Part shown: one piece after another, positions 1 to 64,000 of the stretch
How positions within the stretch are numbered: position 1 is the first letter of the stretch
Layout: each line of letters starts with the position of its first letter
Source: Phyllobacterium chamaecytisi
Lineage (GTDB): Bacteria > Pseudomonadota > Alphaproteobacteria > Rhizobiales > Rhizobiaceae
DNA length: 64,000 nt
Direction of reading: 5' to 3'
Assembly: GCF_020164455.1 (NCBI RefSeq)
Contig: NZ_JAIQWW010000005.1
Span: 1 to 64,000 of the forward strand
Position numbers and translations under genes: made by a program
Notes under the pieces: model-generated
What the model saw: the letters and a program-made list of their open reading frames with translations, nothing else
Databases searched by the model: none
What the model was told of the DNA's origin: nothing

Positions 1-1
1 T

Positions 2-1339
2 GACGGTGGCCTCGACGATGATGTTCTCAGTGGTGGCAGTGGCAAAGACATTGTGCGCGGCGGCTCTGGTAACGATCAAGTGGCGGTTGATACCGATCAG
101 GTGGCCGACGTTTATGACGGCGGCGCTGGCGTCGATACGCTCGACTATACCGCAGTCCTGTACGGGAGCACGATCGATGTCGACGAAGGTACTGCATCCA
201 GCGCCGAGATTGGTGAGGACACGATTTCGAACTTCGAGGTTTTCATGGCCGGGGCGGGACAGGATGACATCCAAGGCAGCGATGCGGCCGAGGAGATCCA
301 TGGCAATGGCGGCGATGATCGGATTGAAGGCGGCGGAGGCGCTGACATCGTGTCAGGCGGCGAGGGCAACGATCATCTGTCTGATGGTTCGGGGCAAGAC
401 TCTGTAAGCGGCGGAGCCGGTAACGACACGGTCACAGCCGCCCTGGATATAGTCGATGATGCCTACGACGGCGGGGAAGGCATCGACACGCTCGATTATT
501 CGGCCGCCTTGATGACCGTGGTCATCGATGTCGTTGCCGCCAACGCCAGCGGCGCGGAAATCGGTACGGACAGCATTACCAATTTTGAGGTGATCAATGC
601 GGGTGCAGGAGCCGACGAAATCAGCGGCGGTACCGCCAGCGAAAGCATCTTCGGAAACGCCGGTGACGATATTATTGCCGGAGGCGGCGGTAACGACACT
701 TTATCGGGTGGCGCCGGCAATGACGTGATTGCAGATGGTGCAGGAGCAGATTGCGTTTTGGCTGGCACCGGCGACGATATCGTGCTGGCGGCGGCTGATG
801 GCAGCAACGACATTTACTCCGGTCAGGGTGGATCCGACACCCTCGACTATTCGCAGTCGGCGCAAGGCGTGCTTGTCGATTTGAACACGGGCGCAGCGAC
901 AGGTTTCGATATCGGGCACGACGTGATTTCCGGCTTCGAACAGGTGGTTGGGAGCACCGGCAACGATCACATGAACATCGGTACGACTGCCATGGTCCTC
1001 GAAGGCAATGGCGGTTCAGACACTTTCGAATTCCATATTCCGGAAGGGAGTTCCAGTGCCGAGGTCATCCACCAGATCCTTGACTTCATGGTTGGTGATC
1101 GCATCGAGATGTCCAGGTACGAGATCTTCGAAGATGTCATCGACAGTCTGGAAGATCGGTTCGAGGAAACCTACGGCGATGATGCCAACGCGCAACCGCT
1201 GCCGATCCGCGTTCGTCACGAAGGAACGGATGAACTGCAAAAGACGCTGATCGAGGTCGATATGGACCGCGATGAACACTATGAAATGACTATCAATCTG
1301 ACGGGTCATCACATGCTGATGGTCGTCGAAAACCCTTGA
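2..1339 (+). CDS. RTX-type calcium-binding repeat protein, C-terminal part (5' end outside window)
   Basis: The frame is open from base 2 with RTX-like sequence before the first internal Met, so the gene begins upstream of the window. The visible protein is rich in GGxGxDxI/L nonapeptides, the calcium-binding beta-roll of RTX proteins exported by type I secretion. Three modules beginning with DTLDY lie exactly 117 residues apart. The last 110 residues lack repeats and end in a hydrophobic stretch followed by VVENP, as expected of an uncleaved C-terminal type I secretion signal. The HlyD adaptor gene follows 36 bp downstream, supporting export of this protein. The biological role (adhesin, exopolysaccharide-modifying enzyme or other) cannot be told because any N-terminal domain is missing. 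Confidence 0.85.
   Translation, partial: DGGLDDDVLSGGSGKDIVRGGSGNDQVAVDTDQVADVYDGGAGVDTLDYTAVLYGSTIDVDEGTASSAEIGEDTISNFEVFMAGAGQDDIQGSDAAEEIHGNGGDDRIEGGGGADIVSGGEGNDHLSDGSGQDSVSGGAGNDTVTAALDIVDDAYDGGEGIDTLDYSAALMTVVIDVVAANASGAEIGTDSITNFEVINAGAGADEISGGTASESIFGNAGDDIIAGGGGNDTLSGGAGNDVIADGAGADCVLAGTGDDIVLAAADGSNDIYSGQGGSDTLDYSQSAQGVLVDLNTGAATGFDIGHDVISGFEQVVGSTGNDHMNIGTTAMVLEGNGGSDTFEFHIPEGSSSAEVIHQILDFMVGDRIEMSRYEIFEDVIDSLEDRFEETYGDDANAQPLPIRVRHEGTDELQKTLIEVDMDRDEHYEMTINLTGHHMLMVVENP
134..1012 (+). repeat. In-gene tandem repeat, 351-nt period, three units (third incomplete)
   Basis: DTLDY is encoded at 134, 485 and 836, exactly 351 nt apart each time. Each unit carries DTLDY(T/S), a spacer, an (E/D)IGxDxIxxFE block and two or three RTX nonapeptide runs. 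The third unit degenerates after about 60 residues. The strict period shows modular duplication of 117 residues rather than free expansion of nonapeptides. Confidence 0.85.
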
Positions 1340-1375
1340 GTGAAGACGTCGTTGTGACGCGAGTGGGAGTGAAAC

Positions 1376-2713
1376 ATGTTCGGGCGACAAAAACAAAAAG
1401 ACTTGGGCTTGGGACCTCAGATCGATTCTGAAAACAGTTTCGCTGTAGGGCCTCGGGTTGTCGCGGGTGTTACGCTTGGACTAATGCTTTTCGTCGGTGC
1501 GGGCGGCTGGGCGGCAACCGCACAGCTGACAGGGGCGATCATCGCGCCGGGCATGGTCAAGGTCGATCAGAACCTGAAGTCGATCCAGCACCGCGACGGC
1601 GGCATCATCAGCGAGATTGCAGTCAGGGAAGGTGACTTTGTCACGAAGGGTCAGGTCATGCTGCGGCTGGATGACGCCGAAACGCGTGCGGAACTTTCGA
1701 TTGTTCGCACCCAGCTGGTCGAACTGATGGCGAAACAGGCGCGGCTGATGGCCGAGCGCGACAATCTCGACGCCATCATGATGTCAGCGGAACTGAGCGC
1801 GCGAACCGGGGACTTTCCACATGTGTTCTTTGGTGAAAAGCGCATGTTTGACGGCAATCGTCAGAACCGCAAAAGCCAGAAGGAACAGCTGGTCCTTGGG
1901 ATCGATCAGCTTGGCGAGGAAATCAAGGGGCTTGAGTCGCAGCGCGATGCCAAGATCGACGAGATTGCGTTGGTCAAGACCGAACACGGCAAAATCAAGG
2001 GCTTGACAGACAAACGCCTCATCGAAACCTCGCGCAAATATATCATAGACCGCGAAATGGCGAAGCTCCTCGGCGAGCGGGGCGAGGTTGAAGCCAATAT
2101 CGCGCGCGCCAAAGCCCGCATGGGCGAAATCCGCCTGCAGATTATAGCCATCGATGAAACAGCACGCACCGAAGCACAGCGTGAACTGAGCGCAATCGAG
2201 CCAAAGCTCTCCGAACTCAGGGAACGGCGAGTGGCGATCGAGGACCGGCTCGCGCGCGCCGATATCCGCGCACCGCTCTCGGGTACTGTCAACGAACTCG
2301 CAGTCCACACCATCGGCGGTGTTATCACCCCGGCGGAGAAGCTGGTGACGCTTGTCCCCGCAGATGCTGCGTTGAAGATAGAGGCGAAACTGTCACCGAC
2401 TGATATCGACCAGGTTTTCGTTGGACAACCGGCAAAATTGCGCTTTTCGGCCTTCAACCAGCGTACCACGCCGGAACTGCATGGCCGTATCGCCTATGTT
2501 TCTGCGGCGACCAGCAGCGATCCCTCGACGGGCCAGGTCTATTATCTGGCCGACGTCATTGTACCATCGGACGAGCTCGAAAAGCTCGGCGACAGCAAGT
2601 TGTTGCCAGGTATGCCCGTGGAAGTCTTTGTTTCGACCGAAGAGCGTACAGCGATGTCCTTCCTGTCCAAGCCGCTCGCCGATCAGTTCAGCCGAGCCTT
2701 CCGTGAGCAGTAG
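1376..2713 (+). CDS. HlyD-family type I secretion membrane fusion protein
   Basis: This is a 445-residue periplasmic adaptor that would link an inner-membrane ABC exporter to a TolC-type outer-membrane channel. It has one N-terminal membrane segment (about residues 27-47), the first half of a barrel-sandwich (lipoyl-like) domain (about 55-95), a long charged alpha-helical hairpin (about 100-280), the second half of the sandwich, and a C-terminal beta-barrel. Length and order match the PrtE/PrsE/HlyD family. A GGGAG ribosome site precedes the ATG. It follows the RTX gene and is probably in its operon. No ABC exporter or TolC gene follows, so the exporter gene must lie upstream of the window or elsewhere. 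Confidence 0.9.
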   Translation: MFGRQKQKDLGLGPQIDSENSFAVGPRVVAGVTLGLMLFVGAGGWAATAQLTGAIIAPGMVKVDQNLKSIQHRDGGIISEIAVREGDFVTKGQVMLRLDDAETRAELSIVRTQLVELMAKQARLMAERDNLDAIMMSAELSARTGDFPHVFFGEKRMFDGNRQNRKSQKEQLVLGIDQLGEEIKGLESQRDAKIDEIALVKTEHGKIKGLTDKRLIETSRKYIIDREMAKLLGERGEVEANIARAKARMGEIRLQIIAIDETARTEAQRELSAIEPKLSELRERRVAIEDRLARADIRAPLSGTVNELAVHTIGGVITPAEKLVTLVPADAALKIEAKLSPTDIDQVFVGQPAKLRFSAFNQRTTPELHGRIAYVSAATSSDPSTGQVYYLADVIVPSDELEKLGDSKLLPGMPVEVFVSTEERTAMSFLSKPLADQFSRAFREQ

Positions 2714-2818
2714 CGAGACTGGGGATATAAGCGGCATTCGCGAGATTCGGTTTCCGTCGCGGGTGCCTCTTGTTAAGGGCATATTCGATTGCTAAACCCC
2801 TTCAAAAGGGGATTCGCT

Positions 2819-3745
2819 ATGCCACCAATCAACCTAGCAATTGTCGGCGTTGGTAAAATTGCCCGCGATCAGCACCTGCCTTCAATTGCGGGCAATCCAG
2901 ACTTGCAGCTTGTCGCTGCGGCAAGCCGTAACGGCGCGGTCGAGGGCATTCCGAATTTTCCGACGATAGAGGCGATGCTTGACGCCGTCCCCTTCATCGA
3001 CGCGGTGTCCCTCTGCATGCCTCCTCAGTTCCGCTACGATGCTGCTTACAAAGCGCTCTGTGCAGGCAAGCATGTCTTTCTTGAAAAGCCGCCTGGAGCA
3101 ACGCTGAGCGAGGTCGCTGACCTGGAGGCTCTTGCCATCGAGAAGGGTGTTTCACTTTTCGCCAGCTGGCATTCCCGATATGCCGCTGCCGTTGAAGCTG
3201 CAAAGTCGTTCTTGGCATCAACAAATATCCAAAGCGTTCACGTCGTCTGGAAAGAAGACGTTCGCCACTGGCATCCCAATCAGGATTGGGTATGGCAAGC
3301 CGGCGGTCTCGGTGTCTTCGACCCCGGCATAAATGCGCTATCGATCATAACGCATATTTTGCCAACCGGCATTTTTCTCAGAAACGCGACGCTGGAATTT
3401 CCGGAAAACAAACATGCACCAATTGCAGCCGATCTTAATTTCACGAACAGTGACAATATTTCTGTCCACGCGGAATTCGATTGGCGGCAACTAGGCGAGC
3501 AAACGTGGGACATTGTTGCCGAAACGTCTGCTGGAAAGATGGTTCTGGCTGAAGGCGGTTCAAAGCTCACCATCAACGATACGGTTGTTCCAGTTTCATC
3601 GGAGACGGAATACGCAGCTCTTTACCGTCAATTTGCCAGGCTAGTCAAAAATGGAGAATCCGACGTCGATCTAGCGCCGCTTCGGCATGTCGCCGACTCG
3701 TTCATGCTCGGCAAACGTGTCTTCGTTGCAGCCTTCCACGATTAG
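2819..3745 (+). CDS. Gfo/Idh/MocA oxidoreductase, probable D-galactose / L-arabinose 1-dehydrogenase
   Basis: The 308-residue protein has an N-terminal Rossmann fold with GVGKIARDQH (10-19) and the family EKP motif (89-91) carrying the catalytic lysine, then a C-terminal Gfo-type beta-sheet domain. The overall sequence (LEKPPGAT, WKEDVRHWHP, GLGVFDPGINALS) recalls the Azospirillum L-arabinose/D-galactose 1-dehydrogenase, which oxidises the sugar to its lactone with NAD(P)+ in the non-phosphorylating pathway. The start at 2819 is chosen for the AGGGGA site 7 nt upstream and because the Rossmann motif begins directly after it; an ATG-equivalent 30 nt earlier has no such site. No other sugar pathway gene is adjacent. 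Substrate is inferred from remembered similarity. Confidence 0.8.
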   Translation: MPPINLAIVGVGKIARDQHLPSIAGNPDLQLVAAASRNGAVEGIPNFPTIEAMLDAVPFIDAVSLCMPPQFRYDAAYKALCAGKHVFLEKPPGATLSEVADLEALAIEKGVSLFASWHSRYAAAVEAAKSFLASTNIQSVHVVWKEDVRHWHPNQDWVWQAGGLGVFDPGINALSIITHILPTGIFLRNATLEFPENKHAPIAADLNFTNSDNISVHAEFDWRQLGEQTWDIVAETSAGKMVLAEGGSKLTINDTVVPVSSETEYAALYRQFARLVKNGESDVDLAPLRHVADSFMLGKRVFVAAFHD

Positions 3746-3897
3746 CATCAGACGCAATCTGTCCGATACCGTTGGAGCTGATCCTGCAGAAACCGATTTG
3801 TGTATGGGAAATGCGGAAGGCTTCGTGTGCCCGGTTACGGCGCTCACATAGCGCGAACAAAATCAAACCATATTTCAGCGGGATTTTATCATTCAAC

Positions 3898-3915
3898 CCA
3901 TGAACATTTTCATGG
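3898..3915. promoter_or_regulatory. Inverted repeat upstream of secreted-protein gene
   Basis: CCATGAA and TTCATGG form a perfect 7-bp inverted repeat with a 4-nt spacer, 55 bp before the start at 3970. The surrounding 225-bp gap (3746-3969) has no gene that I can support. It may be an operator; no protein is known to bind it. Confidence 0.3.
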
Positions 3916-3969
3916 TTAGCGCATTTCAATTCGTACCTGCCGAACAGGCGTCGAGCAAGGATTGCAACC

Positions 3970-4938
3970 ATGAAGAAGTTCGTTACCGCAGCCATCATCT
4001 GTGCCGCCTTTTCCAGCGAAGCAAATGCCGTTGATGACAAAACGCGGGATGCCATTCAGGCGCTTAAATTTACGAAGGCAAGCGCGTATGCAAAAGCCAT
4101 CGACCAGTATTGCTTTGCCGATCATCCATTTGCCACTCAACCCCTCGCCGATGCCGCCGCGCAAGAAGCGGAATTCCGCCAGGAAATGAATGGGAATGAA
4201 CAAGCTACGGACATTATTGCAGACGCCGACCGTTCCGCAGCGGAACATTTGAAAGTCGATCAATCGGCCTGCGCGCCGGCCGCTACTTTCGTCGACGGTG
4301 TCGCAGCGACGATTGAGGACTCAAAGCAGCACATGGCGGCCATCAAGCAGACGTTCGCCGATGCGAACGCGGCCGAGCAAAAGGCTGCGCAGGCCGAAAA
4401 GCGGTCCGCTACTTGCCATGACCTGCAATCGAGCGCCGACGCTGCTGGCCTCGAGGATCTGGTCTCCAAACGCATGGCGCTCCTTGACTGTGCCGACGTG
4501 CTGGGCGTTGACAACATTGCCAAGGTTGACACGCGAATTGAAAAGCTACGAGCCGACCAAGAAGCCACTGACGATGCGAAGCAGAAGCAAGCCGCCGATG
4601 CAAAGGCAACGGCCGCGGCCGCCGACGCGAAAAGAACTGCCGAAGTTGCAGCAAACATGGCAAAGCCTGCCATCAAGCCAGCGGTCAAACCCGCAGCTGA
4701 GATGACTTTCGTCGGCAGGTGGGATCAGATTGACGGTAACTGCCGAGGCAGACTCTGGGATTTCAATACAAGGACATATGACGGAACGCCTATCAGGAAT
4801 GTCGAACGAAATGGCAACAGCTACCGGGTAGAATTGAGCGATGGCTATGCCTTCGAGCTCCGGGATGTGACAAAAAAAAACCTCACCTGGTATTCGCTCG
4901 AAAGCGGCGACAGCTTTCGCTTGAAACGCTGCAGATAA
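3970..4938 (+). CDS. Exported protein of unknown function, helical with C-terminal beta domain
   Basis: I do not recognise this 322-residue protein. It has a short N-terminal signal peptide with likely cleavage near residue 20 (EANA/VDD). The middle (about 25-245) is Ala/Lys/Asp-rich, predicted helical and partly coiled coil, with scattered cysteines that could pair in the periplasm. An Ala-Lys-Pro linker (about 230-245) leads to a C-terminal domain of about 75 residues containing FVGRWDQIDGNCRGRLW and ending in Cys-Arg, which looks like a small beta-barrel of the lysozyme-inhibitor type, though that is only an impression. An AAGGA ribosome site precedes the ATG. It stands alone between a sugar dehydrogenase and a stress-promoter gene. 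Confidence 0.7.
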   Translation: MKKFVTAAIICAAFSSEANAVDDKTRDAIQALKFTKASAYAKAIDQYCFADHPFATQPLADAAAQEAEFRQEMNGNEQATDIIADADRSAAEHLKVDQSACAPAATFVDGVAATIEDSKQHMAAIKQTFADANAAEQKAAQAEKRSATCHDLQSSADAAGLEDLVSKRMALLDCADVLGVDNIAKVDTRIEKLRADQEATDDAKQKQAADAKATAAAADAKRTAEVAANMAKPAIKPAVKPAAEMTFVGRWDQIDGNCRGRLWDFNTRTYDGTPIRNVERNGNSYRVELSDGYAFELRDVTKKNLTWYSLESGDSFRLKRCR

Positions 4939-5001
4939 GTCTGGTTAGCAATCACGCCTCGTATTTTGGCTTAGGCGCAATCCAGCATTTTCCCAAAAGT
5001 T

Positions 5002-5026
5002 GGAACCCCGCCCCTTGGTGAACGTT
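5002..5026 (+). promoter_or_regulatory. Sigma-EcfG promoter of the PepSY-like gene
   Basis: GGAAC (5002-5006), 16 bases, then CGTT (5023-5026) matches the alphaproteobacterial general-stress promoter exactly. It ends 50 nt before the start codon at 5076. This is the only perfect site outside the stress island at 17-27.5 kb. Confidence 0.85.
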
Positions 5027-5075
5027 AACCTTATCAAATGGGCGGGATATTTGATTTGAAAAAAGGAAGACTGTT

Positions 5076-5393
5076 ATGTTGAAAAAAATCCTTATCGTCG
5101 GAGCAACGGCGTTAATCGCCATAACATCGGCTCCCCAAGCCTTTGCTCAGTCCATCCAGATTGGCCCTGACGGTGTTCGGCTACAAGAGCCACGGCCGGA
5201 ACGGGATTATCGCCGTTTTTCGGACATCAGTGAGCGCGAAGCCGTGCGTATCGCCAGAAGCGAAGGTCTTCGCGACGTTGACGACGTAAGACGCACGAGG
5301 TCAAGATTCGTCGTTGAGGGTATAGATCGCCGCGGAAACGATATGCGCGTCAGTGTGGATCGCCGTACTGGTGACGTCCTTTCCGTGCAATAA
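5076..5393 (+). CDS. Exported PepSY-like small protein, general-stress controlled
   Basis: The 105-residue product has a clear signal peptide (AFA/QS near residue 24) and a single small domain (about 45-105) with the PepSY-like pattern: a helix containing ISEREAVRIARSEG followed by beta strands and RRTGDVLSV. PepSY domains are often inhibitory or binding modules in the periplasm. The ribosome site is AAAGGAAG. It is monocistronic, with a perfect sigma-EcfG promoter upstream and a hairpin terminator right behind it, so I infer expression under starvation or stress. The binding partner is unknown. Confidence 0.8.
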   Translation: MLKKILIVGATALIAITSAPQAFAQSIQIGPDGVRLQEPRPERDYRRFSDISEREAVRIARSEGLRDVDDVRRTRSRFVVEGIDRRGNDMRVSVDRRTGDVLSVQ

Positions 5394-5408
5394 GCGCTGA
5401 ACCTGACG

Positions 5409-5438
5409 AAAGCCCGTCGCCGCAAGTGGCGGGCTTTT
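5409..5438. terminator. Rho-independent terminator, probably bidirectional
   Basis: AAAGCCCG and CGGGCTTT form an 8-bp stem followed by a short T run on the + strand and A run on the other. It sits between the convergent genes ending at 5393 (+) and 5459 (-) and can serve both. Confidence 0.85.
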
Positions 5439-5458
5439 CCATGCCGACAGTCGGTCGC

Positions 5459-5755
5459 TTAGTAGGCTGATGTATCGCCATAGTCTTCAGTGAGATCATA
5501 TAGACGCGACAGTTCCAGCTCGACTGCGGTGAAGAATGCTCCGACCTGCTCATCCTGTTCGTCCTCTTTGACCCCAATCCGCTCAAGATGCCGAAACAGC
5601 GTATCGGCAATCTGGTTACGATAGGCTTCCGCCTGCCGATCGGTAGCCTTTTCCATCAGTTTCGCCGCCACGTCGCGAATCTTCGCCACACGCTTTGTCA
5701 GTGGGAACGCAATGATCTGACATGGGATCGGGGATTCAGCTTCGAACATACTCAT
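5459..5755 (-). CDS. Small cytoplasmic protein, DUF6074-like
   Basis: A 98-residue acidic protein without membrane segments or signal. The N-terminal IIAFPLTKRVAKIRDVA followed by a helical stretch with RNQIADTLFRHLERIGV resembles the short DUF6074 proteins common in rhizobia, whose function is unknown. The start has a GGGAAGAG ribosome site. It is transcribed away from the gene at 6001, from which it is separated by a 245-bp AT-rich gap containing tandem palindromes. Family assignment is from memory. Confidence 0.6.
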   Translation of the reverse strand: MSMFEAESPIPCQIIAFPLTKRVAKIRDVAAKLMEKATDRQAEAYRNQIADTLFRHLERIGVKEDEQDEQVGAFFTAVELELSRLYDLTEDYGDTSAY

Positions 5756-5870
5756 ACTCTTCCCAGTTCGGCAACGCCGCGCTTACAATTGATTCGCCCA
5801 ACGATAAGGCGAAGGTTCCTAACAATGTGTTCAGCTATGTCCGGTCATGCCGTGTGGAACGCTCTGATTG

Positions 5871-5894
5871 GTTACGTAACAAGTTATGTAACAA
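5871..5894. promoter_or_regulatory. Tandem palindromic 12-mers, candidate operator
   Basis: GTTACGTAACAA is followed directly by GTTATGTAACAA. The first contains the perfect 10-bp palindrome GTTACGTAAC and the second differs at one base. They lie in the divergent gap between the genes starting at 5755 (-) and 6001 (+). The exact palindrome recurs at 7025-7034 inside the SDR gene, and TACGTAAC occurs again 20 bp before that gene (6470-6477). Confidence 0.45.
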
Positions 5895-6000
5895 GCCAGC
5901 GAACAGATTGTGTGTAACGAAACCACAATGTTGCCCGCTACGGCACGCATGCTTATTCAGGTTCGTGTAAAGTGATTCGCATTCGTTACGGCATTAACCC

Positions 6001-6423
6001 ATGACACTCAGTAATGCAGAGAGGCAGAGACGGCACCGCGAGCGGCAGAAGCAAAAGCTTGCCGTGGCTGCACCGGATCTCTCTATGCAGTACGAGAATG
6101 TCGGTGCTGATCTGCGCGACAAACTATATGCGCTTATCGACGCTGAAAATGGGCGGCGCGAACGCGCCGTAACACTTCTTGGACCGACGGATTTCCGCAG
6201 GGTCATTCTCGACATTGCTCTAAACGAAAATCGCTCGGGTATCGCCGACAGCGCGCGAATGGTCTTGCTCAAAGCTCTCAGTATGGGCGAAAGCTCGGAA
6301 AAGGAGATTCTCGACGCGCGCCGGCAAAAGGATGCCTTCGCCGAGCGAAAGTCTGACTTGCGCGACTCGAAGGAACAAGTGACGCCGCTTGCGCATTATT
6401 TGCGTGTTCCGAATTTCGGCTGA
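6001..6423 (+). CDS. Small basic protein of unknown function
   Basis: I do not recognise this 140-residue protein. It opens with a strongly basic helix (AERQRRHRERQKQK) of the kind seen in short rhizobial and phage-like DNA-associated proteins, followed by an acidic/helical middle and a polar C-terminus. There is no membrane segment or signal peptide. No clear ribosome site is visible before the ATG, so initiation is uncertain. It lies downstream of tandem palindromes that might regulate it. Confidence 0.55.
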   Translation: MTLSNAERQRRHRERQKQKLAVAAPDLSMQYENVGADLRDKLYALIDAENGRRERAVTLLGPTDFRRVILDIALNENRSGIADSARMVLLKALSMGESSEKEILDARRQKDAFAERKSDLRDSKEQVTPLAHYLRVPNFG

Positions 6424-6494
6424 TCAAATGTTACTGTTCTCATGTTCCGTTAGCTTGCCGCGATAGCGCTACGTAACGATAAAGGACGAATTCC

Positions 6495-7343
6495 ATGGCA
6501 CATCCTGCCTTTTCACCTTCCCATGTAGCCGTAGTCACAGGAGGCGCATCCGGTATCGGCCTTGCAGCTGCAAAACGCTTCACCTCCATGGGTTTAAAGG
6601 TCGCTATTGCTGATCTAGCAGGTGAAAAACTCGACCGGGCTTATGCGGCGGTTTCTGAACTCGCCAGCACCGGTGATGATGTCATCGCTGTCGCCACAGA
6701 CGTGACCAACGTCGAAGATCTGCGCAAACTGCAGCAGACGGTCAATGATCGATTTGGCAGCGTTGCCGTCCTCATGAACAATGCAGGCATCCAGCCTGGC
6801 AGCAGCGTTTTCGATCCAGATCACTGGGACAGGATCATCGCCGTAAACATGTTCGGCATCATCCGCGGCAGCCAGGTTCTTGGCCCGGACATGATCCGGC
6901 GAGGCAAGCCTGGCCTCATCATCAACACAGGCTCCAAGCAGGGCATAACCACTCCGCCTGGCGATCCTGCTTACAATGTCTCGAAATCGGGCGTAAAGAC
7001 CTTCACTGAAGCCTTGCAGCATGAGTTACGTAACACGAAGGACTGTCACGTAACGGCTCATCTGTTCATTCCGGGTTTTGTCTATACGCCTTTGACTGCA
7101 GGAGACCGCACGGAAAAGCCAGCTGGCGCGTGGACGCCGGAACAAACGGTCGATTTTATGCTGGAGCGTGTATCAGCCGGTGATTTTTATATCCTTTGCC
7201 CGGACAACGATGTTGCCCGCAACCTCGATGAGCGGCGCATCCTCTGGGCAGCCAACGACATTATCAGGAACCGTCCACCCCTATCGCGTTGGCATCCGGA
7301 CTATCAGACCGAATTCGCTGATTTTCTTAATCAGGATATCTGA
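6495..7343 (+). CDS. Short-chain dehydrogenase/reductase (SDR)
   Basis: The 282-residue protein is a classical SDR: nucleotide-binding TGGASGIG near residues 15-22, NNAG near 95-98, catalytic serine in INTGSKQG and the YxxxK pair in AYNVSKSG. It should oxidise or reduce a small alcohol or carbonyl compound with NAD(P)(H). The C-terminal 40 residues are longer than the minimal SDR core. An AAAGGA site precedes the ATG. Flanking genes give no pathway, so the substrate is open. Confidence 0.85.
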   Translation: MAHPAFSPSHVAVVTGGASGIGLAAAKRFTSMGLKVAIADLAGEKLDRAYAAVSELASTGDDVIAVATDVTNVEDLRKLQQTVNDRFGSVAVLMNNAGIQPGSSVFDPDHWDRIIAVNMFGIIRGSQVLGPDMIRRGKPGLIINTGSKQGITTPPGDPAYNVSKSGVKTFTEALQHELRNTKDCHVTAHLFIPGFVYTPLTAGDRTEKPAGAWTPEQTVDFMLERVSAGDFYILCPDNDVARNLDERRILWAANDIIRNRPPLSRWHPDYQTEFADFLNQDI

Positions 7344-7483
7344 CCCGCTAGTCCTGAAACACAGTCCCGGACATTGTGGATCCATCAAATTGCGAAAGGT
7401 AATTCCAAAATCGGTCGCTTGATACCGGGACTAATCCGGTTCTATGCTGAGGAAAGCCCTTCATTGACCAAGTTGGATTCATA

Positions 7484-8734
7484 ATGACCTCATCTCCCCA
7501 AATCCCCGCAGTCGATCCCGTCAAGCTCGATCGTCTGGCGGAAGTAGCTATCAAAATTGGCTTGCAGTTGCAGCCCGGACAAGATCTCCTGATTACCGCC
7601 CCGCTTGCCGCAGTTCCCCTGGTGCGGCGGATCACAGAACATGCCTACAAGGCAGGAGCCGCTCTCGTTACATCGCTATACAGCGACGAAGAAGCCACCC
7701 TTATGCGCTATCGCAACGCGCCGGACGAAAGTTTCGATCGCGCCACAGGCTGGCTGTTTGAGGGCATGGCGAAAGCCTTTTCTGCCAATACAGCTCGGCT
7801 TGCAGTTGCCGGTGACAATCCGATGCTGCTCTCATCGGAGGACCCGGAGAAGGTCTCCCGCGCAAACCGGGCACAGTCACGCGCTTATCAGCCTGCGTTG
7901 GAAAAAATCACCAATTTCGAAGTCAACTGGAACATCGTTTCGTACCCGAATCCATCCTGGGCGAAGCAAGTATTTCCCGATCAGGATCCCGAAGTGGCTA
8001 TAACCATGCTCGCTAATGCAATTTTTGCGGCGTCGCGTGTCGATCTGGACGATCCTGTCAGCGCCTGGCGTGATCACAACGCCGCCTTGCGTAAGCGCAC
8101 AAAATGGCTGAACGAGCGCACTTTCTCGGCACTGCATTTCAAAGGACCGGGCACGGACCTCACAGTTGGCCTCGCAGATGAACATGAATGGCATGGTGGT
8201 GCTTCGGTTGCGAAGAATGGCATAACCTGCAACCCGAATATTCCCACCGAAGAAGTTTTCACGACACCCCACGCACTGCGGGTCAATGGCCATGTTTCGA
8301 GCACCAAGCCACTTTCCCACCAGGGCACGCTCATCGAAAATATCCAGGTTCGCTTCGAAGGTGGCAGGATTGTCGAAGCCAAGGCGACGCGGGGCGAAGA
8401 AGTCTTCAACAAGGTGCTTGGCACTGACGAGGGCGCACGTCGTCTCGGCGAAGTGGCGCTTGTCCCTCATTCCTCCCCGATTTCAGCATCGGGCCTGTTG
8501 TTCTTCAACACACTTTTCGATGAAAACGCTGCAAGCCACATCGCGCTCGGCCAATGCTATTCGAAATGCTTCGTCAATGGCGGCGAGCTGACGACCGATG
8601 AAGTTGCAGCGCGTGGTGGTAATAAGAGCCTCATTCATATCGACTGGATGATCGGCTCTGGCGAGATCGATGTAGACGGCATCAACAAGGACGGTTCGGC
8701 TGTGCCCGTGATGCGCAAGGGCGAATGGGTTTGA
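7484..8734 (+). CDS. M29-family aminopeptidase
   Basis: The 416-residue protein matches the thermophilic aminopeptidase (M29, AmpS/PepS) family, metal-dependent cytoplasmic enzymes that remove N-terminal amino acids. The expected metal-site segments are visible in order: NIPTEEVFTTP, FDENAASHIALG and LIHIDWMIG, giving the Glu-Glu-His-His-Asp set. Length fits the family. It stands 140 bp after the SDR and is closed by a strong terminator. Confidence 0.9.
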   Translation: MTSSPQIPAVDPVKLDRLAEVAIKIGLQLQPGQDLLITAPLAAVPLVRRITEHAYKAGAALVTSLYSDEEATLMRYRNAPDESFDRATGWLFEGMAKAFSANTARLAVAGDNPMLLSSEDPEKVSRANRAQSRAYQPALEKITNFEVNWNIVSYPNPSWAKQVFPDQDPEVAITMLANAIFAASRVDLDDPVSAWRDHNAALRKRTKWLNERTFSALHFKGPGTDLTVGLADEHEWHGGASVAKNGITCNPNIPTEEVFTTPHALRVNGHVSSTKPLSHQGTLIENIQVRFEGGRIVEAKATRGEEVFNKVLGTDEGARRLGEVALVPHSSPISASGLLFFNTLFDENAASHIALGQCYSKCFVNGGELTTDEVAARGGNKSLIHIDWMIGSGEIDVDGINKDGSAVPVMRKGEWV

Positions 8735-8754
8735 TCGTTGACTTCATAAAAACA

Positions 8755-8783
8755 AAAAGGCCACCCAAGGTGGCCTTGTTGTT
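8755..8783. terminator. Bidirectional rho-independent terminator
   Basis: AAGGCCACC and GGTGGCCTT form a 9-bp stem around a CAA loop, flanked by A-rich and T-rich runs on the two sides. It lies between the convergent genes ending at 8734 (+) and 8796 (-). Confidence 0.9.
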
Positions 8784-8795
8784 TTGTGCTATGGG

Positions 8796-9899
8796 TTAGG
8801 CAACCAGCCGCCCAGCTGATTCCGCTTGCGCATAAGCCTTGCCGAAACGATTGGCGAGGAACGCGTCAAGCGCAATATCTTCCTGCTTGAGAAAACCCTG
8901 CTGCGGCAAGGCGCCGTTCGCGAGCATGTCAAGCACGGCACAGATGGCCGACGCCGTCGTGATCTGGATCCCGCTATAAAGTTGCGATCCGATATGGCCG
9001 CTGTAGACCTTGTTGGCATAGGTTTCCTGAAGAAGACGGCCCTTCTTGCGTCCGCTGACCGTAACGAAAATCACGACGACATCCTGCAAGGTCGATGGCA
9101 AGGCGTTTTCGAGAATATCCTTGAACACATCGCGGCGATCACGCAGTCCAAGGTCGTTGAGCAGCGCCTTCATGATAGCCGCGTGGCCAGGATAGCGAAT
9201 GGTGCGATAGTTGAGCGTGCGAACCTTGCCGAGGAGTGTTTCGCACAATGTGCCGAGACCGCCTGACGTATTGAACGCCTCATAGGTCACTCCGTCGAGC
9301 GAAAATTCCTCGCGTTCTTCCAGCGGCGGCACCTCCGTCAACTCGCCATCGACGATCGCCTCGCAGGGCTCGCAATATTCGTTGATAACCCCGTCCGTGC
9401 TCCATGTCAGATTGTAGTTCAGTGCGTTTGACGGATATTGCGGCAGTGCGCCAACGCGCATGCGCACGCTTTCCAACGTATCGAAGCGCTTGGCCAGATC
9501 GTTGGCTACAATCGAGATGAAGCCTGGTGCAAGGCCGCATTGGGGAATGAAAGCAGTCTTGGCAGTCATTGCCAGCTGCTTGACGATGCGTGTGCTGGCC
9601 ACGTCTTCTGTAAGATCGAGATAATGCACGCTGGATTTGGCGGCAGCTTCAGCTATGCGCGTGGTCAAATGGAACGGCGCTGCACTCAGCACGGCGAATT
9701 TGCCATTGAGAACGCTTTCAAGCGCTCCGACTTCGGAAATCTCGATGCAGGCGGTTTCAACGAGCGGCGATACATCCAAAGCATCAAGCTGGGCTTGCGA
9801 CCGGTCGACGACCGTTACGCGATAATCTCCCGTACCAGCCAGAAGATTAGCGATGGTCCCGCCGATTTTCCCTGCTCCAACGACAACGATCTCTTTCAT
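8796..9899 (-). CDS. Saccharopine dehydrogenase-fold enzyme, probable L-lysine 6-dehydrogenase
   Basis: The 367-residue product starts MKEIVVVGAGKIG, a Rossmann motif of the saccharopine dehydrogenase superfamily. Blocks such as SAAPFHL, TEDVASTR, IPQCGLAPGF and PQYPSNALNYNLTWSTDG recall the Agrobacterium L-lysine 6-dehydrogenase, which forms allysine (cyclising to piperideine-6-carboxylate) with NAD+. The start at 9899 has a GAGGGGA ribosome site and directly precedes the Rossmann strand; an upstream extension of 29 residues is rejected. It is divergent from an Lrp/AsnC regulator, the usual partner of amino-acid catabolic genes. A true saccharopine reductase would be the main alternative. 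Confidence 0.8.
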   Translation of the reverse strand: MKEIVVVGAGKIGGTIANLLAGTGDYRVTVVDRSQAQLDALDVSPLVETACIEISEVGALESVLNGKFAVLSAAPFHLTTRIAEAAAKSSVHYLDLTEDVASTRIVKQLAMTAKTAFIPQCGLAPGFISIVANDLAKRFDTLESVRMRVGALPQYPSNALNYNLTWSTDGVINEYCEPCEAIVDGELTEVPPLEEREEFSLDGVTYEAFNTSGGLGTLCETLLGKVRTLNYRTIRYPGHAAIMKALLNDLGLRDRRDVFKDILENALPSTLQDVVVIFVTVSGRKKGRLLQETYANKVYSGHIGSQLYSGIQITTASAICAVLDMLANGALPQQGFLKQEDIALDAFLANRFGKAYAQAESAGRLVA

Positions 9900-9913
9900 G
9901 TGATTCCCCTCGG

Positions 9914-9956
9914 ATATAAAAACTTTATATGAATTTCGCATATTGCTCGGCGAAAT
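9914..9956. promoter_or_regulatory. Two inverted repeats in the divergent promoter, candidate Lrp-type operator
   Basis: ATATAAA-aac-TTTATAT (9914-9930) is a perfect 7-bp inverted repeat, followed by ATTTCGC, 10 nt, GCGAAAT (9933-9956), also perfect. Both lie between the dehydrogenase start (9899, -) and the Lrp-like gene (10020, +), where a feed-forward regulator of this family would bind. Confidence 0.55.
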
Positions 9957-10019
9957 GAAGTCTATAAACTGACGAAACAACACCATAATTTTGTCGATAT
10001 GCCGATTGGATTTGTCATT

Positions 10020-10448
10020 ATGCTGTCAGAAGCCGATCATGCCCTGCTTTCATTGCTGCGCGAGAATGCGAGAGCCTCGACTGCCGAGCTTGCTCGCAAG
10101 CTGCGCGTATCACGCACCACTGTGCAAAGCCGCATCGAACGGCTGGAAAAGCGCGGTATGATAAGGGGATATAGCGTTCAGCTTTCCCCCGAATATGAAC
10201 AAAACCTGGTGAGGGCACATGTGCTGGTGACGGCCTTGCCGAAACTGGCTGTGAAGGTTGAGGCTGCCTTGCGGAAAATCGCCTGGGTCAGAACGCTTCA
10301 TTCCGTTAGCGGTCAATTCGATATGATCGTTATCGTTGAAGCACCTTCGATACAGGAACTGGACAAATTGCTCGACGAAATCGGCGCTCTTGAAGGTGTC
10401 GAACGCACCATGTCGTCGATTATTCTCTCCACTCGTATCGATCGATAA
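10020..10448 (+). CDS. Lrp/AsnC-family transcriptional regulator
   Basis: The protein is 142 residues from the chosen ATG. It has an N-terminal winged helix-turn-helix (LSLLRENARASTAELARKL, then VSRTTVQSRIERLEKRG), a linker, and a C-terminal RAM/effector-binding beta-alpha domain. A start at 9999 would add seven residues; 10020 places the Met just before the conserved L(S/D)xxDxxLLxxL opening. It probably senses an amino acid, plausibly lysine, and regulates the divergent dehydrogenase gene. The ribosome site is weak at both starts. Confidence 0.85.
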   Translation: MLSEADHALLSLLRENARASTAELARKLRVSRTTVQSRIERLEKRGMIRGYSVQLSPEYEQNLVRAHVLVTALPKLAVKVEAALRKIAWVRTLHSVSGQFDMIVIVEAPSIQELDKLLDEIGALEGVERTMSSIILSTRIDR

Positions 10449-10509
10449 TGGCGCATCCAACAACCTGATACATGCCGCTTGACTCTTGCTGTCATCGGAT
10501 TCCATAATA

Positions 10510-10524
10510 GAACATATCATGAAC
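10510..10524 (+). promoter_or_regulatory. LexA (SOS) box
   Basis: GAAC-N7-GAAC, whose complement reads GTTC-N7-GTTC, is the alphaproteobacterial LexA operator. It lies 18 bp upstream of imuA and should make the imuA-imuB-dnaE2 operon DNA-damage inducible. Confidence 0.9.
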
Positions 10525-10541
10525 ATTGAAAGGCTACCGTA

Positions 10542-11327
10542 GTGACAACCGTCGATCTTGCGGCGTTGAGACGCGACATCGCATGTCTTGGAGAGGAGAA
10601 TGCGCGTGCTGCGCAGCGCTCCGCCTTTGACTTCGGCGACAATGATATCGACCGCGTCTTCCGCCAGGGGATGCAGCGTGGTGCCGTGCATGAAATCTTC
10701 GCAGAAGAAGCAGGCGACGCAGGTGCGGCGACCGGTTTCGCTATTGCCCTTGTCCTGCGCGCATCTCCGGATCAAAGCCCTGTTCTATGGTTGGAAGAAG
10801 ATTTTGCAGCGCAAGAAAATGGCTTCCCATATGCTCCCGGCTTGCAAAATATTGGACTTGATCCGCAACGCCTCATCATCGTGCGATGCGCCTCACCGCA
10901 GGATGTTTTGAAAGCTGCTTCGGACAGTCTCGGTATTCGTGGCACGGGCGCCGTCATCATCGCGCCGTGGAGCAACCCGAAGTGTCTGGACCTGACCGCC
11001 TCGCGCAAATTGCTGCTGACGGCGCAACAAACCGATGTGCCGGCCTTTCTTCTGCGATTGGGGGCATACCCCAGCGAAAATGCCGCCGTCACTCGCTGGT
11101 TGATCCGTGCCGCACCTTCGCAATCGAGTGGCGCCAATGCACCCGGACATCCGGTTTTCGACGCCACTCTCATACGCAACAGACAGGGAATGACAGGCCA
11201 TTGGATCCTGCAATGGGAAAGTGATGATCATGTTTTCAGACAGATCGAGCCGTTTTCTGGCACTATGGTTTCCGCACCTTCCTACCGACCGCCTCAAACG
11301 CGAAAATCCGGGACGCGCCCATACTGA
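10542..11327 (+). CDS. imuA: ImuA, SOS mutasome accessory protein
   Basis: A 261-residue RecA-fold protein. The N-terminus has the ImuA signature RQGMQRGAVHEIFAEEAGDAGAATGFAIAL in two parts, where RecA would carry its Walker A loop but no GKT is present, so ATP binding is probably lost. It acts with ImuB and DnaE2 in error-prone translesion synthesis. It starts with GTG preceded by GAAAGG, 18 bp after the LexA box. The 3' end overlaps imuB by about 100 nt in another frame, indicating translational coupling. The C-terminal tail (TRKSGTRPY) is proline- and basic-rich. Confidence 0.9.
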   Translation: MTTVDLAALRRDIACLGEENARAAQRSAFDFGDNDIDRVFRQGMQRGAVHEIFAEEAGDAGAATGFAIALVLRASPDQSPVLWLEEDFAAQENGFPYAPGLQNIGLDPQRLIIVRCASPQDVLKAASDSLGIRGTGAVIIAPWSNPKCLDLTASRKLLLTAQQTDVPAFLLRLGAYPSENAAVTRWLIRAAPSQSSGANAPGHPVFDATLIRNRQGMTGHWILQWESDDHVFRQIEPFSGTMVSAPSYRPPQTRKSGTRPY

Positions 11328-12786
11328 TCAACACCTGATCGTGGTGGACAAACTTGCCAATGCCTTGAGGCTGACAGCTGTCGATGAAAAGGCCGCCAAG
11401 GCGGGGCTCTACAAGGGCATGGCTCTGACAGATGCACGCGCGCAATTTGAAAAGCTGGATATCGCTTTCGCTTCACCGCGCAAGGATGCTGTCCTGCTTG
11501 AAAAATTGGCCGATTGGTGTGACCGCTACACACCGCTTGTGGCACTTGATGAGCCTCATGGCCTTATTCTCGACCTGACCGGCTGCATTCATCTTTTTGG
11601 CGATGAAAGCAATCTTATTGAAGATATTCATAAGCGTCTTCATCGCTATGGCATGATCGTCCGGACCGCTCTTGCAAGCAATCCCGCTGCAGCACGCGCC
11701 CTTGCTCGACACTCGCCCGGTGGTATCATCGACCGGAATGACGAGACGCGCAGATTATACGCCTTGCCGCTTATCAGTCTCGATATCGAAGAGAACCATC
11801 TCGCCGGTCTCAAGCGGGCGGGTTTACGCAACGTTGGTGATATCGATGTCTTGCCCCGAGCTGCACTCACAGCGCGTTTTGGCACAAATCTTGTTAACCA
11901 CCTCGATGCATTGTTTGGTCGTCAGGACGAACCTATTACCCCTCGCCGTATCGTCCCTGTCTGCATGATTGAGCGGCGTATGGCAGAACCGCTCATCGCC
12001 ATGGAATCCGTGGAACACGTTCTTCTGTCCTTGAGCGATGAACTTTTCCGTCGCCTGCAACAAAGAGTTGAGGGTGCCCGCGAGATCGAAGCCAGCTTCT
12101 TTCGTGCCGATGGCAATGTACGCCGCATCAGCATTCAGACCGGCCGCCCCGTGACCGAAACAAAAACCATGTTTCGACTATTGAAAGAGCGGCTTTCCAC
12201 ACTTAGCGATCCGCTCGATGCCGGTTATGGTTTTGATATCATCCGGCTTGCCGCTATTCGTGTGGAGCAGAGTCAAGCGATCCAGAAAAGCCTCGACGAC
12301 AGGGCACAAGAAACAGAAGAGATCAACACGCTTGTCGACCGGCTTTCCATCCGTCTTGGCAATTCCCGTGTACTACGCCCGCTGCCTGTCGATACGCATA
12401 TTCCCGAACACGCAGTTTCACTTGAACCTGCCACTTCCTCAAAACAGGACATGGTGTTTGAACGGGCACCAGAACATAATCCGGGCAATCCTCCGGAGCG
12501 GCCGATCCGATTATTTCAGCCACCCGAGCGGATTGATGCGACGTTTGAAGTCCCGGATGCCGCCCCGGCACGATTCACCTGGCGCCGGGTTCAGCATATT
12601 ATCACCATGGCAGAGGGACCGGAACGCATCGCCCCCGAGTGGTGGCGCGAACATGCCGGCGCGCTGACGCGGGATTATTACCGCCTTGAAGACAATAGAG
12701 GCCGTCGTTTCTGGGTGTTTCGCGAAGGCTTGTATGAGCGTGGAGATCCCACACCGCGTTGGTTTCTACACGGGATTTTTGCCTGA
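11221..12786 (+). CDS. imuB: ImuB, Y-family-like mutasome hub protein
   Basis: The 521-residue protein begins RFLALWFPHLPTDRL, the ImuB version of the Y-family N-terminus in which the catalytic acidic residues are absent. Palm, fingers, thumb and little-finger-like regions follow, and the C-terminal 130 residues form the ImuB-specific tail. ImuB lacks polymerase activity and bridges ImuA, DnaE2 and the beta clamp. Three in-frame starts (11221 GTG, 11224 ATG, 11230 ATG) follow GGGAAA; 11230 has the best spacing, but the conserved start is common to all. It overlaps imuA by about 100 nt and dnaE2 by one base (TGATG). Confidence 0.9.
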   Translation: MMIMFSDRSSRFLALWFPHLPTDRLKRENPGRAHTDQHLIVVDKLANALRLTAVDEKAAKAGLYKGMALTDARAQFEKLDIAFASPRKDAVLLEKLADWCDRYTPLVALDEPHGLILDLTGCIHLFGDESNLIEDIHKRLHRYGMIVRTALASNPAAARALARHSPGGIIDRNDETRRLYALPLISLDIEENHLAGLKRAGLRNVGDIDVLPRAALTARFGTNLVNHLDALFGRQDEPITPRRIVPVCMIERRMAEPLIAMESVEHVLLSLSDELFRRLQQRVEGAREIEASFFRADGNVRRISIQTGRPVTETKTMFRLLKERLSTLSDPLDAGYGFDIIRLAAIRVEQSQAIQKSLDDRAQETEEINTLVDRLSIRLGNSRVLRPLPVDTHIPEHAVSLEPATSSKQDMVFERAPEHNPGNPPERPIRLFQPPERIDATFEVPDAAPARFTWRRVQHIITMAEGPERIAPEWWREHAGALTRDYYRLEDNRGRRFWVFREGLYERGDPTPRWFLHGIFA

Positions 12787-15700
12787 TGCGACCCTACACG
12801 GAACTTGCTGTCACTAGTAATTTTTCCTTTCTTGAAGGCGCCTCGCAACCGCATGAACTTGTGCAGGCTGCAGCCATACTCGGGCTCGATGGTATAGGCA
12901 TCGCTGACCGCAACACACTGGCAGGTGTGGTGCGGGCCTATAAGGCTCATAATGAGCTCAAGGAAAAAGCTGGAATACGACTGAACCTCTTTATCGGATG
13001 CAGGCTGGTCTTTATTGACGACACGCCAGATCTGCTCGTCTACCCACGCGACCGTACAGCCTATGGCCAGCTCTGCCGTCTTTTGAGCGAAGGCAAGGAT
13101 CGGGCGAAAATCAAGGGTGAGTGCCACCTTCTTCTCGAGGATTTTCTTTTCCGAGCGAAAGGTTTTCAAATCGCGGTCGTTCCGCCGTTACGGGCAGATA
13201 AAATCTTAACTGCGTTCCTGAGAAAACTTGTCATTGCGGCACCGGGTTCAGTCTGGCTTGCTTTGGCAATGCCGCATCAGGGTGCAGACCGGCGGTATGG
13301 TGAAAAGCTGGCGCATATTGCAACAGGGGCCAATGTTCCCTTGCTGGCGATCAATAATGTGCTCTATCACACCGCTGCACGGCGGCCGTTGCAGGATGTA
13401 CTGACCTGCATTCGCGAACATGTCACGATCGATACGGCCGGACGCAAGCTGGAAAAGAATGCGGAACGGCATTTGAAATCGCCTGATGAAATGCAGCGAC
13501 TTTTCCGGCATTTCCCCGCAGCACTTCAGGAAACGCAGCGTTTCGTTGAGCCGATCGGCTTTTCGCTCGATCAGCTGAAATATGACTATCCTGACGAACC
13601 AGTGCCACCGGGCAAGACACCGCAACAATATCTATCCGAGGAAACGTGGAAAGGTGCTGCACAGCGCTATCCTGAAGGCATTCCGGAAAAGGTATGTGCA
13701 ATTTTGCGGAAAGAGCTGGCGATAATCGAAGGGCTTGAATATGCACCCTATTTCCTCACGGTTTATGACATCGTCAAATATGCCCGCTCGCAGAATATTC
13801 TTTGCCAGGGCCGCGGCTCCGCTGCCAATTCCGCGGTCTGTTATTGTCTTGCTATCACAGCAGTTGATCCAAAACACACGGATGTCTTGTTCGAACGGTT
13901 CCTCTCGGCGGAGCGGAAGGAACCACCGGATATCGATGTCGATTTCGAGCATGAACGCCGCGAAGAAGTGATGCAATGGGTCTATGAGCGTTATGGTCGC
14001 AGTCGAGCGGCCATCGTGGCCACTGTCATCAGCTACCGCCCGCGCAGCGCTATCCGTGATGTGGGCAAGGCTTTGGGGCTGACTGAAGACGTTACTGCTG
14101 CGCTGGCCAATATGGTCTGGGGCAGCTGGGGCACAGCGGTTGAGAAGAACGAGGTTCGGCAAGCTGGACTGGATCCCGATAATGTCATGATACGGCGCGC
14201 TGTCCGACTCGCGACCGAATTGATTGGTTTTCCACGCCACCTTTCCCAGCATGTGGGTGGATTTGTACTGACGCAGGAGCGCTTGGACGAAACCGTCCCT
14301 GTTGGTCCTGCAGCTATGAAAGACCGCACTTTCATAGAGTGGGATAAGGATGACATCGACGAACTCAACATCATGAAGGTGGATGTGCTGTCACTTGGTA
14401 TGCTGACATGCATTCGCAAGGCTTTTGATCTCATTCATCTGCATGGGGGCAAACGTTATGAACTGGCAACGATCCCCCAGGAAGACCCCGCGGTCTATGA
14501 CATGCTCTGCAATGCCGATTCCCTTGGCGTGTTCCAGGTGGAAAGCCGCGCACAAATGAACATGCTGCCGCGCCTTCGACCAAGAGAATTCTATGATCTG
14601 GTGATCGAGGTTGCCATCGTTCGTCCTGGTCCAATCCAGGGCGATATGGTTCATCCCTATTTGCGCCGTCGCAATAAAATAGAGAAAGTCCACTATCCGT
14701 CTCCGTCCCCTAAGCATGGTGACAAGGACGAACTGAGAAATGTTCTCGGCAGGACCCTTGGTGTACCTCTATTCCAGGAACAAGCCATGCGCATTGCCAT
14801 CGAGGCAGCAAAATTTACTCCCGACGAAGCCAATAAATTGCGCCGTTCCATGGCCACATTCCGCAATGTCGGCACAATCAGCGAAATGGAAGGGAAAATG
14901 GTGGAGGGGATGGTCCGCCGTGGTTATGAGCGGAGCTTTGCCGAAAACTGCTTCAACCAGATCAAGGGCTTTGGTGAGTATGGTTTCCCGGAAAGCCACG
15001 CGGCGAGTTTTGCGATTCTCGTTTATATTTCTTCCTGGATCAAATGCCATCATCCTGCGACATTCGCGGCGGCACTTTTGAACTCACAACCGATGGGTTT
15101 TTATGCTCCCGCACAGATCATCCGCGATGCACGCGAGCATGGCGTCGAGGTACGTCCCGTCGATATCAACTTCAGCGAATGGGACAATACGCTGGAACGC
15201 GTCGACAAGAATAATCTTGCCTTGCGTCTAGGCTTTCGACAGGTCGAAGGCTTTTCGGAAGCCTGGGCGGACGAAATATGCGCAAAACGAAAGCACCACT
15301 ATAGTGACATCGAAGAACTGCGCCGCCTGACGCGGCTGGAAAGACGAGCCTTTATTCTCCTCGCTGATGCCGATGCGTTCCGTTCGCTGGAAATTGATCG
15401 CCGCGAAGCACTATGGGCAGTCCGTCGTTTCCCTAACAATGAAACCCTGCCACTCTTCCAGGTTGCTGAAACGAATGAATTGGCAAGGGAAGCCGAAACC
15501 AGACTGCCGCAGATGAAAATGTCCGAGCACGTCATTGCCGACTATGAATCGACGCGGCTTTCGCTCAAAGGCCATCCAATGCAGTTCTTGCGTGAAATGC
15601 TGACTGCGGAAAACATTGTAACATGCAAGCAGGCGAACAGTCTGAGCAACAATCGACGGGTCAAACTTGCCGGCGTGATTACTGTCCGGCAAAGGCCAGG

Positions 15701-16031
15701 CAATGGCAAAGTTGTCTTTATGACAATCGAGGATGAAACAGGCATCGCCAATATCGTTGTCTGGGCAAAACTACTGGAAAAATATCGCAAGGAAGTCATG
15801 GGATCACGCCTGATCCTGATCGAAGGCATGGTTCAAAGCGCCGATAATGTTGTGCACATTGTTGCCCGAAAACTGTTTGATCGGACCGGAGATCTCTACC
15901 GTCTCTCCGAGCAACGAACTATCCTACCTGTGTCTCATAGCGACGAGGTAATACATCCGGTCCCGGATCGACCACGGGCCAGTCATCCACGCAAGGTGCG
16001 TATTTTGCCAAAATCGAGAGATTTTCACTGA
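12786..16031 (+). CDS. dnaE2: DnaE2 (ImuC), error-prone DNA polymerase III alpha subunit
   Basis: The 1081-residue C-family polymerase catalyses translesion synthesis in the ImuA/ImuB/DnaE2 mutasome. The N-terminal PHP domain begins YTELAVTSNFSFLEGAS, with Ala where DnaE1 has a metal-binding His. The polymerase active-site aspartates are seen in PDIDVDFEHERRE. The C-terminal OB fold (VKLAGVITVRQRPGNGKVVF) follows the tandem helix-hairpin-helix region. The start at 12786 is fixed by the TGATG overlap with imuB; a start 27 nt upstream would add sequence not seen in the family. The operon ends five bases before a convergent small gene. Confidence 0.95.
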   Translation: MRPYTELAVTSNFSFLEGASQPHELVQAAAILGLDGIGIADRNTLAGVVRAYKAHNELKEKAGIRLNLFIGCRLVFIDDTPDLLVYPRDRTAYGQLCRLLSEGKDRAKIKGECHLLLEDFLFRAKGFQIAVVPPLRADKILTAFLRKLVIAAPGSVWLALAMPHQGADRRYGEKLAHIATGANVPLLAINNVLYHTAARRPLQDVLTCIREHVTIDTAGRKLEKNAERHLKSPDEMQRLFRHFPAALQETQRFVEPIGFSLDQLKYDYPDEPVPPGKTPQQYLSEETWKGAAQRYPEGIPEKVCAILRKELAIIEGLEYAPYFLTVYDIVKYARSQNILCQGRGSAANSAVCYCLAITAVDPKHTDVLFERFLSAERKEPPDIDVDFEHERREEVMQWVYERYGRSRAAIVATVISYRPRSAIRDVGKALGLTEDVTAALANMVWGSWGTAVEKNEVRQAGLDPDNVMIRRAVRLATELIGFPRHLSQHVGGFVLTQERLDETVPVGPAAMKDRTFIEWDKDDIDELNIMKVDVLSLGMLTCIRKAFDLIHLHGGKRYELATIPQEDPAVYDMLCNADSLGVFQVESRAQMNMLPRLRPREFYDLVIEVAIVRPGPIQGDMVHPYLRRRNKIEKVHYPSPSPKHGDKDELRNVLGRTLGVPLFQEQAMRIAIEAAKFTPDEANKLRRSMATFRNVGTISEMEGKMVEGMVRRGYERSFAENCFNQIKGFGEYGFPESHAASFAILVYISSWIKCHHPATFAAALLNSQPMGFYAPAQIIRDAREHGVEVRPVDINFSEWDNTLERVDKNNLALRLGFRQVEGFSEAWADEICAKRKHHYSDIEELRRLTRLERRAFILLADADAFRSLEIDRREALWAVRRFPNNETLPLFQVAETNELAREAETRLPQMKMSEHVIADYESTRLSLKGHPMQFLREMLTAENIVTCKQANSLSNNRRVKLAGVITVRQRPGNGKVVFMTIEDETGIANIVVWAKLLEKYRKEVMGSRLILIEGMVQSADNVVHIVARKLFDRTGDLYRLSEQRTILPVSHSDEVIHPVPDRPRASHPRKVRILPKSRDFH

Positions 16032-16035
16032 CCGT

Positions 16036-16278
16036 TCAAGCCTGCTTGCTCTCCTTGGCCAATGCTGCCCGGTCTATCGCAGTGATCATGCAAATTTCCA
16101 GATCACCGAGACCATCCTTGATCTCCGATTCGGAAATACCCGCAGCTTCCGCATCTGCAGCACATTTTGCAGCAAGTTGTTTTGGCCGACGATCATGATG
16201 TGCCATATCCGCCGGTTTGTTTGCATCGACATTCGTGTCGATCCAATTATTAACGAAATCGATCGCTCTTTGGCTCAT
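16036..16278 (-). CDS. Small conserved protein, DUF768-like
   Basis: The 80-residue acidic protein (MSQRAIDFVNNWIDTNV, then RRPKQLAAKCAADAEAAGISESEIKDGLGDLE) resembles the DUF768 proteins of rhizobia, function unknown. A strong GGAGG site 6-7 nt before the ATG at 16278 decides this start over one 39 nt upstream. It converges on dnaE2 with only four intervening bases, so no separate terminator is possible. Confidence 0.65.
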   Translation of the reverse strand: MSQRAIDFVNNWIDTNVDANKPADMAHHDRRPKQLAAKCAADAEAAGISESEIKDGLGDLEICMITAIDRAALAKESKQA

Positions 16279-16355
16279 ACATTTCCTCCTTGGCATTTGC
16301 CAACGTCTCTCAGACAAAACTGCCTAAGACCCAGAAGGTTGCGAAAAACACGCGA

Positions 16356-17162
16356 CTAAACAGCTTCGCCGGCCCAAACCTTGAATTTCGTCAGGACATT
16401 GGGCCCGAATATATTCGTCAGGGGTACGTCCGCAGCGTCGCGTCCATGCGCCACCTTGATCCGGCCTATTCGGGGCTGATTGTTACGGGGATCAAAAGCG
16501 TGCCACTGACCCCCGAGGTAAACCTCCATCCATGCACAAAAGTCCATTTCCGCATGGGGCAATGGTATGCCGATATCGGTGATATAACCAGTGCAATAGC
16601 GCGTCGGAATGTTCAGACAGCGGGAAAAGGCAACTGCAAGATGCGTGAAATCACGGCACACACCACGGCCTTCGAAATATCCCGTGGACGCCGTGCGAGT
16701 GGGGTTCGAATGCTCGTAGCCAAACACAATGTGGTTGTGCACGAAATCGCACACAGCCTGAACGCGTTGCCAGCCTTCCGGTACGTGGCCGAACAGGCGC
16801 CATGCTTCCTCGCTCAACAAATCGGTCTCGCAATAGCGGCTGCCCATAAGATAGACCAGCGTTTCATCCGGAAGATCCTGCACCCGGTGCTGAACAGCAT
16901 CGAGAACCACAGGATCTGGCATGCCGCTGTCGTTGACGACGGCATTTGTGGAGCAAAAAAATGTGCCCGGCGCTGCGAGAATGCGATTACACCAGTTGCC
17001 GAACTGGTCGTGATAGCCATCGACACTGGCGCCAAATGTAGTCTGGAACGTCTCGATGCCCTCCAGATCGGCAAAACGTGAATGATGCACGTTCAAAATG
17101 GCAATCAGAGGCGTTTCCTGCGTAAACTCGAACGTCAGTTCACACCCCACATTAATCCTCAT
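16356..17162 (-). CDS. Transglutaminase-like (papain-fold) protein
   Basis: The 268-residue protein has an N-terminal beta domain (about 1-100) and a transglutaminase core (about 125-235). The nucleophile is Cys169 in GRGVCRDFTHLAVAF, and the terminal FDPRNN holds Asp224. At the place of the usual HAW histidine the protein reads FCAW (Cys209), so the catalytic triad may be incomplete or use His221 or His203. Start 17162 has an AAAGGA site. Such proteins are often encoded near stress genes and may cleave or crosslink peptides; none is assigned here. Confidence 0.8.
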   Translation of the reverse strand: MRINVGCELTFEFTQETPLIAILNVHHSRFADLEGIETFQTTFGASVDGYHDQFGNWCNRILAAPGTFFCSTNAVVNDSGMPDPVVLDAVQHRVQDLPDETLVYLMGSRYCETDLLSEEAWRLFGHVPEGWQRVQAVCDFVHNHIVFGYEHSNPTRTASTGYFEGRGVCRDFTHLAVAFSRCLNIPTRYCTGYITDIGIPLPHAEMDFCAWMEVYLGGQWHAFDPRNNQPRIGRIKVAHGRDAADVPLTNIFGPNVLTKFKVWAGEAV

Positions 17163-17227
17163 CAGCTGTTCCTTTAAAACAAAAAAATCTGATTTCGATA
17201 AAAAAGACAGCACGACAGACTCTCGCA

Positions 17228-17260
17228 CAAAAAGCAACCGGCCCGACAAGGGACCGGCTG
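17228..17260 (-). terminator. Terminator of csbD-like gene
   Basis: Read on the minus strand, AGCCGG-T-CCC pairs with GGG-CCGGTT across a five-base loop and is followed by TTTTT. It lies 22 nt after the CsbD stop. Confidence 0.75.
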
Positions 17261-17281
17261 AATTCGCAGCGTTAAAGACGA

Positions 17282-17473
17282 TCAGGCCTTATCGACAACC
17301 TTTTTCACAGCATCCTTGGCTCTCCCCTTGGCCTGCTGTGCTTCGCCCTTTATTTCCTGCATTTTGCCCTTCGCCTGCATTTCTTTCGATCCGGTCGCCT
17401 TGCCGGCGGCCTGCCTCACATTACCAGCCGCCTTGTTGGCTGCGCCGGAAAGTTTGTCGCTGGTACTACCCAT
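17282..17473 (-). CDS. CsbD-family stress protein
   Basis: A 63-residue, Ala/Lys/Gly-rich, highly charged helical protein with the CsbD pattern (DKLSGAANKAAGNVRQAAGKATGS). CsbD-like proteins accumulate in general stress and stationary phase in many bacteria; the molecular role is unknown. The start has an AAGGAG site. It has its own perfect sigma-EcfG promoter 35 nt upstream and its own terminator, so it forms a single-gene stress unit. Confidence 0.9.
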   Translation of the reverse strand: MGSTSDKLSGAANKAAGNVRQAAGKATGSKEMQAKGKMQEIKGEAQQAKGRAKDAVKKVVDKA

Positions 17474-17507
17474 AAGGAACTCCTTGAAGCTTCAACTACA
17501 CAAATCA

Positions 17508-17532
17508 AACGGTCGTAGTTGAAGTTTGTTCC
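17508..17532 (-). promoter_or_regulatory. Sigma-EcfG promoter of csbD
   Basis: On the minus strand: GGAAC (17532-17528), 16 bases, CGTT (17511-17508). The -10 element ends 35 nt before the CsbD ATG. Confidence 0.9.
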
Positions 17533-17729
17533 GTCGGTTCATGCAGGTACAAGTATTTGAAAATTCAGGATATTTGCACGGATGGACGACAAACGACCCG
17601 GCGCCCACGGGGGAACAGGCACCGGGTCTCCAGTTACCGATCGAAGCTCGATCAGCTGGGTGGAAACGTAGCCAGCTCGCTCTTGGTTCCGCGAAAATCA
17701 AGATTGGTGAAAAATCTCCGGGGGGCGGC

Positions 17730-19697
17730 TCACTCGCAAACCTCTTTAACCACCGCTTCTAACGACGATACAAAAAAACAGTTGCGTGTTGATCCAACGA
17801 TCTTTTCGCCATCAACTTCGCTCCCATCTTCCGCCCAGAATCCGATGACAATCTTTACGCGTGCGTTCCGCCGTCTTATGCGGCGGACGAGATAGCGTGC
17901 GTGAGCGACCGAGGACGTGTTCAGGTAGCTTATGTAGATTGCGTTGACGCTAGCAAGATCAAGCTTGCCGATGTTGATCGCCTCAAGCTCCTCGTGAGAA
18001 ATGTCGCGAACGTCAAAATCCTTGCGCTCGAGAATATCACCAAGAACAACAGCTGCGGCATCGTCGAGGTCGCCGCGTCCGCCTGCAGACACGATTGTTC
18101 TCGGCGTTTCTGGTTTTACCTTCTCTTTATTAGCCACAACTTTCTTGGAGCCCCCTTCGGGTTCGGCTCCTTTTTCTTCTTCGTCCTCAACGTCGTGATA
18201 TTCCGACAGGTTCTCGACGAGAAGGATCATGCTTTGCGCCACACGATTGCGCCTAGGCTCGTCAAGCACGCCCCGGCCTCTGTCGTGTTCGGCGAGCAGC
18301 AGCGCGGGAATAGCCACCGAAGCGTAATAATCTGTGATCGTTGCCGATTGCAGATACTCCTCTGCCTTTTCTGTTGCTTCGTCCGGATCGCCGGATAACA
18401 GCCGTTGATATAGCTGCTGCGGTGGAAGGAGCACCGGCTCATTTCCAAGAAGAACATCCAAAAATTCGAACTTTGGCACGTGTCTTCCGAGAACGACCAG
18501 GCACACGGTGAGCGGTGTTGAAAGGATCAATCCGATCGGCCCCCAAATCCAGGTCCAGACAATGGCGGCCATCAGAATCGCAACGGGGGACAACCCCGTC
18601 TTGGAACCGTAGAGAAGCGGCTCCATGATATTGCTGCTGATGAGCTCCAGCACGATGAACAAGGCGGCAGTCCAGAAGAGCACCATCCAACCCGGATCGA
18701 CTGCCAGCGACAGAATAATCGGAAATGCGGCTGCAATGATTGGTCCAATGTAGGGCACAAAACGGAGAACTATCGCCAGCATGCCCCACAGCATCGGGTT
18801 GGGAATGCCAATGAACCATAGCCCGATCCCGATTGGGACGCCGAAGCTGATATTGATGATCAACTGCATCAGCAAATATTGGCCGACGCGCTTGCCGGCA
18901 TCATGTAGAGCTGTCGTCGTTCGGTGAATATCGCTGGCTCCCACCAGCTTTATGAAACGGTCGCGCAAATCTTCACGCCGCATCAGCATGAATATGACTA
19001 CCACAATCACAATGCCGATTGTCGCCAGGGGCTGGATCAACGGACCGGCAAAGGTCTGCAGCAGACTTAAGGGATCTAGCGGTGGATTGCGGATTTCCAC
19101 AGGTACGGGTTTGTTAGGATCTATGCCGCGCAAGGGTGGTAAAGGGGCAGGCGGTGCAACATTTTGGGGAGGTTGTCGCGCCGGGTCTGGTTTGGCCGCT
19201 GCCTGGTTGTCGCTTTCAAAGCGCTCCACTTCGTCCGATCGACCAATTTCGTCGCTGAAGCGTTTGAACATGCGCGCGCCGCGATCAAAAATGCTGTTCC
19301 CCGACTGCGCATCCTTGATCGCGCGGATCTTCGTCTCGATATTATATTGATAGCTTGGCAGATTTTGCGCGAGCACAGTAAGCTGGCTCGCGACAATGCT
19401 GACGAAAATGAAGATCACAAGAAAGGCCGTTGTCACAACACTTAGTACGGCAACGCCTTTCGGCACACCCGAGCGGTGCAAGCGGGTGACCAATGGTGAC
19501 AGCGCGAAGGTCAAAAGCAGAGCCAGCGCCAATGGCACGAAAATTTCACGGGCGAAATAAAGCGCTGCTACAATGGCTATCGCGACAATTATTGGTGGGA
19601 ACTGGTTCGCCGCATTCGCCGAAACTGGCGTATAGATCGATCGTTGGGTTACCCGTTCGACAGCGCGCGACTTCCCCCCGGCCCCTTCAGAAGGCAT
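17730..19697 (-). CDS. AI-2E-family transporter with large cytoplasmic C-terminus
   Basis: The 655-residue protein contains the AI-2E/PerM-type membrane domain: two early hydrophobic segments near residues 30-75, then several more between about 215 and 400, including the characteristic ISFGVPIGIGLWFIGIPNP and RFVPYIGPIIAA blocks. Typical family members end soon after the last membrane segment; this one carries about 250 extra soluble residues with an acidic EDEEEKGAEPEG linker and a terminal alpha/beta region (from about 535). The substrate is unknown; AI-2 export is known only for one branch. It lies among stress genes but I find no sigma-EcfG promoter before it. Confidence 0.85.
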   Translation of the reverse strand: MPSEGAGGKSRAVERVTQRSIYTPVSANAANQFPPIIVAIAIVAALYFAREIFVPLALALLLTFALSPLVTRLHRSGVPKGVAVLSVVTTAFLVIFIFVSIVASQLTVLAQNLPSYQYNIETKIRAIKDAQSGNSIFDRGARMFKRFSDEIGRSDEVERFESDNQAAAKPDPARQPPQNVAPPAPLPPLRGIDPNKPVPVEIRNPPLDPLSLLQTFAGPLIQPLATIGIVIVVVIFMLMRREDLRDRFIKLVGASDIHRTTTALHDAGKRVGQYLLMQLIINISFGVPIGIGLWFIGIPNPMLWGMLAIVLRFVPYIGPIIAAAFPIILSLAVDPGWMVLFWTAALFIVLELISSNIMEPLLYGSKTGLSPVAILMAAIVWTWIWGPIGLILSTPLTVCLVVLGRHVPKFEFLDVLLGNEPVLLPPQQLYQRLLSGDPDEATEKAEEYLQSATITDYYASVAIPALLLAEHDRGRGVLDEPRRNRVAQSMILLVENLSEYHDVEDEEEKGAEPEGGSKKVVANKEKVKPETPRTIVSAGGRGDLDDAAAVVLGDILERKDFDVRDISHEELEAINIGKLDLASVNAIYISYLNTSSVAHARYLVRRIRRRNARVKIVIGFWAEDGSEVDGEKIVGSTRNCFFVSSLEAVVKEVCE

Positions 19698-19817
19698 GAA
19701 AACCTACCGGCATGACATCCATAAAAACCCATCTCCATTGAAACCCCGCGACAGAAACGAAGTCGGCTCAATTTGGTTGCATTCCACTTCTTGGTCGTGG
19801 TCCGAGCCCGTCACGTG

Positions 19818-19842
19818 GGAACCAAATTCTGATTCGGGTGTT
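19818..19842 (+). promoter_or_regulatory. Imperfect sigma-EcfG promoter of DUF3309 gene
   Basis: GGAAC, 16 bases, TGTT (CGTT expected). The element ends 38 nt before the start at 19880, within the 26-53 nt range of the perfect sites in this window. Confidence 0.55.
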
Positions 19843-19879
19843 TCGGAGCTGTAAAGTTTCCCAGGAGAGGGAGGAAAGA

Positions 19880-20038
19880 ATGCCACTCACGACAATTCTC
19901 ATCATCATTCTCATCTTGGCACTTATCGGGGTCTTTCCAACTTGGCCTCACGCCAGGAATTGGGGCTACGGCCCCTCTGGACTCGTGGGAATAGTCTTGG
20001 TCGTTCTGTTGATTTTGCTTCTGATGGGCAGAATTTAA
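19880..20038 (+). CDS. DUF3309-family small membrane protein
   Basis: The 52-residue protein has two hydrophobic segments flanking TWPHARNWGYGPSG, the DUF3309 signature. The start at 19880 follows an excellent GGAGGAAA site; the upstream in-frame ATG adds unrelated residues and is rejected. Such two-helix proteins are typical of general-stress regulons in Alphaproteobacteria. An imperfect stress promoter lies upstream, and a still smaller membrane ORF follows 60 bp later. Confidence 0.85.
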   Translation: MPLTTILIIILILALIGVFPTWPHARNWGYGPSGLVGIVLVVLLILLLMGRI

Positions 20039-20098
20039 CGCGCTTCTTAGACCTTTATTACGAACGATCATCTGACATAGCTGAAAAGGAGTTCTAAA

Positions 20099-20182
20099 AT
20101 GTTACGAGGTGTTTTGCTTTGGCTCATTGGTCTGCCGCTTCCGATCATTCTCATTTTGTGGTTGATGGGCTATCTTTCATAA
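20099..20182 (+). CDS. 27-residue single-helix membrane microprotein
   Basis: An ATG with a strong AAGGAG site seven bases upstream opens a 27-codon frame beginning MLRGVLLWLIGLPLP and ending in LS. The whole peptide is one hydrophobic helix with a basic N-terminal residue and two prolines. Similar MLR-LLWLLGIP-type microproteins occur widely in rhizobia, function unknown. It lies between DUF3309 and DUF883 genes, both stress-linked, and may be cotranscribed with the former. Confidence 0.65.
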   Translation: MLRGVLLWLIGLPLPIILILWLMGYLS

Positions 20183-20234
20183 GCTTTGGAAAGGATGCCC
20201 GCTAGTAGACTACTTGCAGCGGCCTCCAATGCAT

Positions 20235-20259
20235 GGAACAAATACTGAAGACCAACGTT
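20235..20259 (+). promoter_or_regulatory. Sigma-EcfG promoter of DUF883 gene
   Basis: GGAAC (20235-20239), 16 bases, CGTT (20256-20259): perfect match, ending 40 nt before the start at 20299. Confidence 0.9.
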
Positions 20260-20298
20260 CCTGACCGATATCCGGCTGTTTTCTCAAGGAGTTTTTCT

Positions 20299-20637
20299 AT
20301 GGCTACGGTTTCTTCAAAAATTCGCAAAGCGGTTGACGACGCGACCGATAGCAATCCCGATTTACAAGCCCAGGTTGCGGCCCTGAAGGAGGACATCGCG
20401 AATATTGCAGCAACCCTTGCCAAGATAGGAAAGAGTTCTGCCAAGGACGCCACGCGCAGCGCAGCAAGTTCCTATGAAACCGCAAAAGTCCGCGGTGAGG
20501 AAACGTTGGACGATCTTCGCTTGCAGGCTCGTGAGCTTGAAGACCAACTCACTGAGACTGTTCGTGAACACCCTCTGACCACGATTGCCGTCGCCGCCGG
20601 TGTCGGTTTTCTTCTTGCCCTGATCGCCCGCCGCTGA
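20299..20637 (+). CDS. DUF883 (ElaB/YqjD-like) membrane-anchored stress protein
   Basis: The 112-residue protein has a long amphipathic helical region (about 1-90) and a C-terminal membrane anchor (TIAVAAGVGFLLALIARR), the layout of ElaB/YqjD/DUF883 proteins, which in Escherichia coli are stationary-phase proteins linked to inner membrane and ribosomes. Start 20299 has an AAGGAG site; 66 nt of upstream open frame contains the promoter and is not coding. It is probably cotranscribed with the next gene, which starts one base after its stop. Confidence 0.9.
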   Translation: MATVSSKIRKAVDDATDSNPDLQAQVAALKEDIANIAATLAKIGKSSAKDATRSAASSYETAKVRGEETLDDLRLQARELEDQLTETVREHPLTTIAVAAGVGFLLALIARR

Positions 20638-20638
20638 C

Positions 20639-21118
20639 ATGCTCAAACTGTTAGCTCCACTTTTTACCAGCGTCGCCGCGGGTGAAGTTGGCCTCGTGAT
20701 AAACAGATTGAAGCGCAACGCGGTCTTCGCTGGCATTATCGCTGTGCTGGCAATTATCGGCGTGATTTTTCTGGTTGTGGCTGCCTATATCGCCCTTGCC
20801 GAGCGCTACGGCCAAATGCATGCGTCGTTGATCCTCGCCGGTGGCGCGTTCGGCTTGGCTATCATTACTTATATAATCATGAAGCTCGTCGAACGCGCCG
20901 CGCGAAATCGCCAGCGCGAACGCGCCAAGGTTGACACATCTGCTCTTCTTACAGTTGCAGCTCTTGCTGCAGCACCGGTTGTTCTGCGATCACGCGCGCT
21001 CATGATGCTTGCAGTTCCTCTCGTGGCTTTCGCTGGCCTTTCGCTTCTGACAAAACCAAAGAAGAAGAAAAGACGGCGTCCTGAAGACACCACCTCATCT
21101 ACGGGCCAGGATATTTGA
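20639..21118 (+). CDS. Holin-like (DUF1469/YqjE-type) membrane protein
   Basis: The 159-residue protein has two close hydrophobic segments near 30-55 and 62-82, an RNRQRERAK basic stretch, a second hydrophobic pair (about 100-137) and a very basic KKKKRRR tail. The pattern fits the phage-holin-like/YqjE proteins that accompany DUF883/YqjD genes; it need not be a holin. It follows DUF883 with a one-base gap, so it shares the stress promoter. Its last 24 nt overlap the end of the convergent kinase gene. Confidence 0.75.
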   Translation: MLKLLAPLFTSVAAGEVGLVINRLKRNAVFAGIIAVLAIIGVIFLVVAAYIALAERYGQMHASLILAGGAFGLAIITYIIMKLVERAARNRQRERAKVDTSALLTVAALAAAPVVLRSRALMMLAVPLVAFAGLSLLTKPKKKKRRRPEDTTSSTGQDI

Positions 21119-22627
21119 GTGATCGCGGATGGGCATGGAAATCAAAGCCTCCATGCCGGTTTCCGGATAACTCAATCTGACGCTGCTCGATAGAACCTTA
21201 TCCAAACTGCGCTCGATCAATCTTTCACCAAGCCCTCGCGCTTCCGGCGGCAGCACCTTCGGACCGTTGGATTCTACCCAGTGGATGGTAACGCGGGATT
21301 CATCGAGGCCGGGTTCTATTTGCCATGACACCCGCACGCGACCGTCGGCGACGGACAGGGCGCCATGTCTAGCTGCATTGGTGGCAAGCTCGTGCAGCGC
21401 AATGCCAAGCCCGAGTGCGTGGTCCGGCGGTAAAACCATGTCCTCCCCTGCGAGCTCGATCTGTCGAGGATCAAAACCCGCATAAGGCTCCACTTGCTTT
21501 GCAATCAGATCGATCAGACTGATGCCGCTCCATTCTCGATCGGAAAGCAATGTATGTGCTTCCGAAATGGCCCGAAGACGTCCTGAAAACGCCTCCATGA
21601 ACTCGGCTGGATCGGATGTTCGATTGAGCGTCTGCCGTGCCAGCGATTGCAACATTGCCAAGGTGTTTTTGACGCGGTGATTGAGCTCGCGCAGCAGGAG
21701 CCGCGTTTTCTCGGCGGCTTTTTTTGTGTCCGTAATATCAATATTGACACCAACCGCGACCACGGGTCTTCCCTGGGCATCGCGTTCGAAAATGCGGCCG
21801 CGTCCTAGAAGCCATTGACCCGATGACGCAGCGCGGAATTCTCCGACATAATCCTGATTACTGACCAGCGCGCGTGTGAAGGCCGATTTCATGATTGGAA
21901 AATCGTCAGGGTGCATTGCCCGGAAGACGTCTTCGCCGCTGACAGGTTGATCGGGACTGAGACCAAGCATGGAATAGGCCATCCTGTTGCCACTGAACTT
22001 GCCCGTGCGCAGATCCCATACCCAGCTGCCGACATTGCCGACCTCAAGTGCCATGGAATTGCGATCTTCATCCTGATGCAACTTCGCCATGGCATCGGTT
22101 TCCGTGCGGGATTCACGTTTGAGCGAGATAAACGAACCGGCAAGTCTTGCCAGATGCATGAGTTGCTTCTGCTGGGTTAAAGCGAATTCCGTTCGGGGCT
22201 CGTCGGACAGGACGCTGAGAGCTCCAATACACTCGTTGGCGACGCAGATTGGTGCAACGGCCAAGAACCGGAGATTCGGCCTATGGGTCACAGCATCGAT
22301 TTCGGAATAGCGAACATCCTCGGCGGCGTTCAGAATGATCAGGCAACCCCTCTCAGGTGCCGCCAGTGAACTGGCTTCAATAGCCCAGATATTGGCTATC
22401 CCAAGACGGCCTGCATTGGACAAGATACGGCTTCGTTTCTCATCCACAAGCGTGATCTGTGCGCCGCTGCTGTTGGACATCGACAATGCGAGTTCCGCCA
22501 AACAATGGAACTCGTTGTCATGCTCGCGAATTTCAAGCGTCTTCAAACTCGAAAGAACATCACGACGCGACGACCCCGAAAGAAATTCTAACGTGCTTTC
22601 TGAAATGTTTTCCGATCTCATATCCAC
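21095..22627 (-). CDS. HWE-family sensor histidine kinase (GAF-PAS-HWE)
   Basis: The 510-residue soluble kinase has a GAF domain (about 40-170), a PAS domain (about 195-302; WVWDLRTGKFSG, then GRPVVAVGVNIDITD) and an HWE kinase core with phospho-acceptor His317 in LRELNHRVKNTLAMLQSLA, an ATNAARHGAL N-box and the diagnostic WxE in IHWVES. HWE/HisKA_2 kinases are the family that phosphorylates PhyR in the general stress response. A perfect sigma-EcfG promoter lies 53 nt upstream, so the kinase is probably both input and output of that system. No membrane segment is present. Start is GTG at 22627 or ATG at 22621. Confidence 0.88.
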   Translation of the reverse strand: MDMRSENISESTLEFLSGSSRRDVLSSLKTLEIREHDNEFHCLAELALSMSNSSGAQITLVDEKRSRILSNAGRLGIANIWAIEASSLAAPERGCLIILNAAEDVRYSEIDAVTHRPNLRFLAVAPICVANECIGALSVLSDEPRTEFALTQQKQLMHLARLAGSFISLKRESRTETDAMAKLHQDEDRNSMALEVGNVGSWVWDLRTGKFSGNRMAYSMLGLSPDQPVSGEDVFRAMHPDDFPIMKSAFTRALVSNQDYVGEFRAASSGQWLLGRGRIFERDAQGRPVVAVGVNIDITDTKKAAEKTRLLLRELNHRVKNTLAMLQSLARQTLNRTSDPAEFMEAFSGRLRAISEAHTLLSDREWSGISLIDLIAKQVEPYAGFDPRQIELAGEDMVLPPDHALGLGIALHELATNAARHGALSVADGRVRVSWQIEPGLDESRVTIHWVESNGPKVLPPEARGLGERLIERSLDKVLSSSVRLSYPETGMEALISMPIRDHSNILARR

Positions 22628-22679
22628 ATGATGGCTCGCATCGCCACCCTACTCGTACCATCGATACAGCTCCATCAAG

Positions 22680-22704
22680 AACGCAACCCTTTGTGCTTTG
22701 TTCC
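22680..22704 (-). promoter_or_regulatory. Sigma-EcfG promoter of the HWE kinase gene
   Basis: On the minus strand: GGAAC (22704-22700), 16 bases, CGTT (22683-22680): perfect match, 53 nt before the kinase start. Confidence 0.9.
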
Positions 22705-22710
22705 TTATTT

Positions 22711-22735
22711 GGAACATTTATCCAGCACCTTCGTT
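22711..22735 (+). promoter_or_regulatory. Sigma-EcfG promoter of the 73-residue gene, back to back with the kinase promoter
   Basis: GGAAC (22711-22715), 16 bases, CGTT (22732-22735): perfect match, 26 nt before the start at 22761. The two divergent -35 elements are separated by only six bases (TTATTT). Confidence 0.9.
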
Positions 22736-22760
22736 TTCGTTAGATCGAAGGAGGCCGAAA

Positions 22761-22982
22761 ATGCTTGAAGCGAATGACATTCTATCTGACGAGGGTCTGA
22801 GCAGGGTCCAGAAGATTGCCAAACTGGAAGAACTGCTGAGCGAGGCTCGGGGACTACAGCGAGCGGCCACGGAAAGTGGTATGGATCCTGATGATGGTGT
22901 AACACGAAATTTGCGGGACATTGAACTTGCCCTTGGTCATCTGAATGCTGAAAAGCCGGAAACAGGTGCGGCAACGCTCTGA
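22761..22982 (+). CDS. Small acidic protein of unknown function, general-stress controlled
   Basis: The 73-residue product (MLEANDILSDEGLSRVQKIAKLEELLSEA) is helical, acidic and soluble. I do not recognise a family. Start 22761 is set by a near-perfect AAGGAGG site; 63 nt of open frame upstream contains the promoter. It lies between two sensor kinase genes and is expressed from a perfect sigma-EcfG promoter divergent from the HWE kinase, so a role in tuning stress signalling is a guess. Confidence 0.75.
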   Translation: MLEANDILSDEGLSRVQKIAKLEELLSEARGLQRAATESGMDPDDGVTRNLRDIELALGHLNAEKPETGAATL

Positions 22983-22989
22983 CGACCGA

Positions 22990-24378
22990 TCACTCATCCT
23001 TTTGGGTGGCCTCCTCTGACTGTATCTCCATGAGGCCGGGTAGCGCCACCTTTACTGAGGTGCCCCCGCCCGGATGGACAGAGTAGACAACCGATCCGTC
23101 GAATTGCTGGCAAAGCTGATTGACGATAAGCGACCCAAGTCCAGAGGAGCGTTTTTTCGATGTCTTCTGCATGCCGATGCCGGTATCGGCAATCTCCAGC
23201 CGCAGAACGTCATCTTCACCCCGCACGAGATCGATTCTTATCTCTCCGGCCTTGCTGCCCGGAAAAGCGTGTTTTATGGCGTTCATCGTCAACTCGCCGA
23301 TGATTATTCCCAGCGTCGTCGCATCGCGGGAGCTCAGGTTTATTGGGGCAAGCTCTGCGACAATCCTGATATCTCGTTCATGGGCGGTCGACTGCTTGAT
23401 ATCAGCGATGACGTCCGGCAAATATTCATCCGCACGAACAGTCTCATGATCCTTTCCAAGCCGCAGACGTCTGTGGGCCGACGAAATGGTTTGAATTCTG
23501 TCGCGGGCTGCCCCGAGTGCGGCGCGTATTTCCTCCGACGATACGTCCCGCATCTGAATACCGAGTAGCGACGAGACCGTCGCAAGCGAATTTCCTATGC
23601 GATGGTCGGAATCCTGCAGCAGTGTTTCCACGCGAGCCCGCTCCCGTTTTGCCAAGAGCATGGCTTTTTCAAGTTCCGCCGTCCTGTTTTGGACCATACT
23701 TTCCAGAATTGTTTTTTCTGAAAGAAGCAATGTTTGTCCCTCTGTCAGCTTGCGTACATAACGTCTGGTTCGGTTCGCAAGAATGACTGCCAGAATGAGA
23801 GCACCCCCGAGGGAAGAGAGCGCAGCTATTGTTAGCCAGCTTCTCATTTGATCCACAGCAATGTTTCGTTCAATCAGCCTTCGATCTTCTTCTGCGAGAA
23901 AGCCGTCGACCGTCTTGTTGATTTCATCGAGTTGACCAACGCCGAAATTTGGTCCGAGGGACTCACGCGCTTCCATACTCATCCCCGCAACCGCCTGGGC
24001 AATCGCCGCATCCACGTTTCTCTGTTTTGCTTTCGCCAGATCGCGGATTCGAGTCGCCGTAGCTTGCTGCCGCGGATTTCCCTTGGTCATTTCCGTAAGC
24101 GTATTGAGGCTCTCGTCGAGCCGGGCTGTTACGTTCCGATAATGATCGAGTAACGGGGTACTGTTCGTCAAGATGAACCCGCGCTGACTGTTGTGAGCCT
24201 CGGTCATCAATGACAGCGAACCATACGCCTGTTCGCGCACCTTATAGGTGGCGAGGATATCGTCGATCTGATTGTTGACGCTGCGCGCTAGGATAATCGT
24301 GGAGCCGGCTGAACCAATAATCATGCCGAGCGAAAGGACGATCGCCAAGCCCCTTAGCGGCCTCTGTGAAAAGCTCAT
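22990..24378 (-). CDS. Membrane sensor histidine kinase (CHASE3-HisKA_2)
   Basis: The 462-residue kinase has membrane segments at about 11-31 and 182-202 enclosing a periplasmic helical CHASE3-like domain, a coiled linker, and a HisKA_2 core with His259 in DHRIGNSLATVSSLLG followed by an HATPase domain (NAIKHAF, DTGIGM). This class contains PhyR kinases. The start at 24378 places the first helix right after the N-terminus; 47 upstream residues in frame look non-coding. It lies 49 bp downstream of, and in the same direction as, the Crp-like gene, so the two may be cotranscribed. No sigma-EcfG promoter was found for it. Confidence 0.85.
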   Translation of the reverse strand: MSFSQRPLRGLAIVLSLGMIIGSAGSTIILARSVNNQIDDILATYKVREQAYGSLSLMTEAHNSQRGFILTNSTPLLDHYRNVTARLDESLNTLTEMTKGNPRQQATATRIRDLAKAKQRNVDAAIAQAVAGMSMEARESLGPNFGVGQLDEINKTVDGFLAEEDRRLIERNIAVDQMRSWLTIAALSSLGGALILAVILANRTRRYVRKLTEGQTLLLSEKTILESMVQNRTAELEKAMLLAKRERARVETLLQDSDHRIGNSLATVSSLLGIQMRDVSSEEIRAALGAARDRIQTISSAHRRLRLGKDHETVRADEYLPDVIADIKQSTAHERDIRIVAELAPINLSSRDATTLGIIIGELTMNAIKHAFPGSKAGEIRIDLVRGEDDVLRLEIADTGIGMQKTSKKRSSGLGSLIVNQLCQQFDGSVVYSVHPGGGTSVKVALPGLMEIQSEEATQKDE

Positions 24379-24427
24379 GACAACTCTGCGCCACCACAAC
24401 AAATGATGTGCCCTCCATGGGAATACC

Positions 24428-25183
24428 CTAGATATATGGTCGAAGCGTGCCCGGCAAACCCTGCCATCCCGATATGTCCAGGAGCACGTCCTCCTCAAGG
24501 ATCTCGCACCCGCGATCAAGCCAACGAAGGGCGTTACGAGCCGCGAGCTTCTTCAACGTCTTGTTAGTGTGAACAATCGAAAGGCCTAGCGTATCAGCCA
24601 CATGTTGCTGCGTCAGCGGCACCATCAGCTTGTTACTCCTGACCATCCCTACTGATTTGGCACGCTGGAACACGAAGGCAAAAAGATAGGCTGCCCTCTC
24701 CAAGGCCGTGCGCCGTCCTACGCTCAGCAGGATTTCGTCGAGCATTTGTTCCTCGCGGGAAGCAATCCAGGTTATGTCATAGGCAAGTTCGGGATAGTTT
24801 CGGAAGAGGTTCGCAAGTTTATCGCGCTGAAATACACAAAGTATCATCGGCGACAAAGCCTCGATCGAATGCTGCATCTCACGCATCACAGATCCCTGCA
24901 GACCAATCAGATCGCCAGGAAGAACATAGTTCAGGATCTGCCGGCGACCGTCTTCCAATGTCTTGTAGCGGAAGCCCCAGCCCGAAAGCACGGTAAAGAG
25001 GTGCGCACTATTGGCACCTTCCACAAGGACAGTCGTACCGGCGTCGGCAACCAGCTCGCCCGTTTTGAAGTCCGTGAGGAACGATATTTCTTCTTTGGTA
25101 TGCCGTTGAAAATGCGGAAACTCCTGCAATGGACATTTGTCACAGGGGTACTGCCGGGCAGCCGAAGTTTTCGTGGTTTTCAT
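24428..25183 (-). CDS. Crp/Fnr-family transcriptional regulator
   Basis: The 251-residue protein has an N-terminal cyclic-nucleotide-binding-type beta-roll (about 45-140; PGDLIGL) and a C-terminal Crp-type helix-turn-helix (LTQQHVADTLGLSIVHTNKTLKKL). A CDKCPL motif near residues 14-19 resembles the N-terminal cysteines of Fnr-like proteins, but only these two clustered cysteines are present, so an iron-sulfur cluster is doubtful. Ligand unknown. It is divergent from the receiver gene at 25326, separated by 142 bp without a recognisable promoter. Confidence 0.88.
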   Translation of the reverse strand: MKTTKTSAARQYPCDKCPLQEFPHFQRHTKEEISFLTDFKTGELVADAGTTVLVEGANSAHLFTVLSGWGFRYKTLEDGRRQILNYVLPGDLIGLQGSVMREMQHSIEALSPMILCVFQRDKLANLFRNYPELAYDITWIASREEQMLDEILLSVGRRTALERAAYLFAFVFQRAKSVGMVRSNKLMVPLTQQHVADTLGLSIVHTNKTLKKLAARNALRWLDRGCEILEEDVLLDISGWQGLPGTLRPYI

Positions 25184-25325
25184 TGTGGCCGTTCAGTTGA
25201 TGTCGGGTTACAAGTTATCATGCCGCCTGTGAATTGCTTAACATTTCTTCGCAATCCGCATGTCTTAGTTAAATGACATTGCGATTCGCTCCTGTGCATA
25301 AGAAGTCCCCACAGGAGCATCTTAA

Positions 25326-25733
25326 ATGGAATTGAAAGGCATGCGACTTCTGGTCCTCGAAGATGAATATCTGATTGGACTAGAGCTGGAGCGCATCGCG
25401 GAAGAGTGCCAGGCGCAATCCGTCGATCTGGTTTCGAATGTTAGTGAACTACTTGCCTGGATCGAAAGCGAGGCCGAATGCGACATTGCAATCATCGAGG
25501 TCGAAGCGCACGGCGTTTCTTCGTTGCAGGCGGCTACCCTATTGCAATCGCGAGGCGTGCCGCTCGTTTTCACCACTGCGTATGATGTGGAAGCAGGTGG
25601 CATAGATGGCTTTGTAGGAGTTACCGTTGTCGGTAAACCCTACGGCAAAAGTCAAATTATCAAAGCTGTAGCCGCCTTATCGCCGTCGAAAAAGCGATTC
25701 AATGAAACCGGCTCCTCAGGCGAACTTGTTTGA
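25326..25733 (+). CDS. Single-domain receiver protein with Glu at the phospho-acceptor position
   Basis: The 135-residue protein is a lone CheY-like receiver. The acidic pair is present (LEDE, 11-14), as are the switch threonine (FTTAY, T84) and conserved lysine (GKPYG, K104). The phosphorylation site strand reads AIIEVEAHG, giving Glu58 where an Asp is required. Asp-to-Glu changes can mimic the phosphorylated state, so it may act constitutively, or it may sequester a kinase. An AGGAG site precedes the ATG. Its last 18 nt overlap the end of ecfG on the other strand. Confidence 0.85.
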   Translation: MELKGMRLLVLEDEYLIGLELERIAEECQAQSVDLVSNVSELLAWIESEAECDIAIIEVEAHGVSSLQAATLLQSRGVPLVFTTAYDVEAGGIDGFVGVTVVGKPYGKSQIIKAVAALSPSKKRFNETGSSGELV

Positions 25734-26267
25734 TGTGACCTGCGTTGCGATCGAATCAGGACCGTAGTCCACCTCGCCCTGAATCTCGAGCAATTCCTGC
25801 AGACGTGTTCTGGCACGGCTCACACGGCTTTTGATCGTTCCGACAGCGCACTCGCAGATTTCGGCAGCCTCTTCATAAGAAAAGCCCGACGCGCCGACAA
25901 GTATGATCGCTTCACGCTGATCGTCGGGCAGTTTTTCGAGCGCTTTGCGAAAATCCTGCAAATCCAGCGAGCCATATTGTGCCGGATGAACGGACAACTG
26001 CTCGGTGAATATCCCATCGGAATCCTGAACCTCGCGCCCGCGCTTGCGCATCTGGCTGTAGAATTCGTTGCGCAAGATCGTAAACAGCCAAGCCTTGATA
26101 TTGGTGCCGGGCTCGAACGAATCCTGTTTGGCCCACGCCTTCATAATCGTATCCTGCACAAGGTCATCTGCCCTGTCCGGATTGCCGATCAGTGACACTG
26201 CAAATGCTCGCAGCTTCGGCAAGGCAGCAATCAAATCTCTCTTGAAGTCGGCAGATTCATGTACCAT
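25716..26267 (-). CDS. ecfG: EcfG, general stress response sigma factor
   Basis: The 183-residue ECF sigma factor has region 2 (NPDRADDLVQDTIMKAWAKQDSFEPGTNIKAWLFTILRNEFYSQ) and region 4 (LEKLPDDQREAIILV, then YEEAAEICECAVGTIKSRVSRART). It would direct RNA polymerase to GGAAC-N16-CGTT promoters, several of which are nearby. It lies 11 bp downstream of nepR and opposite phyR, the standard alphaproteobacterial arrangement. Its activity is controlled by partner switching: NepR binds it, and phosphorylated PhyR removes NepR. Confidence 0.93.
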   Translation of the reverse strand: MVHESADFKRDLIAALPKLRAFAVSLIGNPDRADDLVQDTIMKAWAKQDSFEPGTNIKAWLFTILRNEFYSQMRKRGREVQDSDGIFTEQLSVHPAQYGSLDLQDFRKALEKLPDDQREAIILVGASGFSYEEAAEICECAVGTIKSRVSRARTRLQELLEIQGEVDYGPDSIATQVTSNKFA

Positions 26268-26278
26268 TCAACAGCCCG

Positions 26279-26482
26279 TTATTTGGATGATTGCGTATGA
26301 TTGCGTTCAGCCTCATCAAGCTTTTCAAGAAGATCGAGAAAACGAGCCGGTATTTCTTCCTCCTGCACCGATGCGTAAAGCGCGCGTAACTTCAGACCAA
26401 TTTCTGTTTCAGCGTTCTTAATGTCGCGGCGGCGAACTCGCACCTTTTCAGGAGCGTCAATAGAATTCTTTTTGGCGTTCAT
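26279..26482 (-). CDS. nepR: NepR, anti-sigma factor
   Basis: The 67-residue protein holds the NepR core IGLKLRALYASVQEEEIPARFLDLLEKLDEAE. It binds EcfG to block it and binds the sigma-like domain of phosphorylated PhyR to release it. The start at 26482 gives the usual length; the longer frame of 95 residues runs into the intergenic region and is rejected. It is the first gene of the nepR-ecfG operon. Confidence 0.92.
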   Translation of the reverse strand: MNAKKNSIDAPEKVRVRRRDIKNAETEIGLKLRALYASVQEEEIPARFLDLLEKLDEAERNHTQSSK

Positions 26483-26571
26483 TGTCTGATCTTTGCTGGT
26501 GGTTCGTCGCTGTAGTATGAATAGAGCCTGTACCCAAGGCACATTAATGATGACAATTCCTGACAAAGAAG

Positions 26572-26611
26572 AAAGTTCCGTTACAGGGAACTTTTTTTTT
26601 GCGAAAGTGTT
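26572..26611 (+). promoter_or_regulatory. Imperfect sigma-EcfG promoter of phyR, with inverted repeat and T tract
   Basis: AAAGTTCC (26572-26579) and GGAACTTT (26587-26594) form a perfect 8-bp inverted repeat. The right arm provides GGAAC, followed after 16 bases by TGTT (26608-26611), 57 nt before phyR. The left arm provides a minus-strand GGAAC pointing at nepR but has no CGTT at the right distance. Nine T residues follow the repeat, so it also looks like a terminator; no + strand gene ends just upstream, so I favour the promoter reading. Confidence 0.5.
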
Positions 26612-26667
26612 TCAGGAAGGAACTCACCACGCCTCAGTACCCCACCCGAAACAGGGAAATCACTATA

Positions 26668-27462
26668 ATGTCATTGTCCACCCGGATAGCCCCTCATCTG
26701 CCGTATCTTCGCCGTTTCGCTCGCGCTATCACCGGCTCGCAATCTTCTGGCGATGCCTATGTTGCGGCGACGCTTGAAATTCTCATCACCGACGTTTCCC
26801 TTTTCCCTCAAACAGGCTCCGATCGTGCTAGCCTCTACAAGCTGCTGATCAAACATTTCAACTCCGTCAATGTCCGCCCTCTCGAATTGAAATCCGAGTT
26901 CGGCTGGGAGAGACATGCAGCGGCCAACCTCACTGCAATCGCGCCGAAAGCCCGTCAGGCCTTCCTGCTGATCAGCCTTGAAGGTTTCAGCCAGGCCGAG
27001 ACGATGGAAATTCTCGAAGTCACGGATGGCGAACTTTACGGGCTGTTGGACGAGGCATCCGTCGGCATTTCGAAACAGATCGCAACCGACATTCTGATTA
27101 TTGAGGACGAACCTTTGATCGCCATGGATATCGAGCACATGGTCCAGACCCTCGGGCACCGCGTGGTTGGCATTGCACGGACGCGCGACGAGGCGCTCAA
27201 GATTTACTCCGCCACCCATCCGAGCATGATTCTTGCAGATATCCAGCTTGCGGATGGAAGCTCCGGTATCGACGCGGTGAACAACATTCTCAGCCAGGAT
27301 GCGGTTCCTGTTATTTTCATCACCGCCTTTCCCGAAAGATTGCTGACAGGAGAACGGCCGGAACCGACCTTCCTCGTTACCAAACCGTTCAATCCCGATA
27401 TGGTCAAGGCATTAATCACCCAGGCCCTGTTCTTTAAAGAGAGCAGCAAAGCCAAGGCGTAG
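26668..27462 (+). CDS. phyR: PhyR, general stress response anti-anti-sigma response regulator
   Basis: The 264-residue protein has an N-terminal sigma-like domain (about 1-135), which mimics EcfG to capture NepR, and a C-terminal receiver (about 140-260) with IIEDEPL, phospho-acceptor Asp191 in MILADIQLADG, the FITAFPERLL variant typical of this family and K in TKPF. Phosphorylation by HWE/HisKA_2 kinases opens the protein. The ATG at 26668 follows GGGAAA; an upstream in-frame ATG at 26599 lies inside the promoter region. It is divergent from nepR-ecfG. Confidence 0.95.
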   Translation: MSLSTRIAPHLPYLRRFARAITGSQSSGDAYVAATLEILITDVSLFPQTGSDRASLYKLLIKHFNSVNVRPLELKSEFGWERHAAANLTAIAPKARQAFLLISLEGFSQAETMEILEVTDGELYGLLDEASVGISKQIATDILIIEDEPLIAMDIEHMVQTLGHRVVGIARTRDEALKIYSATHPSMILADIQLADGSSGIDAVNNILSQDAVPVIFITAFPERLLTGERPEPTFLVTKPFNPDMVKALITQALFFKESSKAKA

Positions 27463-27484
27463 AGCGCGTTGCCCTCCTGCCTCG

Positions 27485-27509
27485 GGAACAAAACAGCGTC
27501 TTGCCCGTT
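27485..27509 (+). promoter_or_regulatory. Sigma-EcfG promoter of DUF1328 gene
   Basis: GGAAC (27485-27489), 16 bases, CGTT (27506-27509): perfect match, 30 nt before the start at 27539 and 23 nt after the phyR stop. Confidence 0.9.
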
Positions 27510-27538
27510 TTGAATCCGACAAGACAGGGAGATGATAA

Positions 27539-27703
27539 ATGCTTTATTATGCTGTAATTTTTCTGATCATAGCACTTGTGGCAGGCGCGTTAGGTTTTGG
27601 TGGTATTGCCGGCGCCTCGGCAGGCATCGCCCAGATCATTTTCTACGTGTTCCTGGCGCTGCTACTAATCTCATTGATCGCCAGCATCATACGTCGCGCT
27701 TAA
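27539..27703 (+). CDS. DUF1328 (YtjA-like) small membrane protein
   Basis: The 54-residue protein has two hydrophobic helices joined by [14 protein letters not shown], the DUF1328 pattern. An AGGGAGATGATAA segment supplies the ribosome site. It has its own perfect stress promoter and a strong terminator directly behind, so it is a single-gene unit attached to phyR. DUF1328 proteins are stress-associated in several Alphaproteobacteria; their molecular role is unknown. Confidence 0.9.
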
Positions 27704-27715
27704 CCGCAGCAAATC

Positions 27716-27750
27716 ACAAAAACCGCCGGTCTCGTACCGGCGGTTTTTGT
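27716..27750 (+). terminator. Rho-independent terminator after DUF1328
   Basis: AAAAACCGCCGG and CCGGCGGTTTTT form a 12-bp stem with a seven-base loop and a T run; a near-ideal intrinsic terminator. Confidence 0.95.
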
Positions 27751-27833
27751 GTATCTTTAAGAAGTCCTGTCCGGGATTGCGGCACAATCAATTTTTGTAG
27801 TAGGTCACGCTGAATGAAGCGTGGGAGCCAAAG

Positions 27834-29321
27834 GTGTTCTGGCGAAAATTCAGCATGGCCTCACTTGATGGCCCACCAATCAATTGGTCAAAACTTGCAC
27901 GCCTCGCCCCGCGTGCAATCGTTCTGTACATCCTTGCCATCTTAGTACTGCGCCTCTTTCTTTCGCGGTTTATGGAAATCGATGAGGCGCAATTCGTTGG
28001 CGAAGTTGCGTTCGCTTGGAACTATGGCAACTCGCATCCGCCAATGTACAATTGGCTGGTGCGACTCGCGCTTGAACTGACTGGTTGGAACTGGGTTCTT
28101 GCTGTCGCTCTGGTGCGCCTTTCCCTGCTTGGGCTCTATCACTGGCTTAGTTTCGATACTGCGCGCCGACTGGGTGGTGACCGCGCAGGCGTACTAGCGT
28201 TAACTGCGTCGGCGTTTCTGCCGCAGATAGTCTGGATGTCCATCCAGACTACAGCACATACTATTCTCGTTATTTCCGCATCGATCGGCATCGTTCATGC
28301 CTTTGCGCTGTTGCGTGAGGGGAAGGGTCCGCGTGCATACATCTGGTTTGGCATCTGGTCGGCAATCGGGGCCTTGGCCAAATACAACTTCTTCATTTTT
28401 CTGGTCAGCTTCCTCATCGCTGCGGTGATAACGCCAACCATTCGCCGTCAATTGTTCCAGCGGCGGATCTGGATCTCGATTGCTATTTTCATTGCCGCTT
28501 TTACACCCGTCATTGTCGCCTCCCTCAACGCACCCTTGGCGGCGACAGCCGGCAGAATGCATAAGCTTGCGCAGGCCATCGGCTACCTGGAATCATTCGA
28601 TCTTCCGCGGGTAGGGATCGACGGGCTTGCCAGTCTCCTGATTTCAACCTTCCTGTGGGCTGGGCCTGCGCTCATAATCTTCTGGATTGGTCGGACTCGA
28701 GATCATCCACGCCCCCCGCCGGATGGCGAGGAGGATGTCCGCAAGCTCCTGCTTCGCACAATACTGATCGGCCTTGGCGCCTTCGCCGTATTGGTTTTCA
28801 TTGCCGATTACCATTCCGTCGCAGAGCGCTACATGGCCCCGATTCTGGCACCAACTGCGATCCTTTTGGCGCTTTCTTTGCCGCAGGTACTCGGCGCACG
28901 CAATGTACTGGTCATATCAGGCGTAACGTACATCCTTGCCCCGCTGGCAGTCGCAATGATTGCCCTGTTCGGCACCCCTCGATTCAATTTTCCCTTCGAC
29001 GGCATAGCCGACGCGATCCGCGCACAGAATCCCACGCCTGCGAGGATCGCGTCCAACCGTCAGGATGATGCGGGCAATGTGGCCGCGCTCCTGCATTGGC
29101 CGCCTGAACGGGGCGAAGCCTCGGATATTGTTCTGGTCTGGCAGGGTAATGACGACCCTGGCGAAGAAGCACTAGCGCGTTTACCCACCGACGCACAGCC
29201 AATCGGACCGGTAACACGGGTGACCGCGCGAGTGCGAAACTTCAATGGTGAATTGCGAACCTTTAGCTTCCAGCGCTATTCATCTCGGTTACCGATACCG
29301 GATCAGAATAGCGGCGGATGA
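27834..29321 (+). CDS. GT39-type (ArnT/PMT-like) membrane glycosyltransferase
   Basis: The 495-residue protein has about ten hydrophobic segments and the GT-C signature of an acidic motif in the first periplasmic loop (RFMEIDEAQFVGE, then GNSHPPMYNW). Such enzymes transfer a sugar from a polyprenyl-phosphate donor to a lipid or protein outside the cytoplasm. The start is taken as GTG at 27834 because GGGAG lies six bases upstream; ATG at 27855 is the alternative. The convergent GT2 gene probably makes the polyprenyl-phosphate sugar. The two genes overlap tail to tail by 59 nt. Confidence 0.82.
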   Translation: MFWRKFSMASLDGPPINWSKLARLAPRAIVLYILAILVLRLFLSRFMEIDEAQFVGEVAFAWNYGNSHPPMYNWLVRLALELTGWNWVLAVALVRLSLLGLYHWLSFDTARRLGGDRAGVLALTASAFLPQIVWMSIQTTAHTILVISASIGIVHAFALLREGKGPRAYIWFGIWSAIGALAKYNFFIFLVSFLIAAVITPTIRRQLFQRRIWISIAIFIAAFTPVIVASLNAPLAATAGRMHKLAQAIGYLESFDLPRVGIDGLASLLISTFLWAGPALIIFWIGRTRDHPRPPPDGEEDVRKLLLRTILIGLGAFAVLVFIADYHSVAERYMAPILAPTAILLALSLPQVLGARNVLVISGVTYILAPLAVAMIALFGTPRFNFPFDGIADAIRAQNPTPARIASNRQDDAGNVAALLHWPPERGEASDIVLVWQGNDDPGEEALARLPTDAQPIGPVTRVTARVRNFNGELRTFSFQRYSSRLPIPDQNSGG

Positions 29322-30057
29322 GCCAGAAAACGCCGACTGTATCAAGAAACGCCACCGCGGCGCGGTCAAAAAAACCATATTTCGATACGCCGGCCAGTCT
29401 TGGCCGGTCCTCGACGTCGACCTCGATTACTGACAGCCCGGCCCGTCGCGACAAAGCCGGAATAAACCGATGCATGTTGTCGAAATAGGGCAGACTTTGC
29501 GCTACTACAGCCGGAAGAATCTTGAAACCGCAGCCCGCATCCCGGCAATCATCCTTCAGCAGCCGTTTGCGCACGAAATTGGCGGATCTTGAAGTTAACA
29601 GTTTGACGATACCATCGTTACGCCGTTTCCTTACACCCGCGAAAAGCGCCGGAGATGCGCGCTCAAGGCGAGGCCACAATCGCGCAATATCCATCGGGTC
29701 ATTCTGGCCATCGCCATCCAGCGTCGCAATCCACCGGCCTTGGGCCGCCCGAAAGCCGCTGATCAAGGCGCGTGATTTGCCAGTGCGTTTTTTGTGGCGC
29801 AGCACACGGGTGTGGTCGCCGGCAGCTGCGGCTTCCTCCGCCGATCCATCAGCGGACCCGTCATCGACCACAATGATCTCATAGGATGGGCCGGATAAGA
29901 GCGCTGTATTGATTTCCCTCACCAGGTTTCCGATGTTGCCGGACTCGTTGTAACATGGGATTACGATCGTCAAATCGGTCATATTGAGAACCATTGGTGA
30001 AGGGGATGCCACATCCGGATGCCCAAGATCACTGAGTGATTTTGCAGATGCAGCCAT
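29263..30057 (-). CDS. GT2 glycosyltransferase, dolichol-phosphate mannosyltransferase-like
   Basis: The 264-residue protein has the GT-A fold: TIVIPCYNESGNIGNLVREI, EIIVVDDGSADGS, and the DxD-like motif in TLDGDGQNDP. These fit polyprenyl-phosphate glycosyltransferases (DPM1/ArnC-like). There is no C-terminal membrane domain, unlike ArnC or GtrB. It likely supplies the lipid-linked donor used by the neighbouring GT39 enzyme, though the sugar is unknown. The start could lie at 30057 or further in (Met27, just before the catalytic fold); ribosome sites are weak at all. Confidence 0.8.
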   Translation of the reverse strand: MAASAKSLSDLGHPDVASPSPMVLNMTDLTIVIPCYNESGNIGNLVREINTALLSGPSYEIIVVDDGSADGSAEEAAAAGDHTRVLRHKKRTGKSRALISGFRAAQGRWIATLDGDGQNDPMDIARLWPRLERASPALFAGVRKRRNDGIVKLLTSRSANFVRKRLLKDDCRDAGCGFKILPAVVAQSLPYFDNMHRFIPALSRRAGLSVIEVDVEDRPRLAGVSKYGFFDRAAVAFLDTVGVFWLIRRYSDPVSVTEMNSAGS

Positions 30058-30214
30058 CACCTAAATATAGACATGTTGGAGCGAATTCCATCCCCCTGGA
30101 CGGTATCCGCGTCAAGAAGCATCGACCAAAGTTCAATGCGGTGATCGGAGCGCCGCAATTCCGCCACGTCAATCAATGCTAAATCATCAGACTTTCGACG
30201 TGGCTGGTTTATGG

Positions 30215-30229
30215 TTAATACTTCATTAA
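30215..30229. promoter_or_regulatory. CtrA-type box upstream of envC
   Basis: TTAA-N7-TTAA matches the CtrA recognition consensus of Alphaproteobacteria. It lies 53 bp before the envC start, in the 221-bp gap shared with the divergent GT2 gene. Confidence 0.6.
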
Positions 30230-30281
30230 TCGAAGTCTCCCTAAAGTCGGGATCAAACCATCGCTCTAGTCCGGTCCGGCA

Positions 30282-31652
30282 ATGAAATTTGAGGCACTAA
30301 AGGCAACACTGAAAGGCAAACGCACATTCTCACATGTCGTTTTCCTGATGATAGCCTTGGCCGGCATGTCAGTCATTCCATCGTTCGTTCAAGCGCAAGA
30401 AAATGGCTTGCAATCGGCTCCCGAACCTCTGGATGCAAAACGCGCACAAACTGCCAAGGAACTTGAAGACCTGACCGGGCAGATATCGATGTCCTCGGAA
30501 CGTGTCACGGCGCTGGACAATGAAATCGCGTCGCTGAAAAAGGATCAAACCACGATAACCGCCGCACTCATCCAGTCGGCCAAGACCGAGAAAAAGTTGA
30601 GTGAGGATATCACCGGCTTTAGCGACAAGCTCGCCGGTCTGCGTGAGCGAGAAGACAGTATAAAGGCGTCGCTGAAATCTCGGCGTGGCGCGCTCGCCGA
30701 AGTGCTTGCGGCCTTGCAGCGCATGGGCCTCAACCCGCCGCCGGCAATTCTCGTTCGTCCGGATGATGCCCTCGCATCCGTGCGAAGCGCGGTTCTTCTC
30801 GGCGCTGTTGTTCCCGAAATGCGTCAGCAAACCGAAACCCTGATTGCAGATCTCAAGGACCTAACCCGCGTCAAGACCTCGATTGCCGAGGAACGGAGCC
30901 GTCTGACCGCCGCACTTTCAGGGCAGGCGGAGGAGAAGACACGGCTCGACCTGCTTCTTGCTGAGAAGCAAAAAATGCAGACCACCTCTGAAGAAACGCG
31001 CCTCGCTGAGCAACAGCGTGCCGAGGACCTCGCCAAGCGAGCCACGTCGCTACGCGATCTGATCGCCTCCATGGAAAAGGACATGCAGGAGGTCAAGAAG
31101 GCCGCGGATGCTGCGAGCGCGCAGGAGCAACAGAAGATGGCCGCAAGCCAGCAACGTGCCGATGATTTCGCCTCCAACCAGAGCCGTCTTTCGGCACAAA
31201 TTAATTTTGCGTCGCTGAAAGGCCATCTTTCCATGCCAGCAGCAGGCAAGCTGGTGAAGCATTTCGGCGACGATGACGGCGTAGGCGGCACGGTTCAGGG
31301 CGATACGCTCGCGACCGCGCCAGGCGCCACGATTACTTCACCGGTCGACGCCGTAGTCCTTTATGCGGGCGCGTTCAGGTCTTATGGTCAACTCTTGATA
31401 CTTGACGCGGGCAATGGATATCATGTTGTCTTGGCGGGAATGAATAAAATCAACGTCTCCCAGAACCAGTTTGTACTGGCTGGAGAACCGGTCGGTGTGA
31501 TGAACAAGCAACTTATTGCGAGTACCGCACCTGTTCCGATGGGAAATGGAGCTCCAATGCTTTACATTGAGTTCCGGAAGGATACAAAACCTGTTAATCC
31601 CGCTCCCTGGTGGGCGGAAAGGCTTGCTGGAAGGACCGCAAATGATACGTAG
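30282..31652 (+). CDS. EnvC-like murein hydrolase activator
   Basis: The 456-residue exported protein has a signal peptide (about 1-38), two long coiled-coil stretches (about 50-290) and a C-terminal LytM/M23 domain (about 320-450). The zinc-binding HxGxD site of active M23 peptidases is replaced by VQGDTLAT, so the domain is degenerate, as in EnvC, which activates cell-division amidases instead of cutting murein itself. It overlaps ctpA by 11 nt and is the first gene of a cell-envelope operon, with a CtrA-type box upstream. Confidence 0.88.
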   Translation: MKFEALKATLKGKRTFSHVVFLMIALAGMSVIPSFVQAQENGLQSAPEPLDAKRAQTAKELEDLTGQISMSSERVTALDNEIASLKKDQTTITAALIQSAKTEKKLSEDITGFSDKLAGLREREDSIKASLKSRRGALAEVLAALQRMGLNPPPAILVRPDDALASVRSAVLLGAVVPEMRQQTETLIADLKDLTRVKTSIAEERSRLTAALSGQAEEKTRLDLLLAEKQKMQTTSEETRLAEQQRAEDLAKRATSLRDLIASMEKDMQEVKKAADAASAQEQQKMAASQQRADDFASNQSRLSAQINFASLKGHLSMPAAGKLVKHFGDDDGVGGTVQGDTLATAPGATITSPVDAVVLYAGAFRSYGQLLILDAGNGYHVVLAGMNKINVSQNQFVLAGEPVGVMNKQLIASTAPVPMGNGAPMLYIEFRKDTKPVNPAPWWAERLAGRTANDT

Positions 31653-32967
31653 GCTAACGCTTCTCATGGCCGGAGCCCTGTTGGGTGCGACGGCAATGGT
31701 CGTTGTGCAGGGAGCTCTGCCCACAACCGCTGCAGAAGCTGCGGGCACCGATACCTATAAACAGCTATCAATTTTTGGTGATATATTCGAGCGCGTACGC
31801 GCCCAATACGTCACGCCACCCGACGACAAAAAGCTGGTCGAGAGCGCCATCAACGGCATGCTGACCTCGCTCGATCCACACTCATCCTACATGAATGCCG
31901 AACAGGCGCAGGACATGCGCGTTCAGACCAAGGGTGAATTCGGCGGCCTCGGTATCGAAGTCACCATGGAAAACGAACTTGTGAAGGTTATCGCTCCGAT
32001 CGAGGACACGCCGGCATCGAAGGCTGGCGTTTTGGCGGGCGACTATATTTCGCAAATCGATGGCACTGAGGTGCGTGGCATGACGCTGACAGACGCCGTC
32101 GACAAGATGCGCGGCGAGGTGAACACGCCTATCGAACTGACGCTTATTCGTCAGGGTGCCGACAAGCCGATTAAACTCACCATTGTCCGCGACGTGGTCA
32201 AGGTCAAAGCTGTCCGCTCCCGGGTCGATAACGACGTTGGTTATGTCCGCGTCATTTCTTTCACCGAACAGACCTTCGAGGACCTGCAGAAGGCGATCAA
32301 GGATATCCAGAGCAAGGTTCCGGATGACAAGCTCAAGGGCTTCGTCCTCGATCTGCGCTTGAACCCCGGTGGTCTGCTGGATCAGGCCGTCGCCGTCTCC
32401 GATGCTTTCCTCGACAAGGGCGAGGTTGTCTCGACACGTGGCCGCGATCCGCAGGATATCACCCGGTTCGACGCAAGGCCCGGCGATCTGACCAACGGCA
32501 AGCCGCTGATCGTCCTGATCAACGGCGGCTCGGCCAGTGCTTCGGAAATCGTCGCCGGTGCGTTGCAGGACCATCGCCGCGGAACGATCCTCGGAACACG
32601 CTCATTCGGCAAAGGTTCGGTACAGACAATCATACCGCTCGGCGAAAGCGGCGCATTGCGTCTGACGACGGCGCTTTACTACACACCTGCTGGAAAATCC
32701 ATCCAGGGCAAGGGTATTGTTCCGGACATCGCTGTCGATCAGCCGCTTCCCGCCGACCTTCAGGGCAAGGCGGAGCCGATGAGTGAATCCAGTTTGAAGG
32801 GTCACATCAAAGGCGTGCAAGAAGATGCAGAGGGTTCCGGCTCGATCGCCTATGTGCCGCCAGATCCGAAAGACGACCTCCAGCTCATCCAGGCGCTGAA
32901 GCTCTTGCGCGGCGAACAGGCAAATGCGGCCTTCCCGGCCGATCCCAAGAAGGGCGTGCCTAACTGA
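31642..32967 (+). CDS. ctpA: S41-family C-terminal processing protease (CtpA)
   Basis: The 441-residue periplasmic serine protease has a signal peptide (TTAAEAAG near residue 30), a PDZ domain (about 85-165) and an S41 catalytic core with nucleophile Ser in NGGSASASEIVAGAL and general-base Lys in SFGKGSVQTI. It cleaves proteins at nonpolar C-termini in the periplasm. The start at 31642, with an AAGGA site, overlaps the envC stop. In related bacteria CtpA affects envelope integrity and morphology. Confidence 0.93.
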   Translation: MIRRLTLLMAGALLGATAMVVVQGALPTTAAEAAGTDTYKQLSIFGDIFERVRAQYVTPPDDKKLVESAINGMLTSLDPHSSYMNAEQAQDMRVQTKGEFGGLGIEVTMENELVKVIAPIEDTPASKAGVLAGDYISQIDGTEVRGMTLTDAVDKMRGEVNTPIELTLIRQGADKPIKLTIVRDVVKVKAVRSRVDNDVGYVRVISFTEQTFEDLQKAIKDIQSKVPDDKLKGFVLDLRLNPGGLLDQAVAVSDAFLDKGEVVSTRGRDPQDITRFDARPGDLTNGKPLIVLINGGSASASEIVAGALQDHRRGTILGTRSFGKGSVQTIIPLGESGALRLTTALYYTPAGKSIQGKGIVPDIAVDQPLPADLQGKAEPMSESSLKGHIKGVQEDAEGSGSIAYVPPDPKDDLQLIQALKLLRGEQANAAFPADPKKGVPN

Positions 32968-32975
32968 TATGAAAA

Positions 32976-33022
32976 TGGGGACCGGACTTCTCTCCTATAG
33001 TCTGGTCCCCATGGTTCATTTT
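32976..33022 (+). terminator. Strong hairpin after ctpA
   Basis: TGGGGACCgGACT pairs with AGTCtGGTCCCCA around a 12-base loop, followed by a loose T-rich stretch. It may terminate or attenuate transcription between ctpA and the deacetylase gene, which starts 100 bp later in the same direction. Confidence 0.6.
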
Positions 33023-33066
33023 CCCAACCGTGTTTCCCTCCCTGATATCCACTGCGGCCAAAACGC

Positions 33067-34206
33067 GTGAACTCCGATCTCAACCGGCCGCTGGGACAAA
33101 ACAGCAAACGGCCAGATTCAAAAACTGACAAGACATCGCTAATCCGCTGGCTATTGCCATCGGCTGCGATTGTCTGTGTCCTTGGCCTTGCCTCGTTCGT
33201 CACCTACACCAGCCATCAAGGCTTCCGACGGCCCGTACCTGAACCGCCAAAGCCGCAGGTTGCGGAAGCCGCACCGACCGTTATCCCGCCCCCCGCCCCA
33301 GCGCATGACAATAAAAGCCAGCCGGGCAACATCGTCACAGCGCCTGAAGGCGGCCCCAAGGTCATCGTTGTTGGCGATCCTACGCGGCGCGCCCAGGACC
33401 CCCGCACTGCCCATATCCCCGAACCCGATATGCTGGAGCAAAGCCCGCAGGGGCCATTGCCCATAATTGCGCCCGATGGCCGTCGCCCGCTCGATATCTA
33501 TGCCCGGCCATGGTCAGGCGCGCGCGGTGCTCGCGTCGCTATTATCATCGGGGGGTTAGGCCTTTCGCAAACCGGCTCGCAACAGGCAATCCAGACGTTG
33601 CCTCCCGAAGTGACACTGGCCTTCTCGCCGGAAGGCAACAGCCTTCTCCGCTGGATGCAGGCAGCGCGTCAGGATGGCCATGAGGTGCTGATGCAGATCC
33701 CGCTCGAACCCTATGACTATCCGCGAGTCAACCCAGGGCGCAACACGTTGACCGTGGATGCATCGCCAGCGGCGACTTTGGAAAACCTGCATCGGACGAT
33801 GGGCCGTATCACCAACTACACAGGCGTCATGAACTATATGGGTGCACGCTTCACCGCTGAACCCGAGGCAATGACCACTGTTGTTCAGGATATCGCCAAG
33901 CGTGGTCTTCTCTACCTGGATGATGGCACATCGGCGCGCAGCAAGGCCGATAGCATTGCCGCGCAACAGGGCGCGCCTTTCGCCGCAGCCGATCTGTTGA
34001 TCGACGCTTCGCAGGATCGCGGCGCGATTCTGAAGAAGCTTGATGAGCTGGAGCGCATTGCTCGTGCCAAGGGTACGGCGATCGCCACTGGCTCCGCCTT
34101 CGACGTGACAGTGGAGGCCGTCACATCATGGGCCAATGAGGCGAAGGCGCGCGGTATAGAGATCGTTCCTGTCTCCGCCCTTGTCCGCGATCCTGAAAAA
34201 GGTTAG
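33067..34206 (+). CDS. Divergent polysaccharide deacetylase family protein (DUF610)
   Basis: The 379-residue protein has a cytoplasmic basic N-terminus, one membrane segment (about 28-50), a Pro-rich periplasmic linker (about 55-140) and a C-terminal NodB-like barrel beginning [19 protein letters not shown], the divergent polysaccharide deacetylase family. The usual metal-binding His residues of NodB are not evident, so activity is uncertain. Start is GTG at 33067. Envelope remodelling with EnvC and CtpA is suggested by the conserved order envC-ctpA-deacetylase-rppH seen in Rhizobiales. Confidence 0.85.
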
Positions 34207-34231
34207 CAACCGGTGGCCCGGAGTATTTTGC

Positions 34232-34756
34232 ATGAGCAAGAACAAGCAACCTGTCGATCCTGAATCTCTGCCCTACCGGCCCTGCGTTGGTATCATGGTA
34301 TTAAATCGGCAAGGTCTGGTCTGGGCCGGGCACCGCATCGTCATTGCCAATGACGAAATGGATGGTGCAACGCAGCTGTGGCAAATGCCGCAGGGCGGCA
34401 TCGATCAAGGAGAGAACCCGGAACCGGCGGCCTTGCGCGAACTCTACGAGGAGACGGGTATGAAATCCGTATCTCTCCTCGCCGAAGCACCCAATTGGAT
34501 CAACTACGATTTGCCTCCTCATCTTGTTGGCGTTGCGCTGAAAGGCAAATATCGCGGCCAGACGCAAAAGTGGTTCGCCTATCGCTTCGAGGGCAACGAA
34601 ACCGAAATTGCGATCAATCCGCCTCCCGGCGGTCACACGGCCGAATTCGACGAATGGGCGTGGAAACCCATGGCACAATTGCCCGACCTCATCGTTCCCT
34701 TCAAGCGCAAGGTCTATGAAGAAGTGGTCGCAGCGTTCAGGCATTTAGTAGACTAA
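34232..34756 (+). CDS. rppH: RppH, Nudix RNA pyrophosphohydrolase
   Basis: The 174-residue protein carries a full Nudix box ([25 protein letters not shown]) in two halves around residue 55 and RppH features such as [11 protein letters not shown] and WQMPQGG. It removes pyrophosphate from 5' triphosphorylated RNA (and dinucleoside polyphosphates), starting mRNA decay. Start 34232 has GGAG upstream; the 51 nt before it overlap the preceding gene. It is last in the envC operon. Confidence 0.93.
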
Positions 34757-34790
34757 ATTTAATCTCAAACCGACCTGCCGGATTTACCGG

Positions 34791-35651
34791 TTAACGCGTA
34801 TTTTCTTTACTCGTTGTATGTCCGATCAATGCCTCGAGCATTGTGTCCCAGTCGTCCGGATGCAGTTCATGACCGCCTCCTTCAATCTCGACCAGCTTCG
34901 ACTCTGGTACGATCTTGATGAATTCGCGGCCGTGTTCGACGGGAAAGATGGGATCAGACGTGCCGTGGATAACGAGAAGCGGCAGTCTAAGGCGGGTGAG
35001 CTTGCCCTTCTGTTGATCTCCGCTGGAAAGCACGAAATGGTTGGTTGCGCTTTCAAAACGGCGCGCCCGATCATAGTCCATTACGATGAAGTCTCGCGCA
35101 TGTTGCTCGTCAAATGGATGTCTCGTACTGGAAATCGCGCGGACGTCAGCAAGCATGAACTCGGCAACCTGCGTGCGATCTGACCAATCGAGATCGGCGT
35201 AGCTGGCGGAATGCTCTGTGTAGGCGGCAGTCATTCCGGGTAGATGAGCGGTATCAAAGCCGACAGGTGATGTGCTTATCAGTGTCAGTGTTCGCGATCG
35301 CTCCGGATATTTCAATGCCACAAGTTGTGCGATCATGCCTCCCATGGACATCCCAACGATATGCGCCGACGAAATGCCGTAGCCATCGAGCACACGAATT
35401 GCATCATCGGCCATGTCGTCGAAACTGTATTCGGGTTTGCCAACCGGATAGTTTGTCGAAAGCCCCGTATCACGATTGTCATAGCGGATTACGTAGCGGC
35501 CTTTGCCTGCGAGGCGCTGGCAAAACTCTTTCGGCCACCACAGCATCGAGGCCATGGCGCCCATGATCAGCAGGATCGCCGAGTCATTCGGATTGCCGAA
35601 TGCTTCGCTTGCCAGCTCTACGCCGTCTGCCTTGACTAGTTTCGTCTGCAT
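34791..35651 (-). CDS. Alpha/beta hydrolase
   Basis: The 286-residue protein is an alpha/beta-hydrolase fold enzyme with the nucleophile elbow GMSMGG (Ser near 103), an oxyanion-type segment ILLIMGAM, an Asp in HGTSDPIFP and the catalytic His in EGGGHELHP. It probably hydrolyses an ester or lactone. AAGGTG precedes the chosen ATG, ten codons inside the longest frame. It is downstream of, and in the same direction as, the sugar cluster, but 44 bp after the kinase, so it could be part of that operon. Confidence 0.85.
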   Translation of the reverse strand: MQTKLVKADGVELASEAFGNPNDSAILLIMGAMASMLWWPKEFCQRLAGKGRYVIRYDNRDTGLSTNYPVGKPEYSFDDMADDAIRVLDGYGISSAHIVGMSMGGMIAQLVALKYPERSRTLTLISTSPVGFDTAHLPGMTAAYTEHSASYADLDWSDRTQVAEFMLADVRAISSTRHPFDEQHARDFIVMDYDRARRFESATNHFVLSSGDQQKGKLTRLRLPLLVIHGTSDPIFPVEHGREFIKIVPESKLVEIEGGGHELHPDDWDTMLEALIGHTTSKENTR

Positions 35652-35694
35652 GCCATCACCTTGAAAACACCCTCTCAGCATTCACCGCTAAATG

Positions 35695-37197
35695 TCATTG
35701 GGGCAAGCGGTCCAAATCGTCGTAGAGCGCTTGACTGTGTTTATAAAGTTTCTCGAAGAACATCTGCATCGGCGCATATATATCCGACCAACGCGGGTCT
35801 GGCATTATTTCATCAACGTAGGAAACATGGGCGTCCACGCCCGCTTCCACGTTAGTAAAGCGCCCGGTCGCTGTGGCGGCCATGATAGCGCAGCCGACAA
35901 TGCCGCATTCAGCTTCAGCGGGCACCAGAATCGGTATGTTGTAGACGCTGGCCTTGATCCTCATCCAGAGCTTCGTCTTCGCGCCGCCGCCCGAAGCGAT
36001 TATCCGTTCAAGGGGCACTCCAGAAATGGCATCGAGAACATTGATGTGACGCTTCACCGCGAAGGCAACACCTTCAAGAATTGCGCGGTGCATGTGCGCA
36101 AGGCCATGGGAAGCGCCTATCCCGAAATATTGCGCACGCGCATTGCGATGTTCGCCAAGCCGTTCGCCTGCAAGATAGGGCATGAAGAACAGTCTTTCCG
36201 ATCCCGGCGGGGCTTCTTCAGCCCTCCCAACGATATCGGAATATGACAGCTGCTTTTCATGGAAAGCCCGGCGAGCCCATCGCATGGCGTCCCCGCCCGA
36301 TTCCAGCAGCATGAAGGCGCCCCAATTGCCCTCGACCGTTCCAACATTGCAGACGGCTGCGTCAAGCAGCGGCTGATCTGAAACGGCAGTTATGATCGCG
36401 GAAGTGCCCATGACTTCCGATCCGACGCCCGGACGGCATACGCCCGATCCAAGAAGCGCAGCCGGATAGTCCCCCGCCCCGACAAGGACCGGCGTCCCCT
36501 CGCGCAACCCGGTTTCGATCGCTGCTTTCGCCGTAACGTGACCAAGAATTTCTACCGGATTACGCAATGGCGCCAGCTTGGCCCTGTCGAGGCCCAGAAG
36601 CCCGATCATCTTTTCCGACCATTCTCCAGTCATCGGATCCATGAGAAAGCTTGCACCTCCATCGGTGCGATCCATGGCGATCTCTCCGGTCAGCCGCAGA
36701 TTGATATAGTCCTTTGGCATAAGGACTGCCGCTGTCCGTTGGTAGGCATCAGGGTCATTGTCGCGCAACCACTGCAGCTTGAAACCGGGCCAGGCGGGCG
36801 TCGCTGGATTGGCAGAGTCAGCGAGGTAGGTTTCAGGTCGATGCAGTCTTTCGAAAGCTGCAACGTAACTTGCTGTGCGTTTGTCGTTCCACAGCGGTGC
36901 GGTATCACGGACCAGTTTGCCGGCGTCGGTCACGAGCACGGTACCGTGCATCTGGCCGCAAGCGGCAATCGCATCGATATTGGACCGCGCGTATGGGACC
37001 TTGTCGAGCACTTCGCGGATCGTCGCCACAACGCCCTGCCACCAATCGTCGGGCCGCTGTTCCGACCAGCCGAATTGCGTCACGATCTGCTCGTGTTCCC
37101 GCGCGACAATCACAAGGATCTTGCCCTTGGAATCCACGAGTGCGCTCCGCACGCTTCCCGTGCCTACATCGATCGCAAGCGTGAGCTTACCTGCCAA
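35695..37197 (-). CDS. FGGY-family carbohydrate kinase (xylulokinase-like)
   Basis: The 500-residue kinase has the FGGY N-terminal phosphate loop ([14 protein letters not shown]), substrate-lobe QMHGTVLV, and the C-terminal FGGY signature region with [17 protein letters not shown]. It phosphorylates a ketose or polyol, with ATP. The start overlaps the stop of the upstream ABC ATPase gene by 11 nt, so it is translationally coupled to sugar uptake. Xylulokinase is the closest general label, but the actual sugar of this cluster is not determinable. Confidence 0.88.
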
Positions 37198-38278
37198 GTG
37201 CTTCGCCTGTACTCTTCAAGAACAGATGCATCCTTTCCACATCGATCGGAATGTTGACGATGTCATCGGGACGGATCGGCGAGCCTGCAGCAACCTGTGC
37301 CGTGAATGGCGCAGTTCCTGTCTTGCCAATGGCAAGCGTGTGTGGTCCGAGCGGCTCGATATCAGCCACCTTCAGCGGCACCGTTGGAAACGAACCCGTC
37401 GCAATCATCGTGTGCTCCGGCCTGATGCCAAGCACGACCTCTTCGCCGGCCGCGCTCGTCAGCGCTTGTGTTCGATTTGCCGGTATTGGCACCGTCACAT
37501 CATTTCCCGCCTGAAAGCTGAGCCCGCTACCATCCCGCTCGAGCCGGCCTTCGATGAAATTCATGCTCGGCGCACCGATGAAGGCAGCGACAAACAAATT
37601 CTTCGGCGACTCATAAAGTGTGATGGGGTCCGCCGCCTGCTCGATACGTCCCTGGTTCATCACAACAACCCGATCGGCCATCGTCATCGCCTCGACCTGA
37701 TCGTGCGTCACATAGACGATGGTGGTTTTCAGGCGGCGGTGCAGAAGCTTGATCTCGGTTCGCATTTCAATACGCAGCTTGGCATCGAGATTGGAAAGCG
37801 GCTCGTCGAATAAAAAGACTTCCGGCTGGCGCACAATGGCACGGCCAATGGCGACGCGCTGGCGTTGTCCGCCCGAAAGCGCGCTGGGCTTGCGTTGAAG
37901 ATAGGCGCCGAGGTTGAGAATGCGCGCGGCGTTTGCGACCGAGGTTTCAATGTCGGCCTTTGATGTGCCCCGTACTTTCATGCCATAGCCAATATTCTCG
38001 GCGACCGTCATGTGGGGGTAAAGCGCATAGTTCTGGAACACCATCGAACAGTTGCGCAAACCAGGGCGGAGATTGGTGACATCGCGGTCACCAATGCGGA
38101 TTTCTCCGGACGTCGCCTGTTCCAGGCCGGCGATCATGCGCAGGGTTGTCGTCTTCCCGCAACCGGAAGGCCCGACAAGCACAACGAATTCCTTGTCAGC
38201 GATCACCAGATCGAGTGGTGGAATAACCTCGACCTTGCCGAACGATTTGGTGACCTGTTGCAAACGCACTAGGGACAT
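37187..38278 (-). CDS. Sugar ABC transporter ATP-binding protein (UgpC/MsmK type)
   Basis: The 363-residue ATPase has Walker [10 protein letters not shown] (from 36), signature [14 protein letters not shown], Walker [16 protein letters not shown] and a C-terminal TOBE/MalK regulatory domain (about 240-360). It energises the importer made of the two permeases and the binding protein encoded upstream. Start 38278 has AAAGG at good spacing; an ATG five codons earlier is less likely. Confidence 0.93.
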
Positions 38279-38349
38279 GCTGTGCCTTTTCATACGAACT
38301 CCGTCGCGCTGCTACAGCGGCGACGGACGCTTCATTTCCCGTCTCGAAC

Positions 38350-38380
38350 TATCCCGCCCACACTTGCGGCGGGCGGGATA
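38350..38380 (-). terminator. Intercistronic hairpin between binding protein and ATPase genes
   Basis: TATCCCGCCC and GGGCGGGATA form a perfect 10-bp stem around 11 bases. On the transcribed minus strand no U run follows, so it is more like the RNA-stabilising or attenuating hairpins seen after periplasmic binding protein genes than a full terminator. Confidence 0.7.
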
Positions 38381-38391
38381 CTGACTTGTCA

Positions 38392-39846
38392 TTATTTTGC
38401 CGGAAGGCCCATCGACGAGCGATAGGCCGCAAGTTGCTTGTCCCGGCCAAAATCATCGGTCAGCTTGTTCCATCCCTGCGCCACCGTGTCTAGCGCCTGC
38501 TGCGGCGTCACCTCGCCAGCCAATGCTTTCGACAACTCGATCTCCAGGATTTCCGTGTAGGAGAAATAGCCCGGCAAGCGCATGTCAAGCGCCGTGTTCT
38601 TGGCGGTGACGGCATCTTTCTGGGCACCGAGATATTCTTTGGCCTCACGTGGTGAGAATATCTTCGACCAAAGATCGGCGTTGGTCGTATGCGAGATGCG
38701 ATACGGGTTGACTCCGGTGCCACCGGTGATCGCCGCCTGTCCTGATACAGCGGGACTGGTCAGGAACTTGATATAATCCCAAGCTGCATCCTGATTTTTG
38801 GATGAAGCGGGAACAGCCGCCTGCCACCCGCCGAACGCCATGAACGATGTCTGGATAACGTGGTCGAACTTGTCCCACTTCTTGGTCTTGTAGTTCCAGA
38901 TTTCGTCCGATCCAGGCAGCGATGCCGAGCCGACATTGCCGGCAACCTTGGATTGCTTGGGATCGGCGCCAATAACACCGGTATCACCCCAGCCAATCGA
39001 CTCCGCCACCTGACCGCCGGCAAACGCTGCATTCACTTCGCCGAACGAGAAATTCAGCGCATTGGGCGGCGCGAGTTTCGACGCCTTTATATATTCTTCC
39101 AACCCGCGGACCCAGCCAGGATTGTTAACCTGGGCATCCATCGTGTCCGGATCAAAGAACATGGCGCCGGGATTGTCCGGATGGCTTGTGTAACCGGCAA
39201 CATGGCTGAAAAGGAACCAGAATTGCTGTCCGCCGCGGCGGAAAGCCTCTGCGGTACCCCACAGGCCGTTCGCCGGTTGCTGGAAGAATTCAGCAATATC
39301 GAGATACTGCTTCCAGGTCTTTGGCGGCGCCAGATCGTAGCCATACTTGGCCTTGAATGCCGTCTGGTTTTCCGGCTTCTCAAACAGATCGATACGGTAG
39401 GTATAGGTGTGCGCGTCGCCGTCCATCGTTTGCGACAGAACCTTGCCGTTCCAGACCATCAGCTGTTCGCGATAAACGGGAGCAATATCCTCCCAGTCTG
39501 GTCCGGACTGCATAGCCTTGGGCATCTCCGACAGATAGTCGGTGAAATCCGGCGCCCAAGCTGGCGCGAAGGCAATCACGTCGAATGTGTCTTCGCCCGA
39601 TGTCAGCGATGTTACGATCTTTGGATAGAGCTCTGACCATGGAAATTCGACGACATTCACTTTGCCGCAGGTTTTCTCTGTCCAGCCTTTGGCGGCAAGC
39701 TGCAGCGCGGAAGCGATATATGGTCCGGTCTGCGTCGTCGCAGTCAGAGTGATGCCGGTATAGTCGGGGTCGCAGGCAAGCGCCGGTGACGCGCCCGCCA
39801 TCGCTAGCAGACCCGCAGCCGTAGTACTCAATAGCAATCTTCTCAT
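38392..39846 (-). CDS. Extracellular sugar-binding protein (ABC importer)
   Basis: The 484-residue protein has a signal peptide cleaved near ALA/CDP (about residue 24) and the family 1 solute-binding fold (SELYPKIVTSLTSGEDTFDVIAF, then WGTAEAF and GTGVNPYR). It would capture the sugar in the periplasm and deliver it to the permeases. It lies 43 bp downstream of permease 2; a stable hairpin follows its stop. Its length is at the upper end for the family. Confidence 0.9.
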   Translation of the reverse strand: MRRLLLSTTAAGLLAMAGASPALACDPDYTGITLTATTQTGPYIASALQLAAKGWTEKTCGKVNVVEFPWSELYPKIVTSLTSGEDTFDVIAFAPAWAPDFTDYLSEMPKAMQSGPDWEDIAPVYREQLMVWNGKVLSQTMDGDAHTYTYRIDLFEKPENQTAFKAKYGYDLAPPKTWKQYLDIAEFFQQPANGLWGTAEAFRRGGQQFWFLFSHVAGYTSHPDNPGAMFFDPDTMDAQVNNPGWVRGLEEYIKASKLAPPNALNFSFGEVNAAFAGGQVAESIGWGDTGVIGADPKQSKVAGNVGSASLPGSDEIWNYKTKKWDKFDHVIQTSFMAFGGWQAAVPASSKNQDAAWDYIKFLTSPAVSGQAAITGGTGVNPYRISHTTNADLWSKIFSPREAKEYLGAQKDAVTAKNTALDMRLPGYFSYTEILEIELSKALAGEVTPQQALDTVAQGWNKLTDDFGRDKQLAAYRSSMGLPAK

Positions 39847-39889
39847 GTTTTCCTCCCTGGAATTTATGATGATCAGTTATCGTGAATGC

Positions 39890-40918
39890 TTATTTTATTG
39901 CTCCCAGAAGCAGGCCGGATCGCATCAGCCTGCTTAGAATTCCAGCCATGATAACCATGGGTATGATGGCAACCAGGGCGGCCGCAGAAATCGACCACCA
40001 TTCGTCACCGCGCTGACTGTTTTGACCCGCGACGAGAATTGGAAGAGTCTGCCATCTGGAGTTCGTCAGAAACAGCGCAAACAAAAATTCGTTCCAGACG
40101 AACGCCAACGTGATCATGAACGTCGCTATCAGTCCTGGCTTCGACATTGGCACCACGATGCCAAAGAATATTCTCCACGAAGGAACATTATCCACCATCG
40201 CCGCTTCCTCCACTTCGATGGGCAATGCGGCAAAGAAATCGCGCATCAGCCAGATCACGATCGGAAGTGAAAAAGCCACATAGGCGAAGGTCAGGCCGGT
40301 ATAGGTATCGACGAGCTTGAATCCGAGCTTTCCCATTTCAGTATACATCAGAAACAACGCGAATGCCGCGACGATCGGCGGAAACATGCGCTGGCTGACG
40401 AACCAGAAGACAATGTCGTCATTGCCTAAAATGGGACCGGGGAGCCGTATCCGGCTGGAGCCGATCGCGAGCGCGAGAGCCGCGATAAAGGCATAAATGA
40501 GTGATATCGCTTGACCATAGCCCGCAACGTGTCGTCCCAGCAGGTATCCACCGAAAGCCACCACGACGAATATAACACCCGTCAGGAGTTTGACCTCGAA
40601 AGTGAACCTCACGAGCGCATAGGCTGCCATCGAACCGACCGCTGTGGCGATGACCGAGGCTGAAAGGCCAATAATCGTCGAGGCCATGAAGTTATTGTAG
40701 AACTGTCCGCGCTGGCCCGACAAAAGCTCGGTCCACGCCGTCAATGTCGGTTCAAAATCGACAAACGGCAGGTAAGTCGGCCCGCCAACAACACCCAATG
40801 GCGACTTGAATGACGTTATTGTCACCCAATAGAGCGGGAAGAAGGTAAATGCCAGCCAAAGCAGGCAGCCCGCAAGCGCCCACCAGCGTCCATTCCCCTT
40901 CAGATCCCTCACACTCAT
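39890..40918 (-). CDS. Sugar ABC permease (MalG-type) with internal membrane insert
   Basis: The 342-residue permease has the usual N-terminal segment, a FNNFMAST-like entry, and the EAA loop VEEAAMVDNVPSWRIFFGIVVP. Ordinary MalG-type permeases are about 280 residues; here an extra 55 residues (about 110-165) containing two hydrophobic stretches separate the ALVRFTF block from DDIVFWFVSQRMFPP. The start at 40918 overlaps the stop of permease 1 (ATGA). It works as a heterodimer with permease 1. Confidence 0.88.
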   Translation of the reverse strand: MSVRDLKGNGRWWALAGCLLWLAFTFFPLYWVTITSFKSPLGVVGGPTYLPFVDFEPTLTAWTELLSGQRGQFYNNFMASTIIGLSASVIATAVGSMAAYALVRFTFEVKLLTGVIFVVVAFGGYLLGRHVAGYGQAISLIYAFIAALALAIGSSRIRLPGPILGNDDIVFWFVSQRMFPPIVAAFALFLMYTEMGKLGFKLVDTYTGLTFAYVAFSLPIVIWLMRDFFAALPIEVEEAAMVDNVPSWRIFFGIVVPMSKPGLIATFMITLAFVWNEFLFALFLTNSRWQTLPILVAGQNSQRGDEWWSISAAALVAIIPMVIMAGILSRLMRSGLLLGAIK

Positions 40919-41790
40919 TTGTGCTTCTCCAGATAGGGCTTCAGGATCGCGAGATAGACAAGGCCGATAACCGTGATGACGATCAGGAACAGGAAGGACA
41001 GCGCCGACGTATAACCAAGATTGAACTTCTTGAAGCCTTCCTGGTAGGCGAACAGTGTCAGGGTTTCGGTTGAAATCCCCGGACCTCCACCGGTCATGAC
41101 AAACACTGTATCGATGATCTTGTAGCTCTCGATCAGCCGGATAAACACGACCGCCACAGAAATTGGCAGCATCATTGGGAAGGTGATCCCCCAGAATTGC
41201 TGCCACGAGCTGGCATTCTCCAGCGCTGCTGCTTCATAGACATCATCCGGCAAGGTCTGCAACCCTGCAAGCAACATCAGCATGACGAAGGGCGTCCATT
41301 GCCAAACCTCAACAGAAATAATGGCCCCGATAGCCCATCTCGTCTGTGTCAGGAAAGGCAGATTGGGAAAGCCGAAAAATGTCATCAGCTCATTGAGCGG
41401 ACCCATGGTCGGGTTGAGGATTTGCCGCGCGATCAAAGCAACGGCGACTGGCGCAACGAGCATCGGCAACAAGAAACTGACGCGGAACAGACCCTCGCCC
41501 GGAACATTTCTGTTGAGCGCGAGCGCCACGGAGAACCCGATCACATACTGCAAGCCGACGGAGATGAAGGCGATGATCGTCGTCGTCCACGTGACGTGCC
41601 AGAACCGTGGATTCTGCAGGAGTTCAATATAATTGCCAAATCCGACAAATCTCGGCGGTATTGGCGGGACGAGCCGCAAGCTCATGAAGCTGGTCGTCAG
41701 CGAATAGATCAACGGAAATATGGAAATCACCAGGACGATCAGTAGCGCTGGCCAGATAAAAAAATGCTTGATCGGATCATTTCGAGTCAT
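40915..41790 (-). CDS. Sugar ABC permease (MalF-type)
   Basis: The 291-residue permease has six hydrophobic segments and the EAA loop VYEAAALENASSWQQFWGITFPMM. Start 41790 (MTRNDPIKHFF) is chosen because it overlaps the stop of a short leader frame (ATGA) and precedes the basic N-terminus and first helix; its own ribosome site is poor. It heads the operon for permease 1, permease 2, binding protein, ATPase and kinase. Confidence 0.88.
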   Translation of the reverse strand: MTRNDPIKHFFIWPALLIVLVISIFPLIYSLTTSFMSLRLVPPIPPRFVGFGNYIELLQNPRFWHVTWTTTIIAFISVGLQYVIGFSVALALNRNVPGEGLFRVSFLLPMLVAPVAVALIARQILNPTMGPLNELMTFFGFPNLPFLTQTRWAIGAIISVEVWQWTPFVMLMLLAGLQTLPDDVYEAAALENASSWQQFWGITFPMMLPISVAVVFIRLIESYKIIDTVFVMTGGGPGISTETLTLFAYQEGFKKFNLGYTSALSFLFLIVITVIGLVYLAILKPYLEKHK

Positions 41791-41849
41791 GCCGCACCGC
41801 TGACGCAGCAAACTGCGATCCGGAAGCAGGACACCTTAAAATCCGACAT
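41787..41849 (-). CDS. Possible 20-residue leader peptide translationally coupled to permease 1
   Basis: A strong GGAGGAGAT site lies just before an ATG that opens a 20-codon frame (MSDFKVSCFRIAVCCVSGAA). Its TGA overlaps the permease ATG as ATGA, in another frame. The permease itself has no good ribosome site, so ribosomes may reach it by coupling through this leader. Three cysteines in 20 residues are notable. It could be accidental, but the SD strength and exact overlap argue otherwise. Confidence 0.5.
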   Translation of the reverse strand: MSDFKVSCFRIAVCCVSGAA

Positions 41850-41902
41850 AGATCTCCTCCCACCAAGGACCTGACCTTGATGAATCCCCCGAACTATTTG
41901 TA

Positions 41903-41914
41903 GCGTAATTACGC
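41903..41914. promoter_or_regulatory. Palindrome GCGTAATTACGC, candidate operator of the ABC operon
   Basis: A perfect 12-bp palindrome 54 bp before the leader peptide start on the minus strand. Its core GTAATTAC resembles the core of the second element at 42014. The 197-bp gap (41850-42046) is the divergent promoter region of the sugar cluster. Confidence 0.5.
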
Positions 41915-42003
41915 AATTTTTGTCAGTCAACACAATTCTACCCCGAATGACAGCAAGCGAGTGCTCCGCTCGGATTGCAAATATTCGCTTGCGCGCGCAC
42001 TTT

Positions 42004-42028
42004 TGTAGTTTTATGTAATTTTACTACA
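42004..42028. promoter_or_regulatory. RpiR/HexR-type operator upstream of the isomerase gene
   Basis: TGTAATTTTACTACA (42014-42028) fits the HexR-type consensus TGTARTWWWAYTACA exactly; a further TGTAGT at 42004 makes a wider inverted repeat with the same ACTACA arm. It lies 18 bp before the GTG start of the isomerase gene. The RpiR-family regulator encoded two genes downstream is the obvious candidate to bind it. Confidence 0.65.
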
Positions 42029-42046
42029 GAACGGAGATTGACTATT

Positions 42047-42664
42047 GTGCACGAACCGGTCGCCTGCCTCGTAGACCCTTTTGCCGGCCGAATGAGCGGC
42101 CACACCGGTCGTTATGAAAAGCGCTTGAGCGACCTCGTCGGGGTCTATGAGAACGCAAACGCGCATGCGGCGCTCATAAAAAGCCTGAATGATCCGGTCG
42201 TCTATAGTGTCGAAGATTTTCGGCCGGGCACGCATGCCGGTGACCTTAATTACGGCGTCACCCGCATGAATCCCGGGCGCGTCGACAGGGAGTTTTTCCT
42301 CACGCGCGGTCACATTCATGCGAAGGCGGATCGGCCGGAAATTTATTACGGTCAAAGCGGGCATGGTCTCATGCAATTGGAATCGCCGGAGGGCGAGACA
42401 CGCATTATCGAAATCACCGCGCAGACTATCTGCTATGTTCCGCCATACTGGATCCACCGTTCCATCAACATCGGTGAAACGGACCTTGTGATGGTCTTCG
42501 CTTACCCTTCCGATAGCGGGCAGGACTACAGCATCATCGAGAAATCAAACGGCATGCGCCATCGTGTGATGAGCAGTGGCAACGGGTGGGAATTGGTGGA
42601 CAACGCCTGTTACAACCCGCGGACAGGCGAACAGGTCGCTGCACTCATGAAGAATAATCCTTGA
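42047..42664 (+). CDS. Cupin-type glucose-6-phosphate isomerase-like enzyme
   Basis: The 205-residue protein matches the cupin phosphoglucose isomerase family: metal ligands His89, His91, Glu98 and His137 in TRGHIHAKADRPEIYYG and VPPYWIHRS. Such enzymes interconvert an aldose (phosphate) and a ketose (phosphate) with a bound metal. GTG at 42047 with GGAG upstream is preferred to earlier in-frame starts that would run into the operator. It begins the rightward half of the sugar cluster; its true substrate may differ from glucose 6-phosphate. Confidence 0.8.
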   Translation: MHEPVACLVDPFAGRMSGHTGRYEKRLSDLVGVYENANAHAALIKSLNDPVVYSVEDFRPGTHAGDLNYGVTRMNPGRVDREFFLTRGHIHAKADRPEIYYGQSGHGLMQLESPEGETRIIEITAQTICYVPPYWIHRSINIGETDLVMVFAYPSDSGQDYSIIEKSNGMRHRVMSSGNGWELVDNACYNPRTGEQVAALMKNNP

Positions 42665-42695
42665 TCAAAAAGCCCACTCATCTGGAGAACCGTAA

Positions 42696-43649
42696 GTGAC
42701 TGCTTACACACCTGCGACGCTGCCCACACTTTACTTCATCGGTGTCACAACCGGCAAAAGCTCTATCATGAAGGTGTTTCCCGCATGGGCCAAGTATCTC
42801 GGGCTTGAAACCGCTGTCATCAAGGGCATCGATTTTAAACTCCATGACGATCCTGCCGCCTATCGCGAAGCTGTGGCGTTCATCCGGGACGATCCCCTTT
42901 CTCTCGGCGCACTGGTGACGACTCACAAGATTGATCTCTTTCACGCTTGCCGCGATATGTTCGACACTATCGATCCGCTCGCACAATTGATGGGTGAAAC
43001 CAGCTGCATTTCCAAACGCGACGGCAAGCTGATCTGTCATGCGAAGGATCCCATTTCGTCCGGCCTTGCCATAGATGGTTTTCTCGGCGAGCAGTATTTT
43101 TCCGGTAGTGAAGCTGACCTCTTCTGCATGGGCGCAGGCGGCTCTACGATTGCAATCACCTGGCACCTGATGCGCCGCTCGCGCGGCGAGGACGTCCCCG
43201 GGAGGATACTCGTGTCTGATCGCAGCCATGAACGGCTGGATGAAATCCGTCGCATTCATGAACAGGTCAACAGCGTCGTCCCCATAGAATACATTCTATC
43301 TCCTGAAACTGACGCCAACGACCATGTATTGCGCCAGATCAAGCCGGGCTCTCTCGTCATCAATGCCACGGGCCTCGGCAAGGATGCACCGGGTTCGCCC
43401 TTGTCCAACGCCTGCCAGTTTCCTGATCGTTCTGTGATATGGGATCTGAATTATCGAGGCGATCTGATTTTTCTCGACCAGGCACGCAGCCTGCAACAGA
43501 ACCACAATCTGCAGGTTGTGGATGGCTGGACCTACTTCCTGCACGGCTGGACGCAGGTAATCGCCGAAGTCTTCAATATTGAAATCCCTGTGGCGGGGCC
43601 ATCGTTCGATCGGATTTCCGCAATCGCTCTCGAAGCATCGGAGCGATAG
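42696..43649 (+). CDS. Shikimate dehydrogenase-like oxidoreductase in a sugar cluster
   Basis: The 317-residue protein has an AroE-type substrate domain and a Rossmann domain with GAGGST (146-151). The catalytic pair of the family appears to be kept: Lys78 in LVTTHK and Asp118 in AKDPISSG, while the surrounding substrate-binding residues differ from AroE (the NTDG motif is AKDP). It starts with GTG after GGAGA. Its place between a sugar isomerase and an RpiR regulator argues for a carbohydrate or cyclic polyol substrate and not for aromatic amino-acid synthesis. Confidence 0.75.
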   Translation: MTAYTPATLPTLYFIGVTTGKSSIMKVFPAWAKYLGLETAVIKGIDFKLHDDPAAYREAVAFIRDDPLSLGALVTTHKIDLFHACRDMFDTIDPLAQLMGETSCISKRDGKLICHAKDPISSGLAIDGFLGEQYFSGSEADLFCMGAGGSTIAITWHLMRRSRGEDVPGRILVSDRSHERLDEIRRIHEQVNSVVPIEYILSPETDANDHVLRQIKPGSLVINATGLGKDAPGSPLSNACQFPDRSVIWDLNYRGDLIFLDQARSLQQNHNLQVVDGWTYFLHGWTQVIAEVFNIEIPVAGPSFDRISAIALEASER

Positions 43650-43651
43650 CG

Positions 43652-44563
43652 ATGCACAGAGAAGCAGACGATAATGAAAGGGACGCACGCACAGATATCC
43701 GGGATGCCGGTGGTCGGAATATTATAGAAATTATCCGCGCGATGCGGGCCGGCCTGCGCAAATCAGATCGTAAGGTCGCGGATGTGGTTCTAAAGGACCC
43801 CCAGCGAATCCTGAAGGCTACGGTGGGTGAGACAGCAACACTTGCCGAGGTCAGCCAACCTACGGTCCTGCGCTTTGCTATGGCGATCGGATGCAAAGGT
43901 TTCCAGGATTTCAAGATACGGCTCGCTCAGAGTCTGGCTTTCGGCACACCGGCGACCCATTCAGTCCTGCTAGATACCGATGATCCGGAGACCGTGGCTG
44001 AGAAGATCTTCGAGTACACCATGACCAGTCTCGATTGGGCGAGATCACACCTTGACAGGACCGCTCTGCGCAAAGCCATCGATATTCTCGCGCAAGCCCG
44101 GACCATCGAATTTTTTGGCTTTGGCGCGTCGGGCATTGTTGCGCGAGACGCCCAGCAGAAATTTCCACTCTTTGGTGTTCCTTGCGGGGCACAGCTCGAT
44201 TCACATCAGCAAATCATGATCGCCTCAATGATGAAGCAGGGCGATGTTGCCTTTGTGATTTCCAATACCGGAACAACGCGCTCCATCATCGAGATTGCCC
44301 GTATTGCTCGCGCAAACGGCGCCGCCGTTATTTGTCTGACGGGTTCGGACTCGCCGCTCGCCAGTTACTGTGACGTGGCTTTGATCGTCGAGACGCTTGA
44401 GAACACCAATATGTATACACCGACGATCTCGCGCATTGCCGCGCTCGTCGTGATCGATATTCTCTCGACCAGCGTGGCGATGCGCCGTCCCCTCGAGGAT
44501 CAAGCGCGGATTCACAATATGAAGCGGCAACTGAGTGATATGCGCAAAGTCCAGCCGATTTGA
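43652..44563 (+). CDS. RpiR-family transcriptional regulator
   Basis: The 303-residue protein has an N-terminal RpiR helix-turn-helix domain (about 25-105; KSDRKVADVVLKDPQRIL, then ATLAEVSQPTVLRFAMAIGCKGFQDFK) and a C-terminal SIS sugar-phosphate-binding domain (about 140-275; FFGFGASG, VISNTGTTRSIIEIARIA). It starts two bases after the previous stop. It probably senses a sugar phosphate made by this cluster and represses from the operators at 41903 and 42014. Confidence 0.9.
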   Translation: MHREADDNERDARTDIRDAGGRNIIEIIRAMRAGLRKSDRKVADVVLKDPQRILKATVGETATLAEVSQPTVLRFAMAIGCKGFQDFKIRLAQSLAFGTPATHSVLLDTDDPETVAEKIFEYTMTSLDWARSHLDRTALRKAIDILAQARTIEFFGFGASGIVARDAQQKFPLFGVPCGAQLDSHQQIMIASMMKQGDVAFVISNTGTTRSIIEIARIARANGAAVICLTGSDSPLASYCDVALIVETLENTNMYTPTISRIAALVVIDILSTSVAMRRPLEDQARIHNMKRQLSDMRKVQPI

Positions 44564-44573
44564 GAGCCTGGTG

Positions 44574-45326
44574 CTACGAAGCCATCTCGTAAACGACGCG
44601 ATCACGCCCCTGGTTCTTGGCCCGGTAGAGGCATTCATCCGCGGCATTGACCAGTTGTTCCAGTGTTTGCCCAGGCTCATGAAACGCAACACCGATACTG
44701 ACCGTCAATGACAGTTCGCTCCGGGCGACCTTCCTCGATATGGCCCGGACATCGAGCAGTATGCCGTGCGCCACCCACGATGCTTTGCCATAGTCTGCAT
44801 CGGCGAGGAAAACTGCAAATTCTTCGCCGCCAAAGCGCGCGCCGACATCGCGCCGACCCAACCGCTTTCCAATGAGCGTTCCTATCTCTTGCAGGGCATC
44901 ATCTCCAGCGGCATGGCCGAACCGATCGTTGACCGACTTGAAGTGATCGGCATCTATATAGAGCACGGCCCCGGCACTGAGAGCAGGATTGTTGCCAAGG
45001 ATCATCTGCTCGACCCGTAGATAAAACTCATGACGCGTCGATAGCCCTGTCATCCCGTCTTTGCGAAATGCGATGTCGAGCTCGTGCGCCAAAATCTTCA
45101 GGCGATAGTTCAATCCGACCAGAAATGCTCCAAGCGGCCCTCCGACAACGATAACGATTAGTGTTGTCACAAGGATCGTCTTGTCGAGACTATCGTAACC
45201 GCCGAGCTTGAAGAAGAGGGCGGCCAGGACATTTGCGAGGACACCGCCGAGACCGAGCACCAGCAATATCTGCCTGACGGGCGACAACGCCTCGAACATC
45301 GTCATCCAGCGATTGAAAGTGTTCAT
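44574..45326 (-). CDS. Membrane-bound diguanylate cyclase
   Basis: The 250-residue protein has two hydrophobic segments (about 18-40 and 50-72) and a GGDEF domain with active-site GGEEF (166-170), so cyclic di-GMP synthesis is expected. The allosteric RxxD site normally five residues before it reads GRRD with Gly at the Arg position, so product inhibition may be lost. No separate sensory domain is present. It is convergent with the RpiR gene. Confidence 0.9.
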   Translation of the reverse strand: MNTFNRWMTMFEALSPVRQILLVLGLGGVLANVLAALFFKLGGYDSLDKTILVTTLIVIVVGGPLGAFLVGLNYRLKILAHELDIAFRKDGMTGLSTRHEFYLRVEQMILGNNPALSAGAVLYIDADHFKSVNDRFGHAAGDDALQEIGTLIGKRLGRRDVGARFGGEEFAVFLADADYGKASWVAHGILLDVRAISRKVARSELSLTVSIGVAFHEPGQTLEQLVNAADECLYRAKNQGRDRVVYEMAS

Positions 45327-45427
45327 CGATGCCTTCCAGAGATGCGGTCGGCTTCTTATAGGCTCTAAAAATGAAAGATGCGGTAAAGACAGCCCATTAC
45401 CCTATATCAGGCCTGATCGTAGCCGGG

Positions 45428-46213
45428 CTAATTGCCCAACGCATCCTTGATTGTCATCCAGGCATTGTCCTTGGCTTGAATGAGCGGCGGTGACGCCAGT
45501 ATTTCGGGGGGTTGGCTCCGGCGTAGCCCGTCGTGAACCAAGGTGAGCATGCGAATTTCGCCGTCGGTATAATACGGGCTGCCCTCACCATTGCGGCCAT
45601 TCAGCGTCGGACCGACACCCGAGACCTGGTAGATCGCGTCCACCATACCCGCCCCCGTAAGACTATTGGCAAAATAGTCGCGCTCGGCATCGATATCCGG
45701 TGCAATGTCATGCGTTACCTGACCGGTATACTCACTGAATCCCACACGTTGATCGAAGGTTGCGGAACCGAGCCATACGGGCCTTTGTTCTACGCCCGTA
45801 TCGAGCACCTTCCACAAACGAACATGATGGCGCTGCTTTGCGCTGCTGCCAACGGGCATTTCGTAAGCGAGGTCCTCGCGGCGGCCGTCATAAAATAGCG
45901 GGCTGACCGGAGCCTTGTCGTAAGGCCGGTCGAGCATCACGCTTCCAATGATATCGATGCTGGAACGCAAGGTGACGGGATCGGCCGGATACCAGGCACC
46001 GGCATGCATGGCGCGGATAATGTCCTCACGATCACCTATAAGGCCGACATTCAGCGGGTCGCCCGGAATACCTCGGGCAGTCTTCGTCACCATGGGATGA
46101 TTAGCGAGGCCGGGCTGTCGTTCATAGTGAGTCCAGACAGTTGGAAGGGCCACATATGCGAGTAAGAGGTAGACGGCAACGATGATTGCAGCACCGACAA
46201 ACAGACGCCTCAT
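45428..46213 (-). CDS. LssY C-terminal-domain protein, membrane anchored
   Basis: The 261-residue protein has one N-terminal membrane segment (about 5-25) and a periplasmic domain (GDPLNVGLIGDREDIIRAMHAGAWYPADP) that I recognise as the LssY_C type, found with Legionella type I secretion genes and phosphatase-like proteins. Function is unknown. It stands alone between a diguanylate cyclase and the atp operon. Confidence 0.75.
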   Translation of the reverse strand: MRRLFVGAAIIVAVYLLLAYVALPTVWTHYERQPGLANHPMVTKTARGIPGDPLNVGLIGDREDIIRAMHAGAWYPADPVTLRSSIDIIGSVMLDRPYDKAPVSPLFYDGRREDLAYEMPVGSSAKQRHHVRLWKVLDTGVEQRPVWLGSATFDQRVGFSEYTGQVTHDIAPDIDAERDYFANSLTGAGMVDAIYQVSGVGPTLNGRNGEGSPYYTDGEIRMLTLVHDGLRRSQPPEILASPPLIQAKDNAWMTIKDALGN

Positions 46214-46421
46214 TTCTTTCTCGCCCCCGCCCTATAGTCTCTCGGAACGATCTTAGCGCGATAGCTTTGGAAAGAACATGATCCAGTCGTTCGACCTGGA
46301 CTTGATCGTCGGGGCGGCCATTGTTCCGTAAATATGGTTTCGCCGGCCCTATCAAGGATCGTACGGCGGACTTTCCATTCGCCGCCTTGGCCGTTCGCCT
46401 GTGATCACTGGGGGAACTGCC

Positions 46422-46450
46422 GTAATAAAAAACGGGCCGAAGCCCGCTTG
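46422..46450 (-). terminator. Terminator of the atpHAGDC operon
   Basis: On the minus strand AAGCGGGC-TTCG-GCCCGTTTTTT is a GC-rich stem with a UUCG tetraloop and a six-T run, 27 nt after the atpC stop. The rest of the 263-bp gap (46214-46476) holds no gene I can support. Confidence 0.95.
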
Positions 46451-46476
46451 ATCTATCATCGATCGGTTTGGCCCGA

Positions 46477-46884
46477 TCAGGCAGCCTTGATGGCTTCCTC
46501 AAGTGTCTTCAGTTGGCCGAGAAGATCTTCTGCCTTGGCCCGATCTTCGCGGGTTGTCGCGTCTTCGAAGTCTTCCTGGGCGTCCTTTATGCGGTTCTGC
46601 AATTCATCGGCCCTTATATCGGCGACGTGTACTGCCGATTCAGCAAGGAGCGTGCAGCCGTCAGGCGTAATGTCAACAAAGCCGCCGAAAACCACATAGC
46701 TGTCCAGCTTGCCGTCCGGTGTCTTCACGGCGACGACGCCCGGCTTCACTGTTGCCATCAATGGCGCATGGTGCGCCATAACGGTCATGTAGCCCTCGGT
46801 ACCTGGAACGACGACCTCGATAATCTGCTCCGAAAGAAGCAGACGCTCTGGTGAGACGAGTTCGAACTGAAAGGCTTCTGCCAT
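46477..46884 (-). CDS. atpC: F1F0 ATP synthase epsilon subunit
   Basis: The 135-residue subunit (FQFELVSPERLLLSEQIIEVVVPGTEGYMTVMAHHAPLMA) has the N-terminal beta-sandwich and a C-terminal helical hairpin that can inhibit ATP hydrolysis. The start at 46884 is preferred to GTG at 46893, which adds three residues. It follows atpD across a terminator-like hairpin and is the last gene of the operon. Confidence 0.95.
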   Translation of the reverse strand: MAEAFQFELVSPERLLLSEQIIEVVVPGTEGYMTVMAHHAPLMATVKPGVVAVKTPDGKLDSYVVFGGFVDITPDGCTLLAESAVHVADIRADELQNRIKDAQEDFEDATTREDRAKAEDLLGQLKTLEEAIKAA

Positions 46885-46908
46885 GATATTCACTCAAATC
46901 CTGTGGCG

Positions 46909-46930
46909 AAAAGGCGGGCCGCAGCCCGCC
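46909..46930 (-). terminator. Terminator-like hairpin between atpD and atpC
   Basis: On the minus strand GGCGGGC-tgcg-GCCCGCC is followed by TTTT. The stem is strong but the T run is short, so partial termination or mRNA processing before atpC is likely. Confidence 0.7.
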
Positions 46931-46942
46931 ATCAGTCATGCA

Positions 46943-48565
<1,623 letters not shown>

Positions 48566-48577
48566 TTACCTTCGCGA

Positions 48578-49456
48578 TTAGAGCGCTTCCGCGCCCGAAA
48601 TAATTTCAATCAGTTCTTTGGTGATCTGGGCTTGACGCTGGCGGTTGTACGACATTGTCAGCTTGTTGATCATGTCACCGGCATTGCGGGTTGCGTTGTC
48701 CATAGCGGACATACGCGCACCCTGCTCCGATGCCGCGTTTTCAAGGAGAGCGCGGAAAACCTGGACGGAAATATTACGCGGGATCAGATCGCCGAGAATG
48801 GCGGCCGGATCCGGCTCATATTCATAAACTGCATCGCCTGCGCTCTCCGGCTCGACATCGCCGATTTCACTGGCTGGAATCAACTGCTGGGCAGTCGGTA
48901 TCTGTACGATCACAGACTTGAATTCCGAATAGAACAGCGTGGCGACATCGAACGCACCTTCATTGAAGAGCGCGATGATCTTGTGACCGATCTCGTCTGC
49001 GTTGACAAAACCAAGTGTTTTGACTTCGCGCAGATCGACATGATCGATAATGTTCTTGCCGAGATCACGGCGCAGGATGTCTGCGCCCTTCTTGCCAACG
49101 GTTATGATCTTGACCGTCTTGCCGTCGGCGAAAAGCCGGCGGGCATGGTCACGAGCCAGACGCGCGATCTGCGAATTGAATCCGCCGCAAAGGCCACGTT
49201 CAGACGTACAAACGACCAAGAGATGTACATCGTCCTTGCCGGTACCGCTCATCAGCACAGGCGCATCATCGCCATCGACATTGGAAGCGATGTTCGCCAG
49301 CACCGCAGCCATGCGCTGCGAATAGGGACGAGCGGCTTCCGCAGCCTCCTGCGCACGACGCAGCTTCGCCGCGGCGACCATTTGCATCGCCTTGGTGATC
49401 TTCTGCGTCGCCTTGACCGAGGCGATCCGGTTTCTCAGATCCTTTAACGAAGGCAT
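48578..49456 (-). CDS. atpG: F1F0 ATP synthase gamma subunit
   Basis: The 292-residue rotor subunit has the conserved N-terminal helix ([34 protein letters not shown]), the [10 protein letters not shown] motif and the C-terminal helix [32 protein letters not shown]. It lies between atpA and atpD. Confidence 0.97.
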
Positions 49457-49477
49457 CCGTTCATCCCGTCCGTAATG

Positions 49478-51567
<2,090 letters not shown>

Positions 51568-51812
51568 GAACGACAAGCTCTCTGCGTTGGAGCCAAAAAT
51601 CTGGAAACCGGAAAGGATTTTCGGTCAAATCTTTGGCATTATTGATTTTTTTACCGCCGAAGGCACAACCCGAGAGCCGTATCCGACGAGATTTGAATGC
51701 CGTCTAGCATAGGAACTCAGGACTCGCAACACGCGAATCCCCTAAAAAGGCCGTCCCAATCGCCGCAGCTCTGGATAATTATGAGCAACTGATTCAACTA
51801 ATGCTGTCATGT

Positions 51813-52202
51813 TTATGCAATGAAGCCGAAGGCGAAGAGCAAGGGGCCCGTTGCCAGCGCAATTTCGACAAGCACCGATATCCAGTTATAAACCGTGTTG
51901 CCTCGATCCGACATCATGGAGATCAGGCGGCCGAAGACCGTAAAGCCCCACGAAACGCCAAGCGCGATCCAGAGAAAGGGCTGGGAGAAAACCAGGGCGC
52001 TTAGCCCAAGTCCGAGATAAAATCCGGCAAATGTAGCGCGCACTTCAGATATGGCTTCAGGCCGCTCGGGTTTGGTTTGCAGGCGCATGATTTTCAGTGC
52101 GACGCGAGGTGCAAAAAACAGTATCAATCCGAAGATCACTGTAATTGCCGCTGACAGCCAAGCCAGCCATTCGCCAGTAGTCGCCGGCCAATAAAGTTCC
52201 AT
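51813..52202 (-). CDS. Four-helix membrane protein, DUF4345-like
   Basis: The 129-residue protein has four hydrophobic segments and conserved small motifs (AISEVRATFAGFYLGLGL, SWGFTVFGRLISMMSDRG). It resembles the short DUF4345-type membrane proteins of rhizobia; some annotation schemes link a related family to phage infection in Agrobacterium, which I cannot verify. It lies between the atp operon and repeat copy A. Confidence 0.6.
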   Translation of the reverse strand: MELYWPATTGEWLAWLSAAITVIFGLILFFAPRVALKIMRLQTKPERPEAISEVRATFAGFYLGLGLSALVFSQPFLWIALGVSWGFTVFGRLISMMSDRGNTVYNWISVLVEIALATGPLLFAFGFIA

Positions 52203-52266
52203 TTCTTATCCCCTCCCCAAATTACCTGTAATCCTGCTTTCATAGCGCCGACCCAAAACTCGTCAT

Positions 52267-52370
52267 GGGGTGGCGAAAATGGTAATTTTCGAGCACCGGA
52301 GCGGAGCGTACTTTTCGGTACGTGAGCACCGGAGCACAGAAAAGCGCCATTTGCAGCCCGCCGTGGCGAG
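52267..52370. repeat. Imperfect palindromic intergenic repeat, copy A (about 104 bp)
   Basis: A long imperfect palindrome with a small perfect stem CGAAAAT/ATTTTCG on its left, a central stem CGTAC/GTACG with loop TTTTCG, and outer complementary arms. It lies between priA and the DUF4345-like gene. The same element in the same orientation occurs at 63678-63781. Size and location fit the Bru-RS class of repeats of Brucella relatives, an identity from memory. Confidence 0.8.
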
Positions 52371-52372
52371 TT

Positions 52373-54556
52373 TTATAAGAAGCTTTGCGGATCAATATCA
52401 ACCTGCACGCGCACCGATCCCCGTTCTTTTGGTCCTGCCGCCAGCATGGCGCGGATAAAGCCCTGAATATCCGCCTTGCGGGTGCCATGGATCAGGAGCC
52501 GAAAGCGGTGGCGCCCCCGAACAAGCGCGAGTGGGGCCTCCGCCGGACCGAGCACGCTGATCTGCGGCGAGGCGGGCGCTGCACGGCGTAAAGCCCGGGC
52601 ATGATTTTCCGCCTCTGGCCGTGTTGCTGCCGAGATAATCAATGCTGCAAGGCGGCCGAATGGCGGGAGCCCGGAACGTTCTCGCTCCTCTATCTCGCGC
52701 TCGTAAAAGGCTTGCGCATCACCGGAAACAATCGCACGCATGACGGGATGGTCCGGTTGATAGGTCTGCAACAGTCCGAGGCTCTTTTTGCCAGTGCGTC
52801 CCGCCCGCCCTGTCACCTGGTTCAACAACTGAAACGTACGCTCGGCCGCGCGCGGATCGCCATTGGCAAGCCCGAGATCCGCATCGACGACCCCGACGAG
52901 GGTCATGTTGGGGAAGTTATGCCCTTTGGCGACGAGCTGCGTGCCGATGATGATATCCGCCTCTCCACGCGCAATTGCATCGAGTTCAAGCCTCAGACGC
53001 TTCACACCCATGAGATCGGATGACAGGACGATGATGCGCGCATCGGGAAATGTCTTCTCGGCTTCCTCTGCGATGCGCTCGACACCCGGGCCGCAAGCGA
53101 CCAGGTGGTCAAGCGTACCACAGGATGGACAAGCCTCGGGCCTGGCCTCGCGGTGCCCGCATTGATGACAGACGAGCTGACCACGAAAACGATGCTCCAC
53201 AAGCCAGCTTGAACAATCCGGGCATTGGAACCGATGGCCGCATACCCGGCATAAAGTCAGTGGTGCATAGCCGCGCCGATTGAGGAACAGCAGCGATTGC
53301 TCCTTGCGCTGCAAGGTCTGGTTGATGGCCTCGACCAGCGCCGGGGAAAGAAAACCACCCGGTCGCGGCGGTGATTTGCGCATGTCGATCGATTTGAGAT
53401 CGGGCATCGCGGCTTCCGCATAGCGGCCCGGCAGGCGAATGCGTGTATAGCGACCTTGGCTCGCATTCACCTGGCTTTCGATCGATGGCGTTGCCGAAGC
53501 CAGGACCACTGGAAAATTGCCGATATGCCCGCGCACCACGGCCATGTCGCGCGCATTGTAAAAAACGCGATCTTCCTGCTTGTAGGCCGGATCATGCTCT
53601 TCATCGACAATGATCAATCCCAGATCCTTGAACGGCAGGAACAAAGCCGAGCGCGCGCCCGCGACAACTCTGACCTGACCCTCCATCACTTGCCGCCACA
53701 CCCGCTCACGCGATCTGGGCGCGAGGTCGGAATGCCACTCCGCAGGTTTCGAACCGAAACGGTCGTGGAACCGATCGAGAAATTGCTGTGTCAGTGCAAT
53801 CTCCGGCAACAGGATCAACACCTGTTTGCCTTCTTCGATAGCCTTGGCCACCGCCTCGAAATAGACTTCGGTCTTGCCCGAACCTGTGACGCCGTCGAGC
53901 AAGGATACCGAAAAACCGCTCGCGGATACCGCTTCGACCAATTGACCGGCAGCTTGCGTTTGATCGGGAGACAACGCCGCTTTCGCATAATCCGGATCGG
54001 GAGCAGCTACGATTGGCCGCGCCGGGATCATCACCTGTTCGAACACGCCCTGAGTAAAGAGACCGTCGATGACACTCGCCGACACGCCAGCGGCATGAGC
54101 AAGTCCGGTTCGGGTCCATGCCATTCCGTCTTCCGCAAGTTCCAACACGCGGGCACGGGCGCCCGTCATCCTGTCAGGCTCGCGACCGGAGAACCGCAGA
54201 CCTGGGACAGGCGGCTCCGGATCGAACGCAGCAGGCACCCGAAGCACCATCCGCGCCACCATACCAGGCGGCGATATCGTATAATCAGCAGCCCAGCGCA
54301 TGAACCGCATCATGCCATCATCGACCGGAGGACAGTCAAAGAGTTCTGAAATCGGCCGCAGCTTTTTGGCATCAATCGAGTCTGTCGAGCCTTCCGTAAC
54401 AATGCCCGCGACCTCGCGCGGTCCTAGTGGCACCCGAACGATTGAACCGGCCTGCACGTCCATGCCATCCGGCACGGCATAGCTATAGGGTCGCTCGGCC
54501 GGCATAGGCACAAGCACGGGAACAATTTTTTGCGGGATGAACGAATCCTGGCTCAT
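52373..54556 (-). CDS. priA: PriA, primosomal replication restart helicase
   Basis: The 727-residue helicase has an N-terminal DNA-binding region ([20 protein letters not shown]), Walker A in [16 protein letters not shown] box ([10 protein letters not shown]) and the zinc-binding cysteines ([16 protein letters not shown], then CHQCG and CPSCG). It reloads the replisome at stalled forks. It is transcribed opposite to the transaldolase-like gene, 120 bp away. The end of the gene touches repeat copy A. Confidence 0.96.
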
Positions 54557-54676
54557 ATGGGCGTGACCTTGACGCGGCTTTGCGATAAAGAAAAGCCACT
54601 TTCGATGGGATATAGCCCATCTCCGATAATAGGCCAGGTCACTGGACGCTTTGTCATATCAGGAAGGACTGCTCCG

Positions 54677-55330
54677 ATGAAATTCTTTGCCGATACCGCC
54701 GATGTAAAGGAAATCCGTGAACTCAACGATCTTGGATTACTCGATGGCGTGACAACCAACCCTTCGTTGATTCTCAAATCCGGCGGCAGCATCTTCGAGG
54801 TCACCAAGGAAATCTGTAGCATCGTCAAGGGACCGGTTTCGGCCGAAGTGACAGCGGTCGAATATGAGCAGATGATGAAAGAGGCGGCCGTGCTTGCCAA
54901 GATCGCCGACAATATCTGCATCAAGGTACCGCTTACTCTCGACGGCCTCAGGGCCTGCAAGGCGCTTCGCTCCGACGGACATCTCGTCAATGTCACACTT
55001 TGCTTCTCCGCCAATCAGGCGCTGCTGGCCGCGAAGGCCGGTGCAACATTCATCTCGCCGTTCATCGGCCGCATCGACGACATCGGTATCAACGGCCTCG
55101 AGCTGATTTCGGAAATTCGCACGATCTACGACAATTACGACTATCCAACGGAAATCCTTGCGGCCTCGATCCGTACCGTCAACCATGTCAAGGAAGCCGC
55201 ACTGATCGGTGCAGACGTCGTAACCGCACCGCCGGCAACGTTGAAGGCGCTCGTCAAGCATCCGCTGACCGACAAGGGTCTCGAGACTTTCCTCGCTGAC
55301 TGGGCAAAGACCGGCCAGAAGATCGCCTGA
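54677..55330 (+). CDS. Transaldolase / fructose-6-phosphate aldolase-like protein
   Basis: The 217-residue protein belongs to the short transaldolase group (TalC/Fsa). It begins [16 protein letters not shown], has TTNPSLILK and the Schiff-base Lys83 in NICIKVPLT. It acts in the nonoxidative pentose phosphate pathway as a transaldolase or as an aldolase of fructose 6-phosphate; sequence alone does not decide which. Start 54677 has an AAGGA site. It is a single-gene unit closed by a terminator. Confidence 0.93.
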
Positions 55331-55352
55331 TCTGAGTATTACTATCTGAATT

Positions 55353-55384
55353 CAACACCCGCTGACATCGTCGGCGGGTGTTTC
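55353..55384. terminator. Bidirectional terminator between transaldolase-like gene and ssuB
   Basis: AACACCCGC-TGAC pairs with GTC-GGCGGGTGTT around a short loop and is followed by TTTCTT on the + strand; the complement offers AAACACCC. It sits between convergent stops at 55330 and 55385. Confidence 0.9.
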
Positions 55385-56179
55385 TTATCGATTATACAAT
55401 TGATCCAATATCTGCCGTTCAAAAAACGCCAGTTCGGGCGAAGCATGACGGCGCGGGCGTTCTACCGGGATCGCCAGGTCGAGCGCAATGCGTCCGCTAT
55501 CGATGACGACGACCCGGTCGGCTAGTGAAACGGCCTCGGCTACATCATGCGTCACCAGAACCGCGGTGAATTTCTTCGCCAGCCAAATTCGTTCCAGCAG
55601 TTGTTGCATCTCGATCCGCGTCAGCGCATCCAATGCGCCGAGAGGTTCGTCCAACGCCAATATGGATGGGTGGCCAACCAGAGCCCGTGCAAGAGCAACG
55701 CGCTGCCGCTGCCCTCCTGAAAGCACGGACGGCCACTCGCCGCCACGATCCGCCAGTCCGACTTCGGCCAGAATCTCGAGACTTTCCTTGCGCGCAGTCT
55801 CGCCCTTTTCGATACCGGTCAGCCCTACACCGACATTGGCGGCGACCCGCGCCCAAGGCAAGAGTCGCGGCTCCTGAAACATGATACGGGTACGTTTCTG
55901 ATCATCTTCCAGAACGCCTGCAACGATCTCGCCCGATGTCGGCTTGTCGAGCCCGGCGAGCAATCGCAACAAGGTACTCTTGCCGCAGCCGCTCTTTCCG
56001 ATGACCGCAACGAATTGTCCCTCGTAGACATCAAGGTTGATGCCTTGCAGCACGGCCTTGCCGCCAAACTGCTTGGCAACATTGCGAAACGAGAACGAGA
56101 CCTTGCCTTGCGGTGCCGGCTTATAGGCGGGCGTCGTCGTGGAGTAGGATTTGCGGGCTGTTATGGTCGCTGCGGTCAT
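55385..56179 (-). CDS. ssuB: Aliphatic sulfonate ABC transporter ATP-binding protein
   Basis: The 264-residue ATPase has Walker [10 protein letters not shown] (61-69), signature [15 protein letters not shown] and Walker [16 protein letters not shown]. It energises uptake of alkanesulfonates. It is the last gene of ssuA-ssuD-ssuC-ssuB and starts 9 bp after ssuC. Confidence 0.92.
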
Positions 56180-56188
56180 CTTGGTTCC

Positions 56189-56968
56189 TCAAACAGTCTG
56201 GAAGGCAGGGTGCCATTGCAGTGATATCCGCTCGAGAAACCGCGCCAGCGAATCTGCCAGCTTGCCAAGCAGCGCATAGATCAAAATCGATAGAACAACG
56301 ACGTCGATCAGCAGGAATTCGCGTGCCTGCATCGCCATGTAACCAAGACCCGAGGACGCGGAAATCGTTTCGGCGACGATCAATGTCAGCCACATGATAC
56401 CGAGCGCATAGCGCAATCCGACAAAGATCGACGGCAGCGCACCCGGCAGGATCACACGCACGAACAGCTGTGTGCGTGACATGCCATAGATGCGGCCCAT
56501 CTCCACCAGCTGCGGATCGACACCCTGAATGCCAAGCAGAGTATTGACGTAGATTGGAAAGAACACGCCGAGCGCAACGAGAAACAGCTTCGCTTCCTCG
56601 TCTATCCCGAACCACAGGATAACCAGCGGGATCAGCGCCAGATGTGGAATGTTACGGATCATCTGCAGCGTCGTGTCGGTCAGTTCGCGGCTGAGCGCCG
56701 ATAGTCCATTGGCAAGGCCAAGCGCGAAACCGATGCTACCGCCGACGAGGAAGCCGCTGAGCGCGCGCAATGTCGAAATGCGGATATTCTCGATGAGTTC
56801 ACCGGACAGGAGCAATTTCCAGAACGCCTCTCCGACAGCGGACGGTGCTGGCAAGACGTTGGCCGGTATAAGCCCGGCTCGCGACGCGCCCTCCCATCCG
56901 GCAAGCAGCAAGGCTGGCAGAAGCCAGCCCAGCGCGCTGCGCCCGATAGAACGGAGCGCCCGGCTCAT
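56189..56968 (-). CDS. ssuC: Aliphatic sulfonate ABC transporter permease
   Basis: The 259-residue permease has about six hydrophobic segments and the EAA loop [26 protein letters not shown]. Start 56968 (MSRALRS) overlaps the ssuD stop as ATGA and gives the family length; 90 further codons of open frame lie inside ssuD and are not coding. No Shine-Dalgarno is seen, which fits coupling to ssuD. Confidence 0.92.
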
Positions 56969-58128
56969 GAGGAGGCCTGCAGGCGTTTGTCGCCATAAAA
57001 GCCAACGCCAAACTCGTTCTCGATTGACCGGCGCGGGGCACGCGCATTTCCGCCAAGACCAAGTTCTGGAAACAGAAGTTCCGCAACACGGTAGGCTTCT
57101 TCCAGATGCGGATAGCCCGAACCGATCACCGTATCGATGCCAACCGCCTGATATTCGCGAATCCGCGTTGCGATGCTTTGCGGCGATCCGACAAGTGCTG
57201 TGCCTGCACCGCCACGTACGAGGCCAACGCCCGCCCAAAGGTTGGGACCGACAACGAGTTTGTCGCGGCGTCCGCCATGCAGTTCCGCCATCCGGCGCTG
57301 CCCGACAGAATCCATTTCCTTCAGGAACCGCGCCTGCGCGACTTCGATTTGCTCATCGGTGATCCTGCTTATCAGCCTGTCCGCTGCGGCCCAGGCTTCA
57401 TCTTCAGTTTCGCGAACGATGAAATGCAGGCGAATGCCAAAGCGCAGCTTGCGGCCTTTGCGAGCCGCCTTTGCACGTGCACGCTCGATCTTTTCGGCTA
57501 CCTGCTCCACTGGCTCGCCCCACGTCAGGTACATGTCGACCTGTTCCGCCGCAAGGTCTTGTCCCGCATCGGATGAACCGCCGAAATAGAGCGGTGCGCG
57601 TTCCTGTACCGGCAGGAGGTCAAGCCTACCCCCTTCTACCCGATAATGTTTGCCGTCAAAGTCGACCGTTTTGCCGGAGACAAGATCGCGCCAGATCTTC
57701 AGGAATTCCGCGGCTTGTTCATAGCGCTGGTCATGCGGCAGGAAGACGCCGTCGCCAGCAAGTTCCTTGGGATTGCCGCCAACGACCACGTTCAGCAGCA
57801 GGCGCCCATTGCTCAGGCGGTCAAGTGCTGCCGTCTGCCGCGCAGCAAAAACCGGCGACGTCACACCCGGGCGCAGTGCCACCAGAAACTTCAACCGCTC
57901 CGTATGCGCGGCGAGCCCTGCTGCGGTGATCCAGGAATCTTCGCAGCTTTGTCCCGTTGGAAGTAACACACCCGGGAAGCCCAGCCGATCGACCGCTTGC
58001 GCAATCTCGCGGAGGTAATCATGTTCCGGCGGCCGCTGCTGCCGTTCCGAACCAAGATAGCTGCCATCGCCGTGCGTCGGGATGAACCAGAAGAAATCGA
58101 GCGGGGTGTTATTTACTGGCTGCGTCAT
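56965..58128 (-). CDS. ssuD: FMNH2-dependent alkanesulfonate monooxygenase
   Basis: The 387-residue bacterial luciferase-fold enzyme ([42 protein letters not shown]) releases sulfite and an aldehyde from alkanesulfonates for sulfur nutrition. Start 58128 has GGAG at good spacing. The flavin reductase SsuE is not encoded here and must be supplied elsewhere. It lies 20 bp after ssuA. Confidence 0.94.
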
Positions 58129-58148
58129 ATCGCGACTCCGGTCCATAG

Positions 58149-59105
58149 TCAGTTGGTTGGTGCCGTCCATACGGCATCGGAAATCTTGATGGCATTGGGG
58201 ATGAGCTTCAGCTTGAAGAAACGGTCTGCGGTTTCCTGCTGATGCGCGATAATTGCCGGTGTAATCGGTTCGACGCTGAAAACAGAGCGGTTCGCCGCGA
58301 GGGTCTGCGCGTCGAGAGGCACACCGGTCACTTCATGCAGCGCTTCGGCCACCTTGTCCTTGTTGGCGTTGGCCCAATCAGCCGCGACCTTCAGCGCGCC
58401 GATTGTCTCCGTCACAACTTCTGGATGTGCCTTGGCAAAATCGCGATTGGCAATGAGATAGGTGTTGACGTTGAGAACGTCGCTGGTGCGGACGAGAATG
58501 CGCGGATTGTAGCGCGTCTCGGCAATAGCGAAGAACGGATCCCAGATTGCCCAGGCATCGATTTTATCGCTGGCAAACGCCGCAGCGGCATCGGCCGGAC
58601 TCAGGAAAACCGGCGTGATCTCATCGTAGCCCAATTTGGCTTTCGCCAATGCTGCGATGAGAAGATTGTGCGCGCTTGTCCCTTTGCCAACACCTACTTT
58701 CTTGCCCTTGAGGTCGGCAAGCGACTGGATGGACGAGCCGGGCTTGACGATGATGGCCTCGCCCTTGCCATTGGGCGCAAGAGCAGCGGCATAGGCAATC
58801 GCGGAACCTGCGGATTGTCCGAAAATCGGCGGCGCATCGCCGACCCAACCGACATCGATGCTGCCGACATTCAGCGCTTCAACGAGTGGCGGACCTGCGG
58901 TGAACTCGACCCATTTAACCGCAATACCCTGCGGTTCAAGTGCTTTTTCGATCACCTGCTGCTGGCGGGCGATTACAGGCAGACCTGTTTTCTGATACCC
59001 GATTTTCAGCTCTTTTAGAGGCTCAGCGGCCTGGGCGAATGTGGTGCCAAAAACAGCCGCAGCCAAAAGGGCCGCACCAAATGCTCTGCGTGTCAATCTG
59101 GACAT
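58149..59105 (-). CDS. ssuA: Aliphatic sulfonate-binding periplasmic protein
   Basis: The 318-residue binding protein carries a twin-arginine-like signal ([14 protein letters not shown]) with cleavage near AQA/AEP. The mature part ([29 protein letters not shown]) matches SsuA. The start at 59105 has a GAGGGA site. It is the first gene of the operon; the 176-bp gap upstream (59106-59281) should contain the sulfur-starvation promoter, not identified. Confidence 0.93.
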
Positions 59106-59281
59106 TGGTCCCTCTTTGGATGCGGGCTTTATTGACAAAAAAGCCTTCCCGCCCGACCGGGAATTGATCCAATGCTAGTTAACTCGACCAATCTAATAGA
59201 GAAAAGAAATTTCGTAGAGTCTGGCGCGAAAGGATTAGTTTTCTGGCAAGTTCGTGAGAGCGCGCAAAGGCGAGAGCATTA

Positions 59282-60415
59282 TCATAATAAATCGTCATCA
59301 CCGAAATGGCCGTCTAGCCTCAATCCCTCAATGGATGTTGCGCCGTCCTGGCGGACTACGGTCATGGCACGCATACCGGTCCGAGCAGAAATTTCGTCCG
59401 CCAGCGCGCGCGAATGGGTCACGATCCACAACTGCGTGCGCTCCGCCGCCTGGCTGATCATGTCGGCAAGAGCCGGCAGCATCGACGGATGCAGACTGGT
59501 CTCCGGCTCATTCAGCGCAATCAGCCGCGGCAGCCGATAAGAAAGAAGCGCACCCGCGAGTGCCAGAAACCGTATCTGGCCGTCCGACAGCTCTTCCGGA
59601 CGAAACAGGCGCTGTGGAAATTCGGGAAGGCGCAGACCGAAAGTTGCAGTCTCTCCCGGAACCGGCACATCGAGGGTGGCACCCCCCAGCGCTTCGGCGA
59701 TGCAACGGTCGAGATCAACCGTATCTTCGCGGATATGCACCAGCGTCGCAAAGACAGCAGCAAGATTGCCCCCGTCTTCGTCCAGCATTGGTGCAGTGAT
59801 TGCCAATGTCGGCCGTCGAACGGGCGAATCACGGTCGGTGCGAAAGCCGTGATAGAAACGCCAACCAAGCAGCGTGGCGCGCAGATCGCCGATCTCGGGG
59901 TACCGCCCCGAGCTACCAAGGATCGCCAACCCCGTTTCGGAATCGAGAAGCTTGACTGGATGCTCGACGCGCCGGCCAGAATCATCCCTTGCAAACACCG
60001 CCGGCCCCTTGCGACCCATCATATCGACCGGCCTTCTACCGCTGTCGATCGTTAGAGTCTCTTCCTTAATCTGCGGCTCGAAGGCAAAACCCGCGGCTGC
60101 GGGCGGACGCAAACCGATCTCGACGGTATAATCCCCCCGAGTAGTCGTTCCTTCATCTTCAAACGAAGCGTTGAAAGCTATACGTACCGGACCGGTTCTG
60201 CGTCTCCCGGTCCACAGGGCGGACTGCATACCACCTTCGCGCGCAATCTCGTAAGAAAGCGTCCCTTCCGCCGAAGCCTTGACCAGTTGCATTGCCCGAT
60301 AGAGATTGGATTTGCCGACGCCGTTCTCGCCGACAAACAGTGCGAGCGGACCGATATCGAGCCGTATCGAACGCAACGACCGGTAGCCAGTCGCCGAAAG
60401 CGAAGTCAGGCGCAT
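59282..60415 (-). CDS. AAA/ABC-type ATPase, RecF-like, stand-alone
   Basis: The 377-residue protein has Walker A GENGVGKSN (residue 30 onward), an ABC-like signature (LSDGQIRFLAL), a Walker B-like ALNEPETSLHP in which Asn replaces the usual Asp of DEPE, and the switch His in VTHS. There is no TOPRIM or nuclease domain, unlike OLD nucleases. Family members are of unknown function, with DNA repair or defence often suggested. It starts 23 bp after lptE and could be cotranscribed with leuS-lptE. Confidence 0.82.
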   Translation of the reverse strand: MRLTSLSATGYRSLRSIRLDIGPLALFVGENGVGKSNLYRAMQLVKASAEGTLSYEIAREGGMQSALWTGRRRTGPVRIAFNASFEDEGTTTRGDYTVEIGLRPPAAAGFAFEPQIKEETLTIDSGRRPVDMMGRKGPAVFARDDSGRRVEHPVKLLDSETGLAILGSSGRYPEIGDLRATLLGWRFYHGFRTDRDSPVRRPTLAITAPMLDEDGGNLAAVFATLVHIREDTVDLDRCIAEALGGATLDVPVPGETATFGLRLPEFPQRLFRPEELSDGQIRFLALAGALLSYRLPRLIALNEPETSLHPSMLPALADMISQAAERTQLWIVTHSRALADEISARTGMRAMTVVRQDGATSIEGLRLDGHFGDDDLL

Positions 60416-60438
60416 TATCTACACCCCGACGTTTGTAT

Positions 60439-61017
60439 CTAAATTTTGGATAGATCCTGGGCGACAGTGAGATTGAGCGACTCGGCGAGCTCCCGCGCCG
60501 CACGATTGTTCGCGTCGCGCTGTGCTCTGAGTACGGCATAACGCTGCCTTGGCGCGTCGTAGTCCGCAGTGACTATGCGTGTTCCGCTACCAACAACCTT
60601 CCCGTCAGAGAGGCGCGTCAAGGTATAGGCGCCGGTCATGCGAATCGAACCAGCCGTCGGCTGGCCGGATTTGTCATTCGTTGCATTCTGCACGAGCAAC
60701 AACGACAAATCCCTTGAAGCGACACTCAGCGTCAGCGAATAGGCGGGACTGGCCGGTTGTCCTGCTCCGCCGGCAAACAGGAAAATCAAATTGTTGCGCA
60801 CTTCCTGCGTCACGCGGTCGCCGGGCTGGTTGATCGAGATGTTGGCGAGCTTCGAGCGTATATTGTCGTTAACGCTTCCAGTCACCGTAGGGCTCGGTGT
60901 CGAATACAGCGGCCTCACTTGGCATCCTCCGGCAATGAGGGCCATTCCAAGAACGCAGACCGATAACAACAGACGCCCGGAACGCGATCCCGGTTGAAAA
61001 CGATCAGGCAACGACAT
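60439..61017 (-). CDS. lptE: LptE-like LPS-assembly lipoprotein
   Basis: The 192-residue protein has a lipobox (LIAGGC) after a basic N-terminus and a domain typical of alphaproteobacterial LptE (CQVRPLYS, then [10 protein letters not shown] and [15 protein letters not shown]). It forms the plug complex with LptD that inserts LPS into the outer membrane. Start 61017 has GAGGA and overlaps the leuS stop by 14 nt. Confidence 0.9.
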
Positions 61018-63622
61018 TGATGATCCTCTGCGGTACAATAATGACTTTCTTTGGCGGATTACCATTCAACGCGGCCCTGACGAAATCAAGCGCGAGGGCA
61101 GCTTTTTCGACCGCCAATTGATCCGCATCTCTGGCAATTGTCAAATCACCACGCTTCTTGCCGTTGATCTGCACCGGCAACGTCACATCGTTCTCGACGA
61201 TCAGTGCCTCGTCATAGGTTGGCCATGGCTGATGTGCGATAAGATCCTTGCCGTTCAGCGCTTTCCAGCATTCTTCAGCCAGATGCGGCATCATCGGTCC
61301 AACCATCGCCAACAGCATATTGGTCGCTTCGCGGCACGCGGCGATCATCACCATGTCCGCTTCCCCGGCGGTGATTTTCTGCAGAGGTCCTGAAAGCACA
61401 TTCACCAGTTCGTACAGCCGGGCGACCGCTTTGTTGAAGGCGAGCTTTTCGATATCCTCGCCGACCAGCTTGACTGTCCGGTGTGCGGCCTTGGAAATTT
61501 GCAGCGCTTCACCTTCGAGAGCGGATGCAGGCTCGACAGCCTGCAATACTCCCGCTGCCTCCGAGATTAATCGCCACACGCGCTGCACGAAGCGGTGCGC
61601 GCCTTCGGCGCCTGCCTCCGTCCAGATCACATCGCGCTCGGGCGGCGAATCCGACAGCATGAACCAGCGCGCTGTATCGGCACCATAAGAAGCGATGATA
61701 TCGTCCGGATCGACCACATTCTTTTTGGACTTCGACATCTTCTCGATCGAACCGATCTCGATCTCTTCTCCGGTCTCGATCAGGATCGCACGGCGCTTGC
61801 CGTCACTCTCTTCGACCTTGACCTCCGCTGGCATAACCCAGCCGTCCTTGCCCTTGTAGGTCTCGTGCACGACCATGCCTTGGGTAAACAGGCCCTTGAA
61901 CGGCTCGCTGATATCCAGATGGCCCGCGACCTTCATTGCCCGCGTGAAAAACCGCGAATAGAGCAGATGCAGGATCGCATGCTCGATGCCACCGATATAT
62001 TGATCCACTGGCAGCCAGTGATTGGCGATCTTCGGATCGGTGGGTTCATTCTCCCAAGGCGCCGTGAATCGCGCAAAGTACCAGGACGAATCGACGAAAG
62101 TGTCCATCGTGTCGGTTTCACGACGCGCAGCCTTGCCGCACTGCGGACAGTTCACGTGTCGCCAGGTCGGGTGACGGTCAAGTGGATTGCCGGGGCGGTC
62201 GAATTCGACATCGTCCGGCAGCTTGACTGGCAGATCGGCCTTCGGCACAGGAACGACACCGCAATCGTCACAATGGATCATCGGGATCGGGCAGCCCCAA
62301 TAGCGTTGGCGCGAAATGCCCCAGTCGCGCAGACGGAAGTTGACCTTCCGTTCACCTTGCGGCCGATTGCCGATCGTCTGCTTTTCCAGCTGGTTCGCCA
62401 CCTGCTCGAATGCCGCGGCAGGTGTCATGCCATCGAGGAACTGCGAATTGATCATCACCCCGTCATCGACATAGGCCGTTTCAGTGATCTGGAACGTCGC
62501 CGCATCCGCGTCCTTCGGCATGACCACAGGGACTACGGGCAAGCCATATTTGTTGGCAAAGTCCAAATCGCGCTGATCGCCCGACGGGCAGCCGAAGATC
62601 GCGCCCGTGCCGTAGTCCATCAAGACAAAATTTGCGACGTAAACCGGCAGCTTCCAGTTCGGATCGAACGGATGCTCGACGCGCAGACCGGTGTCGAAGC
62701 CCTTCTTCTCAGCCGTCTCCAGCGCAACAACGGACGTGCCGGCCTGGCGGCATTCCTCGTTGAACTTCGCCAGCGCTGCATTGGTTTCCGCGGCCTTCTT
62801 CGCCAACGGATGGTCTGCCGCGATCGCGATAAACGACGCACCGAACAGCGTATCCGGACGTGTCGTATAAACCTCGATCTCGTTCTCGCCGCCGGCGTGC
62901 GACTTATCATCCAGCGCCCAGCGGATCAGCATGCCTTCGGACTTGCCGATCCAGTTGCGCTGCATCAGCCGCACCTTATCAGGCCATTGGTCGAGATCGT
63001 CCAGCGCGCTCAGCAATTCCTCATTGAAATCGGTGATCTTGAAGAACCATTGCGTTAGCTCACGCTGTTCGACCAGCGCGCCGGAGCGCCAGCCGCGGCC
63101 ATCGATCACCTGTTCATTGGCAAGAACGGTCATGTCCTCCGGATCCCAGTTGACCTTGGAGGATTTGCGCGTCACCAGCCCCTTTTCGACGAAGTCGAGG
63201 AACAGCATCTGCTGGCGATGATAATATTCGACATCGCAGGTTGCGAACTCGCGCGACCAGTCGAGTGACAGCCCCATGGATTTGAGCTGGCTGCGCATGG
63301 TTTCGATGTTCTGATAGGTCCAGGTCTTCGGGTGAACCTTGTTCTGCATCGCAGCGTTTTCCGCCGGCATGCCGAATGCGTCCCATCCCATCGGGTGCAG
63401 TACGTTGAATCCCTTGGCTCGCTTGTAGCGTGCAACGACATCGCCCATGGCATAATTGCGCACATGGCCCATGTGAATGCGGCCCGAAGGATAGGGGAAC
63501 ATCTCGAGCACGTAGTACGGGTCACGCGGATCGTCATTCGGCGTTTCGAAAAGTTTGGCGTCGTCCCAAACCTTCTGCCAATGCTTTTCGGCTACACGGG
63601 GATTGTATCGTTCGGTTGCCAT
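61004..63622 (-). CDS. leuS: Leucyl-tRNA synthetase
   Basis: The 872-residue class I synthetase has the HIGH-type motif HMGH in [14 protein letters not shown], the CP1 editing domain in the middle, paired zinc-binding Cys motifs (HCDDCG and CPQCG) and KMSKS ([13 protein letters not shown]). It charges tRNA-Leu. No amino-acid-responsive leader is evident in the 283-bp upstream gap, which contains repeat copy B. Confidence 0.97.
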
Positions 63623-63677
63623 GAACGGGATTCTCTTGCAAAGGATACTGGATTAGGGTGCGTCGAAGTTCAAGTCA

Positions 63678-63781
63678 GGGTGAGCCGAAAATGGTAATTT
63701 TCGAGAACCGGAACGGAGTGAACTTTTGGTTCATGAGTACCGGAAGCGCAGAAAAGTACCATTTGCAGGCCACCATGGCGT
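63678..63781. repeat. Imperfect palindromic intergenic repeat, copy B (about 104 bp)
   Basis: The same element as at 52267-52370, in the same orientation. The left stem CGAAAAT/ATTTTCG is unchanged. In the central stem TGAAC/GTTCA replaces CGTAC/GTACG, with two compensated base-pair changes, so pairing is kept. It lies between leuS and the YggS-type gene, which are divergent. Confidence 0.8.
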
Positions 63782-63905
63782 GAATCTCGACACACCCTAG
63801 TGTTGCGGGACCTTCACCACGTATTGGTGGGACCGTCAACCATTTGAAGCTGAAGGAACCCGCGAAAACCGGGCTCGTGTATCATAAATAGGACTCAACT
63901 GCGCC

Positions 63906-64000
63906 ATGCCCAATGCCGTTGAACAACTTTTTGCCGTTCAAAGCGAAATTCGCAAGGCCGAAGCCGAGGCCAACCGTTCAGAAGGTTCGGTGACATTGGT
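63906..64000 (+). CDS. YggS/PLPBP-family pyridoxal phosphate protein, N-terminal fragment
   Basis: The window ends 31 codons into this frame (MPNAVEQLFAVQSEIRKAEA, ending VTLV). The helical start and the SVTLV strand are typical of YggS-type pyridoxal-phosphate homeostasis proteins, and this gene is commonly next to leuS in related bacteria. No strong ribosome site is seen. The call rests on a short segment. Confidence 0.6.
   Translation, partial: MPNAVEQLFAVQSEIRKAEAEANRSEGSVTL

Follow-up and report, generated by a model that had tools for sequence, protein, structure and literature searches.

Predicted EcfG-Dependent Promoters and a Candidate Small RNA at the General-Stress-Response Locus of Phyllobacterium chamaecytisi

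Results

The EcfG-NepR-PhyR Locus

The analyzed window (the whole stretch of 64,000 nucleotides) is, as we can state with good confidence, the chromosomal general-stress-response locus of Phyllobacterium; the confidence applies to the explanation as a whole, with ten predicted EcfG-type promoters and a putative small RNA included. The EcfG/NepR/PhyR switch, in which phosphorylated PhyR takes NepR off EcfG, is already well known; the candidate small RNA and the promoter details are new. As judged from Pfam matches and coordinates, nepR and ecfG lie together with phyR divergent at the same locus, and EcfG-type promoters stand before targets (Table 1). NepR has a single match in the whole genome, on contig C45. 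The HWE kinase is a possible input to PhyR. No EcfG-type site was seen before the gene of the CHASE3-HisKA_2 kinase.

Table 1. Features of the window and predicted EcfG-type promoters
Feature	Position	Strand	Remarks
EcfG-type promoter (N16, CGTT) of PepSY-like gene	5002..5026	+	exact match
PepSY-like secreted protein, predicted EcfG target	5076..5393	+	PepSY_2 E 0.0017, under curated cut-off
CsbD-like protein, predicted EcfG target	17282..17473	-	CsbD E 5e-16
EcfG-type promoter (N16, CGTT) of csbD	17508..17532	-	exact match
Candidate EcfG-driven small RNA	17588..17657	-	both ends inferred
EcfG-type promoter (N17, CGTT) of candidate small RNA	17665..17690	-	17-base spacer
Candidate EcfG-type promoter (N16, TGTT) of DUF3309 gene	19818..19842	+
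DUF3309 small membrane protein	19880..20038	+	E 8.5e-24
EcfG-type promoter (N16, CGTT) of DUF883 - holin-like pair	20235..20259	+	exact match
DUF883 protein	20299-20637	+	DUF883_C E 1.3e-9
Holin-like membrane protein	20639-21118	+	Phage_holin_3_6 E 3e-8
GAF-PAS-HWE histidine kinase, predicted EcfG target	21095..22627	-	HWE_HK E 4.2e-29
EcfG-type promoter (N16, CGTT) of HWE kinase	22680..22704	-	exact match
EcfG-type promoter (N16, CGTT) of 73-aa gene	22711..22735	+	exact match
73-residue protein, unknown family, predicted EcfG target	22761..22982	+	no Pfam match
CHASE3-HisKA_2 sensor kinase	22990..24378	-	CHASE3 E 3.5e-23, HisKA_2 E 1.1e-17
EcfG sigma factor	25716..26267	-	Sigma70_r4_2 + Sigma70_r2; 100% to P. 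trifolii
NepR anti-sigma factor	26279..26482	-	PF18557 E 2.6e-15
Candidate nepR-ecfG promoter, variant -10 (GGAAC-N16-AATT)	26555..26579	-
Candidate phyR promoter (GGAAC-N16-TGTT)	26587..26611	+	7 bp from nepR -35 box
PhyR response regulator with sigma-like domain	26668..27462	+	PhyR_sigma2 E 4.1e-24, PhyR_sigma-like E 6.3e-19, Response_reg E 1.1e-12
EcfG-type promoter (N16, CGTT) of DUF1328 gene	27485..27509	+	exact match
DUF1328 small membrane protein, predicted EcfG target	27539..27703	+	E 3.5e-15

Six Exact Sites and Their Conservation

The six exact GGAAC-N16-CGTT sites of the first-pass annotation were all recovered on the strands and at the positions that it had given, and each, as it had claimed, is intergenic and aimed at a called gene. 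The gaps to the start codons are 25, 29, 34, 39, 49 and 52 nt (with GTG at 22627 taken as the start of the HWE kinase), in agreement with the claimed 26-53 nt, which were counted to the codon. The chance expectation of about 0.5 sites per 64 kb also held, since dinucleotide shuffles of the window gave a mean of 0.55, and six sites were reached in none of 100. The targets do lie mostly near the regulator: five of six are within about 8.5 kb of ecfG, and the PepSY-like gene is 20 kb off.

Positional conservation was followed in 80 related loci selected on chromosomal ecfG. After removal of two loci with an odd nepR-phyR distance and seven that lack the back-to-back pair, 71 remained; duplicate strains among loci L039-L044 and genomes G001-G019 were counted once in genome totals. 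In the 80 loci, the N16 spacing gave 230 matches and N17 100, as compared to 3-26 for each of 18 other spacings. Spacer letters vary among relatives while the sites remain before the same genes. An exact N16 or N17 site precedes the DUF883 gene in 49 of 71 loci and the DUF1328 gene in 25 of the 26 that carry it; csbD has an exact site in all six related loci that carry it, and phyR retains a site in 69 of 80 loci. Matches to the HWE kinase have a site in just 12 of 71 loci, though many of these are other kinases. Of the 19 other genomes of the genus, 17 encode the 73-aa protein (at 74-100% identity), and 59 genomes gave three distant matches (42-49% identity); the gene for this protein retains the site in seven of eight related loci. 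The promoters of this gene and of the kinase are arranged back to back (22680..22735), with 6 bp between their -35 boxes; this gap is kept at exact length, with changing letters, in 10 distinct genomes and, by coordinates, in G019.

It is very probable that the six exact sites are EcfG general-stress promoters. This reading draws its support from the Pfam domains of the module, from the conserved positions of the sites and from the occurrence of the same motif in Rhizobium etli, where it was derived from regulated genes (PMC3892343).

Genome-Wide Distribution of the Motif

The 6.36-Mb genome contains 91 exact N16 sites. The same words gave 605 matches over the ten spacings N18-27 (mean 60.5) and 54 at N17, while the reversed motif gave 133; the bare motif is thus weakly in excess genome-wide or, by the reversed control, not in excess. 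Since reversed words are, in aggregate, commoner at every spacing that was compared, this control was set aside as a null in favour of the unreversed words at other spacings. With genes called by an in-frame hexamer caller made for this analysis, which is rough, 43 of 88 N16 sites stood in promoter-like positions versus 14 of 97 sites at other spacings (Fisher p 5e-7); three of the 91 were unclassified, being near a stretch end or repeated. Many sites outside the window precede typical stress families, namely DUF892 (4), DUF982 (4), Ku, glycosyltransferase 20, OsmC, uracil-DNA glycosylase and DUF3008.

The first-pass annotation had seen here a compact island of regulator and regulon. The local excess around EcfG/NepR/PhyR stands, with six sites in 22.5 kb against 0.32 expected; when 91 sites were placed at random, only five of 5000 trials had six in some 22.5-kb stretch, and none had more. 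Compactness of the regulon stands only in part: 37 of the 43 promoter-like sites lie elsewhere, with a second concentration on contig C15. There is an even chance that the clustering only reflects a gene order conserved from long ago and has no regulatory meaning as an island. The sites elsewhere speak for this, as does the PepSY-like gene. All 20 genomes of the genus have this gene; 18 carry an exact site upstream, at 42-53 nt from the aligned start of the best match, and two have none (in L218 and L219 the distance was measured to an aligned start with no start codon at that point). Where this gene and the small RNA sit on different contigs the site is still retained, so the gene need not be close to ecfG. 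Against this reading stand the rarity of such clusters under random placement and the presence of the DUF883 and DUF1328 sites in many ecfG loci of relatives as well.

Contig C15 carries an ecfG paralogue whose product is 45% identical to the EcfG of the window. This stretch matches a megaplasmid of P. zundukense (87% over 37% of the query), on which a sigma factor 92% identical to that of C15 is encoded; identity to R. etli plasmid sigma factors is 57%. Like EcfG2 of R. etli, the paralogue has a plasmid location and no NepR gene of its own. Eight exact sites are found in the 66 kb around it, five of them promoter-like (sites 1717 and 26700 are not among the intergenic ones, and 16473 has no called gene nearby). 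One could therefore suppose from the paralogue and its eight sites that the plasmid-type EcfG2, rather than the EcfG of the window, mainly or partly uses the sites of the window, the more so as the R. etli phyR promoter is described as being recognised by both sigma factors (PMC3892343). We consider this quite improbable, as many loci selected on chromosomal ecfG have kept the sites, and EcfG1 is reported to have the larger role at these promoters in R. etli (PMC3892343).

Variant Sites and Unequal Promoters of nepR-ecfG and phyR

The exact motif misses four more sites in the window, the phyR and nepR-ecfG promoters included: three have variant -10 boxes (phyR, nepR-ecfG and DUF3309), and one has a 17-base spacer. 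Before DUF3309, an xGTT site was found in eight of 12 related loci, in two of these as CGTT.

Toward either side of the nepR-phyR region there is a candidate site with a variant -10 box, TGTT for phyR and AATT for nepR-ecfG. Among the 71 related loci, the nepR-ecfG box is xATT in 64 (CATT in 57), and the phyR box is CGTT at N16 or N17 in 63 and TGTT in six. Conversely, the 80 loci contain 73 N16-CATT sites, of which 64 stand before nepR. The six nearest Phyllobacterium loci have AATT, TATT or GATT, not CATT, at nepR and TGTT at phyR. The back-to-back pair would thus be unequal, with the presumably stronger CGTT box at phyR and xATT at nepR-ecfG in relatives, and feedback on the sigma factor is probably weaker than feedback on PhyR.

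A Candidate Small RNA Upstream of csbD

Most likely, the product of the promoter with the 17-base spacer is a small RNA roughly 70 nt long, predicted to form hairpin 1 at 17636-17656 and hairpin 2 at 17595-17628, the latter with the loop UGUUCCCCCGUG. In the window the candidate (z -3.73) and ecfG are about 8 kb apart, and in six related loci (L039-L044) the distance is likewise within 10 kb. A model of the RNA finds a match in every one of the 20 genomes of the genus, always with an exact N16 or N17 site immediately upstream (in L204 by reading); 19 share an identical loop, and one has an extra C. In the alignment, which comprises 27 matches minus seven that were weak and lay antisense over the RNA, both hairpins covary: the covariation score was matched in none of 500 shuffles, and one of five measures (further pair types) was ordinary, being reached in 67 of 500. 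Weak whole-genome model matches in L206-L208 (E 3e-5 to 1.6e-4) were not counted, because no EcfG-type site lies upstream of the matching core. The RNA was not found at the ecfG loci of P. salinisoli (L048) and P. leguminum (L075), records named Phyllobacterium.

Hairpin 17595-17628 might instead be merely a terminator of the AI-2E-family gene or a part of the csbD leader, with no separate RNA, given its location about 100 nt past the stop codon (17730) of the AI-2E gene, with csbD further downstream. The Rfam search of positions 15,000-29,000 would fit this, as its four matches (E 2.2-3.2) were not near the gathering score and none fell on the candidate. So would the target search, which was negative: pairing of the loop at or below -14 kcal/mol was predicted for 55 of 491 translation-start regions versus 67-147 for 20 shuffled loops, so that the real loop pairs worse than shuffled ones and targets are not enriched. 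The U-tract of the candidate is poor. We nevertheless regard a terminator or leader as unlikely, since in all 20 genomes of the genus the hairpins follow an exact EcfG-type promoter, the first hairpin covaries as well, a terminator does not need so constant a loop, and a separate EcfG-type promoter for csbD lies downstream of the hairpin.

When the small-RNA model was compared with sequences at the position of ReC64, an R. etli non-coding RNA, the last hairpin was matched in L116, L112 and L111 (E 0.004, 0.013 and 0.1), with similar scores just after ecfG in L070 and L074. C-rich runs follow EcfG-like sites in 41 of 80 loci (an uncontrolled count).

Discussion

The locus would work as follows. 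HWE/HisKA_2 kinases would phosphorylate PhyR, which would then remove NepR from EcfG. From the sites and their conservation we infer that free EcfG would start transcription at ten sites of the window (the six exact ones, the three whose -10 box is variant and the one whose spacer has 17 bases), and the most probable product of the last is an RNA whose conservation and pairing can be read in the alignment. Through its C-rich loop this RNA would bind G-rich mRNA by base pairing and thereby add a post-transcriptional arm like that of GsrN in Caulobacter. Most of the regulon would lie elsewhere, the plasmid-type cluster around the second ecfG included.

One close parallel is R. etli, which, as described, has the EcfG1/NepR/PhyR module, the exact motif, a second, plasmid EcfG and an EcfG-dependent non-coding RNA near the locus, the latter being a prediction here; ReC64, however, is located downstream of phyR-tcrY, whereas our candidate lies next to csbD, at the opposite side of ecfG (PMC3892343). 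GsrN and the predicted GsrN-like RNAs of Rhizobiaceae share with it an EcfG-type promoter, a C-rich loop and, as in most relatives, proximity to the core genes, but the candidate is a prediction without clear sequence homology to them, and its predicted C-rich loop belongs to hairpin 2 rather than to the 5' part as in GsrN/ReC64-like RNAs (PMC5869019). The reported EcfG regulon of Sphingopyxis granuli likewise has the GGAAC -35 box and uses CGTT, TGTT and CATT as -10 boxes, CGTT being the strongest in vitro; its nepR2 has CGTT, in contrast to the xATT of nepR-ecfG here and in most Rhizobiales loci examined (PMC7083833). In Sinorhizobium meliloti, RpoE2 (EcfG) motifs are reported upstream of 23 sRNAs, and rsiA1 and rsiB1 are RpoE2-dependent; that regulon was mapped by RNA-seq, whereas ours is predicted (PMC3616915).

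Our literature search found no paper on Phyllobacterium with EcfG, or with a small RNA and the general stress response. Tentatively, and at well under even odds, Phyllobacterium may possess a genus-specific, EcfG-driven small RNA as a post-transcriptional stress arm and, at the same time, many Rhizobiales may possess unequal back-to-back promoters in which xATT makes ecfG feedback weak and specific for the chromosomal EcfG. If true, such specificity would explain why EcfG2 of R. etli activates phyR but not ecfG1, and the promoter difference, which is conserved, could account for the published finding that each of the two EcfG proteins of R. etli prefers its own promoters. The analysis gives a testable general-stress promoter map for a plant-associated genus, together with a candidate small RNA that is strongly supported by comparison among genomes.

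Position and number of EcfG-type sites

All six GGAAC-N16-CGTT sites (N16 sites) that the first-pass annotation had placed in the window were found; shuffles of the window contained 0.55 sites on average and never reached six (0/100). The genome (6.36 Mb, including the 350 kb contig C45 that holds the window) contains 91 exact N16 and 54 exact N17 sites; spacings 18-27 yielded 605 matches combined (60.5 for each of the ten), and the reversed pattern at N16 occurs 133 times, versus 91 for the motif itself. Site position is more informative than site number. Out of 88 classified N16 sites, 43 were promoter-like (intergenic, with a called start codon at most 120 nt downstream), 31 genic and 14 other, as opposed to 14 promoter-like matches out of 97 when 18 control spacings were examined over those stretches (Fisher p = 5e-7).

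The genome-wide motif search suggested earlier as a measure of concentration placed 6 of the 43 promoter-like sites in the 22.5 kb around ecfG and its predicted targets, where 0.15 were expected; in 5000 rounds of scattering 91 sites at random, six came together within 22.5 kb five times. The local concentration behind the proposed compact stress island is real, but 37 of the 43 promoter-like sites lie elsewhere in the genome. A Pfam scan of 36 of the 37 genes behind them (one 38-residue gene was omitted) revealed DUF892 and DUF982 (four each), Ku, OsmC, uracil-DNA glycosylase, DUF3008, DUF3072, DUF4142, DUF899, BA14K, BrkB, transglutaminase and a family-20 glycosyltransferase, a member of the trehalose-phosphate synthase family; 11 of the 36 had no match or a single sub-cut-off match. 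Contig C3 may hold a third small cluster, in which three N16 sites spread over 13 kb occupy promoter-like positions before DUF982, DUF892 and an unknown gene. Two exact sites on contig C21 run head to head into each other and make up a near-palindrome that recurs in genome G009; they may represent an inverted repeat and not a promoter pair.

Relaxing the -10 box in the window retrieved three more promoter-like sites, in front of DUF3309 (TGTT), phyR (TGTT) and nepR-ecfG (AATT), each backed by conservation. Since relaxed boxes at 18 control spacings yielded just 7 promoter-like sites across the whole window, three in two spacings is an excess. One further site was added by the N17 search. A hydrophobic ORF between DUF3309 and DUF883 is matched in 5 of 80 related loci and resembles a called ORF on contig C15.

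Features by coordinates
Feature	Location	Strand	Remark
N17 site	window 17665-17690	-	ahead of candidate small RNA
Candidate small RNA	window ~17,657-17,588	-	two hairpins
Hydrophobic ORF	window 20099-20182	+	27 residues
HWE kinase/73-aa promoter pair	window 22680-22735		
Receiver-like protein	window 25326-25733	+	adjoins ecfG
C15 cluster	G000:C15:1717-67757		L119-L122
C15 ORF	C15 at 27616		25 residues
C3 group	G000:C3:105476-118690		L009-L011
C21 overlapping sites	G000:C21:45488-45517		L144
CATT sites at ReC64-like position	L111, L112, L114 near 8605-8637		Sinorhizobium-like loci

Conservation of sites in relatives

Comparison with related ecfG loci places the organism in Phyllobacterium, its EcfG being 100% identical to those of P. 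trifolii and P. onerii. Across 80 such loci from relatives (1.55 Mb in total), GGAAC/CGTT words occur 230 times at N16, 100 times at N17 and 3 to 26 times at each of 18 other spacings. An exact N16 or N17 site within 130 nt of the gene accompanies phyR in 69/80 loci, DUF1328 in 25/26, DUF883 in 49/71, csbD in 6/6, the 73-aa gene in 7/8, HWE-kinase matches in 12/71 and nepR in 5/80; among 20 genomes of the genus, 18 retain an exact site ahead of the PepSY gene. In the six nearest loci (L039-L044), every located copy of the five ecfG-proximal targets retains a site, with spacers that differ in sequence. Such conservation despite changing spacers is the strongest evidence that these would be working sites.

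Of the 19 other genomes of the genus, 17 encode the 73-aa protein. Sequences from ten distinct genomes all have a gap of precisely 6 bp, variable in its letters, between the -35 boxes of the kinase and 73-aa promoters, and coordinates give the same gap in an additional genome, G019. Because the gap is fixed while the letters are free, we infer that the arrangement suggests coupled or mutually exclusive promoters. The single-domain receiver-like protein next to ecfG has no Pfam match. Alignment indicates that Phyllobacterium and most compared relatives probably carry Glu at the position of the usual phospho-acceptor, where L051, L067 and L106 seem to keep Asp; the Lys-Pro motif is retained.

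The nepR-ecfG and phyR promoters

That nepR-ecfG and phyR are mostly divergent and both EcfG-dependent is described in PMC4814048, and -10 box variation in PMC7083833 and PMC6599016. Back-to-back -35 boxes were present in 71 of 78 readable nepR-phyR regions, 7-9 bp apart in 67 of the 71. On the phyR side the -10 box is CGTT (N16 or N17) in 63/71 and TGTT in 6, and on the nepR-ecfG side an N16 xATT box is found in 64/71, CATT in 57/71 (52/64 when only unique sequences are counted). The 80 loci contain 73 N16-CATT sites: 64 precede nepR, 2 precede phyR and 7 lie elsewhere, three of these ahead of ReC64-position sequences in Sinorhizobium-like loci.

According to PMC7083833, changing CGTT to CATT or TGTT reduces in vitro transcription by Sphingopyxis sigma factors, and PMC3892343 reports that R. 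etli EcfG2 recognises the phyR promoter and not that of ecfG1. The conserved xATT box, surveyed here in Rhizobium relatives such as L090, L096 and L102, could account for this preference. We make no claim of novelty for the box.

A candidate small RNA beside csbD

The N17 site lies ca. 190 nt ahead of csbD, whose own N16 site intervenes. Directly 3′ of it, a nearly invariant GC-rich hairpin is present in all seven Phyllobacterium sequences first compared, with diverging flanks. A covariance model made from these seven retrieved, under strict filters, one strong copy in each of the 20 genomes assigned to the genus (E 1e-12 or better), with three weak matches besides across all 99 genomes; the ecfG loci of two records named Phyllobacterium, P. 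salinisoli (L048) and P. leguminum (L075), gave no match. An exact N16 or N17 site precedes all 20 copies (19 by script, L204 by eye). Across the alignment of 20 distinct sequences, pairing holds in 98.8% of cells, and both partners have changed at six pairs. Four of five covariation measures were reached by 0/500 shuffles, and the fifth, further pair types, by 67/500. The window's sequence has a folding z of -3.73 (2/200 shuffles fold equally well). The loop UGUUCCCCCGUG is identical in 19 copies, the remaining one having an additional C, and no ATG was seen from the expected start to the hairpin end. The transcript would be ca. 70 nt long. A target search that paired the loop with 491 translation-start regions was negative, with no enrichment over shuffled loops.

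Caulobacter GsrN, whose synthesis depends on the EcfG-type sigma-T, uses a C-rich loop to bind mRNA, and GsrN-like RNAs have been predicted close to the Rhizobiaceae stress locus (PMC5869019). EcfG dependence of R. etli ReC64 was established by 5′ RACE and fusions (PMC3892343), and RpoE2 motifs precede 23 sRNAs in S. meliloti (PMC3616915). Beyond phyR, where ReC64-like sequences sit, 41 of 80 loci have a C-rich run no more than 130 nt after an EcfG-like site (CGTT/CATT), a raw count without control. Since the Phyllobacterium RNA is placed differently from the ReC64-like RNAs and is not clearly homologous to them, we consider that it may act in the manner of GsrN and do not identify it as a GsrN.

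A plasmid-type cluster and the general stress system

Contig C15 carries eight exact sites in 66 kb, five of them promoter-like, and amid them a sigma factor with 45% identity to EcfG. The promoter-like targets there include DUF892, DUF4142, DUF982 and a PAS kinase. A 20 kb stretch of C15 aligns with a P. zundukense megaplasmid at 87% identity across 37% of the query; the megaplasmid's sigma factor is 92% identical to the C15 paralogue and has neighbours annotated as general stress protein, PepSY, DUF892, KGG and catalase. The one NepR that turned up in this genome lies on C45. The arrangement agrees with a plasmid-borne EcfG2 as in R. etli. Positions 16000-30000 of the window had no match in the plasmid collection.

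On the sequence evidence, the EcfG stress-regulon interpretation recognised a known system correctly, and a literature search retrieved no report of a general stress system in Phyllobacterium. Judging from the sequences compared, the most useful extensions would be the candidate small RNA, the conserved xATT box ahead of nepR-ecfG and the second, plasmid-type cluster on C15.
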